From a virus: 40,578 nucleotides of DNA. The stretch lies in the IMG/VR virus record IMGVR_UViG_3300048918_000407, positions 1-40,578 of that record; one strand, 5' to 3'. Both the position numbers and the translations under genes were made by a program. The notes under the pieces were generated by a model that saw only the letters and a program-made list of their open reading frames with translations, was not told the origin of the DNA and ran no database searches. The number at the start of each line of letters is the position of its first letter. Within the stretch, counting starts at the first letter, position 1. This document shows, one piece after another, positions 1 to 40,578 of this stretch.

Positions 1-2
1 GG

Positions 3-185
3 TCGGCGGCGTGGTCGGCGGCGCGGTCGGCGGCGCGGTCGGCGGAGTCGGCGTGGTCGGCGGCGCGGTCGGCGGAGTCGGCGTGGTCGGCGGCGTGGTC
101 GGCGGAGTCGGCGCGGTCGGCGGAGTCGGCGGAGTCGGCGGAGTCGGCGGAGTCGGCGGCGCGGTCGGCGCGGTCGGCGGCGTGG
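3..185 (+). repeat. Ser-Ala-X coding repeat, left copy
   Basis: There are 18 tandem units of 9 nt (TCGGCGNNG) or 12 nt (TCGGCGGCGNNG). Ser is always TCG, Ala always GCG, and the variable codon is GAG, CGG or TGG. This uniform codon use suggests recent expansion. The window begins inside the tract, which may be an assembly break in low-complexity sequence. Confidence 0.9.
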
Positions 186-236
186 AAGCAGGAAGCCACC
201 GATCTGCTGCAATTGCTACGTGATGCGCAGCCGTGA
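3..236 (+). CDS. C-terminal part of a Ser-Ala-X repeat protein (cut by window edge)
   Basis: The frame is open from the window edge to a TGA at 234-236, so the start lies outside. It encodes 18 units of S-A-X or S-A-A-X with X only Glu, Arg or Trp, followed by a 16-residue non-repetitive tail ending LLRDAQP. X residues are spaced 3 or 4 apart, so on an alpha helix they would line up on one face of an Ala-rich rod. The same repeat alphabet occurs in the gene at 753-1520, suggesting paralogy or sequence exchange. The stop overlaps the GTG of the resolvase gene (GTGA). Function unknown. Confidence 0.6.
   Translation, partial: SAAWSAARSAARSAESAWSAARSAESAWSAAWSAESARSAESAESAESAESAARSARSAAWKQEATDLLQLLRDAQP
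47..113 (+). repeat. 67-nt perfect direct repeat, copy 1
   Basis: This segment of the left Ser-Ala-X tract is identical to 1259-1325 in the second tract, by reading unit by unit. The copies are in direct orientation about 1.2 kb apart and flank the RuvC-like gene. Confidence 0.85.
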
Positions 237-760
237 TTTCCGTCCTGGCCATCGATCCAGGGCTGACCGGCGCACTGGCTGCGTACGACGGCAATGTCCT
301 GCTGGTAAAGGACTTGCCCGTCACCACCCTCAAAAAGAAAACGCGCCTCGATCTTGGCGCGTTGATGTCTTTGGTGCGGATCAACGCCTTTCACCTGGAC
401 GCCCACGATCTCCTGGTTGAACAGGTTGGCACCATGCCGCGCCAGGGACTGTCCAGCGCATTCAACTTCGGGTTCACCAACGGCGCCATCCACATGGCGG
501 CACACGCCAACGCGATGAACCTGCATACCGTCACGCCCACCACCTGGAAATTCGGTGTGGGGTTGAATGCAGTCCTAGGCCAAGACCAGAAAGCACGCAA
601 GGACGCCTCTCGTGCCAAAGCCATCGAATTGTTTCCCCAGTACGCGGATATTTTCTCACGCGTCAAAGATGACGGTCGTGCAGAAGCCGCGCTGATGGCT
701 TGGTGGTTTGTTCATAAAAAATCCAACCTCATTTCTCTTAGGAGCGATATCTATGAGTAG
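233..760 (+). CDS. RuvC-like Holliday junction resolvase
   Basis: 175 aa. The N-terminus carries the RuvC-fold signature AIDPGLTGA with the first metal-binding Asp at D8. A second acidic residue, E63, is in LLVEQVG, and a C-terminal acidic cluster at about D146/D147-E151 is in KDDGRAEAAL, as expected for the RNase H-like RuvC family. The length matches bacterial and phage RuvC proteins, which cut four-way junctions during recombination or genome processing. The GTG start overlaps the preceding stop, and the 3' end overlaps the next ATG, so it sits in a coupled operon. It is flanked by two Ser-Ala-X repeat genes. Confidence 0.88.
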   Translation: MISVLAIDPGLTGALAAYDGNVLLVKDLPVTTLKKKTRLDLGALMSLVRINAFHLDAHDLLVEQVGTMPRQGLSSAFNFGFTNGAIHMAAHANAMNLHTVTPTTWKFGVGLNAVLGQDQKARKDASRAKAIELFPQYADIFSRVKDDGRAEAALMAWWFVHKKSNLISLRSDIYE

Positions 761-1520
761 CCCCAATGCAGTCAACGAAAGCGTGGCGCGTAAGGTGTTG
801 GAAACGGTCGATGCTGGCCTGGTGTCGGGCCTCGGCCAACCCAAGCCCGGCCATATGTGTGTTGAAGCCGCGGTGTGTTACGCCATGGGTTTGCCCCATT
901 CGGATCGCCCTACGTGCGTGGGTGAAGCCGTTCGCCGGTTCAAAATTGGGATAAACGACGCCGCGTGGAGTTCAAACACAGCGCGCACGCAAGGCCTGCG
1001 CCTTCTGGCAATCGCGCAACTCGGCAGCGAAGGTATCGACCAAGTTGCGTTCGCTAGAATCGTGGTCGAGAAAACCATTCGGTCTATCCTACCCAAGACC
1101 CTCCGCAACTTGGCGCGTTTGATTCCGTCTCACGCGGAAATGTTGGAAACCGCCGCGAAGCGTTGTGAACTTGAAGGCGATGCTGCAGCGGCGGCGGAGT
1201 CGGCGGAGTCGGCGCGGTCGGCGCGGTCGGCGGCGGAGTCGGCGGCGGAGTCGGCGTGGTCGGCGTGGTCGGCGGCGCGGTCGGCGGAGTCGGCGTGGTC
1301 GGCGGCGTGGTCGGCGGAGTCGGCGTGGTCGGCGGCGTGGTCGGCGGCGGAGTCGGCGGCGGAGTCGGCGCGGTCGGCGGCGCGGTCGGCGGAGTCGGCG
1401 GAGTCGGCGGCGCGAGACGAGGTGTTGCAGTCTGCATGTCAGATTGGTCTTGAGGCGTTGATAGAACTCAAATCTCCTGGCTGCGAGTACCTGTATCTCG
1501 CGCAAGGAGAAACCCCATGA
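753..1520 (+). CDS. Ser-Ala-X repeat protein with conserved-looking N-terminal domain
   Basis: 255 aa from ATG 753, chosen because GGAGCG at 741-746 is a good ribosome site; an upstream in-frame ATG at 708 lies inside the resolvase gene. Residues 1-145 form a non-repetitive domain with the motifs GLGQPKPGHMCVEAAVCYA and NDAAWSSN. Residues 150-221 are 21 S-A-X or S-A-A-X units (X = E, R or W). A short Cys-containing tail (SACQIGLEALIEL) follows. The N-terminal type resembles hypothetical phage proteins I recall, but no function is assigned. The repeat probably forms a long Ala-rich helix with a Trp/Arg/Glu stripe. The stop overlaps the next ATG (ATGA). Confidence 0.8.
   Translation: MSSPNAVNESVARKVLETVDAGLVSGLGQPKPGHMCVEAAVCYAMGLPHSDRPTCVGEAVRRFKIGINDAAWSSNTARTQGLRLLAIAQLGSEGIDQVAFARIVVEKTIRSILPKTLRNLARLIPSHAEMLETAAKRCELEGDAAAAAESAESARSARSAAESAAESAWSAWSAARSAESAWSAAWSAESAWSAAWSAAESAAESARSAARSAESAESAARDEVLQSACQIGLEALIELKSPGCEYLYLAQGETP
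1197..1415 (+). repeat. Ser-Ala-X coding repeat, right copy
   Basis: There are 21 units, 13 of 9 nt and 8 of 12 nt, with the same TCG/GCG codons and the same GAG/CGG/TGG variable codon as the tract at 3-185. Unit order differs between the tracts except for the 67-nt identical block. The antisense frames give Pro/Thr- or Arg-rich open frames that are only by-products of the repeat. Confidence 0.92.
1259..1325 (+). repeat. 67-nt perfect direct repeat, copy 2
   Basis: Identical to 47-113. Recombination between the copies would delete about 1.2 kb including the resolvase gene and leave one fused repeat gene. Confidence 0.85.
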
Positions 1521-1975
1521 CCTACAACCGCGCTCTGTGGGAGCTGGTGGATGCGAAGTTCCGAAGCGGAAATTCGATTCCGGTTGAACGGATCGTAATC
1601 ACTCTCGCTGAATACGAGGCGGTCATTAATCGTCCAGTGGCTGAAAATACCGATGAAGTGGTATGCGAGGTCATGGCTATCGTCAGAAACATGGATGGGG
1701 AGCCTATCCTTGATTTCACGGGCGAAGGTGATCTTTACGAAATTCCAGATGGCACACCGGTCTGGCTTCTGTCTGGCGGTAACTTCGACAAACCTGACGA
1801 CGGTTGGATGTCCCTCTACACAAAGCCGCAAACCGCCATCCTTGAGCGTCCCGTGGTGGTTGGTGAGGACGTTATGGATCGTTGCGTCGAAGCCTACGAA
1901 TTGGCCGCAGCTGACTACTGCGACCGGGATGGTCTGCGTGCCGCTCTCGAATCGATGGTGAGGGGGAAGTCGTGA
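1517..1975 (+). CDS. Hypothetical early phage protein
   Basis: 152 aa. The ATG overlaps the previous stop and follows AAGGAGA at 1504-1510. The middle reads DGTPVWLLSGG followed by MSLYTKPQT, a pattern seen in small accessory phage proteins (a short beta-rich segment ending in a tyrosine and Lys/Pro). No catalytic motif or membrane segment is visible and I do not recognise a named family. It lies in a run of small coupled genes (GTGA overlap with the next), typical of early phage accessory genes. Confidence 0.75.
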   Translation: MTYNRALWELVDAKFRSGNSIPVERIVITLAEYEAVINRPVAENTDEVVCEVMAIVRNMDGEPILDFTGEGDLYEIPDGTPVWLLSGGNFDKPDDGWMSLYTKPQTAILERPVVVGEDVMDRCVEAYELAAADYCDRDGLRAALESMVRGKS

Positions 1976-2253
1976 GCATCAACCTGACGGATCGGCAGCG
2001 CGACGTCCTGTCATCACTCGTATACATGCGTCGGAGCGAGCAAGGGTGTCGACGAGTAGATGGATTAACGTACGCAACGCCGCTCGATGTTGGCGGAAGC
2101 GATGGGTCACACCATTCAGCCACCCTGAAGAAGTTGTCGGACCTGGGGTTAGCTGATCGCAGGAAATTCATGTGGGGCCCACGCGGATCGTGCGCCTATC
2201 GCGCCACTGATGCGGGAGTTTCAATTATCGAAAACAAGGACAACAACCCATGA
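1972..2253 (+). CDS. Small winged-helix-like protein
   Basis: 93 aa from a GTG overlapping the previous TGA, behind AGGGGGAAG. The N-terminal LTDRQRDVLSSL, the central HSATLKKLSDLGLADRRK and the C-terminal YRATDAGVSII resemble the order of helix, recognition helix and wing in MarR-type winged-helix proteins. No ligand or dimer motif is evident. A DNA-binding role is inferred from the pattern only. It is one of few candidate regulators in a window that lacks an obvious lysogeny repressor. Confidence 0.65.
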   Translation: MSINLTDRQRDVLSSLVYMRRSEQGCRRVDGLTYATPLDVGGSDGSHHSATLKKLSDLGLADRRKFMWGPRGSCAYRATDAGVSIIENKDNNP

Positions 2254-2819
2254 CCACCGAGCGTAGTGGGATGAGTTTGGAGACGGTGCGTGATTGGCAT
2301 CGCAAAGAACATGACGAGAACGCGAGCATAGCCAAGGAACAGCATCGACTTAGTGCAGCACACGCCATGTACCAGTCGATGGCTGATCACCACGGCGCAA
2401 TGGCCGACGCCATCGACGCCCACCTATCCCGCGATGCGGTCGTGAGTGATGAGGATGTAACTAATGCACGGTCAGAGTATTTCTCTCACGGTGGCAGCGC
2501 ATCCCCTGACTTTGCTTGGAAGAAAGCATTGCAGTCCTTCGCCGCGCGGCATGCGGCTGTGCCTGATTTATCGTCCATTGAGAAAATGTCGTATCCCGAT
2601 GACGTGCATTCCCCTAGATACATCATGGATCACAACTTCGCATTGGGCTGGAACGCCTGCCGAGAAGCCATGCTCGCGCAACGGGATGGGGGTAAGCCTG
2701 AGGGTCGGCAATTGGTCAGGGTTGCTAAAATTAAAGACGTTGACGAATACGGCCCAATGATTGATTGGTTTACACATTGGGTTGAACTAAAAGGAAAGGA
2801 GCTTTTCACTAATGACTGA
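2250..2819 (+). CDS. Hypothetical phage protein
   Basis: 189 aa. The ATG overlaps the previous TGA. Residues 10-65 are helical and rich in His, Glu and Ala, probably coiled. The later NFALGWNACREAML segment is a motif I associate with small phage proteins of unknown function. No enzyme motif is visible. The 3' end overlaps the start of the DUF3307 gene by 8 nt, indicating translational coupling. Confidence 0.7.
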   Translation: MTTERSGMSLETVRDWHRKEHDENASIAKEQHRLSAAHAMYQSMADHHGAMADAIDAHLSRDAVVSDEDVTNARSEYFSHGGSASPDFAWKKALQSFAARHAAVPDLSSIEKMSYPDDVHSPRYIMDHNFALGWNACREAMLAQRDGGKPEGRQLVRVAKIKDVDEYGPMIDWFTHWVELKGKELFTND

Positions 2820-3135
2820 GATGCTCTTTCTCCTTATCGCTGGCCATGCCGTCGCGGAATATCCACTTCAGGGCGATTTCCTAGCGGCTAACAAGGCTCG
2901 CACAGGACCTAACTACGTTCCGTGGTGGCAGGCGCTCATTGCCCATTCCTTCATCCATGGAGGATTTGTAGCACTCATCACGGGCTTGTGGTGGCTTGGG
3001 GCCGCTGAGGTTATTGCCCACGCCATTACGGACCATCTGAAGTGCGAAAAGCACATTGGCCTTAATACCGACCAGATAATTCACGTAGCTTGCAAGGTGA
3101 TTTGGTGCGGCATCGCCATTGGAGTAAAGACATGA
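2812..3135 (+). CDS. DUF3307-type membrane protein
   Basis: 107 aa. The start of the protein (LFLLIAGHAVAEYPLQGDFLAANK) is characteristic of DUF3307 phage and bacterial membrane proteins. A hydrophobic segment follows at about residues 45-70 and another at the C-terminus around 90-105. Conserved His residues lie in AHSFIHGG and AHAITDHL. AAGGAAAGGAG at 2791-2801 precedes the ATG. The family has no established function; inner-membrane location is inferred from the hydrophobic segments. Confidence 0.75.
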   Translation: MTEMLFLLIAGHAVAEYPLQGDFLAANKARTGPNYVPWWQALIAHSFIHGGFVALITGLWWLGAAEVIAHAITDHLKCEKHIGLNTDQIIHVACKVIWCGIAIGVKT

Positions 3136-3626
3136 GCCAAGACAAGACCGCCGAGAAGCTTAGGGCTTGCCGTGATGCGTTTGAGCGAGAGTATCGGTGC
3201 GAAGGGGCGTCTTTCAGAAAGACCAATGGCGACTACACTGGGCCGCTAAATACGTTTTGGGAAGTTTGGCAAACCGCATGGCGCGCCAACACCCGCGCCG
3301 ATAGCGGTGAGGCGGTTGCTTGTCGATATAGGTATCACGGGCCAAATGGTTTGATAGGCAACTGGACCACAGGCGACCTTGAGGATGCTGATTCATTGCG
3401 TGTCGATGCGCGTTTCGAGATAGAGCCGCTATTCACCCACCCGCGCGCCACATCGGTTGATGTGCGGGATGCGGAGCGCTGGCAAGCGTTCAAGCGCTAC
3501 GTATCCGAGACGATAGGAGGCAATCACCTTCTTGATCGTCTGGCCATTCTTGACATTGGCTCATGGGATAAGTGCATCGACGAACTAAAAGCCGCCATCG
3601 TCAGCCGCGAGGGGGAGAAACTATGA
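3132..3626 (+). CDS. Hypothetical early phage protein
   Basis: 164 aa from ATG 3132, which overlaps the previous stop and has GGAG at 3121-3124; an in-frame ATG at 3090 lies inside the upstream gene and lacks a site. The N-terminus (CRDAFEREYR, then LNTFWEVWQTAWRA) resembles a helical domain found at the start of many small phage proteins. The centre, RYHGPNGLIGNWTTG followed by IEPLFTHP, matches a recurrent phage accessory pattern. Function unknown. Base composition is lower in GC than in the replication genes, as for its neighbours. Confidence 0.7.
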   Translation: MSQDKTAEKLRACRDAFEREYRCEGASFRKTNGDYTGPLNTFWEVWQTAWRANTRADSGEAVACRYRYHGPNGLIGNWTTGDLEDADSLRVDARFEIEPLFTHPRATSVDVRDAERWQAFKRYVSETIGGNHLLDRLAILDIGSWDKCIDELKAAIVSREGEKL

Positions 3627-3793
3627 CCATCTGCACCGGCATCAACCCATCTGACATCCCCTGTGCCGACCTGAAGCTGTTGGAGATGTCCCTGGCCTCA
3701 CGCATCGACAAGGACGTGACGATGCTGCTTGAGGTGCGCGCAGAACTCCGTCGTCGTGCCAAATCTGTTGAGCTTTCATCAACGGAAGAGTAA
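3623..3793 (+). CDS. Small hypothetical protein
   Basis: 56 aa from ATG 3623, overlapping the previous TGA and preceded by GAGGGGGAG. The protein is mostly helical (LKLLEMSLASRIDK, then TMLLEVRAELRRRAK) with no recognisable domain. Its last codons contain an exact copy of the dispersed 17-bp palindrome (3767-3783), which lies just ahead of the next gene's ribosome site. Confidence 0.6.
   Translation: MTICTGINPSDIPCADLKLLEMSLASRIDKDVTMLLEVRAELRRRAKSVELSSTEE
3767..3783. promoter_or_regulatory. Dispersed palindrome GTTGA-N7-TCAAC, copy 1 (exact)
   Basis: GTTGA-GCTTTCA-TCAAC at the 3' end of the small gene, ending 11 nt before ATG 3795, with GGAAG (3784-3788) directly after it. The position suggests control of the metallophosphoesterase gene by a protein dimer or an RNA hairpin. 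Confidence 0.55.
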
Positions 3794-3794
3794 A

Positions 3795-4664
3795 ATGTCA
3801 TCACATGGGCCACAAACGGAACCGCGATCTATGACGCTCCCTAAGCGCCACTTCGTGATACCCGATACACAGGTCAAGAAAGGCGTGCCGATTGACCACA
3901 TGACGTGGATCGGGGCCGCCATCCGTGACTACAAACCCGACGTGGTCATCCACCTGGGTGACCACTGGGACTTCCCTTCTCTCTCCCGTTACGACGCCAA
4001 GGGGTCCCTGGCCACCGAAGGCGCGCGCGTTGAAGACGACATCGCGTCAGGCAATGAAGCTCTGGCCCTCCTGACCCGCAGCATGGGCCGCTTCAAGGGC
4101 CGCAAGATCATCTTGGAAGGCAACCATGAAAACCGACTTGTCCGAGCTATCAACGAGGATCCACGCCTCGCTGGGACCCTCGGCTACCACCTACTCAATC
4201 GTGAGCGCCTCGGGTGGGAGGTTGTGGATTACTTCTGCGGAGCTCCTGGACAAATTAAAGTCGATGGTGTTGTGTACGCCCACTACTTCAGCGCCGTCAA
4301 CACCGGCCGCGCCATTGGTGGAACCGCCAACAACAAGCTCAACCACGTAGGCGAACCGTTCGTGCAGGGCCACGTGCAGGGTTACGACGTCGGATCCAAG
4401 CAGTACGCCACGGGCAAGATCAAGCAGGGCATCGTGGCCGGCTCGGCCTACCTGCACGACGAAGACTACAAGGGCATGGCTAACAGCCACTGGCGTGGCG
4501 TGCTTGTGCTCAACGAGGTACGCGACGGCCAGTTCTGCGCGATGCCTCTCACTCTGGATTACCTGTGCCGCAAGTACGAAGGCGTGGGCCTTGACCGGTT
4601 CCTGCGCCGTAAATACCGCAATGCGGTCCAGCGATTCACTCTCGCCCGAGGGCTTGCAGCGTGA
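3795..4664 (+). CDS. Calcineurin-like metallophosphoesterase
   Basis: 289 aa. The metal-ligand blocks of the family are in order: IPDTQ near the N-terminus, HLGDHWDF (GDxxD-like) at about residue 50, GNHENR at about 110, an AHYFSA histidine and a late QGHVQGYD block supplying GH-type ligands. The enzyme should hydrolyse phosphomono- or diesters with two metal ions; the substrate is unknown, with nucleic acid ends or nucleotides likely in a phage. ATG 3795 follows GGAAG at 3784-3788; an in-frame start at 3729 lies inside the previous gene. Both the site and the palindrome at 3767-3783 sit directly upstream. Confidence 0.85.
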   Translation: MSSHGPQTEPRSMTLPKRHFVIPDTQVKKGVPIDHMTWIGAAIRDYKPDVVIHLGDHWDFPSLSRYDAKGSLATEGARVEDDIASGNEALALLTRSMGRFKGRKIILEGNHENRLVRAINEDPRLAGTLGYHLLNRERLGWEVVDYFCGAPGQIKVDGVVYAHYFSAVNTGRAIGGTANNKLNHVGEPFVQGHVQGYDVGSKQYATGKIKQGIVAGSAYLHDEDYKGMANSHWRGVLVLNEVRDGQFCAMPLTLDYLCRKYEGVGLDRFLRRKYRNAVQRFTLARGLAA

Positions 4665-4852
4665 TGGATCTCAACCACAACCCCAAACACGAACCCTCCA
4701 AGTTCCCTCAGCAGAGCATCACGCTCAAGACGATGGAAACGGTTTTGCACCACGTCGAGCTTTTGCTTCTGCACGGTCATCAGGTGGCCATCGTTGCCGA
4801 CGGTGACGGCTGGTCCGTATCCACCACCTTGCGTTCGGGGCATGTGAAATGA
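4661..4852 (+). CDS. Small hypothetical protein
   Basis: About 63 aa, starting at GTG 4661 or ATG 4664, both overlapping the metallophosphoesterase stop. The sequence TVLHHVELLLLHGHQVAIVADGDGWSV suggests a compact alpha-beta fold. No family recognised. It overlaps the next gene by 4 nt, so it is likely translated as part of the operon. Confidence 0.6.
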   Translation: MMDLNHNPKHEPSKFPQQSITLKTMETVLHHVELLLLHGHQVAIVADGDGWSVSTTLRSGHVK

Positions 4853-5298
4853 TGGAAGATTCGATACTTCATGCGCATCGCTTGTACAAAGAACGCATGT
4901 CCCTCCCTACGGACGCCGCGTCACGTGAGCAGTATCCGATGGCCGATGGCCTGCTGGATTACTTCCCCAACGCACTGGCCGAAGTCTCGCGGTTGTCGAA
5001 GGTCGGTAACGACCAGCACAACCCGGGCCAGCCCATGCACCACAACCGCGACAAGTCCACGGACCACGCCAACAAGGTGATCAAGCACCTGGTCGATCGC
5101 GGCAAGTTCGATACGGATGGCGTGCGCCACTCCGTCAAGGCCGCGTGGCGCGCGCTGGCGTTGGCCCAGGAAGAGATCGAGCGGGACGAAGGCGCTCCCT
5201 TGCCGCGCGGCTGCAAGACGACCAAAGAACATCGACGCGTTGCGACACGTGAGGATCTCGACGCGGCAGGACTCACGCACCTCACACTGAGGGATTAG
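4849..5298 (+). CDS. dATP/dGTP diphosphohydrolase-domain protein (DUF5664 type)
   Basis: 149 aa. The core DYFPNALAEVSRLSKVGN, HNPGQPMHH, KSTDHANKVIKHL and HSVKAAWRALALAQEE is highly characteristic of the phage domain annotated as the N-terminal dATP/dGTP diphosphohydrolase domain, an all-alpha, MazG-like NTP hydrolase relation. The His/Asp/Glu residues in these blocks are likely metal ligands. The role would be changing dNTP pools during replication. I see no PurZ or other sign of a modified-base pathway. Start is GTG 4849 or ATG 4852, overlapping the previous stop. Confidence 0.8.
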   Translation: MMEDSILHAHRLYKERMSLPTDAASREQYPMADGLLDYFPNALAEVSRLSKVGNDQHNPGQPMHHNRDKSTDHANKVIKHLVDRGKFDTDGVRHSVKAAWRALALAQEEIERDEGAPLPRGCKTTKEHRRVATREDLDAAGLTHLTLRD

Positions 5299-5301
5299 CG
5301 T

Positions 5302-5505
5302 ATGAAAATGCCCAACATTCTCTGGCTTTGTTTCGTGCTTCTGGTGTTGTCTCTGGCCGAACTGGTCTTCATCGTCACGACCATAGTGTTGAGCTTTGCT
5401 CATCTCTGGGTGTGTGCCGGCGCGTGCGCGGCTGCAGTGATCGCGGTTGGCTTCGTCGAAAGTCAGATGGTTCGTGAGTTCTGGGACGTGGAGGACGCGA
5501 CGTGA
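5302..5505 (+). CDS. Small two-helix membrane protein
   Basis: 67 aa. Two hydrophobic segments, at about residues 5-32 and 34-52, are separated by a short turn, followed by a charged tail (REFWDVEDAT). GAGGGA at 5289-5294 precedes the ATG. An inner-membrane protein is inferred; no family recognised. The 3' end overlaps the next GTG by 4 nt. A near copy of the dispersed palindrome (GTTGA-GCTTTGC-TCATC, 5388-5404) lies inside the gene. Confidence 0.6.
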   Translation: MKMPNILWLCFVLLVLSLAELVFIVTTIVLSFAHLWVCAGACAAAVIAVGFVESQMVREFWDVEDAT

Positions 5506-5690
5506 GCGTGATGGAAGAGTTCAACGCGTTCGCCTTTCAGCGCGCACGCAGCAAGTACCTCCGGCGCCAGTTCAAGGAAATGGAGCACAACGACTGGGTT
5601 GCCCTGGTCGAGGGCTACATGACCCAGAACGAACGCCTGGAAGCGGAGATCGAGGGGCTGGAATCCGATCTGGCGGAACTGCGTGACTGA
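5502..5690 (+). CDS. Small coiled-coil protein
   Basis: 62 aa. GTG start overlapping the previous TGA. The second half (NERLEAEIEGLESDLAELRD) has clear heptad spacing of Leu/Ile and would form a coiled coil; the first half is basic and aromatic. No family recognised. It overlaps the SNF2 helicase start by 8 nt, so it could be a partner or simply coupled to it. Confidence 0.6.
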   Translation: MSVMEEFNAFAFQRARSKYLRRQFKEMEHNDWVALVEGYMTQNERLEAEIEGLESDLAELRD

Positions 5691-7038
5691 GCTCGCCCTG
5701 CCACTCGATTGGCAGTTGGAGGGTTCGCAGTTTCTTGCGGAACGGACTCAGGCGTTCCTTGCGGACGAGCCGGGCGTGGGCAAGTCAGGCCAGGCGGTCA
5801 GGGCGTGTGATTTAGTTGGCGCTTTGAACATCCTGGTCCTCGTCCCGGCGAGTGTTCGCGTTAACTGGCTGAACGAATTCAAAAAATTTTCACCTTTCGA
5901 CCGTCAAGAAACCGCCGTTTTCGACGGAAAAACGTCACCGGGTGCCGAAGGGGTGACGGTGTGTTCTTACGACCTACTGGCCAACAAGAAGCTGCGCGCG
6001 TCTCTCATGGCGAGACGTTGGGATGTTCTCATCCTCGATGAGTCGCACATGTTGAAGGCGCGAACGGCCTCACGAACCAAGACGGTGTACGGCCGCAAGA
6101 GTGATGGCGTGGCCGGGCTGATGACGTCTGCGAAGCACGTGTGGCGACTGTCGGGAACACCCGCACCCAACTTTGTGGATGAGCTGTGGACTCATTTGCA
6201 CAGTGCAGGTCTATATCCAAAGAATTACTACGATTTTGTCGATGAGTTTTGCACCGGTTTTAAATCCGATTACGGCTTTCGAATCAATGGCACGAAGAAT
6301 GCACAACGTCTCCGCGCCTTACTGAAACCTTTCATGTTGCGCAGGAAGAAAGCCGACGTGTTGCCTAAGTTGCCGCCCATTGAATTCGAGCACCGCACCG
6401 TGGAACCCACGGCCGTGGATGCACGTGCGTACTTCGGCACGTTGAAGGAATTCGACCCGTACTTGCACGAGGATTTGCAGAAACAAAACGCGCAGTTAAA
6501 GGATGCTGTCGCAGTCGGTGATAACACACTGGAATATCTTCGTAGTGTCGCCACGTCCGTCGGCACACTGCGCCGGTACATCGGTCTATCGAAAGTACCC
6601 GGCTACCTCGACGTGGTGAAACCCGAATTGAAAGCGCGACGATTCGACAAACTGTTAATCGGCGCGTGGCATACGGATGTCATCGAGGCATTGCGCACAG
6701 GGCTTCGTGAGTTCGGTGCGGTCACGCTGTTTGGCGGCACACCGGCCGAGAAGCGCCAGCACTTGCTGGACAAGTTCAAGACCAACCGCGCGTGCCGTGT
6801 GTTGATCTGTCAGGTAAAGGTGGGCATCGGTTTCAATGCAACCGCGGCCTACAGGGTGGACCTGTTGGAACCCTCGTGGGTGCCTGCAGAAAACAAGCAG
6901 TTTATTGACCGTGCTCACCGCATCGGCCAGGACTGCGCAGTGACGGTGCGCTACTTCGGCTGCAACCGCAGCGTCGACGCAGACATCACGAAAGCGTTGG
7001 CGCTGAAAGGACGCGAATTAGCGAAAGTTTTCGATTGA
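5683..7038 (+). CDS. SNF2-family DNA helicase/ATPase
   Basis: 451 aa, GTG start overlapping the previous gene. Helicase motifs in order: Walker A DEPGVGKS at 28-35, VLVPASVRVNW (motif Ia region) at about 52, DESH Walker B at 119-122, SGTP (motif III) at about 158, QVKVGIGFNAT (motif V) in the C-terminal lobe and RAHRIGQ (motif VI) at about 410-416. These are the SNF2/Rad54-type signatures. The protein is short, with no nuclease or chromatin domain, as for phage versions that move along or remodel DNA in replication or recombination. GC content of the middle part looks lower than in the replication genes. Confidence 0.9.
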   Translation: MTELALPLDWQLEGSQFLAERTQAFLADEPGVGKSGQAVRACDLVGALNILVLVPASVRVNWLNEFKKFSPFDRQETAVFDGKTSPGAEGVTVCSYDLLANKKLRASLMARRWDVLILDESHMLKARTASRTKTVYGRKSDGVAGLMTSAKHVWRLSGTPAPNFVDELWTHLHSAGLYPKNYYDFVDEFCTGFKSDYGFRINGTKNAQRLRALLKPFMLRRKKADVLPKLPPIEFEHRTVEPTAVDARAYFGTLKEFDPYLHEDLQKQNAQLKDAVAVGDNTLEYLRSVATSVGTLRRYIGLSKVPGYLDVVKPELKARRFDKLLIGAWHTDVIEALRTGLREFGAVTLFGGTPAEKRQHLLDKFKTNRACRVLICQVKVGIGFNATAAYRVDLLEPSWVPAENKQFIDRAHRIGQDCAVTVRYFGCNRSVDADITKALALKGRELAKVFD

Positions 7039-7064
7039 CATATGCCGTTCGGTGTTGAGACAAT
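7035..7064 (+). promoter_or_regulatory. Probable sigma70 promoter
   Basis: A perfect -35 box TTGACA at 7035-7040 overlaps the helicase stop codon. With an 18-nt spacer, GACAAT at 7059-7064 is a four-of-six -10 box. It sits in a rare gap between coding regions upstream of the gene at 7104. The palindrome at 7054-7070 covers the -10 box, so a bound protein would block transcription. Confidence 0.55.
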
Positions 7065-7070
7065 ATCAAC
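7054..7070. promoter_or_regulatory. Dispersed palindrome, copy 2 (exact), over a -10 box
   Basis: GTTGA-GACAATA-TCAAC. It overlaps the predicted -10 box and ends 33 nt before ATG 7104. This is the copy most easily read as a repressor operator. Confidence 0.6.
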
Positions 7071-7103
7071 ATCGCGGCCACAACGAGTGAAAGGAGCTTT
7101 TGC

Positions 7104-7589
7104 ATGTTTACACTGACCATCCAGGTCTCGTCGATCGACGAAGCCGAGCGCATTCTGGCCGCGCTGAAACATACCGCTGATCCTGCTGCTGTCGCGCAGG
7201 TGGAAGACCAAGTGTTCGCGGGCCCGAGCCCGTCGACCCTTATCGAAAATCCCGAAAAAAATTCTCCGGCAATCGAGCAAACGCCGCGCCGCCGCGGTCG
7301 TCCGCCGAAGGCCGACCAGAAATCTGCTGCGCCGGTTGCAGAATCCGGTTCGGCGGCAGTAGCACCGGCGCTAGAAGAACAGCCGGCCAGCGAGCCCGTC
7401 GTTCAGTCGGCGCAGCAGACCCTCTCGATCGACGACGCGCGCAACGCGCTCAAGGAAGTCCAGGCCAAGTACGGCGCGGCTGATATGGCCAAACCCCTGG
7501 CACTGCTTGGTCAGTTTGGCGCGAATCGCGTGTCAGAAGTGAAGGTCGAAAAGTACGCGGAGTTCATTGCCGCATGCAAGGCAGCGTAA
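7104..7589 (+). CDS. AT-hook protein with conserved-looking C-terminal domain
   Basis: 161 aa. AAAGGAG at 7090-7096 precedes the ATG. The N-terminal 35 residues form a small alpha-beta segment. RRRGRPPK at residues 62-69 is an AT-hook-like minor-groove binding motif, followed by an Ala/Pro/Glu-rich linker. The C-terminal 50 residues (DDARNALKEVQAKYG, LLGQFGANRVSEV, FIAACKAA) form a compact helical domain seen in phage replication-region proteins. A DNA-binding accessory role in replication is inferred. It is the first gene after a promoter and overlaps the next ATG by 1 nt. Confidence 0.72.
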   Translation: MFTLTIQVSSIDEAERILAALKHTADPAAVAQVEDQVFAGPSPSTLIENPEKNSPAIEQTPRRRGRPPKADQKSAAPVAESGSAAVAPALEEQPASEPVVQSAQQTLSIDDARNALKEVQAKYGAADMAKPLALLGQFGANRVSEVKVEKYAEFIAACKAA

Positions 7590-7918
7590 TGGCTCGCTGG
7601 TGGGAAATCGATATCCGCTCGGCCGCCAAGCGCAAGCTAGCGCCGAAGGCGGCGTATCGGCCCCGTAAAGAGGCGCCCCCGCGGGACATGGTCAGTGGCA
7701 TCACTGCGTGGTGCCTGTACATGGCCACCAAGGACCACGCCAAGGCCAAGGGGCAAGCTCTGTACATCACGTACGAGCTGATGGGTTTGGGCAATAGCAC
7801 GTCCGAGAGGATGCGCAACTCCAAACCCATCGCGCAAGCCACGGCCTTGAAGATCCTGAAGTACCTGGGCACAGACGTGCGTGCAGTGTTGAGTAAATAT
7901 CAACCGGAGAACAAGTGA
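7589..7918 (+). CDS. Small basic protein, possibly DNA-binding
   Basis: 109 aa from ATG 7589 (TAATG overlap with the previous stop). The N-terminus is strongly basic (SAAKRKLAPKAAYRPRK). The C-terminal half (LYITYELMGLGNSTSERM, then QATALKILKYLG) has the spacing of a helix-turn-helix, but the match is weak. No family recognised. The last codons hold an exact copy of the dispersed palindrome, just before the next gene's ribosome site. Confidence 0.65.
   Translation: MARWWEIDIRSAAKRKLAPKAAYRPRKEAPPRDMVSGITAWCLYMATKDHAKAKGQALYITYELMGLGNSTSERMRNSKPIAQATALKILKYLGTDVRAVLSKYQPENK
7888..7904. promoter_or_regulatory. Dispersed palindrome, copy 3 (exact)
   Basis: GTTGA-GTAAATA-TCAAC, ending just before the GGAG ribosome site (7906-7909) of the gene at 7918. 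All 17 bases equal the reverse complement of the copy at 39122-39138, which in turn precedes the large terminase gene on the other strand. Confidence 0.6.
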
Positions 7919-8175
7919 TGGCTAAGGCAACCGTTCGCTACGCACGACCCGCTCCGCCACCCATTGACGCAGTGTTGCTCCACCTGTCGGATTTCGAAGC
8001 GCAGGTGCTTGTGGGTTTGATCGACCGCCACGTGGCAGGCCGCAGTACGGCTCGTGATGCCCTGAGTAACATTAACTCAGCACTCGCAAATGCCGGCGTC
8101 ACTGCCGCGGCGTTTCGCGCCAAAGAACGTGGGAACCACGGTCCGACCGGTGTATTGATCGTGGAGGATCTGTGA
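7918..8175 (+). CDS. Small hypothetical protein
   Basis: 85 aa from ATG 7918 with GGAG at 7906-7909; a GTG at 7915 is also possible. The protein has a helical middle (LLHLSDFEAQVLVGLIDRHV) and a C-terminal stretch containing GPTGVLIVEDL. No family recognised. It overlaps the nuclease GTG by 4 nt, so it is probably co-translated with it. Confidence 0.6.
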   Translation: MAKATVRYARPAPPPIDAVLLHLSDFEAQVLVGLIDRHVAGRSTARDALSNINSALANAGVTAAAFRAKERGNHGPTGVLIVEDL

Positions 8176-9353
8176 CCCTCCCGGCTCACTCCCGCGTTGG
8201 CGCCAGTGGCATGTCCCGTTGGGAAAAGGATCACTGCCCGGGCTCCGTGCAGTTGTCCGCGGGCCTTGAATCAAAGTCCGGATACGCGGCGGCCGAAGGC
8301 ACGGTGGCGCACATGCTCGGCGAGCTTGCCCTGCTAGGCAAGCCGTACAAGACCATGCTCGGTCAAATCATCGAGCAGGACGGTTTCAAGATCGAAGTCA
8401 CCAAGGAGATGATCGAGTTCGTCACCGAATACAAAGTGACAGTCGATGACTTGTGCGACAAGGACACGGTCCGGCACGTGGAACACAAGTTCCATCTGAA
8501 GGATCTGCACTCTTCCCTGTTCGGTACGTCGGACTGCGTGCTGTGGCATCCGAAGCGCAAGCACCTGGACGTGATCGATCTGAAGTACGGGGCCGGCCAC
8601 GCGGTCGAAGTCCACGGCAATCCACAGCTGCAGTACTACGCGTTGGGCGCCATGGTCACGCTGAAGTATCCGGCGCAGACCATTGGCCAGCATATTTTCC
8701 AGCCGCGGTGCCCGCACAGTGATGGCCCCCACCGCACGGCCGAGATCGACGCGATGGACGCGCTCGACTTCGCCGGTTACCTGGTGGCGTCCGTGCGCGA
8801 GACGGAAAAGCCCAACGCCGCGGTACGTGCCGGTGACTGGTGCCGTTACTGTCCGGCCGCGGGCGTGCCAGGCAAGTGCCCGGTGCAGGAGAAGTTGCCG
8901 CAGGAGTTGGCCAAGTCCGTGTTCGCCGCGGTGCCCGTGGCCATCGGCTATGACCCGGCCGAGCTCAAGAAATGGCTGGACCGTCTGCCGATCCTGGAAG
9001 CCCAGATCAAGGCCGTGCGTGAGTTCGCGTACGACGAAGCGGAAGCCGGCCGCACGCCCCCGGGGTACAAGCTGGTGGAGAAGCTCGGGCGCGAGAAGTG
9101 GAAGCCAGACATCTCCGCGCGCGCCTTGATCGCGGAGTTCGACTTAAGCAGCAAGGATCTTTTCGAAGAGCCCGAGCTGAAGTCCCCGGCCCAGGTGCGC
9201 AAGCTGGTCCCGGGCAAGAACGACAAGGAACGGGCGGCGAATCTCTCCAAGTTCACCGTCAAGGAATCCAGCGGCCACGCCCTGGTCCATGAAGACGACA
9301 AGCGCCCCGCGATCAACCTCACACCCCAGGCCGTTTTCGCACGTGCCGAGTGA
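8172..9353 (+). CDS. DUF2800-type RecB/Cas4-like nuclease
   Basis: 393 aa, GTG start after GGAGG at 8163-8167. The family pattern is clear: an N-terminal WEKDHCPGS segment, GTSDCVL at about 118-124, VIDLKYGAG at about 133-141 (the D...DLK nuclease core) and NPQLQYYAL (motif with Gln/Tyr). Three cysteines in DWCRYCP and GKCP, together with C22, could hold an Fe-S cluster as in Cas4/AddB-type nucleases. It probably processes DNA ends in phage recombination. Immediately followed by the ssDNA-binding protein, the usual pairing for DUF2800 and DUF2815. Confidence 0.87.
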   Translation: MTLPAHSRVGASGMSRWEKDHCPGSVQLSAGLESKSGYAAAEGTVAHMLGELALLGKPYKTMLGQIIEQDGFKIEVTKEMIEFVTEYKVTVDDLCDKDTVRHVEHKFHLKDLHSSLFGTSDCVLWHPKRKHLDVIDLKYGAGHAVEVHGNPQLQYYALGAMVTLKYPAQTIGQHIFQPRCPHSDGPHRTAEIDAMDALDFAGYLVASVRETEKPNAAVRAGDWCRYCPAAGVPGKCPVQEKLPQELAKSVFAAVPVAIGYDPAELKKWLDRLPILEAQIKAVREFAYDEAEAGRTPPGYKLVEKLGREKWKPDISARALIAEFDLSSKDLFEEPELKSPAQVRKLVPGKNDKERAANLSKFTVKESSGHALVHEDDKRPAINLTPQAVFARAE

Positions 9354-9368
9354 TGAGATTTTCTCAAC
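9352..9368. promoter_or_regulatory. Dispersed palindrome, copy 4 (one mismatch)
   Basis: GATGA-GATTTTC-TCAAC, starting at the nuclease stop and ending 21 nt before the ssDNA-binding protein ATG. The inner bases extend the symmetry to GATGAG/CTCAAC. It falls in the only gap of this stretch. Confidence 0.45.
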
Positions 9369-9389
9369 GACAAAAGCGAGCAAACTGAC

Positions 9390-9968
9390 ATGACCGATAC
9401 CCAAGTGATCACCCCTGAGTTCCGCGTCTCCTACCCCAAGGTCTTCCGCCCCGAGCGCAACGACCTGAACGGCAAGGACGAGTACAGCCTGACCGCTCTG
9501 TTCGCCAAAGGCGCGGATCTGGCCAAGCTCAAGGCCGCGGTGAAGGCCGCCGCCGAAAAGAAGTGGGGCACGGACCAGAAGAAGTGGCCCAAGAACATGC
9601 GCAGCCCGTTCCGCGACCAGGCCGAGCGCGCCAAGACCGATGACGACGACAACGAATACCTGCCGGACGGCTACGAAGCCGGCGCGATCTTCATCAACAT
9701 GAAGTCGACCAAGAAGCCGGGCCTCGTCGACGCGCGCAACGAAGACATCATCGACGACGCCGACTTCTACGGCGGCTGCTACGCCCGCGCCCAGGTCAAC
9801 GCCGCGGCCTACGACCACAAGGGCAATGCCGGCGTGAGCCTGTACCTCAACCACGTGCAGAAGCTGCGCGATGGTGAATCGTTCGGCAGTGCGCCGCGCA
9901 ATGCGGCGGACGTCTTCGAAGCGGTTGCCGACGGCGACGGCAGCAAATCCGGCGGCATGTTCGATTGA
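9390..9968 (+). CDS. DUF2815-type single-stranded DNA-binding protein
   Basis: 192 aa. The start (TPEFRVSYPKVFRPERN) and the pattern GKDEYSLTALFAKG, FRDQAERAKTD, GAIFINMKSTKKPGLVD and FYGGCYARAQVNAAAYDH are typical of the DUF2815 family, an OB-fold ssDNA-binding group related to phage Enc34 and T7 gp2.5 proteins. The C-terminus is acidic with a terminal aromatic residue (SGGMFD), like the partner-binding tails of SSB proteins. It should coat ssDNA for the polymerase and primase encoded next to it. A terminator hairpin follows. Confidence 0.88.
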   Translation: MTDTQVITPEFRVSYPKVFRPERNDLNGKDEYSLTALFAKGADLAKLKAAVKAAAEKKWGTDQKKWPKNMRSPFRDQAERAKTDDDDNEYLPDGYEAGAIFINMKSTKKPGLVDARNEDIIDDADFYGGCYARAQVNAAAYDHKGNAGVSLYLNHVQKLRDGESFGSAPRNAADVFEAVADGDGSKSGGMFD

Positions 9969-9976
9969 TTTCCCTT

Positions 9977-9999
9977 GGCGCCCTTCGGGGCGCCTTTCT
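9977..9999 (+). terminator. Stem-loop with UUCG loop and T-run
   Basis: A 7-bp GC stem GGCGCCC/GGGCGCC (9977-9983 and 9988-9994) closes a TTCG tetraloop and is followed by TTTCT. It lies 9 nt after the ssDNA-binding protein stop. It could end or reduce transcription, giving more ssDNA-binding protein than polymerase. Confidence 0.7.
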
Positions 10000-10012
10000 A
10001 CTTGGAGTGGGC

Positions 10013-11974
10013 ATGACGATTCTGCACATCGATTTCGAAACGCGCAGCGTCGCCGATCTGAAAGCGATTGGCCTGGACAACTACGCGCGCGATCCGTCGA
10101 CCGATATCTGGTGCATGGCGTACGCATTCGATGACGGCCCGGTGCAGCTGTGGGACTCACGCACCTCCATGGATGGTCTGGGAGTCTGGGAGCACATAGA
10201 CGCGGGCGGTATCGTGTACGCGCACAACGCCGCGTTCGAACTGGCCATCTGGAACGCCGTGCTGGGGCTGGCCTATTGCCCCATGAAGCCGGAGCAGGTG
10301 CGCTGCACGATGGCCACGGCCTACGCCATGGGCTTGCCCGGTAGCCTGGATGGAGCGGCCGCCGCGCTTGGCATCGAGCAACGCAAGGACGCCAAGGGCT
10401 CGCGCGTGATGCTGCAGCTGGCCAAGCCGCGCAAGGTCAACGACGATGGCTCGCCCGTCTGGTGGGACGACCCGGTCAAGCTCCAAACCCTCTACGACTA
10501 CTGCAAGCAGGACGTCGAGGTCGAGCGCGCGCTGCACAAGCGCATGGTCGAACTATCGGCGGACGAGCAGTCCCTTTGGCATCTCGACCAGGTCATCAAC
10601 GCGCGCGGCATCCAGATTGACGCCCAAGCGATCGATGCCGCGATTGACCTGGTCACCGCCGAGAAGACCCGGCTCGACGAGGCCATGCGCAAGACTACGG
10701 GCAACGTGGTCGCCGGCTGCACCGACGTGCGCCAGCTCACTGCATGGTTACGGTACAAGGGCGTGGATACCCCCGGCATTGCCAAGGCGGATGTCGGTGA
10801 ACTACTAAAACGTGACGATTTAGTAGATGAATGCCGAACCGCGTTGATGCTTCGCCAAGAGGCGGCCAAGTCCTCTACCGCCAAACTGGTGGCGATGCGT
10901 GACCGCGCCGGACCCGATGGCCGCATGCGTGGCTTGTTCCAGTACCACGGCGCGGCCACGGGCCGGTGGGCCGGGCGCGGGCCGCAGCCGCACAATTTCC
11001 CCCGCCCTACCCTCCTGCACGATCAGGACAACATCGAGGACGTGATCGCGCACTTCGGGCAACCCGAATACTTGCGCGTGTTCTACGGTGACCCAATGCC
11101 GCTGACGGCCGACTGCATGCGCGGCATGATCGTGGCCGGGCCGGGCAAGGAACTGGTCTGCTGTGACTACTCTAACATCGAAGGCCGTGTGCTTGCGTGG
11201 CTGGCCGGTGAAGAGTGGAAGCTCCAAGCCTTCCGCGAGTTCGACGCCGGCACGGGTGCGGACCTATACCTTCTGGCTTACGCCAAGGGCTTCCGCTGCA
11301 GTCTTGAGGCGGCCAAGCCGTTCCGCCAGGTGGGCAAGGTCATGGAGCTGGCCCTCGGCTACGGTGGCGGCGTGGGCGCGTTCCAGAAGATGGCCCGCGG
11401 CTACGGCGTGGTTGTATCCGACGAGCGGGCAGACGAACTGAAGGTCGCCTGGCGCGGCGCGCACCCCCAGGTGGGCAAGTTCTGGCGTGACCTGGAAGCC
11501 GCGGCCATTCGCGCGGTGCAGGACGGCGGCGTCCACAAGGTGCGCGGCATCGCCTTCAAGGTGGCCGGATCCTTTCTATGGTGCCAGCTGCCGTCCAAGC
11601 GCGTGCTGTGCTACCCCTACCCCCAGATCCGCAACAAGGAAACGCCCTGGGGTGCGGTCGTGCCGGCACTCACGTACATGGCCGTCAACGGTGTCACGCG
11701 CAAGTGGGAACGCTGCGACACCTACGGCGGGTCCCTGGCCGAGAACGTCACCCAGGCCGTGGCGCGCGACATCCTGGTGGCTGGCATGCGGGCCGTCGAA
11801 GCCATTGGCGCACCGGTGGTGATGCACGTGCATGACGAAATCGTTTGCGAGTGCAATCTTCACGAAATAAGTGTTGACGAAATCGCAACAGTGATGTCAA
11901 ATGTACCTCACTGGGCAACAGGACTTCCCGTTGCCGCCACGGGCTGGCAAGGCCAGCGGTACAGAAAAGATTGA
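10013..11974 (+). CDS. Family A DNA polymerase with 3'-5' exonuclease
   Basis: 653 aa from ATG 10013 (GGAG at 10004-10007); an in-frame ATG at 9965 would start before the hairpin and is unlikely. The exonuclease domain shows HIDFET at residues 5-10, a NAAFELAIW block near 75 and YCKQDVEVER (motif III) near 165. The polymerase domain has motif A CCDYSNIEGR, motif B around KVMELALGYGGG and motif C VMHVHDE, in order. It is the phage replicative polymerase. There is no 5' nuclease domain, as in other phage enzymes of this size. It is flanked by the ssDNA-binding protein and the primase-helicase. Confidence 0.95.
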   Translation: MTILHIDFETRSVADLKAIGLDNYARDPSTDIWCMAYAFDDGPVQLWDSRTSMDGLGVWEHIDAGGIVYAHNAAFELAIWNAVLGLAYCPMKPEQVRCTMATAYAMGLPGSLDGAAAALGIEQRKDAKGSRVMLQLAKPRKVNDDGSPVWWDDPVKLQTLYDYCKQDVEVERALHKRMVELSADEQSLWHLDQVINARGIQIDAQAIDAAIDLVTAEKTRLDEAMRKTTGNVVAGCTDVRQLTAWLRYKGVDTPGIAKADVGELLKRDDLVDECRTALMLRQEAAKSSTAKLVAMRDRAGPDGRMRGLFQYHGAATGRWAGRGPQPHNFPRPTLLHDQDNIEDVIAHFGQPEYLRVFYGDPMPLTADCMRGMIVAGPGKELVCCDYSNIEGRVLAWLAGEEWKLQAFREFDAGTGADLYLLAYAKGFRCSLEAAKPFRQVGKVMELALGYGGGVGAFQKMARGYGVVVSDERADELKVAWRGAHPQVGKFWRDLEAAAIRAVQDGGVHKVRGIAFKVAGSFLWCQLPSKRVLCYPYPQIRNKETPWGAVVPALTYMAVNGVTRKWERCDTYGGSLAENVTQAVARDILVAGMRAVEAIGAPVVMHVHDEIVCECNLHEISVDEIATVMSNVPHWATGLPVAATGWQGQRYRKD

Positions 11975-12000
11975 GCAAGCATAGCACCAGGAAACCGTGT

Positions 12001-12132
12001 GTGAACGGAACCAGTGGACACGGCTTTTGCCACGTTGTGGCGGCGATCGAGGCGCGGAAACGCGACCGACGTGACCCTCTCCCGGCCGGGAATCCACCGA
12101 CTCACCCCCGTAAGGGGTTCCACATTTCGTAG
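12001..12132 (+). CDS. Possible 43-aa small protein
   Basis: GTG 12001 with AGGA at 11989-11992 (8-nt spacing) opens a 43-codon frame ending at TAG 12130-12132. The product starts MNGTSGHGFCHVVAAIEARKR, then becomes Pro/Arg-rich, with no recognisable domain. It is proposed only because it fills most of the 167-nt gap between the polymerase and the zinc-finger gene, which otherwise shows just a weak CCCC/GGGG hairpin at 12105-12117. Confidence 0.25.
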   Translation: MNGTSGHGFCHVVAAIEARKRDRRDPLPAGNPPTHPRKGFHIS

Positions 12133-12141
12133 GGGAAGACC

Positions 12142-12375
12142 ATGAACATTCCTGATAACGACCGTATCGCTGACCCGCTGGACCGCGCTGCGGCCGAGAC
12201 GGAAAGCATGATCACCGCAGCGTTGAGCTTTCGGAAACCGACGGGTCCGCTGCCGATTGGCGAATGCCACAACTGCGGTGCACCTCTGGAAGCTGATCTG
12301 CGCTGGTGCAACAAGGCGTGCTGCGACGACTGGGAGAAGGAAGAGCGCAAGCTTGCCGCCTTGGAGCGTGAGTAA
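12142..12375 (+). CDS. Small zinc-finger protein (DksA/TraR-like)
   Basis: 77 aa. The C-terminal half has the pair CHNCGAPL and RWCNKACCDDWEKEE, a Cys4-type zinc knuckle as in small phage TraR/DksA-like or DUF2116-like proteins. The N-terminal half (DRIADPLDRAAAETE) is acidic and helical. The spacing C-x2-C and C-x3-C is visible directly. A role as RNA polymerase accessory or nucleic-acid binder is only inferred. AGGGGAAG precedes the ATG. The stop overlaps the next ATG by 1 nt (TAATG). Confidence 0.75.
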   Translation: MNIPDNDRIADPLDRAAAETESMITAALSFRKPTGPLPIGECHNCGAPLEADLRWCNKACCDDWEKEERKLAALERE

Positions 12376-14585
12376 TGTCGGTTGCCGATGCGTTGCAACT
12401 GGCGGCCCAAGGCTTCCACGTCTTCCCGCTGCAGGCCCGCGGGAAGCTGCCGCAGATCAGCAACTACACCGGCCAGTCAACGCGTGACCCCCAACGTATT
12501 GAACGTTGGGGCCGCAAGTACCCGCACGCCAACTGGGGTATCGCCACATCCAAGTTTGGCGACGACCAGGCGTTGCTTGTTGTCGATGTCGACTCACCCA
12601 ACCACGGGGAGGGCAAGAAAGATGGGTTTCGAAGTCTCCTTGCTTTGGAGTTGGAGGGGAAAGATTTTCTCCCGACGCTTGAGAATGCCACCCCCACCCA
12701 GGGGCGTCATATTGTTTACCGTGTTCCTGTGGCTGTTAAGCAGGGCGTGGATGTCCTGGGCGACGGGTTAGATATAAGGAGCCACGGTGGCTACATCGTG
12801 GCGCCCGGAAGTGTGGTCGAAGCCGGCGAATACTTTGTCGACCGGCCGGCCGCACCTGAGCCCGCGCCGCAATGGTTGATCGATGCTTGTGGCGCGCCGC
12901 GCGCCCGCAGCGCCAGCCGTGAGCCGAAAGCCGGCGTCGATTCGGCTCGCGCGTACAAGCGCGCCGCCGAATACCTGGCCACGGCCGAACGTTCGGTCAA
13001 GGGCGCAGGCGGCGATCAGTGCGCCTACCGCGTGGCCGCGCAATGCCTGGCACTGGGCGCGACCAAGGAACAGACGCTTGACCTGATGCTGTCGGAGATC
13101 TGGGACCACGGCTGTGGCTGGGCGCCCGATCGCCTGCAGCAGAAGATCGCGCACGCCGCCAAGTACATGACCAGCCAACCAGGTGCGGACGCACCTGAAG
13201 CTGCGTTCGAACCTGTACCGGACACGACGCCAACCGCGGACGGCGCCGGCAAGCTGCACCCGTACGACGAGTTGAACCGTGAGTGGGCCCTCGTCCTGAC
13301 GGGCGGCGGCCACCACATGCTGCGCGAGACGACGGACTTCAAGGGTAACCCCATCGTCGAGCATATCAAGGAAGGCACGTTCCATACGTACTACGCCTCC
13401 CGAGAGATCACCGTCGGCAAGAAGACGGAGAAGCTCACGCAGGTGTGGATGGCCAATCCGCGCCGACGCACCTATGACGGCCTAGTGTTTGCGCCCGGCC
13501 GCACGGTCGATCGCCGCTGGTACAACCTGTGGCGCGGCTTCGACTACCAGCACAAGCCCCAGCGCAACGGCCCGAGCGCGCGCGCCAGCAAAGCCGTGCA
13601 GGCGTGGATCGGTCACGTGCATCGGAACATCGCGCGCGGCGACGCCAAGCTGGCCGAATGGTTCATCGGCTACATGGCGCACCTAGTCCAGCGGCCGTAC
13701 GAGAAACCCCTGGTCGCGCTCGTGCTCAAGGGCAAGAAGGGCACCGGCAAGAACGCCGTGGTCGAGCGTGTGGGCGCCCTGTTCTCGCGCAACATGGTGG
13801 TGGCTGACGACGACCGTTACCTGGTGGGCAACTTCAACAGCCACTTGGAAGCGTGCCTGCTGTTGGCACTCGACGAGGCTAGTTGGGCCGGTGGCAAGAA
13901 GGTCGAGGGCAAGCTCAAGGGCATCATCACCGGCGCCAAGCACATGATCGAGCGCAAGGGCATGGAGCCCTACCAGGTGGACAACCTGACGCGCGTGGTC
14001 ATCATCGGCAACGAGGACTGGCTCGTCCCCGCTTCCCAGGACGAACGCCGGTACGCGGTGTTCGACGTGGGCGAAGACGACATGCAGCGTCGTGGCTTCT
14101 TCGAAGAGATGCGACTGGGTATGGAAGCCAACGGCGGCGAAGGCTATGGCCTGTTGTTGGACTACCTCCTGAACTTCGACATCTCCGCCATCGACGTCAA
14201 CGACGCCCCTAAGACCCGAGGCCTGGCCCAGCAGAAGGTGGAAAGCCTGTCGCCCATTCACCAGTGGTGGATGGACTGCCTGCAGGAAGGCCAAATCCTT
14301 GGCGGCGACTTCGCCGGTGAGTGGCCATCACGCATTCCCACCAACCGTTTGCAGGATGCGCTCAAGCGCCACAACCAAAGCCGCGGTGTGCGTTCGTGGG
14401 GTTTGACGGCCACGCAGTTCAACCGCGCGATGGCTGCGGCCGTGCCCGGCTGGACGAAAGAGAAGAGTGGCAAAGCTGCCGAAGGCGACGCCACGTACCA
14501 CTACAACATGCCGCCTATTGCCGACGCGCGCGCCTTGATGGCCGCGTTCATCGGTGACCCGGAACTGTTCGGAGAAGAAACATGA
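12375..14585 (+). CDS. Primase-polymerase fused to a D5-like helicase
   Basis: 736 aa. The N-terminal prim-pol domain shows VFPLQARGKLP, the metal-binding VVDVDSPN (D71/D73), RHIVYRV and SHGGYIVAPGS at about 120-150. A linker follows, then a DUF5906-type NTPase: Walker A KGKKGTGKN at about 449-457, Walker B LLALDEASW at about 496-504 and a VIIGNEDW sensor-like segment. Known members make primers and unwind the replication fork. With the polymerase and ssDNA-binding protein, it completes a self-contained phage replisome. It overlaps the next gene by 4 nt. Confidence 0.92.
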   Translation: MSVADALQLAAQGFHVFPLQARGKLPQISNYTGQSTRDPQRIERWGRKYPHANWGIATSKFGDDQALLVVDVDSPNHGEGKKDGFRSLLALELEGKDFLPTLENATPTQGRHIVYRVPVAVKQGVDVLGDGLDIRSHGGYIVAPGSVVEAGEYFVDRPAAPEPAPQWLIDACGAPRARSASREPKAGVDSARAYKRAAEYLATAERSVKGAGGDQCAYRVAAQCLALGATKEQTLDLMLSEIWDHGCGWAPDRLQQKIAHAAKYMTSQPGADAPEAAFEPVPDTTPTADGAGKLHPYDELNREWALVLTGGGHHMLRETTDFKGNPIVEHIKEGTFHTYYASREITVGKKTEKLTQVWMANPRRRTYDGLVFAPGRTVDRRWYNLWRGFDYQHKPQRNGPSARASKAVQAWIGHVHRNIARGDAKLAEWFIGYMAHLVQRPYEKPLVALVLKGKKGTGKNAVVERVGALFSRNMVVADDDRYLVGNFNSHLEACLLLALDEASWAGGKKVEGKLKGIITGAKHMIERKGMEPYQVDNLTRVVIIGNEDWLVPASQDERRYAVFDVGEDDMQRRGFFEEMRLGMEANGGEGYGLLLDYLLNFDISAIDVNDAPKTRGLAQQKVESLSPIHQWWMDCLQEGQILGGDFAGEWPSRIPTNRLQDALKRHNQSRGVRSWGLTATQFNRAMAAAVPGWTKEKSGKAAEGDATYHYNMPPIADARALMAAFIGDPELFGEET

Positions 14586-14773
14586 CCGCGCCCGAATACC
14601 TCACGCCGGAAGAGGTCGCCATCCGGCTGCGTCTGAAGACGGCCGACACCTTGGCGCACTGGCGGAACAAACGGAAGGGTCCGCCGTTTCGAAAGTTCGG
14701 GAGCCGAGTCCTTTACCCGATCGAGGCATTGCTCGACTGGGAACGCAAGCAGACCGTGGAGACACGCGCATGA
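14582..14773 (+). CDS. AlpA/excisionase-like helix-turn-helix protein
   Basis: 63 aa. The pattern YLTPEEVAIRL, DTLAHWRNKRKGPPFRKFG and VLYPIEALLDWER is the MerR/AlpA-type winged helix found in phage excisionases and AlpA regulators. It lies about 0.9 kb upstream of the attachment site and integrase, so it may be the directionality factor. It could instead be a transcription regulator, and is one of the candidates for binding the dispersed palindromes. ATGA overlaps on both sides. Confidence 0.8.
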   Translation: MTAPEYLTPEEVAIRLRLKTADTLAHWRNKRKGPPFRKFGSRVLYPIEALLDWERKQTVETRA

Positions 14774-15000
14774 CCGCCCTATTCAGCTGGAAGGCTCGGC
14801 CGCCCAAGCCGAAGCGGCAAGAAGGTCAGTCGCGTGTAGTGCGCAGGCTGTTGCTGCTGCCGAAAAAGTTGGGGGATGAATGGCGATGGCTCGGCGTGGA
14901 ACTGATCTATCAAGTGTGCATGAAGCGATACGTACCGTTTCGGAGCATACCGGGCGGCTACGTAACCCTCGTTTTTGTCGACAGCAGGTGGGCGGTATGA
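14770..15000 (+). CDS. Small hypothetical protein
   Basis: 76 aa from ATG 14770, overlapping the previous stop. The N-terminus is very basic with Pro and Lys (KARPPKPKRQEG). The rest (VVRRLLLLPKKLGDEWRWLG, then YVPFRSIPGGYVTLVFVDSRW) looks like a small beta-rich domain of the type found next to terminal replication genes in phages. Function unknown. The stop overlaps the next ATG. Confidence 0.65.
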   Translation: MTALFSWKARPPKPKRQEGQSRVVRRLLLLPKKLGDEWRWLGVELIYQVCMKRYVPFRSIPGGYVTLVFVDSRWAV

Positions 15001-15422
15001 CGACTGTGGCATGGGACGGCAAGACCTTGGCCTGTGACTCCCAGGTGACGGTGGGCAACTGCCGCGGCACATCGGTGAAGCTGGTCAGCAACGATCAGGG
15101 GTTTGTGGCGGCCGGTGCCGGCTCACTGCCCGAGCTGGTCCCGTGGTTCCGTTGGGTCGAGAATGGCATGGATCCGGACCAGCAGCCCACGTCCCTGAGC
15201 GAATCGGATCTCGTGATCGTGCCGCCACGGGGCCCGGCCATCTGGTTCTCGGGCAGTGCGTCACCAATGAAGTTGCCGCGCCGGCATTGGGCGATCGGCA
15301 GTGGCAGCGACTTCGCGCTGGGCGCTATGGCCATGGGCGCTGACGCGCGCCAGGCGGTCAAGGTCGCCATGAAGTTCGACGTGTACACGTCGGGCCGGGT
15401 GCAGTACCGTACTCGCGGCTAG
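14997..15422 (+). CDS. HslV-like Ntn-hydrolase (proteasome-type peptidase)
   Basis: 141 aa from ATG 14997 (ATGA overlap). The N-terminus MTTVAWDGKTLACDSQ matches proteasome beta/HslV proteins, whose Met is removed to expose a catalytic Thr nucleophile; D14 and K29 are in the positions expected for the catalytic partners. GFVAAGAGSLPELVPWFRW and WAIGSGSDFALGAMAMGADARQAV fit the same fold. Short phage members of this group exist; their substrates are not known. No HslU-like ATPase is present, so it would use a host unfoldase or act alone. Its stop runs into the attachment-site region. Confidence 0.8.
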   Translation: MTTVAWDGKTLACDSQVTVGNCRGTSVKLVSNDQGFVAAGAGSLPELVPWFRWVENGMDPDQQPTSLSESDLVIVPPRGPAIWFSGSASPMKLPRRHWAIGSGSDFALGAMAMGADARQAVKVAMKFDVYTSGRVQYRTRG

Positions 15423-15440
15423 CGACCCAGGTGCGACCCA
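15422..15440 (+). repeat. 19-bp direct repeat, copy 1 (possible integrase arm sites)
   Basis: GCGACCCAGGTGCGACCCA. It contains two GCGACCCA boxes 11 bp apart, and matches 15631-15649 at 18 of 19 bases. It lies on one side of the tRNA-Lys-like attachment core, as arm-type sites of tyrosine integrases do. Confidence 0.55.
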
Positions 15441-15452
15441 GCCCTAAAACGA

Positions 15453-15488
15453 CAAAGGCTTAGCCGAAGCTAAGCCTTTGTTTTTATT
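15453..15488 (+). terminator. Strong intrinsic terminator
   Basis: A perfect 12-bp stem CAAAGGCTTAGC/GCTAAGCCTTTG (15453-15464 and 15469-15480) with a CGAA loop is followed by TTTTTATT. It should end the rightward replication transcript before the attachment core. On the reverse strand only a short T-rich stretch follows. Confidence 0.9.
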
Positions 15489-15537
15489 GGTGGGCCGTGA
15501 AAGATTCGAACTTTCGACCAATTGATTAAGAGTCAAC
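15488..15537 (-). other. tRNA-Lys(CUU) 3' half: probable attP core
   Basis: Read on the minus strand, 15537 to 15488 gives the 3' half of a tRNA-Lys: anticodon stem GTTGA, loop CTCTTAA with anticodon CUU, stem TCAAT, a TGGTC variable loop, a T-arm GAAAG-TTCGAAT-CTTTC (15515-15499), then acceptor ACGGCCCACCA. It agrees closely with the E. coli and Xanthomonas-type tRNA-Lys as I remember them. No matching 5' half with GGGCCGT and a D-arm follows on the other side, so this is not a complete tRNA. A phage copy of a tRNA 3' end beside an integrase is the usual form of attP, restoring the host tRNA on integration. Crossover in the anticodon region is likely. Confidence 0.85.
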
Positions 15538-15538
15538 G

Positions 15539-15567
15539 TTGACAGTATGTCTACACCTGAGTAAGCT
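15539..15567 (+). promoter_or_regulatory. Possible integrase promoter
   Basis: TTGACA at 15539-15544, 17-nt spacer, TAAGCT at 15562-15567 (three of six). The -35 box is part of a perfect 12-bp palindrome GTCAACGTTGAC (15532-15543) that overlaps the attachment core. Weak -10, so low confidence. Confidence 0.3.
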
Positions 15568-15630
15568 AGGCCTCAGCTCAATCCAGTGGGATTTCGTTGT
15601 AGCCCAAGGGATTGTCCGTGACCCCACTTT

Positions 15631-15649
15631 GCGACTCAGGTGCGACCCA
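15631..15649 (+). repeat. 19-bp direct repeat, copy 2, ending at the integrase ATG
   Basis: GCGACTCAGGTGCGACCCA, one mismatch to 15422-15440. It ends one base before ATG 15650, so a protein bound here would also block integrase translation initiation or transcription, a common form of integrase autoregulation. Confidence 0.55.
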
Positions 15650-16753
15650 ATGGAGCTTTCCTCATCAGCGCTCGCTGCGGCGGCGGCCGGCAGCACCCTA
15701 CGGGACAAGACTGTCCCCGGACTCCACGCCAAGGTGTCTGCCACCGGCCGGCGGTTCTTCCTGTACTTCCGAACCAAGGGCGGCGTCGAGCGCCGGCCGA
15801 AGCTCGGCGACTTCCCCCTGATGACGGTGGCGCAGGCGCGCATCGTCGCCAAGGAAATGCTGCTTGAGGTAGCCAAGGGTAACGACCCGATGGCGGCCCG
15901 GGAGATCGAGCGTGGCGCGGACACGGTGAACCAGGCGATCGACAAGTACGAGAAGGAGTACGCTCCCAAGCGCAAGACCGGCAAGCAAACGGTCAACCTG
16001 CTGCGTCTGCACTTGGGTAAAGCCCATGGCTCGGACCGGATCAAGAACGTCACCTATTCCCACATGTCCGCCCTCCACGGAAAGATGAAGGACACGCCGG
16101 TGCTGGCCAACCGCATCCTGGCCTACGCCAGTAAGCTGTTTTCCCTGGCCGAGAAGTGGGAGATGCGGTCGAAGAATTCCAACCCTTGCCACGGCATCGA
16201 GCGGTACAAGGAATTCAAGCGCAAGCGCCGCATGACGCCGGCCGAGGCCAAGGCAATTGCCGAGAAGCTGAACCAGTATAAGACAGCGCACCCGGAGGCC
16301 GTGGCGTTCGTATACCTGCTGATCCTCACCGGCGCGCGCAAGGGTGAGGTGGCCGCGGCCAGGTGGGAATGGCTCGACGGTAACGTGCTGCGCCTGCCTG
16401 ACTCCAAGACGGGGGAGAAGCCCGTATACCTGCCGCCGGCGGCCATGGCGCTGATCGACCAATTGCCCAAGACGTCAGGCACGATCACCGGTATCGCGTG
16501 GCCGTACAAGCTATGGTACAAGGTGCGTGCCGAGGCCGGTTGCCCAGACTTGCGCCTGCACGACCTCCGCCGTTCGTTCGCCTCGGTGGCACTAGACTTG
16601 GGCTACTCGTTGGCGCAGATTGGCGAACTGTTGGGCCACGCTTCCACCCAGACCACGGCCGGCTACGCGTGGCTGCAGGCAGACGTGGCAAAGGATGCGG
16701 TCGCCAGGACAGCGGCGGCCATTGGCCAGCAACTTACGGGAGCGGCGTCATGA
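15650..16753 (+). CDS. int: Tyrosine integrase with DUF4102-type arm-binding domain
   Basis: 367 aa from ATG 15650; the frame is open back to a TTG at 15539, but that stretch is the attachment region. The N-terminus (LRDKTVPGLHAKVSATGRRF, then PKLGDFPLMTVAQAR) is the arm-site binding domain of P4/Sf6-type integrases, followed by a helical core-binding domain. Catalytic residues: R230 (LTGARKGEV), K at about 253 (DSKTGEK), H/R at about 303-306 (LHDLRRSF), H at about 329 (LLGHAS) and Y at about 338 (TAGYAWLQ). It should recombine attP with a host tRNA-Lys gene. Only a weak AGG lies upstream as ribosome site. The stop overlaps the next ATG. Confidence 0.92.
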   Translation: MELSSSALAAAAAGSTLRDKTVPGLHAKVSATGRRFFLYFRTKGGVERRPKLGDFPLMTVAQARIVAKEMLLEVAKGNDPMAAREIERGADTVNQAIDKYEKEYAPKRKTGKQTVNLLRLHLGKAHGSDRIKNVTYSHMSALHGKMKDTPVLANRILAYASKLFSLAEKWEMRSKNSNPCHGIERYKEFKRKRRMTPAEAKAIAEKLNQYKTAHPEAVAFVYLLILTGARKGEVAAARWEWLDGNVLRLPDSKTGEKPVYLPPAAMALIDQLPKTSGTITGIAWPYKLWYKVRAEAGCPDLRLHDLRRSFASVALDLGYSLAQIGELLGHASTQTTAGYAWLQADVAKDAVARTAAAIGQQLTGAAS

Positions 16754-16878
16754 GCAGGCTCGCGGTAGTCGTGTTCTCGTTGGCGATTGTGTTGATGCTC
16801 TTTGCGCGCCGTTGTTGGGTGTCGCTGACAACGGCAAAAACGGAAACGCCCGACGAGTTCGAAGGGCGTCAATGGTGA
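16750..16878 (+). CDS. 42-aa single-pass membrane protein
   Basis: The ATG overlaps the integrase stop (ATGA). One hydrophobic segment (LAVVVFSLAIVLMLFA) at residues 4-19 is followed by Arg-Arg and a polar acidic tail. It has the look of a short membrane peptide; no family recognised. Co-translation with the integrase is likely. Confidence 0.5.
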   Translation: MSRLAVVVFSLAIVLMLFARRCWVSLTTAKTETPDEFEGRQW

Positions 16879-16892
16879 TCAAGGGGAACGTT

Positions 16893-16994
16893 ATGGTCCG
16901 TTTCTTGCTCGGCCCACATCCCGTGGTAGAAGGTTGCATCGGCTTGATAGCCGTTATTGCTTTCCTTTGGATTTGGCGCCTGCGTTACAGATAG
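16893..16994 (+). CDS. 33-aa membrane peptide
   Basis: ATG 16893 follows AAGGGGA at 16880-16886; a GTG at 16875 overlapping the previous stop would give 39 aa. The product has a hydrophobic segment (CIGLIAVIAFLWIW) and a basic end (RLRYR). Its last 41 nt are antisense to the 3' end of the o-spanin gene, so the two gene arcs converge with overlap. Real expression is uncertain. Confidence 0.4.
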   Translation: MVRFLLGPHPVVEGCIGLIAVIAFLWIWRLRYR

Positions 16995-17262
16995 AATCCC
17001 AAGCCTTGTCGTGGTTGAGGATCTGGTCTGCAGTTCCCTGAGTGAGCACATCGGCTTTGCTGATGTAAATCGGCCGCACCCATTCACAGCCGTTTGACGG
17101 AATCGGTTTAGTCGCGACTCCACTGCTGGTGCAGGACGTCAGCAGAACTGCCAGGGGTAGGATCAGGCCGAGGAACATACGGTGCCGCAGGTGCGCTGCC
17201 GCTTTGTGCAGCAACCGGAGCCGTGGTGTCGGGAGGGAGCTTGGCTGTTTCGACTTCGACAT
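16954..17262 (-). CDS. Rz1-like outer-membrane spanin lipoprotein
   Basis: 102 aa from the ATG at 17262, which has AGAGG nine nt upstream; a shorter start at 17178 (MFLGLIL) would give 74 aa. A hydrophobic segment ends in the lipobox LLTSC, so the mature protein would be acylated and carried to the outer membrane. The mature part (NGCEWVRPIYISKADVL, then TADQILNHDKAWDSIC) matches the Rz1-like pattern with two cysteines. It begins inside the Rz-type gene in another frame, the classic overlapping spanin arrangement. Role: fusing inner and outer membranes in the last step of lysis. Confidence 0.82.
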   Translation of the reverse strand: MSKSKQPSSLPTPRLRLLHKAAAHLRHRMFLGLILPLAVLLTSCTSSGVATKPIPSNGCEWVRPIYISKADVLTQGTADQILNHDKAWDSICNAGAKSKGKQ

Positions 17263-17458
17263 CTTTGCGTACCTCTGAACGGTCCACGATGGCCGTCGCT
17301 GTATTGATCTGCTGTTGTGCTTGATCGACGGCCGCCGCCTGTTTTTCGGAGGCTTTACCCTTTTCGCGGCCGTAGAGGATGGCGCCGCCGATGGCCGCCA
17401 ACACGGCGAATATGCCGATGATCCAAACTTCGAACTTGGCCCACAGAGTGGTCAGCAT
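17108..17458 (-). CDS. Rz-like inner-membrane spanin
   Basis: 116 aa from ATG 17458; an upstream extension to 17671 would lie inside the holin gene. One membrane segment (VWIIGIFAVLAAIGGAILYG) lies at about residues 11-30, followed by a charged coiled-coil region (KGKASEKQAAAVDQAQQQIN) and a Pro-rich periplasmic end. This is the i-spanin layout. It overlaps the holin stop by 7 nt and the Rz1-like gene by 155 nt. Lysis function rests on position and architecture. Confidence 0.8.
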   Translation of the reverse strand: MLTTLWAKFEVWIIGIFAVLAAIGGAILYGREKGKASEKQAAAVDQAQQQINTATAIVDRSEVRKDVEVETAKLPPDTTAPVAAQSGSAPAAPYVPRPDPTPGSSADVLHQQWSRD

Positions 17459-17688
17459 GGTCGGTTCTCGTCGAAAGATTTTGGCGATTTGGGTGTCTGG
17501 TCCAGGAGTCGGCCGAGAATGCCGAGCACCGAAGTAACACCCGTGGCCACAGCCACGTAGGGGATGGGTACGATGGCTCGCCACTCGCCGGGCAACATGC
17601 ACCAGACACCGGGCAATACACCGGCCAGCGCCAGCGCGTGCACGCTCAGCCATTTCCACGATTGTTGCCACTGCGGAACGAGATTCAC
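17452..17688 (-). CDS. Holin
   Basis: 78 aa from the GTG at 17688, which overlaps the protease-gene stop; a TTG at 17706 is the other possibility. Two hydrophobic segments (WLSVHALALAGVLPGVWCML and PYVAVATGVTSVLGILGRLL) flank a short charged loop, followed by a polar tail (DQTPKSPKSFDENR). The WQQSWKWLSVHAL start and GRLLDQ ending fit a phage holin group I associate with DUF7940. It sits between endolysin/protease and spanins, the expected place. It would form membrane holes to release or activate the endolysin. Confidence 0.75.
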   Translation of the reverse strand: MNLVPQWQQSWKWLSVHALALAGVLPGVWCMLPGEWRAIVPIPYVAVATGVTSVLGILGRLLDQTPKSPKSFDENRPC

Positions 17689-18281
17689 ATAGCCGCCTGT
17701 GCCCAATCCTGGGCGGTGAAGTTAAGGTCGTAGCTACCCATCATTTTGAACGGGACGCCTTCCGCCGAGTCGAACACGCACAGGCTGGTAACTGCGATCA
17801 GTCGTCCGTCAGCATCGAAAAGCCCCGAGCCAGAATCCCCGAAAAAACCGTTCACGTCATAGACGCGTACCTGCCGGCCCTCTTCATCCGTATCCACGCC
17901 GACCATGTAGCCGCGCCGATACCAGTCAGTCTTGCCGTCGGGGTTCCCCCACAGCTGCACAGTGTCACCCTGAGATGGTTGCGCGCCACGCGAGGCCCAG
18001 TAATCGAACGTCTCGTCGACGATCAGGATGGTGTGGTCCGCGCCGTCGTTGATCTCTCGCTCGATCAGTACCATCACGCCATTAACTTTTACCGGGGCGT
18101 GCTCTGTAAAGCAGTGCGTGGCCGAGAGGATCGCGTGCGGGCCAATCACCGTACCGCTGCAGGTACCCAGTCCCACCAGCTCAAGTCGAACCGTGGCGTC
18201 CTTCACGTCATGATGCTTTCGCGGCGGGAGGCATCCCGTCAGGGAGAGAACAACCAACACCAGCGCAAGCAGCTTTTTCAT
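17685..18281 (-). CDS. Trypsin-like serine protease lipoprotein in the lysis cassette
   Basis: 198 aa from ATG 18281 (ATGA overlap with the endolysin). The signal peptide MKKLLALVLVVLSLTGC ends in a lipobox, so this is a predicted lipoprotein. The chymotrypsin-fold triad is visible: His in LSATHCF, Asp in GADHTILIVD and Ser in GFFGDSGSGL. The oxyanion-hole glycine precedes the Ser. Proteases of this kind are not standard members of a holin-endolysin-spanin cassette. It might cut envelope proteins at lysis or alter the lysogen's surface. The assignment to fold is firm, the role is not. Confidence 0.82.
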   Translation of the reverse strand: MKKLLALVLVVLSLTGCLPPRKHHDVKDATVRLELVGLGTCSGTVIGPHAILSATHCFTEHAPVKVNGVMVLIEREINDGADHTILIVDETFDYWASRGAQPSQGDTVQLWGNPDGKTDWYRRGYMVGVDTDEEGRQVRVYDVNGFFGDSGSGLFDADGRLIAVTSLCVFDSAEGVPFKMMGSYDLNFTAQDWAQAAM

Positions 18282-18700
18282 GGGACGATTCCCGCCAGCG
18301 CCAGGCCGGCATCGATCACGGTTCGTAGGTAGATGTTCCGTCCGTTCTCGTGGCGAATGATTGCGTTGACGAGGGGGAACATCTGGTCGTATTGCGTGAC
18401 GTCCAGGTGCGTGTTCGGATCGACCTTCATAGTCGACGCCACAGCGCTGACGTATGCCGCCGTGTTGTTCTCGTTCTCCGGGGCCCAACGTTCGACGATG
18501 GCGCGCACCGTGTCGAAGCCCTTATGTTGATAAACAATCAACACTTTAGCCAAAGCTCGGATGCCATATTTCACATCGGTGAAGACGCAAAAGTCGGAGT
18601 CCGTTTGCTTCGCGGCCAAGCCTTGCCAGTTCGAACCTAGGCGCAAATTGCCTGGATTGTTGTTGCGTTCGCCGCGAGTGCTGCTCGTTCCGATCATCAC
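18278..18700 (-). CDS. Endolysin, lytic transglycosylase/muramidase type
   Basis: About 140 aa from GTG 18700 or ATG 18697. The N-terminal RGERNNNPGNLRLGSNWQG, followed by FCVFTDVKYGIRALAKVL and ERWAPENENNTAAYV, is the pattern of the family called structural protein P5-like endolysin in phage annotations, a peptidoglycan-cleaving fold. No signal peptide or membrane segment is seen, so release would depend on the holin. The gene order (XhlA-like, endolysin, protease, holin, spanins) supports the call. It contains an exact dispersed palindrome at 18526-18542. Confidence 0.8.
   Translation of the reverse strand: MMIGTSSTRGERNNNPGNLRLGSNWQGLAAKQTDSDFCVFTDVKYGIRALAKVLIVYQHKGFDTVRAIVERWAPENENNTAAYVSAVASTMKVDPNTHLDVTQYDQMFPLVNAIIRHENGRNIYLRTVIDAGLALAGIVP
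18526..18542. promoter_or_regulatory. Dispersed palindrome, exact copy inside the endolysin gene
   Basis: GTTGA-TAAACAA-TCAAC. Unlike the others it lies inside a coding region, codes for part of LIVYQHK, and lacks the G that follows GTTGA in gene orientation elsewhere. It may be a roadblock-type site or chance. Confidence 0.3.
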
Positions 18701-18900
18701 TTACTGCCCAGGTGAAGGAGAGCCCACACCGCGGCGATACCGGTGGCCAGACTGCCCACCAACTTGACAAAACGAACCAATCCCCGAGCCGTACGCCACG
18801 CGTCAACCAGATCCGTAGTTGCTTGGGTGTTGGCCATGACCAGGGTACGAAGTTCGCCAACTTCTCGGCGCAATTCTTGGATTTCCCGTTCGCTATTCAT
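18697..18900 (-). CDS. XhlA-like small protein with coiled coil and membrane segment
   Basis: 67 aa. The N-terminal REIQELRREVGELRTLV has coiled-coil spacing, and the C-terminal VKLVGSLATGIAAVWALLHLG is a membrane segment. This order matches XhlA/hemolysin-type proteins that act with holins. It lies first in the lysis cassette, right after the tail-spike gene, and overlaps the endolysin start by 4 nt. A holin or antiholin role is inferred from structure and location. Confidence 0.65.
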   Translation of the reverse strand: MNSEREIQELRREVGELRTLVMANTQATTDLVDAWRTARGLVRFVKLVGSLATGIAAVWALLHLGSK

Positions 18901-18905
18901 TCGAG

Positions 18906-21014
18906 TTATGGCGCCGCGTAGAAGCTGATGTCGTCCAGCGCCATGTAGCTGGTGTCGCCGTTATGGAGAATGTTGACGGCGCCGGCAGATGTGATAGACA
19001 CCACCGTAGGCGACGCCGTTGAATTACCGATCGCAAAGACCAGCTGCGCGCTCGGCCGGTAGCCGGCGGGGAGCGTCATGATGGTTGTACCGTTGGCTAC
19101 CGTGCCGCCCGTGATGACGCCGGTTAACTTAACAACGCCTTCCATATTGCGGCGCGCAGCCGCGGCTTGGTAGCCGCCCAAGCTACTGCCGCCGTTGCTA
19201 AGCGTGAGTAGCACCGCAACGGAAGACCACGGGGACCACGAACCGCCCGTACCCGTTCGTGTGTAAGTTAGCGGCGCGTTGCCCGCGCCCTGCGCGAAGT
19301 TGTAGCAGCGCTGGATGGTGTACCCATCGACGGCGCGCATCGTTTCCACAGCACCATCGACGGGCCAGCCGCCAGCCGACTGGCAGGTTTTGAGCGTGAT
19401 GCCGGTGGTGTATGCCGGTGGCAGATCCGACAGGACGGCGGCCGCCATGTTGACGCCCGTGGATACGAATCGATTGGACCGGAATCGCTCGATGTGGCCA
19501 AACGGGAAGAAGGCATCGATCATGCCGCCGTACTGCCAGGCTTTGCCGATGTCCAGTGGGTGAACCGAAACTCCCGACACCAGATCCATCCAGTTGCCGC
19601 CGGCGCCTTGCCGCAAGTCTTTCAGCCACGCATATGTGTCAAAGTAGGCGCAGCCATACTGGTTGCACACGTCGATGATGGGATTGCGTAACTGCTCGTA
19701 CCACTTCTCATCGCGGCCGTTGGCCGGATCGACGGTGGCGTTCGGACCCATGACGATAATCGAGAGCGTGGCCGGCGATCCGCCCGCCGCGCTGCGGATC
19801 GCCGAGAGCTTGGCGCGCATGTTCGCCAGCATTGTCTGCAAGCGTGTCGAAACAGGATTGATAGCGTCGTTAATACCGTATTTGATGATCATCAGATCTA
19901 CGGAACTGCCGACATCAGACAATGCGGGGAGATCGCTCCAACTAGTGCCGGCAACCGCTTTATTTACACATGTCGCGTTAAGTCCGCGCGCAGCAAACAA
20001 TTCCGGAATAAGATTCTCGGTCCAATATTGCCCGTCAAGAAATCCAGATGCGACGAAATTCGCCACAGTGGAATCGCCATACGTGATGATATTGACGACG
20101 CCAGACGCACCAGCAGGCCCGAGGAACAACTTCGAATACGCTCGGTAGAGGTGCTCGCGGTTAATCGCGTAGCCCATGTCCGTGTACGAATCCAGTCGTT
20201 TGGTGTAGCCGGGAAATGCAGCATCGTTCGTCACCAACGAGCCGAGTCCGCTCAGTGCGGCACCCGCCGGGTTGGTCGGCAGCGCGGACACGAAGGACGT
20301 GCCGGGAGGCAGATCGACGTGAAAATATCCATTGGTCGACGCGTCGCTTAGTGCGTTGTTGACCGCGCTCAAGTCGTCTGTCGAGCCATTGACGACGGCG
20401 CCGCGGTCCTTGATGCTTTTCACTTCCCGCATCTTGTCTTGGAACGTGCGCGTTGACGCGCCGATGCCGGACTGAACGAACGAACCGACGCCACCAGGGA
20501 CGCCAGCGGCCACGCTTTCGGCGATCTCACGCGCTTGCAAGACGGTGGCGCCGTCCGTGTCGTACACGCCATCGGCAAGATTGCCGATGTTAAAGCCCTG
20601 CGCGTCGTACACCGTCGTCAATGGTGCATGCTGCAACGTGCGGCTCAACTCGTTACCGAGTTGCTGCAGACCCATGGTGTCCCGATCTAGCGCCTTTTCG
20701 TGGCTACTGGCTGGAAAATTCGAGTTGGACGGGTACGAGGTCAGCTGCACGAAAGCGATGTTGCGCTCGATATACAGCTGATCTCCGGACACATTCGACG
20801 CGAGCAAGGTCAACGTGCCCCCGCTGGAATTGCCAGCGCCGCTCAACGTGTAGTCACTGTTGAGCACCAACGTCCGGGGCGTACCGGTGGCGACCGGTTT
20901 GAACGTCACCTGCAGATCCGTGTCCACCAGCCAGTAAAACGGCACGGGAAACGAGACCGTTACGCCGTTGCAGGTGTAAGGGCCGGCAGAACTTACGGTG
21001 CTGTTGACGGTCAT
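18906..21014 (-). CDS. Tail spike with SGNH/GDSL-type hydrolase domain
   Basis: 702 aa, with GGAAAG upstream of ATG 21014. The N-terminus (PYTCNGVTVSFPVPFYWLVD) is a common virion-attachment domain of podovirus tail proteins. VKSIKDRGAVVNGSTDD at about 190-210 is the usual start of a receptor-binding beta-helix. The centre has SGNH blocks: YGDSTVANF (catalytic Ser) at about 312, KYGINDAI (GxND) at about 378 and VSVHPLDIG (catalytic His) at about 484. The Asp three residues before this His, usual in block V, is not visible, so a dyad or another Asp is needed. The C-terminal 75 residues form a terminal domain seen in other fibres. Likely deacetylates or cleaves surface polysaccharide during adsorption. 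Confidence 0.85.
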   Translation of the reverse strand: MTVNSTVSSAGPYTCNGVTVSFPVPFYWLVDTDLQVTFKPVATGTPRTLVLNSDYTLSGAGNSSGGTLTLLASNVSGDQLYIERNIAFVQLTSYPSNSNFPASSHEKALDRDTMGLQQLGNELSRTLQHAPLTTVYDAQGFNIGNLADGVYDTDGATVLQAREIAESVAAGVPGGVGSFVQSGIGASTRTFQDKMREVKSIKDRGAVVNGSTDDLSAVNNALSDASTNGYFHVDLPPGTSFVSALPTNPAGAALSGLGSLVTNDAAFPGYTKRLDSYTDMGYAINREHLYRAYSKLFLGPAGASGVVNIITYGDSTVANFVASGFLDGQYWTENLIPELFAARGLNATCVNKAVAGTSWSDLPALSDVGSSVDLMIIKYGINDAINPVSTRLQTMLANMRAKLSAIRSAAGGSPATLSIIVMGPNATVDPANGRDEKWYEQLRNPIIDVCNQYGCAYFDTYAWLKDLRQGAGGNWMDLVSGVSVHPLDIGKAWQYGGMIDAFFPFGHIERFRSNRFVSTGVNMAAAVLSDLPPAYTTGITLKTCQSAGGWPVDGAVETMRAVDGYTIQRCYNFAQGAGNAPLTYTRTGTGGSWSPWSSVAVLLTLSNGGSSLGGYQAAAARRNMEGVVKLTGVITGGTVANGTTIMTLPAGYRPSAQLVFAIGNSTASPTVVSITSAGAVNILHNGDTSYMALDDISFYAAP

Positions 21015-21041
21015 GGATGGGCTTTCCGAGGATACGTTTCT

Positions 21042-21047
21042 ATTATA
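21042..21047 (-). promoter_or_regulatory. Possible -10 element for tail spike and lysis genes
   Basis: A perfect TATAAT on the minus strand lies 28 nt before the tail-spike start, in a 51-nt gap. No good -35 box is seen at normal spacing. TCAAC-A-GTTGA (21048-21058), an inverted version of the dispersed half-sites, sits directly behind it, so an activator-dependent promoter is possible. Confidence 0.3.
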
Positions 21048-21065
21048 TCAACAGTTGAGGTGCAA

Positions 21066-23708
21066 TTATTCGGCCGGCCGGCCCACTGCAACGCCGACAT
21101 CGGGCGCGCGGGAGGGGGCCATCTCGCCCGATTGCCACCAGCTGGATTGGTTCTTTTGCGCCATGCGGTTTTGCACGCGAGCGCTATAGCCCGGCGACAG
21201 GTTGTTCATGATCTGGTCGTAGACCAAATGGTTGAAGGCGGCCTTCAAGTACCACACGCGGGAGAACGGCACGGCGTAGCTGCGGGCGAACCGCACGGCC
21301 TGGGCCGCCAACTGGTCTGGCCGGACGGTCTGCTCGCCCAGCTCCGCCTCCATGCCGAAGCTATTGGTAGCAACGCCCTTGGCGTTCTGGAACAGGTTGA
21401 TCGCGTCTTCCGCCATCGTGGCGCCGGGTCCGAGCAACTTGGCCAAGGCGCCGTTCTGGTGGTCGCCCTTGTCGCCTAGGGCGAAGTCACCGTACATGCC
21501 CAGGCCGCCGCTGGCGAGCATGATCTTGGCCAGCCCCTTGGGCGTCATAAGGTTCTCCGGATCCTGCCCCAGCACCACATCTTTCAGTTCCTGGGCCACC
21601 GCGCCCAGGGCTGCGCTGCCTGCCATGAACTTAGCCCGATACAGCCACGCCGCTTTCCAATCCTGCAGGCTGTTCGGCACATCCAGCATGTGAATCTTGA
21701 AGATGCCAAGCGGTGTTTGTTTCAAGAGAAACAGCCAGCTGGCGATCTCGTGCTTGAGCGTGCCCTTGGCGCCGGGGTCCAGACCAAGCGCTACCTGGTC
21801 CGCGATGCTGCTACCGCTACCGCCGCGCGCGCCAATGTGCGTTTCGGAGAGCGTCGCGCTCAACAGCTTCTCAGCTGCGTCCGACTTGAGATTGCGGATC
21901 TCGCGGGCTTGCGCCTCGGGACTGGACGGTTCGCTGCGAGCCGCCAGACGCGACTGCGCCAGCGGCGCCAGCTTGGCGTCGTCGATCCCGTAGATGCCAT
22001 CCGGGGTCAGCATCGAATGATTGCCGTTCGGGCCTTTGTCCAGCTCGGCCTGCTTCCAGGTGTTCCAGTGGTCCTGGGTGATGCCGAAGCGGTCCATGTA
22101 CGCCTTGTCCGTCGGCGCCAGGTCGGCGTAATTGGTCTTCGATACGTGGTCCCCGAACATGTCCATCATGCTGGCGGCCACGCCATGTGTCATGCCGCGG
22201 TCCCACGCGCGTAGGCCGGATATGTTGTGCACCGCCTGGTTCATGAACCGGACAGCCTTGGACCCGAGATCCTCCGTGCCCATACGGTTCACGCTGTGGT
22301 GCAAGGTGTCCGCCACGATGCCCAGGCGCGCGATGCGCTGACGATTCTCCGTGGTGGGCTTGAGCCCTTCCAGCACATTGGCCAGCACTTTCGTGCGTGC
22401 CATGCCGCGCAGATGGGCGTAGCCTACGGCCATCTGCAGATCAGGGATCGCGGAAATGGTCGACGAACCCAGGAGGGTCGCGCTCGCCACGCCGCGGATG
22501 TTCTGGCTGATCTTCGCCCACAGGGGCATCGTGCCCGGGTGATCCGGCGATCGGAAGGCTTGCCACTCCTTGAGCGTGGTGGTCTTGAGCTTTTCCAGCT
22601 GCAGGAGGGCCTTCGCCTTGGCTTCTGGCGTTTTGCCACCGGCCGCCAGCGCGTCGTTGGCAAATGCCTTCTCGACCAGCTGGGGAAAGAAGTTGTCGGC
22701 GTCGCGGCCGAATTTCTTGGCGGCGGCGATGTCACGCGCCATGCTGTTGAGGTGGTGATCCAGCATCGAATAGACGGAGTCGGCCGAGCCGTACTTCTCC
22801 ATCATCCGCATGTAGCCGTCGGCGCTGCTGAAGTGCAGCTGGCGCGGCGCGTTGCGGCTACCACCAACGGTGCCCGACTGGCCCGTGCCCTGCTTCTCGC
22901 CGCGCTTGTTCGAACCATTCGTGCCCAGAGTCTCGGCCGACTTCTCGACCATCTTTTGGATCTGGTCCCGCGTCATGGGCGAGCCGTCGACGTTCGTGTA
23001 CTGGGTCGGGTCGATCTCGGCCATCGCATCTTTGACGAAGCCCGCGCGGTCGGCGCCCACCTTCTCCCAGGCCCACGGCTGGGGTACGTGGTAATTCTCT
23101 AGGCGGTTGATGTTGATACCGGCGTCGTTGGCGCGCTGAAACGCCTGCTCGTTCAAATCGCGGATCGCCTTCGCTGAGGCGTCGACGTCTGGACTGCCGG
23201 TCTTCTCGCCCCAGATCGCGCGCATCAGCTGCTGCTGCTCGGTGGGGTCCTGGACCATGCCCCAGAACTTGCCCTTCCCGCCCGTCTTGTAATCCAACTG
23301 GCGCGTCAGGTCGTTAAAGATCGCCTTGCGGTCGATCTCCACGGATGTGTCGCCGCCGATCTGCTGAGCGTGGTAGATCGCCCGCTGGCGCAGCGCGGCC
23401 AACTGGCCCTTACCTTTGCCGGTGCCCGCCTTAAAGGATTCCAGCTTGTCCAGTTGATTCTGCTTGATCTCGATGTCGCGCAACGTATTCGCGTGGGCTC
23501 GGGTCGTATCGGCCACTGTCTTCTGCCGCGCCAGCTTGGCGCCGGCCGCGATCCGTTCGTCCCGCGACAGATTCGACCAAGCGTTCGGGTCCTGCGCGCG
23601 CAGCTCCTTCATCGAGCTCTGCAGACGCATCTCGATCCCGTCGAGCTCGCCCTTGGTCGGCTCGCGGCCGAGGAAGTCGGCCACCGCCTTGGCACATTGA
23701 GGCTTCAC
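21066..23708 (-). CDS. Large ejection/internal virion protein
   Basis: 880 aa. It lies between the tail spike and two other internal-protein genes, the place of the large DNA-ejection protein of podoviruses. The protein is largely helical and rich in Ala, Gln and Lys, opening with VADFLGREPTKGELDGIEMRL, with long hydrophilic stretches and a moderately hydrophobic Ala/Gly stretch around 390-430 (ASATLLGSSTISAIPDLQMA). No enzyme motif is visible. Length and order resemble the T7 gp16 or P22-like ejection proteins. Overlaps the next gene by 4 nt. Confidence 0.75.
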   Translation of the reverse strand: MKPQCAKAVADFLGREPTKGELDGIEMRLQSSMKELRAQDPNAWSNLSRDERIAAGAKLARQKTVADTTRAHANTLRDIEIKQNQLDKLESFKAGTGKGKGQLAALRQRAIYHAQQIGGDTSVEIDRKAIFNDLTRQLDYKTGGKGKFWGMVQDPTEQQQLMRAIWGEKTGSPDVDASAKAIRDLNEQAFQRANDAGININRLENYHVPQPWAWEKVGADRAGFVKDAMAEIDPTQYTNVDGSPMTRDQIQKMVEKSAETLGTNGSNKRGEKQGTGQSGTVGGSRNAPRQLHFSSADGYMRMMEKYGSADSVYSMLDHHLNSMARDIAAAKKFGRDADNFFPQLVEKAFANDALAAGGKTPEAKAKALLQLEKLKTTTLKEWQAFRSPDHPGTMPLWAKISQNIRGVASATLLGSSTISAIPDLQMAVGYAHLRGMARTKVLANVLEGLKPTTENRQRIARLGIVADTLHHSVNRMGTEDLGSKAVRFMNQAVHNISGLRAWDRGMTHGVAASMMDMFGDHVSKTNYADLAPTDKAYMDRFGITQDHWNTWKQAELDKGPNGNHSMLTPDGIYGIDDAKLAPLAQSRLAARSEPSSPEAQAREIRNLKSDAAEKLLSATLSETHIGARGGSGSSIADQVALGLDPGAKGTLKHEIASWLFLLKQTPLGIFKIHMLDVPNSLQDWKAAWLYRAKFMAGSAALGAVAQELKDVVLGQDPENLMTPKGLAKIMLASGGLGMYGDFALGDKGDHQNGALAKLLGPGATMAEDAINLFQNAKGVATNSFGMEAELGEQTVRPDQLAAQAVRFARSYAVPFSRVWYLKAAFNHLVYDQIMNNLSPGYSARVQNRMAQKNQSSWWQSGEMAPSRAPDVGVAVGRPAE

Positions 23709-25096
23709 GCGGCACCTCCCGTGCTGATAAAGCAGGCCGCCGCGATTTCATGGGCTTTGGCCAGGCGATCGGATTCACCCATCTCCTGCTGCATGTCCAG
23801 GAATTTCTGTCGCACGGTCGTTTGGTTTCCGTTCTCGTCGGTGTACGGGAGATCACCGGCGCCGCGCGCCAGCAGTTGATTCATGCGCGCCAACGTCATT
23901 TCATCCATAGGCGTCGGCGGCGGTTCCTTTGGTGCCGGCTCTGCGCCTTCAGCGACGGGCTTGGGTTCCGGCGCCTTCAGCTGTTCGATCGGCTGGCCGG
24001 CTTCGCGCACCGGAGGTTCGACAGCGTCAACGGGTTTGATCGCCTCGTCGTAGTGGTTGAGCTCGGCGCTGGCCGCCTCGTTAAGCATCGGCAACGTGTC
24101 GTGGTTTGGATCGGGCAGCGAGTTATCCACCAGCTTTTGCGCCACGTCGCTGCGGACGGCCGGCTCATCGCCACGCGCCAGCGCGTCGATCGCCTCACGC
24201 ATCGTATCAACGTGGGCGTTGGCCACGTCGGGACTGGTCGGGATGCCAGGTGCGCTGCGGTTGAAATGCTCTTCGCTCTGAGTGGCCAGGGCCGCGTCAA
24301 CGTCGGCGGGCAATGCCGCGCCGCGGTGCGCGAGATAGCCATGTGCGCCGAAGGCCGCGCCCAGGATGGCGTCACTGGCCATGGCCTCGCCGTCGAATAT
24401 GCGGTACTGAGCTGCCATGTCCTTATAGCCGTTGGCTTCCAGTACGGCAGATGTCGCTGCGCGTTGCGCCGCGCCCGTGATCAGATTGACGCCTGAACCG
24501 CCGGCCACGGACGACCACAGACCTTTGCCAAACTTCATGGGGATGAATGCGCCGGCCGCGCTAAAACCGCCCGTGATGCCCGCTTTCTCCATTGCCGTCT
24601 GATCGTCCAGACCGTCCTGCTTGTTCTGCAGATAGTCGGAGTAACCTTGCGTGCCGCCCAGTAAGGCGGCGGCGCCCCATGGGCCGCCGGCGGCCGCACC
24701 GATGGTGCCGATGGCTAGGTTTTCGGTTGTGCCTGCCGCGATCCGGCCAAGCGCGCCGGTTTCCCGAGGGTCCTGCCCGGTAGCGCTCCAAGTAGCCACT
24801 ACCTTCTGCGCGGCAGCGGCCTCGCTGCGGGCTTCCTCTTGCTGATCCGGCGACAGCAGCGTACGCGCACTGGTGCCGAGCATCATCGAGAAGTAGTCCT
24901 TAACTCCTTGGCCGGATTCAGAATCCCCGAGGCCGTCAGCCAGCTGTACTAGTTTTGTTTCGGCCGTGCCGAGGCCCTTGAACGCGGCGGTACCCAGTCC
25001 TTCTAACGCGCCGGCACCGGGCACGTCAGTTGTGCCTCCCTGCGCCTGTGAGGCGATGCGGTATTCGTCGTCCGGACCGGGATTCAAGAAACCCAT
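23705..25096 (-). CDS. Gly/Ala-rich ejection protein
   Basis: 463 aa. The middle part has several Gly/Ala-rich hydrophobic stretches (IGTIGAAAGGPWGAAALLGG, then AGITGGFSAAGAFIPM) that could enter a membrane. The C-terminal third is Pro/Glu-rich (KAPEPKPVAEGAEPAPKEPP) and ends in a helical region. This composition and the neighbours suggest an internal protein expelled into the cell to help form the DNA channel. No family name is certain. Confidence 0.7.
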   Translation of the reverse strand: MGFLNPGPDDEYRIASQAQGGTTDVPGAGALEGLGTAAFKGLGTAETKLVQLADGLGDSESGQGVKDYFSMMLGTSARTLLSPDQQEEARSEAAAAQKVVATWSATGQDPRETGALGRIAAGTTENLAIGTIGAAAGGPWGAAALLGGTQGYSDYLQNKQDGLDDQTAMEKAGITGGFSAAGAFIPMKFGKGLWSSVAGGSGVNLITGAAQRAATSAVLEANGYKDMAAQYRIFDGEAMASDAILGAAFGAHGYLAHRGAALPADVDAALATQSEEHFNRSAPGIPTSPDVANAHVDTMREAIDALARGDEPAVRSDVAQKLVDNSLPDPNHDTLPMLNEAASAELNHYDEAIKPVDAVEPPVREAGQPIEQLKAPEPKPVAEGAEPAPKEPPPTPMDEMTLARMNQLLARGAGDLPYTDENGNQTTVRQKFLDMQQEMGESDRLAKAHEIAAACFISTGGAA

Positions 25097-25105
25097 GATC
25101 TCTCC

Positions 25106-27823
25106 TTAGAACAGATTCGCGCCGAGACCGGCAGGTATGGCGTCGCCCGTGGCTGTGCCGATCGAAATTTTCGGCGCTTCAGGCGTATAGGAGTCCTTGA
25201 AGTTCACGCGCACCAGGGACCCATTGTTGCGGTTCGTCATCGGGCGCGTGCCGTTCAAGAACCCATACTGGCCATCGGCCAGGTTATAGGGACGCGCACG
25301 GTCCAGTACCTGCTGTGCTTCTTCGTCGGAATAGCCGGCCGCCTTGAGGGTTTGCGTCGCGCGCGGCGCCCATTCGTTCTGGAAGTCGGCCATGGGTTTG
25401 CCGAAGGGCGGCATGATCTGGCCGCCAGCGCCGGTACTCCATACGCCGCCCGTGACCGCATTGATCGCGTTGGTGAAGCTCTTGCCGTCGACCACGTCCA
25501 AGGGTTTGCCTTGCTTGTACTGGCCGGCGACCCAATACGCCTTGACAGCGTTGAACACTTCTTCCTGCGTCGCGGCGCTGCGCTGCGGGTCCGGAGATTG
25601 GAACGCTGCCGGGCCAAGCGTCGCAGAGAACAGCGTGCGCAGCGTCTTCTCGTCCACTTGTGCCGCCTTAGCACCGGTGGGCATCGACGGTTCAGCGCCC
25701 TTCCCCATGTCCTTGTCGAGGGAGCGGCCGTTCAGAATGATGTCACCATCGGAAATCTGGGCTCCGATGTCGGCAGCGGCCAGGGACTTGCCGTCGACCA
25801 CAACAGATTTGCCCGTGGCCGCCACATTCGCGGCGTAGGCCAAAGTTGGATTCTTGCTGGCGACCTGGTTCATGAAGGTGGAGAAGCCGCGGTCGTCGTT
25901 GATCGCGGTTTTAGCCTGGACCAGATAATTGACGCGATCGGCGCCATTCATCGAGCCCAAACCCTGAGCCATCTGGTGAGACTCGTCATCGGTCAACATC
26001 TGACTTGGTGCCGCGTAATCACGGGTCAGAGTATTGTTGAGCGCAACGCGATCCTTAAGGCTTTGGCCCATGGCCTGCGCACTACTGAAATCCAGAGGCG
26101 CGGCGTTCGGCATGCCATGGGCGATGGCCATTTGAATCGGGGCTTTCTGCCACTGCGCGTCGACGCGCTGCACGGCCTCTAAAGCCTGCTTGTACAGAGG
26201 TGCCTTCACGGCTGCTTCGTCGCCGCCTGGTGCGCCGCCCATTTGCGTCTGCAGGAAAGCGTCACGCTGCGCCGTCGGCATCGTCGCCATATTGGCCATG
26301 AAGCCGGAGATACTCTGGGCGTAGTCCAAACCATCGCCGATGCGCTGCGCCTGCACTGGACCAAGATACGCCGGCAGCTTCGCCTTTAACTCTTCATATC
26401 CGGGGTAACCCTGACCAAGAGCGAATGAGGCTTTCGCGTCCTCCACCTGCTGCATGATCTGGCCGCGGCCGCCAGCCAACTGCTTGCCTACCAAAGACTC
26501 GGCCTGGCGTACGGTGTTGACCTTTTGCGCCCACGTCAGGTTTTCCCAGCCAGCGAGCGGAACCTTTGCTTCAGCGATCGCATTTTCACTGAGTGGGTTG
26601 ACTTGCGGATCGCCCGGATTGGGGACGCTCGCGCCGGTGAGCGCGCCGCGTACAGCGCCGAGATTGGCGGCGTATTGGTTGGTGTTCGGACCCCATGATT
26701 TGGCGTCCTCGCCACCGTAGTACATCTGGTCAACCTTTGACATGTCGCCGCCGGCCGAGCTCTGGTAGCGCGCCAGTAGCTGTGCCGCGGCGTTGATGGC
26801 TTGTGCCGGGTCTTTGGGATCGATGCCCAGTTCCTTCGCCTTGGCCGGCGAAATCTGCATGATGCCGTCGGCCTGCCCACTGCTGGCGTTCGGGTCGAGG
26901 CCGGACTCCGCCACTGCACGCAGCTTCAGCTCGGACGGACTGACGCCGAAGCGCTGCCCAGCTGCCTGGAAGATCGGATCAAATTCGCTGGCGGCCTGCA
27001 CCTTCTGCACGATCGAGCCGATGTTCGACGACGTGTAAGGCTTGACCGTGTCCGCGCCGAGGTTGGCCACGGGGCCGGCCGGTACGCCGCCCACCTGTAC
27101 ACCGCGAATCGTTGTCACGCCACCCTGCACGTTCACTGCCGTGAGGAACGCCTGTGGGTCCTTCGACATCTGACTGACGACCTGCACATTGCTCAGGTCG
27201 TTAACAAACTTCTGGTGAAGGTTGAGCTTGTCCGTCGGACTGATCGTAGTCAGACCGCCGAGCATATCGGCGTTCTTTTTCAGCAGCGTCGTAAAGGTGC
27301 CGTCGTCCGGCGAGGCCGCCAGCACGTCCTCGTCCGCCTTCTGGCCCTGCGCCACCAGATTGCTGGTGTATTGGCCGTTGAGCTGCGCCTGCGTACGCAT
27401 GGCCAGGTCGGTGCCGCGAAGCGTCGCGCTAGCCATATGGTAGCCCACGAACTTACGCGCGGATTTGCCGGGCGCCTGATCCATCAAATCCTGCTGGCCC
27501 TGCGCATACGCAGCCTGCTGGTCAGACGTGATGGACTGAATCTTAGCAGGGTATTCGGGGTCCTGCGGGTCCAAAGAATTCACTCGCTGCTGGAAGTCGT
27601 TCTGAAGCTGCAGCTCTTTCTGGGAGACGGCCGTAGCCGCCCAGATGCGTCCCTGGTCCTGGTCGATCGCGTTGAGCGTGTTGCCCATGGTATCCAAGCC
27701 GGACGCCAATTGCTCCGCGCCACGGCCAATCTGCGCGCCGAAGTCGTCCGGCGTTGCCTGGCTGTTGATGGAGCCATTGGCGGAAATCTGCTGGGTATAG
27801 GGATCGATCCTTGCACCGGTCAT
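25106..27823 (-). CDS. Internal virion protein with lytic transglycosylase domain
   Basis: 905 aa. The central RFGVSPSELKLRAVAESGLD (catalytic Glu in AVAES, at about residue 310) followed by GQADGIMQISPAKAKELG and NAAAQLLARYQ is the SLT/lysozyme-like fold of peptidoglycan lytic transglycosylases. The rest is a long helical, Gln/Ala-rich protein. It corresponds to the ejected virion protein that opens the cell wall during DNA entry. It lies between the other two ejection protein genes. Confidence 0.85.
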   Translation of the reverse strand: MTGARIDPYTQQISANGSINSQATPDDFGAQIGRGAEQLASGLDTMGNTLNAIDQDQGRIWAATAVSQKELQLQNDFQQRVNSLDPQDPEYPAKIQSITSDQQAAYAQGQQDLMDQAPGKSARKFVGYHMASATLRGTDLAMRTQAQLNGQYTSNLVAQGQKADEDVLAASPDDGTFTTLLKKNADMLGGLTTISPTDKLNLHQKFVNDLSNVQVVSQMSKDPQAFLTAVNVQGGVTTIRGVQVGGVPAGPVANLGADTVKPYTSSNIGSIVQKVQAASEFDPIFQAAGQRFGVSPSELKLRAVAESGLDPNASSGQADGIMQISPAKAKELGIDPKDPAQAINAAAQLLARYQSSAGGDMSKVDQMYYGGEDAKSWGPNTNQYAANLGAVRGALTGASVPNPGDPQVNPLSENAIAEAKVPLAGWENLTWAQKVNTVRQAESLVGKQLAGGRGQIMQQVEDAKASFALGQGYPGYEELKAKLPAYLGPVQAQRIGDGLDYAQSISGFMANMATMPTAQRDAFLQTQMGGAPGGDEAAVKAPLYKQALEAVQRVDAQWQKAPIQMAIAHGMPNAAPLDFSSAQAMGQSLKDRVALNNTLTRDYAAPSQMLTDDESHQMAQGLGSMNGADRVNYLVQAKTAINDDRGFSTFMNQVASKNPTLAYAANVAATGKSVVVDGKSLAAADIGAQISDGDIILNGRSLDKDMGKGAEPSMPTGAKAAQVDEKTLRTLFSATLGPAAFQSPDPQRSAATQEEVFNAVKAYWVAGQYKQGKPLDVVDGKSFTNAINAVTGGVWSTGAGGQIMPPFGKPMADFQNEWAPRATQTLKAAGYSDEEAQQVLDRARPYNLADGQYGFLNGTRPMTNRNNGSLVRVNFKDSYTPEAPKISIGTATGDAIPAGLGANLF

Positions 27824-28312
27824 TTACTGGCCTCCCGTCACCGGCACGCCACCGCCATTGTTGTAATACTGCTTCATCGCGCCGGCCGTCCCGCCAAGAG
27901 CAGAGCCTGCCGCACTCAAGTAGCCGGCCGTCGTGTCGTTGCTGGCGGCCGAACTATCGAGCGTGGCCGAATTCTGATAGCCCAATGCCTTCAACTGGTA
28001 GTTATATTTGATATTCAAATTGTCCAGCGTCGACTGCGAAATGGAATCGTTGATGACGTCCGTCGCCGTGCCGCTACCAGGATCAATGCCATTGGCGCCA
28101 TAGTTCGCCTCCATCAACCCGATCTTTCGCGCGGCGTCCTGTCGCTGTTGCATCTGTGCCTGCAAACCCTGTTGCTGCGCGACCGCGGCGTTCTGCGTGG
28201 CCACTTTCTGGTTGTAGTCCGCCGTGGCGGAAGCCGCCTGTGACTGCTTGACTGCGGCATACGTGCCTACGGCGGCGGCGGCAAACATCAGGTAAGGGAT
28301 TGCAACTGCCAT
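27824..28312 (-). CDS. Small internal core protein (T7 gp14-like)
   Basis: 162 aa. A hydrophobic N-terminal segment (IPYLMFAAAAVGTYAAV) is followed by a Gln/Ala-rich helix (ADYNQKVATQNAAVAQQQG) and then GIDPGSGTATDVINDS, a pattern shared by small internal virion proteins in T7-like and related podoviruses. It is the first of the ejection-protein group and abuts the next gene without a gap. It probably helps form the trans-envelope channel. Confidence 0.72.
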   Translation of the reverse strand: MAVAIPYLMFAAAAVGTYAAVKQSQAASATADYNQKVATQNAAVAQQQGLQAQMQQRQDAARKIGLMEANYGANGIDPGSGTATDVINDSISQSTLDNLNIKYNYQLKALGYQNSATLDSSAASNDTTAGYLSAAGSALGGTAGAMKQYYNNGGGVPVTGGQ

Positions 28313-28315
28313 GGC

Positions 28316-28738
28316 TTAGACGACCTTCACGTATAGAGTGGCGTCGGAACCATCGGGAAAATAGTTCCTGGCGCGCGGTACTTCGACTTCAAATCCCATA
28401 GCCTTCGCCCAGCGATGCCCTTGCTCGAAGCGGCAATCCACTTCGCATTCCAGACGGTTGTAACCGTAGGTTTCAAGCGCGCGCTTGACGAATCCATGCA
28501 CGCGCAAAAAGCGCCGCCCGATGCTGCCGGACAAGAACGTCCAACACACGCCGCGGCCAGGCCACATTTCGAGCACGCCACCGCACACGAGGACTTCTTC
28601 GCCGTCCAGCAACGTGTACGAGTCCATTCCTTCCATCAGGTCGAGATGCTCGGGCGCCATCCAGGCGAGGTTGCCTTCCTGCGCCTTCTGCAGCGCCATG
28701 CGGCGCATATGCTCGGCCCTGAACGGGACCACTTCCAT
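28316..28738 (-). CDS. gp13-like GNAT-fold virion protein (DUF2833 type)
   Basis: 140 aa from ATG 28738; the frame is open further upstream only inside the tail-tube gene. MEVVPFRAEHMRRMALQ, LVCGGVLEMWPGRGVCW and YNRLECEVDCRFEQGHRWA have the acetyltransferase-like pattern of T7 gp13-type proteins, including the stretch where acetyl-CoA binding loops lie in GNAT enzymes. The role in T7 is in assembly of the core; acetyltransferase activity is not shown. Position after tail-tube genes and before internal proteins matches. Confidence 0.72.
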   Translation of the reverse strand: MEVVPFRAEHMRRMALQKAQEGNLAWMAPEHLDLMEGMDSYTLLDGEEVLVCGGVLEMWPGRGVCWTFLSGSIGRRFLRVHGFVKRALETYGYNRLECEVDCRFEQGHRWAKAMGFEVEVPRARNYFPDGSDATLYVKVV

Positions 28739-30183
28739 CAGCCGCCGTCCTGCGTTTCGAGTTCGACCGACAGGCCACTGATGTTGCTGGGCAGCGGCTG
28801 GGTTTGTTCCCAGATCACATAGCCGTCGCGGTCGTACGATCCCTCCCACGTAAGGGGGAAGTTACCGCTGAAAAGCGGAGGCGGGGCATCCATCAAATCG
28901 TTCGTGCTGCGGAATGATTCATCGTTGATGGGCGCGTTAGCGTTACCTGCCTGGACCTGCAGGCCGAGCGTGTCGTACATCCGGAGGATGATGCGATGAA
29001 TGCGTTTGATCTTGCCCTGTGCCGGTCCTTCGGCGCCGCCAGCTTCCAGCGCCATCGTCTGCGACCGGCTTGTGTAGTTCAAACCGATGTTGACGTCCCT
29101 GGCTGCGCGTTGCAGTGTGATGGCGCCCCCAGTCACCACGACATCGGGATGGGTGGAACTATCGGCCAGGACCGATACCGTCTGTCCTTCCAACCAACTC
29201 AGGCCCGTGATGGTCGTCACAGGCGAGCCAAATGTGGCACGCACCGACGAGTCGAGGTAGTAGGTGTTATTGGGCACAAAGCGATACGCCGTCCCGCCAT
29301 TGAGCGAATAAGGCGTGGCGTCGCCGACTTCCCATATCTTGGTCATACGCTCAACGTAGCAAACAGTCTGGCCATTCACGGTCCGCTGGATGGCCAGCCA
29401 TAGTTCGTCACGGCTATTGTCCGGCGATGGAATGGTGGCCATGCTCAAAACCTTGGCGTTCTGGCCGCCGATCGCATGCGCGGCCCAACCTTCCTCGTCT
29501 TGGTCTCGGTCGTAGCTGATACTCAACAGGGTTCCGTCGGCTCGCAATGCCCAGATGATCTGCTGGGGCGTCTTCTGCAGCATCAGCTGCACGATGCCGC
29601 CCGCGGTCAGGTGTTCCGCTAGCACCGAAACATCGGGACCGATAAAGCCGTTCGTGTAGAAGTCGTACTTCAGCGAACGCATGCGCTTGCCGCCGGCTTG
29701 CATAAAGACGCATTCCTGGCCCACGCGCAACGGAGCGACCTGCACCGACCCGTACAACGACGACTGTTGCGCGGTCGCATTAGTCGAGCTGATAGCCTGG
29801 CCGATCGTGGCCGGAGCTAACAGCCACTCGTTGCCTGCCGTACCAATGAGCAAGCCGTGTGAGTCCGACTGCAGCCACCGAATGGCGTTGATCGTGTTAG
29901 CGTTGAGGTTGATACCGTAGGCATTATTGGCGGCAACGGTAGCGTCAAGCAGCGCGCTCGGAGAGAACACAGTGTATTGGCTCGTGCACGAAGCATCGAT
30001 ACGCTGCGGCAACTGGGGTGTGCCGGCAAACACCAGGCGATCTTCGTGGAACGTGACTACGGCTGGATAATTGCCGACCGTCCACGAGCCAAGGCACCAA
30101 GAACGCGCAGCAGCAAGCGAGCCCGAAGGCGCCACTGTACCTGGATTTAGGGTGTCGTGTTCCGGATCGATGATAATCGTCAC
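28738..30183 (-). CDS. Tail-tube protein gp12-like, C-terminal part (split gene)
   Basis: 481 aa from GTG 30183, which overlaps the stop of the upstream part (GTGA). The frame is open back to 30471, but that stretch is a shadow of the upstream part. It continues the same protein: SWTVGNYPAVVTFHEDRLVFAG and later WLQSDSHGLLIGTAGNEWLL and IWALRADGTLLSISYDRDQ are typical of the C-terminal two-thirds of tail tubular protein B. Either a frameshift joins the parts, or they are two coupled genes. This protein plugs or extends the short tail. Confidence 0.8.
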   Translation of the reverse strand: MTIIIDPEHDTLNPGTVAPSGSLAAARSWCLGSWTVGNYPAVVTFHEDRLVFAGTPQLPQRIDASCTSQYTVFSPSALLDATVAANNAYGINLNANTINAIRWLQSDSHGLLIGTAGNEWLLAPATIGQAISSTNATAQQSSLYGSVQVAPLRVGQECVFMQAGGKRMRSLKYDFYTNGFIGPDVSVLAEHLTAGGIVQLMLQKTPQQIIWALRADGTLLSISYDRDQDEEGWAAHAIGGQNAKVLSMATIPSPDNSRDELWLAIQRTVNGQTVCYVERMTKIWEVGDATPYSLNGGTAYRFVPNNTYYLDSSVRATFGSPVTTITGLSWLEGQTVSVLADSSTHPDVVVTGGAITLQRAARDVNIGLNYTSRSQTMALEAGGAEGPAQGKIKRIHRIILRMYDTLGLQVQAGNANAPINDESFRSTNDLMDAPPPLFSGNFPLTWEGSYDRDGYVIWEQTQPLPSNISGLSVELETQDGG

Positions 30184-30905
30184 GGCGTTTGCCCCATGAC
30201 GGTCACCGTCGCCACCGTTGTGCTGGTGACACCAGTGATCAGCATCCACACCCACTGCGTTGCCGCAGCAGTTGCGACGTTGTTGAGTCGAACCATTCGA
30301 CCCACATCGGATGCTTGGAATCCAGCGCCATTGTTGATGCCCGCTGTGGCCGATGCCGTCAGCGTCGCTCCCGTCGTACCCGGAACCGACGACGAACAGG
30401 ATATCTTGGTCGACGTGATGTTCACCGGCAGATATGGCCCATCCTGCATAGCCAGATTGGCCAATACCCAATTGGTGGCACCGAGACGACTCAACGTCGC
30501 TGGCGGGTAATTCGGATGGCAGATGTAGAGGACATCTGCTGACTGAGTGAAGTAGAGCGTCGGCAGGTCGCCGGCGCCGTACGGCGTGCTGACCTGATAC
30601 GGCGTGCCGCCACTAAGCAACTGGCCGCCATTGGTGTAGAACCGAATTTTGTTGGCCGTAAATTCCAGCACATAGGACTGGAACACATTGAACTGGAACG
30701 GCTGCAGCCGAACCACATTCGGATCGGCCGCAGCCGCCACGTACGTCGTGCCGGGGCGGCGCGTCTGCGGCCCTTGCAGCAAGGGAATGTAGTTCACAGT
30801 CGAACTCATCGCCGCCTTTCGTTTGGGCAAGTCGATGCGACCGTAGGTGAGCGGGGACCACTCGCCTGCGTTGAAACTCGTCTGGTAAAAAGTCGCCCGC
30901 GGCAT
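30180..30905 (-). CDS. Tail-tube protein gp12-like, N-terminal part (split gene)
   Basis: 241 aa. Start at ATG 30905 overlapping the gp11-like stop. The N-terminus (YQTSFNAGEWSPLTYGRID, then RPGTTYVA) is the usual start of tail tubular protein B. The frame ends right after ATVTVMGQTP, at a point where homologous proteins normally continue. The rest is in the -1 frame. The shift point is near ATGGGGCAA (30191-30199), with a run of four G. See the downstream part for the possible restart at GTG. Confidence 0.8.
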   Translation of the reverse strand: MPRATFYQTSFNAGEWSPLTYGRIDLPKRKAAMSSTVNYIPLLQGPQTRRPGTTYVAAAADPNVVRLQPFQFNVFQSYVLEFTANKIRFYTNGGQLLSGGTPYQVSTPYGAGDLPTLYFTQSADVLYICHPNYPPATLSRLGATNWVLANLAMQDGPYLPVNITSTKISCSSSVPGTTGATLTASATAGINNGAGFQASDVGRMVRLNNVATAAATQWVWMLITGVTSTTVATVTVMGQTP

Positions 30906-31519
30906 CAGCGCGTCCGGGCCAGGAGCCAGCCGTCCGTCGGAGCTTCAGCCGGTGTGTTTTCAAAAGCATTGGCCGCCTTGGCGTCCTGCTCAATCGAACG
31001 GTACTGCTGCTGTGCATCCTGCTTTTTCTGATTCGATTGCGTCAGTTTTTCACACATGGCCGCGGCCATGCGCGCAGACACGCACTCGGCAAACAACGGG
31101 TCCCACTGGGTGGGGTCCGTAACGTCCGCGATGTACAAAAGGTATAGCGCCGGAGAGGCGGAAACCGGGGCGTTGACGATGCCTGCGCCGTACGGCGACG
31201 TCGCATCATTGGTCAGGATCTTCCGGCCTTCGATCTGCCAATCGAGGCAAGCATCATTCGGAAGCAACACGCGCAGACAGTCCACAGGCATCGTGTACTG
31301 GTAGAGATAACCCCATGCGGGCTCGGTCACGTCCGGCGCCAGCGCGGCGCGCTTCTTGGCGAAGTTCCACCGATGAACGCGCAGCTCAGCCAGGCGGCAT
31401 GCATCGTAGGCACGCGTACATTCACGAGCCTCGACGGTATTGTCCGTGAGGTTCATGATCGAAGCGGCGCCCAGGAGTTGAAGCGCACGATTCGCGACGT
31501 CTGTGACAGACCGACCCAT
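30905..31519 (-). CDS. Tail tubular protein A (T7 gp11-like)
   Basis: 204 aa. AAGGAGGT lies just upstream of ATG 31519. The sequence ALQLLGAASIMNLTDNTVEARECTRAYD and ELRVHRWNFAKKRAAL with YTMPVDCLRVL is the gp11/head-tail adaptor pattern in short-tailed phages, forming the dodecameric ring under the portal. The C-terminus (MAAAMCEKLTQSNQKKQDAQ) is a typical helical end. Followed directly by the gp12-like gene. Confidence 0.85.
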   Translation of the reverse strand: MGRSVTDVANRALQLLGAASIMNLTDNTVEARECTRAYDACRLAELRVHRWNFAKKRAALAPDVTEPAWGYLYQYTMPVDCLRVLLPNDACLDWQIEGRKILTNDATSPYGAGIVNAPVSASPALYLLYIADVTDPTQWDPLFAECVSARMAAAMCEKLTQSNQKKQDAQQQYRSIEQDAKAANAFENTPAEAPTDGWLLARTR

Positions 31520-31533
31520 GCGCTACTACCTCC

Positions 31534-31845
31534 TTACGTGTTGGTGATGCAGGCGATCTTGAAGCCCGAAGCGGCGGGAACAGCGATCTCGACCGGCGTG
31601 TTCGCCGGCAAGCGCCAGTTGGTCGCGGTCGCTGTTGGATTTGCGCCTACGGCGACGGAACAAACGGCGTCCGCGCAAAGCACAACGAACGTGGTGCTGG
31701 CGTTGAGCGCGGCGGACTGTGCGCTGCCCGCGCCGATCGCCACAGTTTGTTCCGCCAAAGACGGATACGCCGGCACGCCCTGCTGCAGGTAACCAGCCAG
31801 GTCGCGGCCTTGCGTGGCGTGTTCTCGAATGTAGAGGACGGCCAT
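31534..31845 (-). CDS. Hypothetical structural protein
   Basis: 103 aa. The N-terminus VLYIREHATQGRDLAGYLQQG is helical and the rest beta-rich with many small residues (AIGAGSAQSAALNASTTFVV). Such a protein between the coat gene and gp11 may decorate the head or join head and tail. No named family recognised. Three nt separate it from the preceding gene. Confidence 0.65.
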   Translation of the reverse strand: MAVLYIREHATQGRDLAGYLQQGVPAYPSLAEQTVAIGAGSAQSAALNASTTFVVLCADAVCSVAVGANPTATATNWRLPANTPVEIAVPAASGFKIACITNT

Positions 31846-31848
31846 GGC

Positions 31849-32040
31849 TTACAGCGGCGGGTACGGGGCGCGGATGATCGCCACCTTGAGCTTCTCGATA
31901 GCGATTTCGAGAGCGTCGCGAGTAGCCACATTCGTGGACGAATTCACGGCCACTTCCACGTCCTTGCCGGTAGTCGAAGTGGCGATCGTCACGGTGCTGT
32001 CTTCCGCACCGATGTTCACGCCGTAGAAATAAGTTGCCAT
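31849..32040 (-). CDS. Small hypothetical structural protein
   Basis: 63 aa. AGGAG upstream of the ATG. Pattern YFYGVNIGAEDSTVTIATST followed by ALEIAIEKLKVAI. The beta strand plus C-terminal helix suggests a small head-associated protein. No family recognised; supported by good ribosome site and tight packing. Confidence 0.6.
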   Translation of the reverse strand: MATYFYGVNIGAEDSTVTIATSTTGKDVEVAVNSSTNVATRDALEIAIEKLKVAIIRAPYPPL

Positions 32041-32083
32041 TCGGGTCTCCTGAGAGGGGGCGGCCTAAACCGCCCCACTCTGG

Positions 32084-32515
32084 TCAGTTCGGGTGGCTGA
32101 AGTAGAGATCCACCACAAGGGTGCCCGAAGCCGGGAGAGCCGCCGCACCTACGGTCAGCAGAACGCGTTCCGTTGCGGTGCTGGCGGCGCCGGAGAAGGC
32201 AGTCGCCGGACCGAACGGCGTGGGCGTATCCACCGCGGTGAACACCGCTGCGGCGCGGTACTTGCCCGCGGCAGACGCGTTGCCGAGCGCCACCGTGGAC
32301 GAGCCCAGCGACACGCTACTGACCATCTCACCGCCAGCGAACACGAAGCCGGCCGGGACATCTGCCAACACCACGGTGTCGCCACTTGCCTGCGAGGCGA
32401 GTGTGACGGTGGCGCGGAAGCGACGGAGGCGAGCGTGATAGGCGCTGATGGCCGAAGGTTTGATCGACGGTACAAAGTCGATACCGGCGCATTCCACACT
32501 GTAAGTCTGTGCCAT
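32084..32515 (-). CDS. Hypothetical head protein
   Basis: 143 aa. Beta-rich with Ser, Ala, Thr and Val throughout (ATVTLASQASGDTVVLADVP, then GTLVVDLYFSHPN). It directly follows the coat gene in transcription order, where head-decoration proteins are often found. AAGGAG precedes the ATG. The bases immediately before the ATG read TCAAC, a single palindrome half-site. Confidence 0.65.
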   Translation of the reverse strand: MAQTYSVECAGIDFVPSIKPSAISAYHARLRRFRATVTLASQASGDTVVLADVPAGFVFAGGEMVSSVSLGSSTVALGNASAAGKYRAAAVFTAVDTPTPFGPATAFSGAASTATERVLLTVGAAALPASGTLVVDLYFSHPN

Positions 32516-32527
32516 GTTGATTACTCC

Positions 32528-33424
32528 TTACAGGGCGTTGATCATGACGACGCGCTTTTCTTCCAAGCGAGTCGCGCCGAAGGTGCCGGTCGTATAGACC
32601 TGCCACGAGTTGCGCTTATCCGCGCGCTTGTCGACCGACGTCGAAATGTCGTTCCACAGGCCCAGCGCCATGCCCGACTTACACCACACCGGAATCTGAC
32701 GGTTGGCCGGCTGGACACCCTGGTAGGACGGAGCACCCGGGTAACGCTCGGAGTGGATGAAGTTGAAGCCCATGAAGGCGGTGATGCGACCGTCGACCAG
32801 CACCGGACGGTTGGTGTAGTCGAGACTGGTGGACTGGGTTTCGCCCAGCATGTCGTCGTGCGCCTTGGCGTCCAGGGCGACGAACAACTGCTCGACGTCG
32901 ATGTTCACTTCGGCGGCCAGCAGCAGCTGCTTGGCGGCGCGAAGCTTCTTGACGTTGAGGCCGGTATTGGCCGACGCACCCACCTGGATGCCGACCTGCT
33001 GGCCGCCGGGGAAAGCCGTGGACGTGGTGCCGTTTTCGCCGGTGAGCGAGTTGCCGAAGAACGCGGCAACGATCTCGTCATCCTGCGAGCGGCCCAACGC
33101 GTAGGCCTGTGTGCGGACATACTGGCTCGACGGATCGATCAGGATGCGCAGCTTGTCTTCGTTGTCGATCAGGTCGGCAACGTCGTAGTCGTTGGGGAAG
33201 CACCAACGGCGATCCTGCGGAGTCTGCACCAGCGGGGTGTCGGAGTGACGACCCTGGTTCTTGACCGCGACCACCTGGCCAAACTGCTCAAGGACTTCAG
33301 CGGCTTTGCCGTGGAGTGCGTACTCCATGACGGTGCCGCGGAAGCGCGAACCTTCCTGCTGCAGCAGTACGCTGACGTTGGTCGCGTACTGCTGGACATT
33401 TGCGACAGTAATGTAATTGGACAT
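32528..33424 (-). CDS. Major capsid protein
   Basis: 298 aa, in the position after the scaffold gene and two small genes. Segments GSRFRGTVMEYALHGKAAEVLEQFG, PNDYDVADLIDNEDKLR and RTQAYALGRSQDDEIVAAFFGN match coat proteins of podoviruses with the HK97 fold. Later NRPVLVDGRITAFMGFNFIHSERY is typical of the family. AGGAAAT upstream of the ATG. The 103-nt gap before it holds a small CCTC-GGAA-GAGG hairpin and no clear promoter. Confidence 0.88.
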   Translation of the reverse strand: MSNYITVANVQQYATNVSVLLQQEGSRFRGTVMEYALHGKAAEVLEQFGQVVAVKNQGRHSDTPLVQTPQDRRWCFPNDYDVADLIDNEDKLRILIDPSSQYVRTQAYALGRSQDDEIVAAFFGNSLTGENGTTSTAFPGGQQVGIQVGASANTGLNVKKLRAAKQLLLAAEVNIDVEQLFVALDAKAHDDMLGETQSTSLDYTNRPVLVDGRITAFMGFNFIHSERYPGAPSYQGVQPANRQIPVWCKSGMALGLWNDISTSVDKRADKRNSWQVYTTGTFGATRLEEKRVVMINAL

Positions 33425-33527
33425 GACAGGTTATTTCCTGAAAGAGAAGAAGCCGAAAAGGTCCGGACTGTTGGGGCGTCCGTCGTTCCCGGCTTGTCCT
33501 CTTCCGAGGGGCCTGACTGTCGTGGGC

Positions 33528-33725
33528 TCAGCTCAAGGGGTCGGGTTTGGCCGACTTGTCCTTCTTGCCCTGGGACGTTTGAGGCGTCCCGACAACTGCA
33601 TTGTAATACCTTGTTGCGATATTCTCAACATTTTCCGCAGACCGATCCCCTGAAGCAATAGCGGTCTGCACCGCCAGCTTCAGGCATTCCAGTCGGAAAG
33701 TCGCCACGTCCTGCGGCGGGATCAC
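33528..33725 (-). CDS. Small hypothetical protein
   Basis: 65 aa from a GTG overlapping the previous stop. A helical N-terminus (RLECLKLAVQTAIASGDRS) precedes AENVENIATRYYNAVVG and a Lys-rich tail. This resembles small helical phage proteins encoded near coat genes; the function is unknown. A one-mismatch palindrome (GTTGC-GATATTC-TCAAC, 33613-33629) lies inside. Confidence 0.6.
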   Translation of the reverse strand: MIPPQDVATFRLECLKLAVQTAIASGDRSAENVENIATRYYNAVVGTPQTSQGKKDKSAKPDPLS

Positions 33726-33994
33726 GTGTTCACCAGCACTTCCACGGCCACTTCCGTGTCACTCGGCGCGGACATGTCAACCATCTTCGGTGAACCTTCG
33801 ATGGTGTCGAGGGCGCCCGCACCGCCGTCGCCGTTCGGGTGGATGTTGATGTACTGCAGGCCCGTCGAGCCATCCTGCAGCACTTCGGCGTAGTAGTTGG
33901 CCGGATTCAGGCCGTTGCTGTTGCAGTAGGACAGCAGGTAATTCATGGGGTTGAAGCCCCAGAAATCCGCACGATCAGTGGCGATAATGGCCAT
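33722..33994 (-). CDS. Hypothetical virion-region protein
   Basis: 90 aa. IIATDRADFWGFNPMNYLLSYC, then YYAEVLQDGSTGLQYINIHP, followed by an acidic region with VDMSAPSDTEVAVEVLV. Between scaffold and coat genes; three nt after the scaffold stop in transcription. No family recognised. Confidence 0.6.
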   Translation of the reverse strand: MAIIATDRADFWGFNPMNYLLSYCNSNGLNPANYYAEVLQDGSTGLQYINIHPNGDGGAGALDTIEGSPKMVDMSAPSDTEVAVEVLVNT

Positions 33995-33997
33995 GGG

Positions 33998-34876
33998 TTA
34001 CTCCGGGAATGCGTAGTTGTGAAGCTTGGTCCACTTTGCCTTGGCTTCGGCGTCGCCGCTGAAGACCTTGGCCATGAACGCCTTGTCCTGCTTGTGTGCT
34101 GCAATTTCGGCCTTGGCCTGGCCCGGGGTGAGTGCGCCGCCGTAGCTGGTGCTGCTGGTGGCTACGAACTCCGATTCACCGGTCTTGCTGCCAATCTTGT
34201 GCAACAGTTCCATGGTGGCCTTGTGGCCCACCGCGCCGGACACCTTGTCGATGAAGTCGGCACTCAAGCCCAGCGCTTGTGCGGCGCTACGAGCGACCAC
34301 CACGTTCTGGTCGTGCGCGGCGCCCCACTCGGTCTTAAGCGTCTGCACGTCACGGTTGAACGACTCGACGGACTGGTTGGCCTGGGCCGACTGCATGCCG
34401 GCCACCTGCTCGTTGTTCCAGGCGGCAAGACCTTCAACCTGCTTGGCGGTCAGACCCAGTTCGTGTGCCTTGGCCTTGAAGCCGTCGGCGAACTTCGGGT
34501 CGTGGCCTTCGGGCACCGTGACCTTGTAGTCCTTGGGCTCGGCGGGCCGACCCAGCTTGGCGTAGAACGCATCAAGCTCAGCGGCTTCAGCCTTCTCGCC
34601 CGGCAAGATGACCGTACGGCCGGCCTTGTCGGCACCAAAGGTTTTCTCCAAGGCGATGTAACTGTCCAGCACCTGACCGGGCTCTTTCCAGCCCTTGTTC
34701 TGGACGTAACCCACACGGGTTTCGTCGGCGTCGCCAAGCCACTTGAATTCGTGGGCGACAGGAGCGGGGGCCGGAGCGCCGGCTACTTCGGAACTGGTTG
34801 ACCCCGGGGGCGCCACCGTCGTGCTGGTGGTTCCCGGGTTGCCCGTGGTGTCGGACCCGGTTGCTGCGTCGGTCAT
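33998..34876 (-). CDS. Scaffolding protein
   Basis: 292 aa. A Thr/Ser/Pro/Ala-rich N-terminus (residues 1-42) is followed by a helical, charged body with WKEPGQVLDSYIALEKTFGAD and KAHELGLTAKQVEGLAAWNN, the pattern of podovirus scaffolding proteins. No cysteine, no enzyme motif. Placement between the portal group and the coat gene supports this. It would direct assembly of the procapsid and leave afterwards. Confidence 0.8.
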   Translation of the reverse strand: MTDAATGSDTTGNPGTTSTTVAPPGSTSSEVAGAPAPAPVAHEFKWLGDADETRVGYVQNKGWKEPGQVLDSYIALEKTFGADKAGRTVILPGEKAEAAELDAFYAKLGRPAEPKDYKVTVPEGHDPKFADGFKAKAHELGLTAKQVEGLAAWNNEQVAGMQSAQANQSVESFNRDVQTLKTEWGAAHDQNVVVARSAAQALGLSADFIDKVSGAVGHKATMELLHKIGSKTGESEFVATSSTSYGGALTPGQAKAEIAAHKQDKAFMAKVFSGDAEAKAKWTKLHNYAFPE

Positions 34877-34885
34877 GGTTGATCC

Positions 34886-35164
34886 TTATGGGGCGCGTGG
34901 AGCGGGCGCGCCTTGCCCGTATCGCTTCCACAACTCGTCGTCGGAAAGCTTCAAATGGTGTTGCAGCCGCAGCCATACCTCGCGCCGTCCCTCGGCCACG
35001 GCATGCGCGCGCGCGTCGGTGTGAAACGTGGATTCGGTGGCGCGGCAGAACTTGGCCAGATCCGCCAACACCTCTTCGGCCAACGGACCGGTGAAGGTGA
35101 CGCGGTAGGCGTGGGCGCGTCGGCGAAGGAAGCCAAGCGCGGCGTCTAGTGCTTTGATTTCCAT
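34886..35164 (-). CDS. Bbp19-like protein
   Basis: 92 aa from ATG 35164; the longer frame to 35245 overlaps the neighbour and lacks support. RVTFTGPLAEEVLADLAKFCRATES and AHAVAEGRREVWLRLQHHL fit the family first annotated from Bordetella phage BPP-1 as Bbp19, located between portal and scaffold. Function unknown. Helical throughout. Confidence 0.72.
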   Translation of the reverse strand: MEIKALDAALGFLRRRAHAYRVTFTGPLAEEVLADLAKFCRATESTFHTDARAHAVAEGRREVWLRLQHHLKLSDDELWKRYGQGAPAPRAP

Positions 35165-35367
35165 CCGTCGACGTCCTCGATGCGTATGGAGTAACCCTTG
35201 TAATTTTTCTCGGCGCCTTCCATGCCGTTCATCCAGTACCACCACCGGTCATCCTGCGTGGTGAACGGGGCCTTGGCTTTCCAGCCGTAGCACTGGAACC
35301 CTTCCCACCCCGATCGGATGGCCTGACGTTTCGCCTGGTTGTCCAGGTAAATGCGATGGTCATCCAT
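35146..35367 (-). CDS. Small hypothetical protein
   Basis: 73 aa. Rich in Trp, Tyr and charged residues (SGWEGFQCYGWKAKAPF, WWYWMNGMEGAEKNYKG). Its 3' end overlaps the Bbp19-like start by 19 nt. It starts three nt after the portal stop, in a run of coupled genes. No family recognised. Confidence 0.6.
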   Translation of the reverse strand: MDDHRIYLDNQAKRQAIRSGWEGFQCYGWKAKAPFTTQDDRWWYWMNGMEGAEKNYKGYSIRIEDVDGWKSKH

Positions 35368-35370
35368 CGA

Positions 35371-37050
35371 TCAGCCCCCGGGGGTTTGCGCGCCGGACGG
35401 CGCCGCAGCCTTCGCCATGGCGGCCATGCCCGGCAACGCCTGCGTGATCTGTTCTGTCGCCTGCTGTTGCTGGCGCGCCTTGCGCTTGGCGGCCACGGTG
35501 TCGGGATCGTTGACGTACCGGTACGGTGCGCCGTTGATGTCGACCATCTCGGGGATGATCGTGTCCCAGTTGAACCAGTCCAGAGCCGACGGATCTTGGG
35601 TCTGGCCGGCGATCTCCGCGGCGAACTGCACGGAGCGCTGGATGCCGGAGGCTTCCTCGGCGCGCATCGCACGGTTGAGCGGCGCGTCGTACTCGACGTG
35701 GAAACGGGCCTTGGCCTCGATCAGCTCGGGTGGGATCGGCGGCAACAGCCCCAGGCGCAGCAGGATGCTGTATTCGCGTTCGATCATCGGCCCTAAGGAT
35801 TCGGACTGGAACCGGCCCATGGTCGGTGACAACAGGGCGCCCTTCTCGCGCGAACGCTCCAACACTTCGGTCGCCGTCATCTGGGGCGACTCGACCATGA
35901 TCTGGAACAGGCTGACCAGGAACGCGTCGTTGATGCCGGCGCGCTCGTCGTCCATCATCTCCTTGCCGATCTGCACGTTGCCGATCGGGAGGGTATGGAC
36001 CAACGGCCGACCATCGGCGTTCACTGCGCCGTAGTTCGTGGCGCCCGGCTTAAGGCTCAAGCCGTCCATGATGCCGTCATCGTGCGCCAGCAGCACCGGA
36101 GCCACGGCACGATGGCCCTGCTCCAACATGGTCTTCTTTTCCTCGTTAAGCACCTTGATGCTGGGGAGGACGTTCATCGCTGGGCTGCGGCCGTAGATCT
36201 CGCCGGGCGCCGTGATGTAACGGCTGACCGCGTATGGAAGCTGGCGATAGCCGCCCTCTTCCAGGAATGTCTGGGTGTCCTCGATCACGTAGATGGATTC
36301 GAAGGGCATGCCCTTGGCGTCGATACGGATCGGGTTGAAGTCGGCGCGCGGCGTGACGCGATGGATCACCCACACCACGTGCTCAGGCTTGGTGGCCAGC
36401 ATCCCGGAGAACTTCTCCGGCAGGCGGTCGATCCAAGCGTCAGGCGTGCCGGCCTTGCGCTGGGCAATCTGGCGGATCGTCATCGGGAACCGGCGCAGCA
36501 CCGTGTCGACGATGCCCTGGTGGTTCTCCTGGAAATACACCTCGCCCAGGTTGATGTTGCGGTAGCGCAGCCCCTTACGCCCCTGGTTGTCCATCAACTC
36601 GTCGATGTACAGGCAGCTGGTGCCAAAGGCGCCAATGCCGATGTAGCCATCGTGCTGCTGGGACTGGTAGTTCGCCATCGGGCTGTACCGATGGTAGAAG
36701 AGCGCGTCATTGACCTGATCGCACCACAGCTGCACGTTGCGCAGCTTCATCAGGTTCGGGTCGGTCACCCGGATGCGGTGCCACTTGCCGTTGCGCGGCG
36801 TGAGCATCGACTCCATCGCTGCAGCGAAGCGGAACAGCGCGGTGTTGGCCGTGCTGTCGAACATCTGGTAACCGCGCTCCTGGCCCGGCACCGTGTTGCC
36901 TTGGGTGTAGAAGCTCGTCTCGTAGTACGGCAGCACCAACTGGGCGATGTCTTCCCAGTGCTTTTCCCAGATGCCACGCTTGGACTTCGCCTCGCTGTAG
37001 CAGCGGACGACGTCCTGGACGAGCAACGATTCGCGGTCAGGACCGGCCAT
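35371..37050 (-). CDS. Portal protein (head-tail connector)
   Basis: 559 aa. The N-terminus WEKHWEDIAQLVLPYYETSF and the body FDSTANTALFRFAAAMESML, LYIDELMDNQGRKGLRYRNI, QTFLEEGGYRQLPYAVSRY and YGRSPAMNVLPSIKVLNEEK are diagnostic of the podovirus head-to-tail connecting protein family. A Gln/Ala-rich C-terminus follows. It forms the dodecameric ring through which DNA is packaged. Encoded between terminase and scaffold, as usual. Confidence 0.92.
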   Translation of the reverse strand: MAGPDRESLLVQDVVRCYSEAKSKRGIWEKHWEDIAQLVLPYYETSFYTQGNTVPGQERGYQMFDSTANTALFRFAAAMESMLTPRNGKWHRIRVTDPNLMKLRNVQLWCDQVNDALFYHRYSPMANYQSQQHDGYIGIGAFGTSCLYIDELMDNQGRKGLRYRNINLGEVYFQENHQGIVDTVLRRFPMTIRQIAQRKAGTPDAWIDRLPEKFSGMLATKPEHVVWVIHRVTPRADFNPIRIDAKGMPFESIYVIEDTQTFLEEGGYRQLPYAVSRYITAPGEIYGRSPAMNVLPSIKVLNEEKKTMLEQGHRAVAPVLLAHDDGIMDGLSLKPGATNYGAVNADGRPLVHTLPIGNVQIGKEMMDDERAGINDAFLVSLFQIMVESPQMTATEVLERSREKGALLSPTMGRFQSESLGPMIEREYSILLRLGLLPPIPPELIEAKARFHVEYDAPLNRAMRAEEASGIQRSVQFAAEIAGQTQDPSALDWFNWDTIIPEMVDINGAPYRYVNDPDTVAAKRKARQQQQATEQITQALPGMAAMAKAAAPSGAQTPGG

Positions 37051-37053
37051 GAC

Positions 37054-37251
37054 TTAGCAGGTCACCTGAAAGGGCGACGTATGCGGCAAGTTCGGCGTCT
37101 GCCCGAGCTTCAACCAGTCGTAAGTTGGCGTCACCTTGGTGAAGGCAAGCGCCAAATGGTCCTGGATTGCTTTCCACTGTGCGGCCGTCGGAGGCTTGTC
37201 AGTCAGCTCAGCGAAGCCCTGAAGCCAATAGCAGAAGTCCTGCGGGGTCAT
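37054..37251 (-). CDS. Small hypothetical phage protein
   Basis: 65 aa starting MTPQDFCYWLQGFAEL and continuing PTAAQWKAIQDHLALAF, a pattern shared by short phage proteins encoded near portals and terminases. Function unknown. It ends 3 nt before the portal start. An exact dispersed palindrome (37279-37295) lies 27 nt before its start. Confidence 0.65.
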   Translation of the reverse strand: MTPQDFCYWLQGFAELTDKPPTAAQWKAIQDHLALAFTKVTPTYDWLKLGQTPNLPHTSPFQVTC

Positions 37252-37278
37252 CAGATTGATTCCCGTTCGATACAGTCA

Positions 37279-37295
37279 GTTGAGCCTTGCTCAAC
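37279..37295. promoter_or_regulatory. Dispersed palindrome, exact copy before the portal group
   Basis: GTTGAGCCTTGCTCAAC, symmetry extended to 7-bp arms (GTTGAGC/GCTCAAC) around three bases. It sits in a 64-nt gap, 27 nt upstream of the gene at 37251 on the minus strand. No T-run follows on either side, so it is not an ordinary terminator. Confidence 0.6.
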
Positions 37296-37315
37296 ACTGC
37301 GGGCGCAAGAACGCA

Positions 37316-37540
37316 TCACGGGCCTGAGCCCCCCAGCAAGCCGCTGGTCGAAGACACCGTGCCCAGGTTCCCCAAACCGGAACCGCCATTGAGCACGGTG
37401 CTCGACCGGCCGCCCGCCTGCAGGCGCGCCTGCTCATCTTGCTGGGCCTTGGTGATCTGGGTGTTGTTCGCGGCCTGAGTCGGCACCGGGGGCGGTGCGA
37501 CGGGCGCGGGCATTTTGGGGCTGGAAAACAGGCCACCCAT
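37316..37540 (-). CDS. Small hypothetical protein
   Basis: 74 aa from ATG 37540, with AGGTG five to nine nt upstream; a GTG at 37549 directly after the terminase stop would add three residues. The product is Pro-rich at the start (KMPAPVAPPPVPTQAANN) and Gly/Ser-rich at the end. No domain recognised, although similar short Pro/Gly-rich proteins occur between terminase and portal in related phages. Confidence 0.6.
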   Translation of the reverse strand: MGGLFSSPKMPAPVAPPPVPTQAANNTQITKAQQDEQARLQAGGRSSTVLNGGSGLGNLGTVSSTSGLLGGSGP

Positions 37541-37549
37541 AGAGATCAC

Positions 37550-39121
37550 CTATCGCAAAAAGGATTTCGATGTGCCCAGTATATCGTAACTTACATCCCG
37601 GGCGACAGTGCCGCGACGGTTGTGCCGGCTCGATCGGATGTCGTTCCGCGCCACCGTATGGGCAAAGGTCATGCTCAGCGCATCTGCTTCGTCGGGGGAT
37701 GCAAGGCCGCGACCCTTGGCCTCTTCCTTGGATTCCACCTGCAACTTGCCCGAGAGCTTGTTGTACTTGTACTCGGGGGCCTTCAAGTCATCGGCCAGGG
37801 TGGTGTTGGCCGGGATGCAGCCCGTCAGAAGCCAGTCCTTCATCGTGTCCCAGATCTCGGCGCGCTTGTTCTGGTAACGGTCTTTCTCCTTGGCATCACC
37901 CTGCACCATCACGTCGATGACCTTGTAGCCCATCTGGCGCAACCGGTCGGCCACCGGGCCGCCCACGCCATTGGCATCGATGAACACGGCGTCCGGGTTG
38001 TACTTGCCAATGGCATCCGCCACGTGGTCCGCGAAGACCATGGTCGAGATGCCTTTGTACCGTTGCCACGGGATCGACCGCGCGTCGGCGCCGCGTCGGA
38101 AGGCGATCACGCTTGAGTCCTCGCCGTAGCGGGCCACGTCGATGCCCATCACCAGGGGTGCGCCTGGGTCCGGCGTCAGCTGGCGCTCCGTGGCACCGAT
38201 GATGTTGCTCATCGGGATCAGCTGGCGGGCGCCGGCGTTGGGAAACTCGCCGTAGACCTCGATGCGCGCCTCGTCCGAGTCGGCGCCGTACTGGTCGATG
38301 ATCTTCTGGTAGATCGCCTGGTCGGTGCCCTCGACCGTGCGGGCGTCGATCTTCCGGGCGCGCCAGAAGTTGCGGAACTTGTGGTGGGTTTCGAAAAAGG
38401 CGCCCGTGTTGTTGCGGGGGTTGGAGTAGATGTCCCAGTAGCGGTCGAGCACCGGCTCGGTGAAGAAGCCTTCGGACACGGAGAAGATCGCCTGGGGAAT
38501 GCCGCTGGCCTCGTCCATCACCAGCTTTACGCCATTGTGGTTGTGTACGCCGGCAAAGGCGTCGGGCTTTTCCTCGGACCACAGCTGGGCCTGCAGGTAG
38601 TAATAGCCCGTGTCGATCTTGAGCTGGTCCTTCAGGAGGGTCTCGAACCATTCAGCGGGTTTGAGGCTCATGGCCTGGCGATCGAACCAGTGGGAGTTGA
38701 TCGCCATGGTGTGCCACTTGCCCAGCTCGGCCATGGTTCGGCTGACCAGCTGCTGCTCGGTGTTGGCCGTGATGATCGTGGTCGAGCCTAGCCGGGTGGA
38801 GAGCATGTGGATTCCCTCCATGGCCACCTCCGCGGACTTGCCGATACCGCGGCCGGACGCCTTGGAGCCCATCCACATGAGTGGCTGTTGGCCCATGGCG
38901 ATCCGGTGTTTGTTGTTCCGGATGTGCTCGGTCTTCTGCTCCAACTCTTCGATCTGCCATTTCCTTGGCTCCTTGAATTTTTCGAGCGGGGTGTTGGCCT
39001 TGCCCCAGGGGAAGACGAACATGACCCAGGCGCGCAGGTCGTCAGCCAAATTCGGATCCCACAGCTCGGTCATGAGCGTTTGCTCATCGGCGGCGGAATA
39101 AAGCTGTTTGGCCTTCGGCAT
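37550..39121 (-). CDS. Terminase large subunit
   Basis: 523 aa. ATPase: Walker A-like GSKASGRGIGKSAE at about 85-98 and Walker B LVMDEASG at about 204. Nuclease: GIDVARYGEDSSVIAF with the first Asp, VFIDANGVGG with the second and DEADALSM with the last acidic cluster, in RNase H-fold order. It pumps DNA into the procapsid and cuts it. The ATG lies directly behind the palindrome at 39122-39138, with no normal ribosome site visible, so its translation may depend on that element. Confidence 0.93.
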   Translation of the reverse strand: MPKAKQLYSAADEQTLMTELWDPNLADDLRAWVMFVFPWGKANTPLEKFKEPRKWQIEELEQKTEHIRNNKHRIAMGQQPLMWMGSKASGRGIGKSAEVAMEGIHMLSTRLGSTTIITANTEQQLVSRTMAELGKWHTMAINSHWFDRQAMSLKPAEWFETLLKDQLKIDTGYYYLQAQLWSEEKPDAFAGVHNHNGVKLVMDEASGIPQAIFSVSEGFFTEPVLDRYWDIYSNPRNNTGAFFETHHKFRNFWRARKIDARTVEGTDQAIYQKIIDQYGADSDEARIEVYGEFPNAGARQLIPMSNIIGATERQLTPDPGAPLVMGIDVARYGEDSSVIAFRRGADARSIPWQRYKGISTMVFADHVADAIGKYNPDAVFIDANGVGGPVADRLRQMGYKVIDVMVQGDAKEKDRYQNKRAEIWDTMKDWLLTGCIPANTTLADDLKAPEYKYNKLSGKLQVESKEEAKGRGLASPDEADALSMTFAHTVARNDIRSSRHNRRGTVARDVSYDILGTSKSFLR

Positions 39122-39138
39122 GTTGATATTTACTCAAC
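39122..39138. promoter_or_regulatory. Dispersed palindrome, exact copy touching the terminase ATG
   Basis: On the minus strand GTTGA-GTAAATA-TCAAC-ATG. The only purine-rich stretch (GAG) is inside the left arm. Binding or folding here would block initiation of the large terminase. Identical (17 of 17) to the copy at 7888-7904 when read in gene direction. Confidence 0.6.
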
Positions 39139-39212
39139 GTTCATGAAAAATTTTTAGGATTCGCGAACAGCGGCTTCGGCATGGCCCCGGGTGAAACATC
39201 GCGCCAGAATCC

Positions 39213-39230
39213 GGGGGTGCCACCACCCCC
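39213..39230. other. Strong GC hairpin between terminase genes
   Basis: GGGGGTG-CCAC-CACCCCC, a perfect 7-bp stem with a 4-nt loop, flanked by CC and further GG/CC bases. It is located in the 147-nt gap between small and large terminase, which has no supported gene. No T-run follows, so termination is unlikely; a packaging or cos-related site or an mRNA stability element are options. Confidence 0.4.
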
Positions 39231-39268
39231 ACCCGGCCTTTCGCGGCTGGATGGGACCCGCAAACGGG

Positions 39269-39832
39269 TCAGTCGAAGATGTCCGGGAGTGGCGGAGTTG
39301 ATTCGTTATCAATTTGCTGTGCGTGTTGATTGTCTTGTGAATCAATCACTTGCACATCTATGATATCCGCTGGGTCGCACGTGGGTCGCAATTGACTGCG
39401 TGAACGCGCTTCGGCCAGGGCAGATCCGATGTCGATCGTCTGCGTGACATTGATGTCCAGCTTCTCGCCGTAGACCTTTGGAATGAGCTTGGAAGCCAGC
39501 CAGCGCTGCGTATCGATGATCAACCTGGCGCGGTTGACATCGGGCTCGGTGCGCGCCACGTGGTCCATCAAATCAACGCGTTGGTCGATTACGATCGCGC
39601 GCGCAGACCGCAGCGCGTGTTCGAAAGCTGGCATTTCCGCGCGCCACTTGGCGTAGCGATATTGCGTAATTCCCCTTGTTTCCAAACACTTATCGACAGG
39701 CATCCCTGTAAGGAATAAATCCAGGAACGCCTGTTGTTCCTCAGTAATTTGAGGAACGGTGACCTTTGATAGGCTTTGGCTATCGCTCACAGCATCACCA
39801 TAGGAAAATTCAATTACCGATAGTGTTGACAT
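39269..39832 (-). CDS. Terminase small subunit
   Basis: 187 aa from ATG 39832; an in-frame extension to 39913 crosses the promoter. The helical DNA-binding part shows QITEEQQAFLDLFLTGMPVDKCLETRGI (helix-turn-helix like), YRYAKWRAEMPAFEHALRSAR and DLMDHVARTEP, as in Sf6/Bbp-type small terminases. The C-terminus is acidic and Gln-rich. It binds the packaging site and presents DNA to the large subunit. The mRNA leader from the promoter would be only about a dozen nt with no clear ribosome site. Confidence 0.82.
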   Translation of the reverse strand: MSTLSVIEFSYGDAVSDSQSLSKVTVPQITEEQQAFLDLFLTGMPVDKCLETRGITQYRYAKWRAEMPAFEHALRSARAIVIDQRVDLMDHVARTEPDVNRARLIIDTQRWLASKLIPKVYGEKLDINVTQTIDIGSALAEARSRSQLRPTCDPADIIDVQVIDSQDNQHAQQIDNESTPPLPDIFD

Positions 39833-39855
39833 TGCGCCAACGTTGTGGACATTAT
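39826..39855 (+). promoter_or_regulatory. Rightward promoter
   Basis: TTGACA at 39826-39831, 18-nt spacer, CATTAT (four of six) at 39850-39855, reading toward the small genes at 39928. It overlaps a leftward promoter in opposite direction, so the two would compete. GTTGA-CATTGCG-CCAAC (39825-39841), one mismatch from the dispersed palindrome, covers its -35 box. Confidence 0.5.
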
Positions 39856-39879
39856 ACCAACACACCGAACGTCGGTGAA
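39851..39879 (-). promoter_or_regulatory. Leftward promoter for terminase and structural genes
   Basis: On the minus strand TTCACC (39879-39874), 17-nt spacer, perfect TATAAT (39856-39851). The -35 box is only four of six, which with the tandem repeats just upstream suggests an activated promoter. It could drive the whole leftward arc. Confidence 0.6.
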
Positions 39880-39905
39880 CGTCCACGGCCGAACATGGCC
39901 GAACA
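39867..39905. repeat. Helically phased tandem repeats behind the leftward promoter
   Basis: GAACGTC occurs at 39867-39873 and 39877-39883, and GGCCGAACA at 39887-39895 and 39897-39905, each pair with a 10-bp period. Together these share a GAAC core, at 39867, 39877, 39891 and 39901. The position over and above the -35 box fits activator binding sites. Confidence 0.5.
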
Positions 39906-39927
39906 CTACGCAACTTGGGAGAAACAC

Positions 39928-40134
39928 ATGAACCGCCAAACCCTTCGGAACGCCTATCCCTTCCACAACACGCAGCCGTACGTGTCGGTTGGCTACAACC
40001 CTAAGCGTGACGGCAACGCCAACCGCTTCAGTCAGGTGATGGCGAGGATCTTGATCTACGGTATGAGTTCAGCCGTCGGGATTGCCGTGGTGCTGAGCAT
40101 CGCTCACAGCGTGATCAGGGCTTTTGCCGCCTAA
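39928..40134 (+). CDS. Small single-pass membrane protein
   Basis: 68 aa from ATG 39928, with GGGAGA at 39917-39922. The N-terminal half is polar (NAYPFHNTQPYVSVGYNPKR); a hydrophobic segment (ILIYGMSSAVGIAVVLSIAH) lies near the C-terminus. First gene of the rightward set, downstream of the TTGACA promoter. No family recognised. Confidence 0.6.
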   Translation: MNRQTLRNAYPFHNTQPYVSVGYNPKRDGNANRFSQVMARILIYGMSSAVGIAVVLSIAHSVIRAFAA

Positions 40135-40137
40135 ACT

Positions 40138-40154
40138 GTTGCGTTTTTTGCAAC
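40138..40154. promoter_or_regulatory. Palindrome variant GTTGC-N7-GCAAC
   Basis: GTTGC-GTTTTTT-GCAAC has the same 5-7-5 layout with compensating changes in both arms (A to C and T to G), ending 21 nt before ATG 40176. Paired changes that keep symmetry support a functional dyad or a hairpin. Confidence 0.45.
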
Positions 40155-40175
40155 ACTTTCACTTTGGAGAAGGCT

Positions 40176-40382
40176 ATGCAGATCGTCAGCGAGCATTACA
40201 TCGAAGGCATCAAAGAGGGACGCGCCGCGTTCAAGCGTGAAGGCTTGGAATTTGGCGCGGATCACCTGACAAACCTCTCCCGCACCATCAAAGGCTTTGC
40301 CGCAAGTAGTCCGGTGGGCCAGATGTTGCGTGGTGAACGTGACTTCTGGATCAACCAATTGGCGAAGGCGACCACACCGTGA
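40176..40382 (+). CDS. Small hypothetical protein
   Basis: 68 aa from ATG 40176 with GGAGAAGG upstream. Helical and charged (EHYIEGIKEGRAAFKREGLE, then NLSRTIKGF), ending in MLRGERDFWINQLAKA. No family recognised. Its stop overlaps the next GTG (GTGA), as in other early operon junctions of this phage. Confidence 0.6.
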   Translation: MQIVSEHYIEGIKEGRAAFKREGLEFGADHLTNLSRTIKGFAASSPVGQMLRGERDFWINQLAKATTP

Positions 40383-40578
40383 CCAACTCAGACTGGCTCA
40401 CCCTCAAAGGCGGCAACCACGAACTGCCCTGCGGTGAAGGCCGCAAGCTGCGCATCATCCAGACCAAGCGTCAGCCCGAGCAATGGACGGCAGTAGCTGT
40501 GCTCACGCGGTCCCAGGCAATCGGGCGCTACACCACCAAGGAGGAAGCCCAGCAAGCCGCAGAAGTCTGGGCCGAGCA
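40379..40578 (+). CDS. Partial hypothetical protein (cut by window end)
   Basis: GTG 40379 overlaps the preceding TGA; the frame is open to the window end (66 complete codons). WLTLKGGNHELPCGEGRKLR and the later YTTKEEAQQAAEVWAE look like a small beta-rich phage protein with a helical end. If the window ends were joined directly, the frame would enter the repeat at its left end in a Val/Gly frame, not in the Ser-Ala-X frame, so a direct join of the ends would not give a sensible fusion. Confidence 0.55.
   Translation, partial: MTNSDWLTLKGGNHELPCGEGRKLRIIQTKRQPEQWTAVAVLTRSQAIGRYTTKEEAQQAAEVWAE

Follow-up and report, generated by a model that had tools for sequence, protein, structure and literature searches.

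The dispersed palindrome GTTGA-N7-TCAAC in this phage genome is best explained as the operator of one phage-encoded, dimeric repressor of the λ CI/LexA type that maintains lysogeny, a reading to which a probability of roughly 85% is assigned from sequence evidence. The window (the whole stretch of DNA that was analyzed, 40,578 nt; IMG/VR record IMGVR_UViG_3300048918_000407) is estimated to hold about twelve genuine sites. In the prophage state, the predicted repressor would occupy these sites and thereby silence the lytic genome. Seven positions have the operator lying over the -35 box of a σ70-type promoter (over the -10 box at 7054), where the bound protein would keep RNA polymerase out; at another four, gene junctions with no recognizable promoter, it would impede the passing polymerase. 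We infer all of binding, repression and roadblocking from the arrangement of the sequence.

Early genes on the + strand encode RuvC, SNF2, a DUF2800 nuclease, an Enc34-type single-stranded-DNA-binding protein, a DNA polymerase and a VapE-type primase, and the structural and lysis genes are carried by the - strand. The gene for a tyrosine integrase (15650-16753, +) adjoins an attP-like 3' half of tRNA-Lys(CTT), and the phage was therefore classed as temperate. This half-tRNA is matched, with one mismatch, by the tRNA-Lys(CTT) gene of one genome belonging to the same GTDB class as Nitrosovibrio. A search of phage records for DNA nearly identical to the first 24 kb of the window returned no match. 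The relatives compared were G001-G006 (63-93% identity in the primase) and the more distant MW202898 (44%).

An earlier, sequence-only reading had reported six exact copies of the palindrome and had proposed them as a phage-wide operator set. All six are present (3767, 7054, 7888, 18526, 37279 and 39122), and their excess over chance was borne out by dinucleotide shuffles of the genome, in which the mean was 0.07 copies and the maximum 1. When up to one mismatch was allowed, 14 sites were found in the 40,578-base window against 1.1 expected. The enrichment is confined to the 7-base spacer, as a scan of the window with spacers of 3-6 and 8-12 bases yielded zero exact GTTGA/TCAAC copies. A symmetrized matrix gave 15 matches at a score of at least 14, compared to 0.1 per simulated genome; it was built from five sites in both orientations, such that five of the 15 matches are training sites and ten lie outside that set. 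The variants listed at 9352, 33613, 39825 and 40138 are real (the last is symmetric and carries two mismatches), and the symmetry of the sites spans 17-21 bp. Also accurate were the descriptions of most exact copies as ending shortly before start codons and of a G following GTTGA in the direction of the gene. Sites at 11873, 15538 and 39845 had been overlooked, as had, probably, a further one at 21036.

A tandem arrangement is found in the divergent early/late control region between terS and the early genes. There, operator O1 (39825-39841, +; GTTGACATTGCGCCAAC) includes the rightward -35 box TTGACA (39826-39831), and O2 (39845-39861, +; GTGGACATTATACCAAC) lies over two -10 boxes, CATTAT of the rightward promoter (18-bp spacer) and TATAAT (39851-39856) of the leftward terS promoter. 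The two are 20 bp apart from center to center, and the tandem pair covers -35 and -10 boxes for rightward as well as leftward transcription. G002, G006 and G421 have the pair in the corresponding position, making four lineages with the window included.

Single promoters elsewhere are overlapped in a similar way, with the -35 hexamer corresponding to bases 2-7 of the site. Ahead of the metallophosphoesterase gene (whose start is likely the ATG at 3831), the site at 3767-3783 (+) lies over the -35 box of TTGAGC-17-TAAAAT, and cognate sites occur in G002-G006. The operon of the genes at 7104 and 7574 is preceded by a site (7054-7070, +) that covers the -10 box, GACAAT, located 18 bp past a TTGACA at 7035-7040; tandem sites are found here in relatives. 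In the 3' end of polA, the site at 11873-11889 (+; GTTGACGAAATCGCAAC) accompanies a TTGACG-17-TCAAAT promoter directed towards the primase genes, and its equivalent in G002-4 is an exact GTGGACAAAATGTCCAC. The -35 box of the integrase promoter is covered at 15538-15554 (+; GTTGACAGTATGTCTAC); in relatives, this promoter reads TTGACC-17-TATGAT (G004) or TTGACG-17-TATCAT (G006). On the - strand, the -35 box of the major-capsid promoter (TTGAGA-17-TACAAT) is overlapped at 33613-33629 (GTTGAGAATATCGCAAC), an arrangement kept in G004, G006 and G418. Downstream of terL, the site at 37279-37295 (-; GTTGAGCAAGGCTCAAC) has a weak promoter fit in the window and a good one in G004, G006 and G421.

In total, the site overlaps a -35 box (at 7054, a -10 box) at seven positions, with the other box at 17-18 bp spacing in at least one lineage. 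Across all 38 frames from the various lineages, agreement with TATAAT was highest when the spacer was exactly 17 bp (mean 2.87 of 6). At that spacer, the seven promoter positions averaged 3.73 of 6 and the four others 1.0, although the division into these classes was partly defined after the -10 boxes had been seen. A -10 test restricted to the window gave a modest P of 0.004 with 11 positions and frames that were chosen by hand.

The four sites in the second class, at which no -10 box or promoter is recognizable, are located as follows. The site at 7888-7904 (+) occupies the final codons of gene 7574 and precedes a start at 7915; from lineage to lineage, the residues that it encodes vary with the type of operator. 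The site at 9352-9368 (+; GATGAGATTTTCTCAAC) lies at the DUF2800 stop codon, ahead of ssb, and its equivalents have the arms GAGGA/TCCAC in G002-4 and GATGG/CCATC in G006. Directly ahead of the terL ATG is the site at 39122-39138 (-; GTTGAGTAAATATCAAC), which has no -10 box in the direction of the gene and is placed identically in G010. The fourth (40138-40154, +; GTTGCGTTTTTTGCAAC), a symmetric arm variant, stands ahead of the second early gene; G421 has GTTGAGCTTTTGTCATC at the equivalent place. Because the 9352 site is conserved with cognate arms in all close lineages, it is selected for something besides being a -35 box, and the missing promoter fit makes all four junctions candidate transcription roadblocks.

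Such roadblocks recall the stoperators of mycobacteriophage L5, to which the sequence-only reading had likened the set. Were the sites true L5-type stoperators, most of them would serve only to halt elongating polymerase, and their location at gene junctions and the four positions devoid of a recognizable promoter would be accounted for. We regard this as unlikely, since seven positions are embedded in promoters, and the sites are palindromic and go with CI-like repressors in relatives, as opposed to the asymmetric, monomer-bound sites of L5 (PMC6550527, PMC9283540). The analogy holds only for the promoter-less minority of the sites and fails on their symmetry.

Some matches were assigned less firmly or set aside. 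A probable extra half-operator upstream of the fiber gene (21036-21052, -; GTTGATATAATAGAAAC) contains TATAAT. The proposal that the exact copies are operators is upheld for most of them and is uncertain for 18526-18542 (-): this copy, exclusive to the window, is within the endolysin gene, and three relatives have other codons at that position, from which the palindrome does not arise. Either chance or the recent gain of an operator may account for it. The near-match at 15521 is the anticodon arm of the tRNA-Lys 3' half and was not counted as an operator. Another, at 39297, is part of the terS coding sequence and stays GTTGA-like in G002, G006, G417, G418 and G419 despite their differing operator types. 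A third, at 5388, is not kept in G001, the nearest relative.

Support for a phage-wide operator set came from comparing the same gene junctions among relatives: the sites keep their places before orthologous genes, and their arms diverge symmetrically between lineages (GTGGA/TCCAC, GGTGA/TCACC, GATGG/CCATC and GATGA/TCAAC). Upstream of the metallophosphoesterase gene, for example, the window has GTTGAGCTTTCATCAAC, G001 GTTGAGCTTTTCTCAAC, G002 GTGGACATTTTGTCCAC, G005 GGTGACAAAACGTCACC and G006 GATGTGATTTTCTCACC. Fixed placement with changed arms was also observed at ssb, the polA 3' end, the capsid promoter, the position after terL, the integrase promoter and the divergent terS/early promoter. 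For 32 sites from 8 records, mirror positions were paired in 80.2% of cases, compared to 21-52% when the register was slid. In the same set, 28 cells were changed on both sides, compared to 12.7 ± 2.7 after shuffling (0 of 500 shuffles reached the observed value); this count is not a probability, because the alignment was made by eye, with gene junctions and -10 boxes as anchors, near-identical relatives were included, and a few degenerate sites were omitted.

Preserved pairing is also what would be expected of RNA. The sequence-only reading had offered, as its other option, hairpins in 5'-untranslated regions (a 5-bp stem and a 7-nt loop) that control translation, and the 5-7-5 geometry, the proximity to start codons, the asymmetry in the direction of the gene and the retention of pairing as the arms change are all compatible with it. 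At most positions, however, the left arm is the -35 box and so falls outside the transcript of that promoter; the tandem sites cover the -35 and -10 boxes of divergent promoters; and no Rfam family was matched. The asymmetry is explained by the TTGAC/TTGAG of the -35 box. Control by hairpins is accordingly considered very improbable.

A candidate for the protein that would bind these operators is encoded by the relatives. In G002 and G006, a protein of 204-207 amino acids is encoded on the opposite strand, upstream of and divergent from ruvC, and these proteins have an N-terminal Cro/C1 helix-turn-helix. The G006 protein scored 28 bits for HTH_3 (cut-off 23) and 30.3 for HTH_31 (cut-off 27), and the G002 protein fell just under the HTH_31 cut-off. 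When the whole predicted model was aligned in Foldseek, the best fold match was a λ-186 hybrid repressor (E = 3e-6). The mean pLDDT of this model was 67.5, with a value of about 90 in the helix-turn-helix part and low confidence in the C-terminal domain, for which Pfam detected no S24 domain in the relatives' candidate. From sequence and model, the relatives are predicted to encode a two-domain repressor resembling λ CI and LexA. Homologues were found in G417, G418, G419, G421, G030 and G010; in the last of these, the gene is directly adjoined by a palindrome that resembles an operator.

The putative recognition helix of this protein changes with the operator arms. RTLKGKR goes with GTGGA (G002, G419), HALLKGKR with GRTGW (G006, G418), RTIAGTR with GATGA (G421), and HLIHGNR (G030) and HMLRGNR (G010) with GTTGA; the pairing was compiled without a tree from a handful of independent types (four or five), several of which are known from no more than two records, some of the records being close relatives of one another. 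One discordance was noted: G417 combines a G002-type repressor and a G002-like divergent site, yet its site after terL is of the G006 type.

No CI-like repressor gene was found in the window itself, and the link to a repressor is consequently drawn from the relatives. The start of the window lies within a repeat, 67 bases of which are found again, unchanged, at 1259, and the window ends before the place at which the relatives carry the gene; the simplest explanation for the absence is thus an assembly gap. The phage's own repressor gene would lie in this gap, which runs from 40578 round to 1. When an early gene was used as the query to recover the missing segment, only more distant phages were found. 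The absence of a CI-like gene from the window would also fit sites that serve a host regulator exploited by the phage, as borrowing of this kind is common among phages. This is held to be very improbable as well: genomes with a near-identical tRNA-Lys attachment site showed no excess of the motif over a reversed-pattern control, and the arms differ among closely related phages at fixed positions.

The gene products at 1972, 7589 and 14582 had been suggested as binders, and none is the likely one, whose gene appears to be missing from the window. The helix-turn-helix protein of gene 1972 has no homologue in relatives. The AlpA-like product of 14582 matches an excisionase/regulator family and is too conserved, given that the operators differ. 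The small Cro/C1-type protein of the 7574 gene (7574-7918, +) has more to recommend it as the main binder, namely its helix-turn-helix fold, the location of its operon behind the 7054 operator and the 7888 site at the end of its gene. Its recognition helix does not track operator type, however: G002 and G006 share the helix STYDRLRNCKP and have different operators, whereas G002 and G004 have the same operators and different helices. It is thus a second player at most, perhaps Cro-like, and we doubt that it is the main binder. The CI-like repressor remains the preferred candidate.

A fuller proposal is that a CI-type dimeric repressor acts through -35-fused operators and promoter-less roadblocks, and that at least four orthogonal repressor-operator specificities evolved in place across the whole site set; taken together, these statements are given somewhat less than even odds. 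An explicit immunity circuit would be gained for an uncultivated, little-studied group of temperate phages. The series also constitutes a natural experiment in which around ten operators stay put and all switch specificity, apparently together with the repressor. It bears on how control can be maintained while a regulator and its entire site set switch sequence, as well as on the origin of superinfection immunity groups, and it could supply orthogonal repressor-operator pairs for laboratory use.

The concept of dispersed operators is already known from P1, φC31 and L5. The novel elements are the fusion of palindromic, CI-type operators to -35 boxes and the natural series that their co-diverged specificities make up. 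The system would work like those three, yet it belongs to none of them by sequence or site symmetry, as it combines palindromes of the CI type with -35 fusion and with junction sites devoid of a promoter. λ operators are clustered at two promoters, whereas at least 11 positions are spread over the genome here; shared with λ CI, 186 CI and LexA are the predicted helix-turn-helix, a 17-bp operator with a central base and, less securely, a predicted C-terminal β domain. The φC31 repressor binds dispersed inverted repeats, and 15 copies of the palindrome TACTCACGTGAGTA, nearly always between genes, were counted in that phage in this analysis. The likeness is one of pattern only, a conserved palindrome repeated genome-wide at gene junctions: the site sequence is unrelated, with a different center and no long variable spacer, and the φC31 repressor (683 amino acids in its record) is of another kind and far longer than the proteins of 204-207 amino acids described above. 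In P1, one master repressor, C1, acts at 22 widely dispersed operators of 17 bp, the length found here, with the asymmetric consensus ATTGCTCTAATAAATTT (PMC8546580); that consensus does not describe the present sites, which differ in sequence and symmetry, and P1 is a plasmid prophage. L5 and its cluster A relatives have 20-30 asymmetric sites, mostly stoperators (PMC6550527, PMC9283540), and their motif and repressor diverge together between immunity groups (PMC6550527). Common to L5 and this phage are many genome-wide sites oriented with transcription (about 12 here, by the G after GTTGA or by the -35 side in the direction of the gene). The L5 sites, however, are 13-14 bp, asymmetric, monomer-bound and mostly off promoters, whereas the present ones are symmetric and, at 7 of 11 positions, are accompanied by -35/-10 boxes in one lineage or more.

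A separate motif, GGCGC-N11-GCGCC, resembled a second dispersed palindrome in L012, L080, L082 and G421; as read from the sequence, it is consistent with the coding of pentapeptide repeats.

A near-perfect GTTGA palindrome was located in the C-terminal coding region of terS (window 39297-39313; 109 in G002 and 21694 in G006, two related phage records). It was unchanged across these three lineages, the putative operators of which differ. This palindrome is regarded as coding-driven, and it serves as a useful control for the operator sites. The lysin gene of the window also held an exact palindrome (18526-18542), at which the codons are AT-rich and unusual; it was not present in the relatives.

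The more distant relative MW202898.1 (L005) contained two GTTGA palindromes (4054 and 16350), one upstream of ruvC and the other adjoining a TTGACA box; despite these, a search of this record for a repressor homologue found none. The repressor of the related phage G417 (L136) was of the G002 type (operator arms GTGGA), yet the site after terL was of the G006 type (arms GRTGW; reverse strand, about 1701-1830); this mismatch may reflect recombination or relaxed specificity. In another relative, G010, a pair of adjacent palindromes followed terL (30640-30720), one being GTTGCGATTTTGCAAC, with a 6-base spacer.

An Ala/Ser/Glu/Trp-rich repeat was common to window positions 1-233 and 756-1520, with 67 identical bases starting at 47 and at 1259, and the contig break is probably located at this repeat. 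A protein encoded at 7104-7589, in an operon with a Cro/C1-type gene, weakly matched an AT-hook (RRRGRPPK). Directly upstream of the fibre gene lay a putative half-operator (21036-21052) with an embedded TATAAT. Adjoining the integrase, the 3' half of a tRNA-Lys(CTT) gene (15488-15537) formed an attP-like core, which was matched with one mismatch in a bacterial genome (G219).

Follow-up and report, generated by a model that had tools for sequence, protein, structure and literature searches.

Overlapping divergent promoters and a dispersed 17-bp dyad before the terminase genes of a putatively temperate, podovirus-like phage

Between the terminase genes of the phage sequence studied here and a set of small genes pointing the other way lie two predicted promoters that occupy the same few dozen bases, which raises the question of whether they form a single bidirectional element, what controls it and what each direction serves. 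The sequence, analysed over its whole length and referred to below as the window, is a virus record of 40,578 bases (linear class, 61% GC) with T7-like head, tail and replication genes and an integrase. No phage RNA polymerase was found among the 28 window ORFs scanned against PHROGs, and positions 36000-40578 gave no DNA match to named phages. We take the phage to be temperate and podovirus-like, with the same modest confidence that we place in the explanation developed below. To the left of the promoters is the gene for the terminase small subunit (39269..39790, minus strand; phrog_1482, 3.8e-16; PF20901, 2.3e-11), and the second leftward gene encodes the large subunit (37550..39121, minus strand; phrog_2, 8.5e-38). 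The small terminase gene probably starts at the GTG at 39790 rather than at the ATG at 39832; in relatives, an ATG aligns with this GTG at the same codon.

The divergent promoter pair

Relatives were collected from viral_contigs, where a search with the large terminase yielded 66 loci and a profile of the small terminase yielded 185, the best 80 of which, some overlapping, were used. The sequence ahead of the small terminase gene was compared in 22 loci and the window, giving 23 rows. The rightward promoter motif is present in 14 rows, which correspond to 12 distinct sequences, window included, once the repeats (L075 = L074, L003 = L004) are set aside; one of these, L002, lies on contig L069 and is about 84% identical to the window in DNA over most of its length. 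Outside this close group the promoter is unrecognisable: the nine remaining rows of the 23 are eight distant loci (L085, L063, L010, L088, L087, L092, L118 and L132) and L081, the row of which begins inside the small terminase gene. When a bidirectional promoter was sought upstream of the large-terminase genes of 21 more distant loci, two candidates appeared (L018 and L026), neither of them clearly at the corresponding place.

The predicted rightward promoter is of the sigma70 type (39826..39855, plus strand), with a -35 TTGACA at 39826-39831, an N18 spacer and a -10 CATTAT at 39850-39855, and its start, placed from the -10, is predicted to be the A at 39862. The leftward core (39851..39862, minus strand) consists of a -10 TATAAT at 39856-39851 with G at -14 and T at -18, and its start, placed in the same way, is predicted to be the A at 39844; in the window genome only, there is also a leftward -35, TTCACC at 39879-39874, separated by N17 from the TATAAT. 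The first-pass annotation, which had drawn attention to these hexamers, gave their positions correctly, as it did for every other motif that it named. Each promoter scores 10 of 12 against the consensus. Single promoter-like sites are not unusual in themselves: 30000-40578 holds 5, and shuffles give 2.3. If one asks for a divergent, overlapping pair whose starts are 16-20 bp apart and whose halves each score at least 9 of 12, the window has one and 4 of 60 dinucleotide shuffles contain one; with each half at 10 of 12 or better, none of the 60 does.

The two predicted starts, positioned from the -10 elements only, are 18 bp apart, and the -10 elements merge into a common pseudo-symmetric sequence that reads CATTATA on one strand and TATAATG on the other. 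Positions 39851 and 39855 act as -7 and -11 on both strands, and these columns are invariant in all 12 distinct sequences, so that the reciprocal pairing is present throughout. In the portions of PMC12825309 and PMC10268837 drawn on here, bidirectional promoters are characterized by divergent starts 7-25 bp apart, with 18 bp the commonest distance, by overlapping -10 elements with reciprocal -7T/-11A pairing, and by T as the most frequent base at -18 from each start; PMC12825309 also describes an absence of competition between the two directions at low basal activity, together with possible repression of one direction when the other is strongly activated. The 18-bp spacing and the T at -18 (leftward in 12 of 12; rightward in 7 of 12, with C in the other 5) would fit these rules, given the predicted starts.

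Conservation extends to both halves of the pair, and the overlapping divergent promoters that the first-pass annotation had proposed before the terminase genes are kept in all 12 distinct close relatives. The rightward promoter has the form TTGAC[AGT]-N18-CATT[AG]T in every one of them (N17 in L007), with A as the predicted start in each, and the strict motif has 22 matches in 161 loci (1,151,778 bases), every one at the promoter site. The leftward -10 is TATAAT in nine sequences, TACAAT in two and CATAAT in one, and G at -14, T at -18 and a purine at +1 are present in all 12; the conservation of this hexamer is better shown by a free alignment, made separately, because the site search preselected [CT]A[CT]AATG. 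The leftward -35 is not conserved; the window's best match scores 4/6, and those of the 11 others score 1-3/6. We consider the pair well supported, on pattern and conservation, as a probable bidirectional sigma70 promoter.

It is conceivable that only the rightward promoter works, the leftward TATAAT being a by-product of the symmetric -10 and the terminase genes being transcribed from elsewhere. The rightward promoter is indeed the only one in which -35 and -10 are conserved together, but the first T of the leftward TATAAT, a base that the rightward hexamer does not include, is shared by 11 of 12 sequences, the leftward -14 G and -18 T do not vary, and the small terminase gene begins about 54 nt downstream of the predicted leftward start. 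We regard this one-sided reading as unlikely.

Two further features may be recorded here. Within the small terminase gene, at about codons 2-8, lies GATAG-N7-CTATC (39768-39784), the sole such dyad in the window; its CTATC, which includes the rare leucine codon CTA (26 of 553 Leu codons in 12 genes), is preserved by 11 of the 12 relatives in the alignment, and the element may be a packaging or translation-control site. A leftward promoter-like site before the capsid gene (33628-33600) is kept in L002 and was set aside because it apparently lies within a conserved reading frame, as judged by eye from the flanks in comparison with L004.

A dispersed dyad and its probable repressor

The rightward -35 is overlapped by a 17-bp dyad, GTTG-N9-CAAC (39825..39841), which also covers the first bases that would be transcribed into the leftward RNA. 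The first-pass annotation had pointed to four half-sites, GTTG at 39825 and 39842 and CCAAC at 39837 and 39857. GTTG and CAAC alone are common (471 in both strands); the half-sites at 39825 and 39837 do form an over-represented dyad, whereas those at 39842 and 39857 make a GTTG-N12-CAAC pair that is not enriched (2 copies, where shuffles give 0.7). GTTG-N9-CAAC occurs 11 times in the window, compared with a shuffle mean of 0.97 and a maximum of 4 in 30 shuffles, and each of the other spacings from 3 to 16 is represented 0-2 times. In a scan of all 4-mers with spacings 1-20 it is the top dyad both in the window (0 of 25 shuffles as extreme) and in L069 (0 of 60), where 8 copies compare with 0.2 in shuffles; L178 has 8 copies and L170 has 5. 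It ranks third in L016, where two GC-rich repeats come ahead of it; its p there is 2.8e-7, the smallest value among 60 shuffles being 1.8e-6.

Seven of the 11 window dyads lie mostly in intergenic gaps, which by our own gene list make up 4.5% of the sequence; for dyads with other spacings the count is 3 of 13. Besides the promoter copy, they are found between the small and large terminase genes (39122..39138), in the gap after the first rightward gene (40138..40154), in the gap downstream of the large terminase gene (37279..37295), in an intergenic gap at 18526..18542, after the helicase gene (7054..7070) and upstream of the metallophosphoesterase gene (3767..3783). The other four fall within coding frames (7888, 11873, 33191 and 33613): that at 7888..7904 lies in the final codons of ORF 7574-7918, where two genes join, and the match at 33613 may be explained by a conserved reading frame. 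Such a set of many near-identical sites, mostly between genes, is what dispersed operators would look like. In L002 the copy between the terminase genes is kept, as are those at 40138 and 37279 with a changed centre. Across the four noncoding sites common to the window and L002, the arms show 0 mismatches in 32 positions and the centres 14 in 36 (0, 3, 5 and 6 of 9 at the individual sites), a comparison that favours unchanged arms since the sites were picked as present in both.

A repressor gene was not found in the window by tblastn, and the window's operator is inferred from L002 and other relatives because of this. Those relatives, the flanks of which extend past the window end, encode HTH proteins that would serve as phage-encoded DNA-binding repressors; they match HTH families, and their profile finds lambda CI structures. 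In 11 repressor-bearing loci the recognition helix was compared with the dyad. Helices of the form [DN][KR]S..SR occur in L002 (DKSSLSR), L080/L170 (DRSAFSR) and L016/L178 (NRSIVSR), and the dyad is enriched in all three of these [KR]S..SR lineages (p 4.2e-8, 4.5e-6 and 1.7e-7, respectively). In the eight loci with a DPS or DPA helix (L171, L172, L173, L006, L174, L175, L176 and L072), p ranges from 1.2e-3 to 1 and none reaches 1e-4; the lowest value belongs to L006, which has a DPS helix yet carries a dyad at its promoter (3 sites). The association of helix class with dyad enrichment has a Fisher's exact p of 0.006, for loci that are few and related and with a cut-off chosen afterwards. The repressor of L080 is closer overall to the dyad-poor L073 type (41%) than to that of L002 (34%), which argues against mere common descent. 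Most likely, the dyad serves as an operator for the CI-like repressor of the phage.

The same copies could instead be RNA hairpins between genes, involved in processing, translation control or the action of an antitermination-like factor, with the promoter still bidirectional. In transcripts the dyad could fold as GUUGA-N7-UCAAC, a 5-bp stem with a 7-nt loop; several copies stand directly before start codons, and a mild asymmetry shows when the sites are put in their assumed sense orientation, 14 of 19 having G at one inner position. The A/T-rich centres (0.66, in a 61% GC genome) are, however, not conserved as a loop, and dyads overlap the promoter hexamers here and the TTGACA in the gap between repressor and early genes of L069, for which a DNA operator is the simpler account. 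A hairpin role also fails to predict the link with the recognition helix, and we hold it to be quite unlikely.

The reading that we favour, with modest confidence, is that of a bidirectional host-polymerase promoter with the operator of a CI-like repressor over its rightward -35, the nearby repeats discussed below being private to this genome. Host RNA polymerase with a sigma70-type factor would bind the common -10 in either orientation, to start leftward at 39844 towards the terminase and late genes, or rightward at 39862 into a short operon that consists of small genes; the conserved -35 would serve the rightward start, and the leftward one would rely on the -10, the -14 G and the -18 T. In a lysogen, repressor on the dyad at 39825-39841 would silence both directions at once, because the dyad covers the rightward -35 and the initial transcribed bases of the leftward unit. 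The locus would probably be a conserved switch point able to start transcription both ways; transcription, repressor binding and lysogenic control are what we infer here from sequences, conservation, geometry and dyad enrichment. Control through a single dyad cannot hold in the same form throughout the group, as the exact dyad overlaps the promoter in 4 of the 12 distinct sequences (window, L002, L006 and L007) and 8 are without it; L080 has a dyad-rich genome with none at the promoter. A broader proposal, in which dispersed symmetric 17-bp operators block both initiation and elongation in the manner of stoperators though with a dyad of lambda type, one dimer at the bidirectional promoter silences late and accessory transcripts, and operator and helix co-vary between lineages, is put forward tentatively as a possibility of lesser weight.

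Other symmetric sites came to light in the same loci. L063, the repressor helix of which is DPSQITR, carries a different dyad, TTGC-N7-GCAA, four times in 8.7 kb (229, 1090, 1467 and 7134), with one copy in the stretch that holds its repressor, and the dyad stands at 683 of L167; possibly it is the matching operator of a differently built repressor. L068, a contig from an alphaproteobacterial MAG, shares with L016 seven dyads with identical flanks, and the MAG genome has two repressor matches; L068 is probably a prophage or phage contig.

The rightward unit and the phased repeats

What would the rightward transcript serve? The first rightward gene (39928..40134, plus strand) encodes 68 aa without a PHROGs match and is followed on the same strand by two more small genes (40176-40382, and 40379 to the window end at 40578), the last of which is cut by the end of the window. 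All 11 relatives have in their rightward unit, though not always in first place, a gene for a small protein related to the 68-aa product (tblastn). The L002 homologue of the window's last rightward gene is followed by a terminator, its hairpin and T-rich tail beginning about 509 nt after the predicted rightward start, and past it lies a leftward 255-aa ORF with an HTH_3 domain (PF01381, 2e-7). A terminator of intrinsic type is present 0.5-1.9 kb from the rightward start in 10 of 11 relatives, against a background of 19 such matches over 196,462 bases of both strands; in L007, for which 1,023 nt were at hand, there is a weak candidate. A CI-like repressor gene in convergent orientation was found in 9 of 11, the exceptions being L076 and L007, which have short flanks, and in six relatives a RuvC-like gene lies beyond it. 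DNA polymerase is encoded in 4 of 8 larger contigs, each time on the other strand from terminase, and the replication genes are located beyond the repressor gene. The terminator, the convergent repressor gene and the placement of the polymerase suggest that the rightward transcript probably covers a short accessory operon, and that the early control region probably lies between the repressor and RuvC genes, outside the window, which stops at 40578 and so kept that region from the view of the first-pass annotation. A search for words common to the promoter and the gap between repressor and early genes in L161, L162 and L069 gave no convincing motif. The description of the locus as the main switch between the rightward and leftward arcs finds no support, because of this terminator, this convergent gene and the replication genes beyond.

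Two pairs of period-10 repeats, GAACGTC (39867 and 39877) and GGCCGAACA (39887 and 39897), fill 39867..39905. The first-pass annotation placed them behind the leftward -35; the second GAACGTC copy in fact overlaps that -35, and the repeats sit also in the 5' leader of the predicted rightward transcript. They are beyond chance, a period-10 pair of matches like the window's occurring in none of 60 shuffles, yet private to the window genome: a 19-mer spanning both GGCCGAACA copies has no match in viral_contigs, and the repeats are absent from all 11 other distinct relatives, each of which has a short leader. The distance from the predicted start to the first rightward start codon is 66 bases in the window and about 24-28 in the 11 others, as counted by eye, and the extra bases contain the repeats, including the source of the window's TTCACC. 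Hairpins in the rightward leader are no stronger than in shuffles (z -0.73), the leftward leader gives z -0.72 in the window and +1.57 in L005, and the consensus fold of the 12 sequences is weak (-2.55 kcal/mol). As part of our preferred and moderately probable reading, the repeats joined the rightward leader recently and in this genome only, as a local oddity.

An activator site for late genes, as the phased repeats had been interpreted, is unsupported because the stretch is unique to the window genome; the first-pass annotation had itself named absence of the repeats from close relatives as grounds for giving up the idea, and none of the 11 others has them. That the pair is nevertheless the main early/late switch, with an activator on the 10-bp-phased repeats behind a weak leftward -35, is very improbable. 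In its favour are the position of the divergent promoters, precisely where two gene groups of opposite orientation meet, the weakness of the leftward -35, and repeats that go beyond what chance would give. Against it, those repeats are missing from all 11 other relatives, the rightward unit is short and almost always terminated (10 of 11), and the repressor gene separates it from the early genes. The promoter is of an ordinary kind in an informative, conserved place, and the repeats are not the key to it.

GC-rich tandem repeats of another sort, with units of 9, 12, 18 and 30 bases among others, occur at 1-182 and 1189-1410 of the window. The contig probably breaks at these repeats, with the repressor region falling in the gap; the end of L002 is likewise a repeat gene, which by eye looks pentapeptide-like.

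Comparison with known systems

Warman et al. 2021 reportedly described sigma70 promoters in E. coli and Salmonella that work in both directions. The predicted phage element differs from them in being fixed and conserved, with genes in both directions and a dyad over one -35. It resembles them in the common near-symmetric -10, the 18-bp spacing of the predicted starts and the -7T/-11A pairing, as given in the portions of PMC12825309 and PMC10268837 used here. The likeness would include the T at -18, as well as one side with a poorly conserved -35. No phage bidirectional promoter of such a kind was found by title or opening of abstract within the literature library searched. As the bacterial examples are usually explained by the symmetry of the -10, a phage lineage that keeps one at a fixed place, with genes on either side, offers a natural test of selection.

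For the dyads there are several points of comparison. Between genes of phiC31 stand conserved inverted repeats of about 17 bp, which are bound by the phage repressor; this is another phage with another repressor, likened here by description. Lambda operators are also 17 bp long, and the divergent starts of lambda have no common -10. The repressors of the relatives resemble lambda CI in the Cro/CI-type HTH, their profile matching its structures, whereas the lambda operators are clustered at two control regions and the window dyads are dispersed. Dispersal over the genome is a property of the P1 C1 operators, 17-bp repressor sites of which P1 has 22 according to the part of PMC8546580 consulted; in this comparison of sites, the C1 consensus given there is asymmetric while the window site is a dyad. 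The stoperators of cluster A mycobacteriophages, in the portions of PMC6550527 and PMC9283540 drawn on, are likewise short sites of repressor type that recur throughout the genome of a temperate phage, with motif and repressor co-varying. They are described in that part of PMC6550527 as 13-bp, asymmetric and in one main orientation, and the phage site, a symmetric 17-bp dyad whose arms define the search, was not classed with them. Should the dyads be operators, pairing repressor helices with operator sequences would make specificity and immunity groups readable from metagenomes.

Two further observations concern other parts of these genomes. The GC-rich dyads that outrank GTTG-N9-CAAC in L016/L178, GCGC-N11-GCGC (23 against 1.85 expected) and CGCC-N9-GGCG (16 against 1.67), probably reflect a repeat gene. 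In the rightward arc of the window, a match to HslV-family peptidases (14880-15422; phrog_1040, 7e-35) adjoins the integrase.
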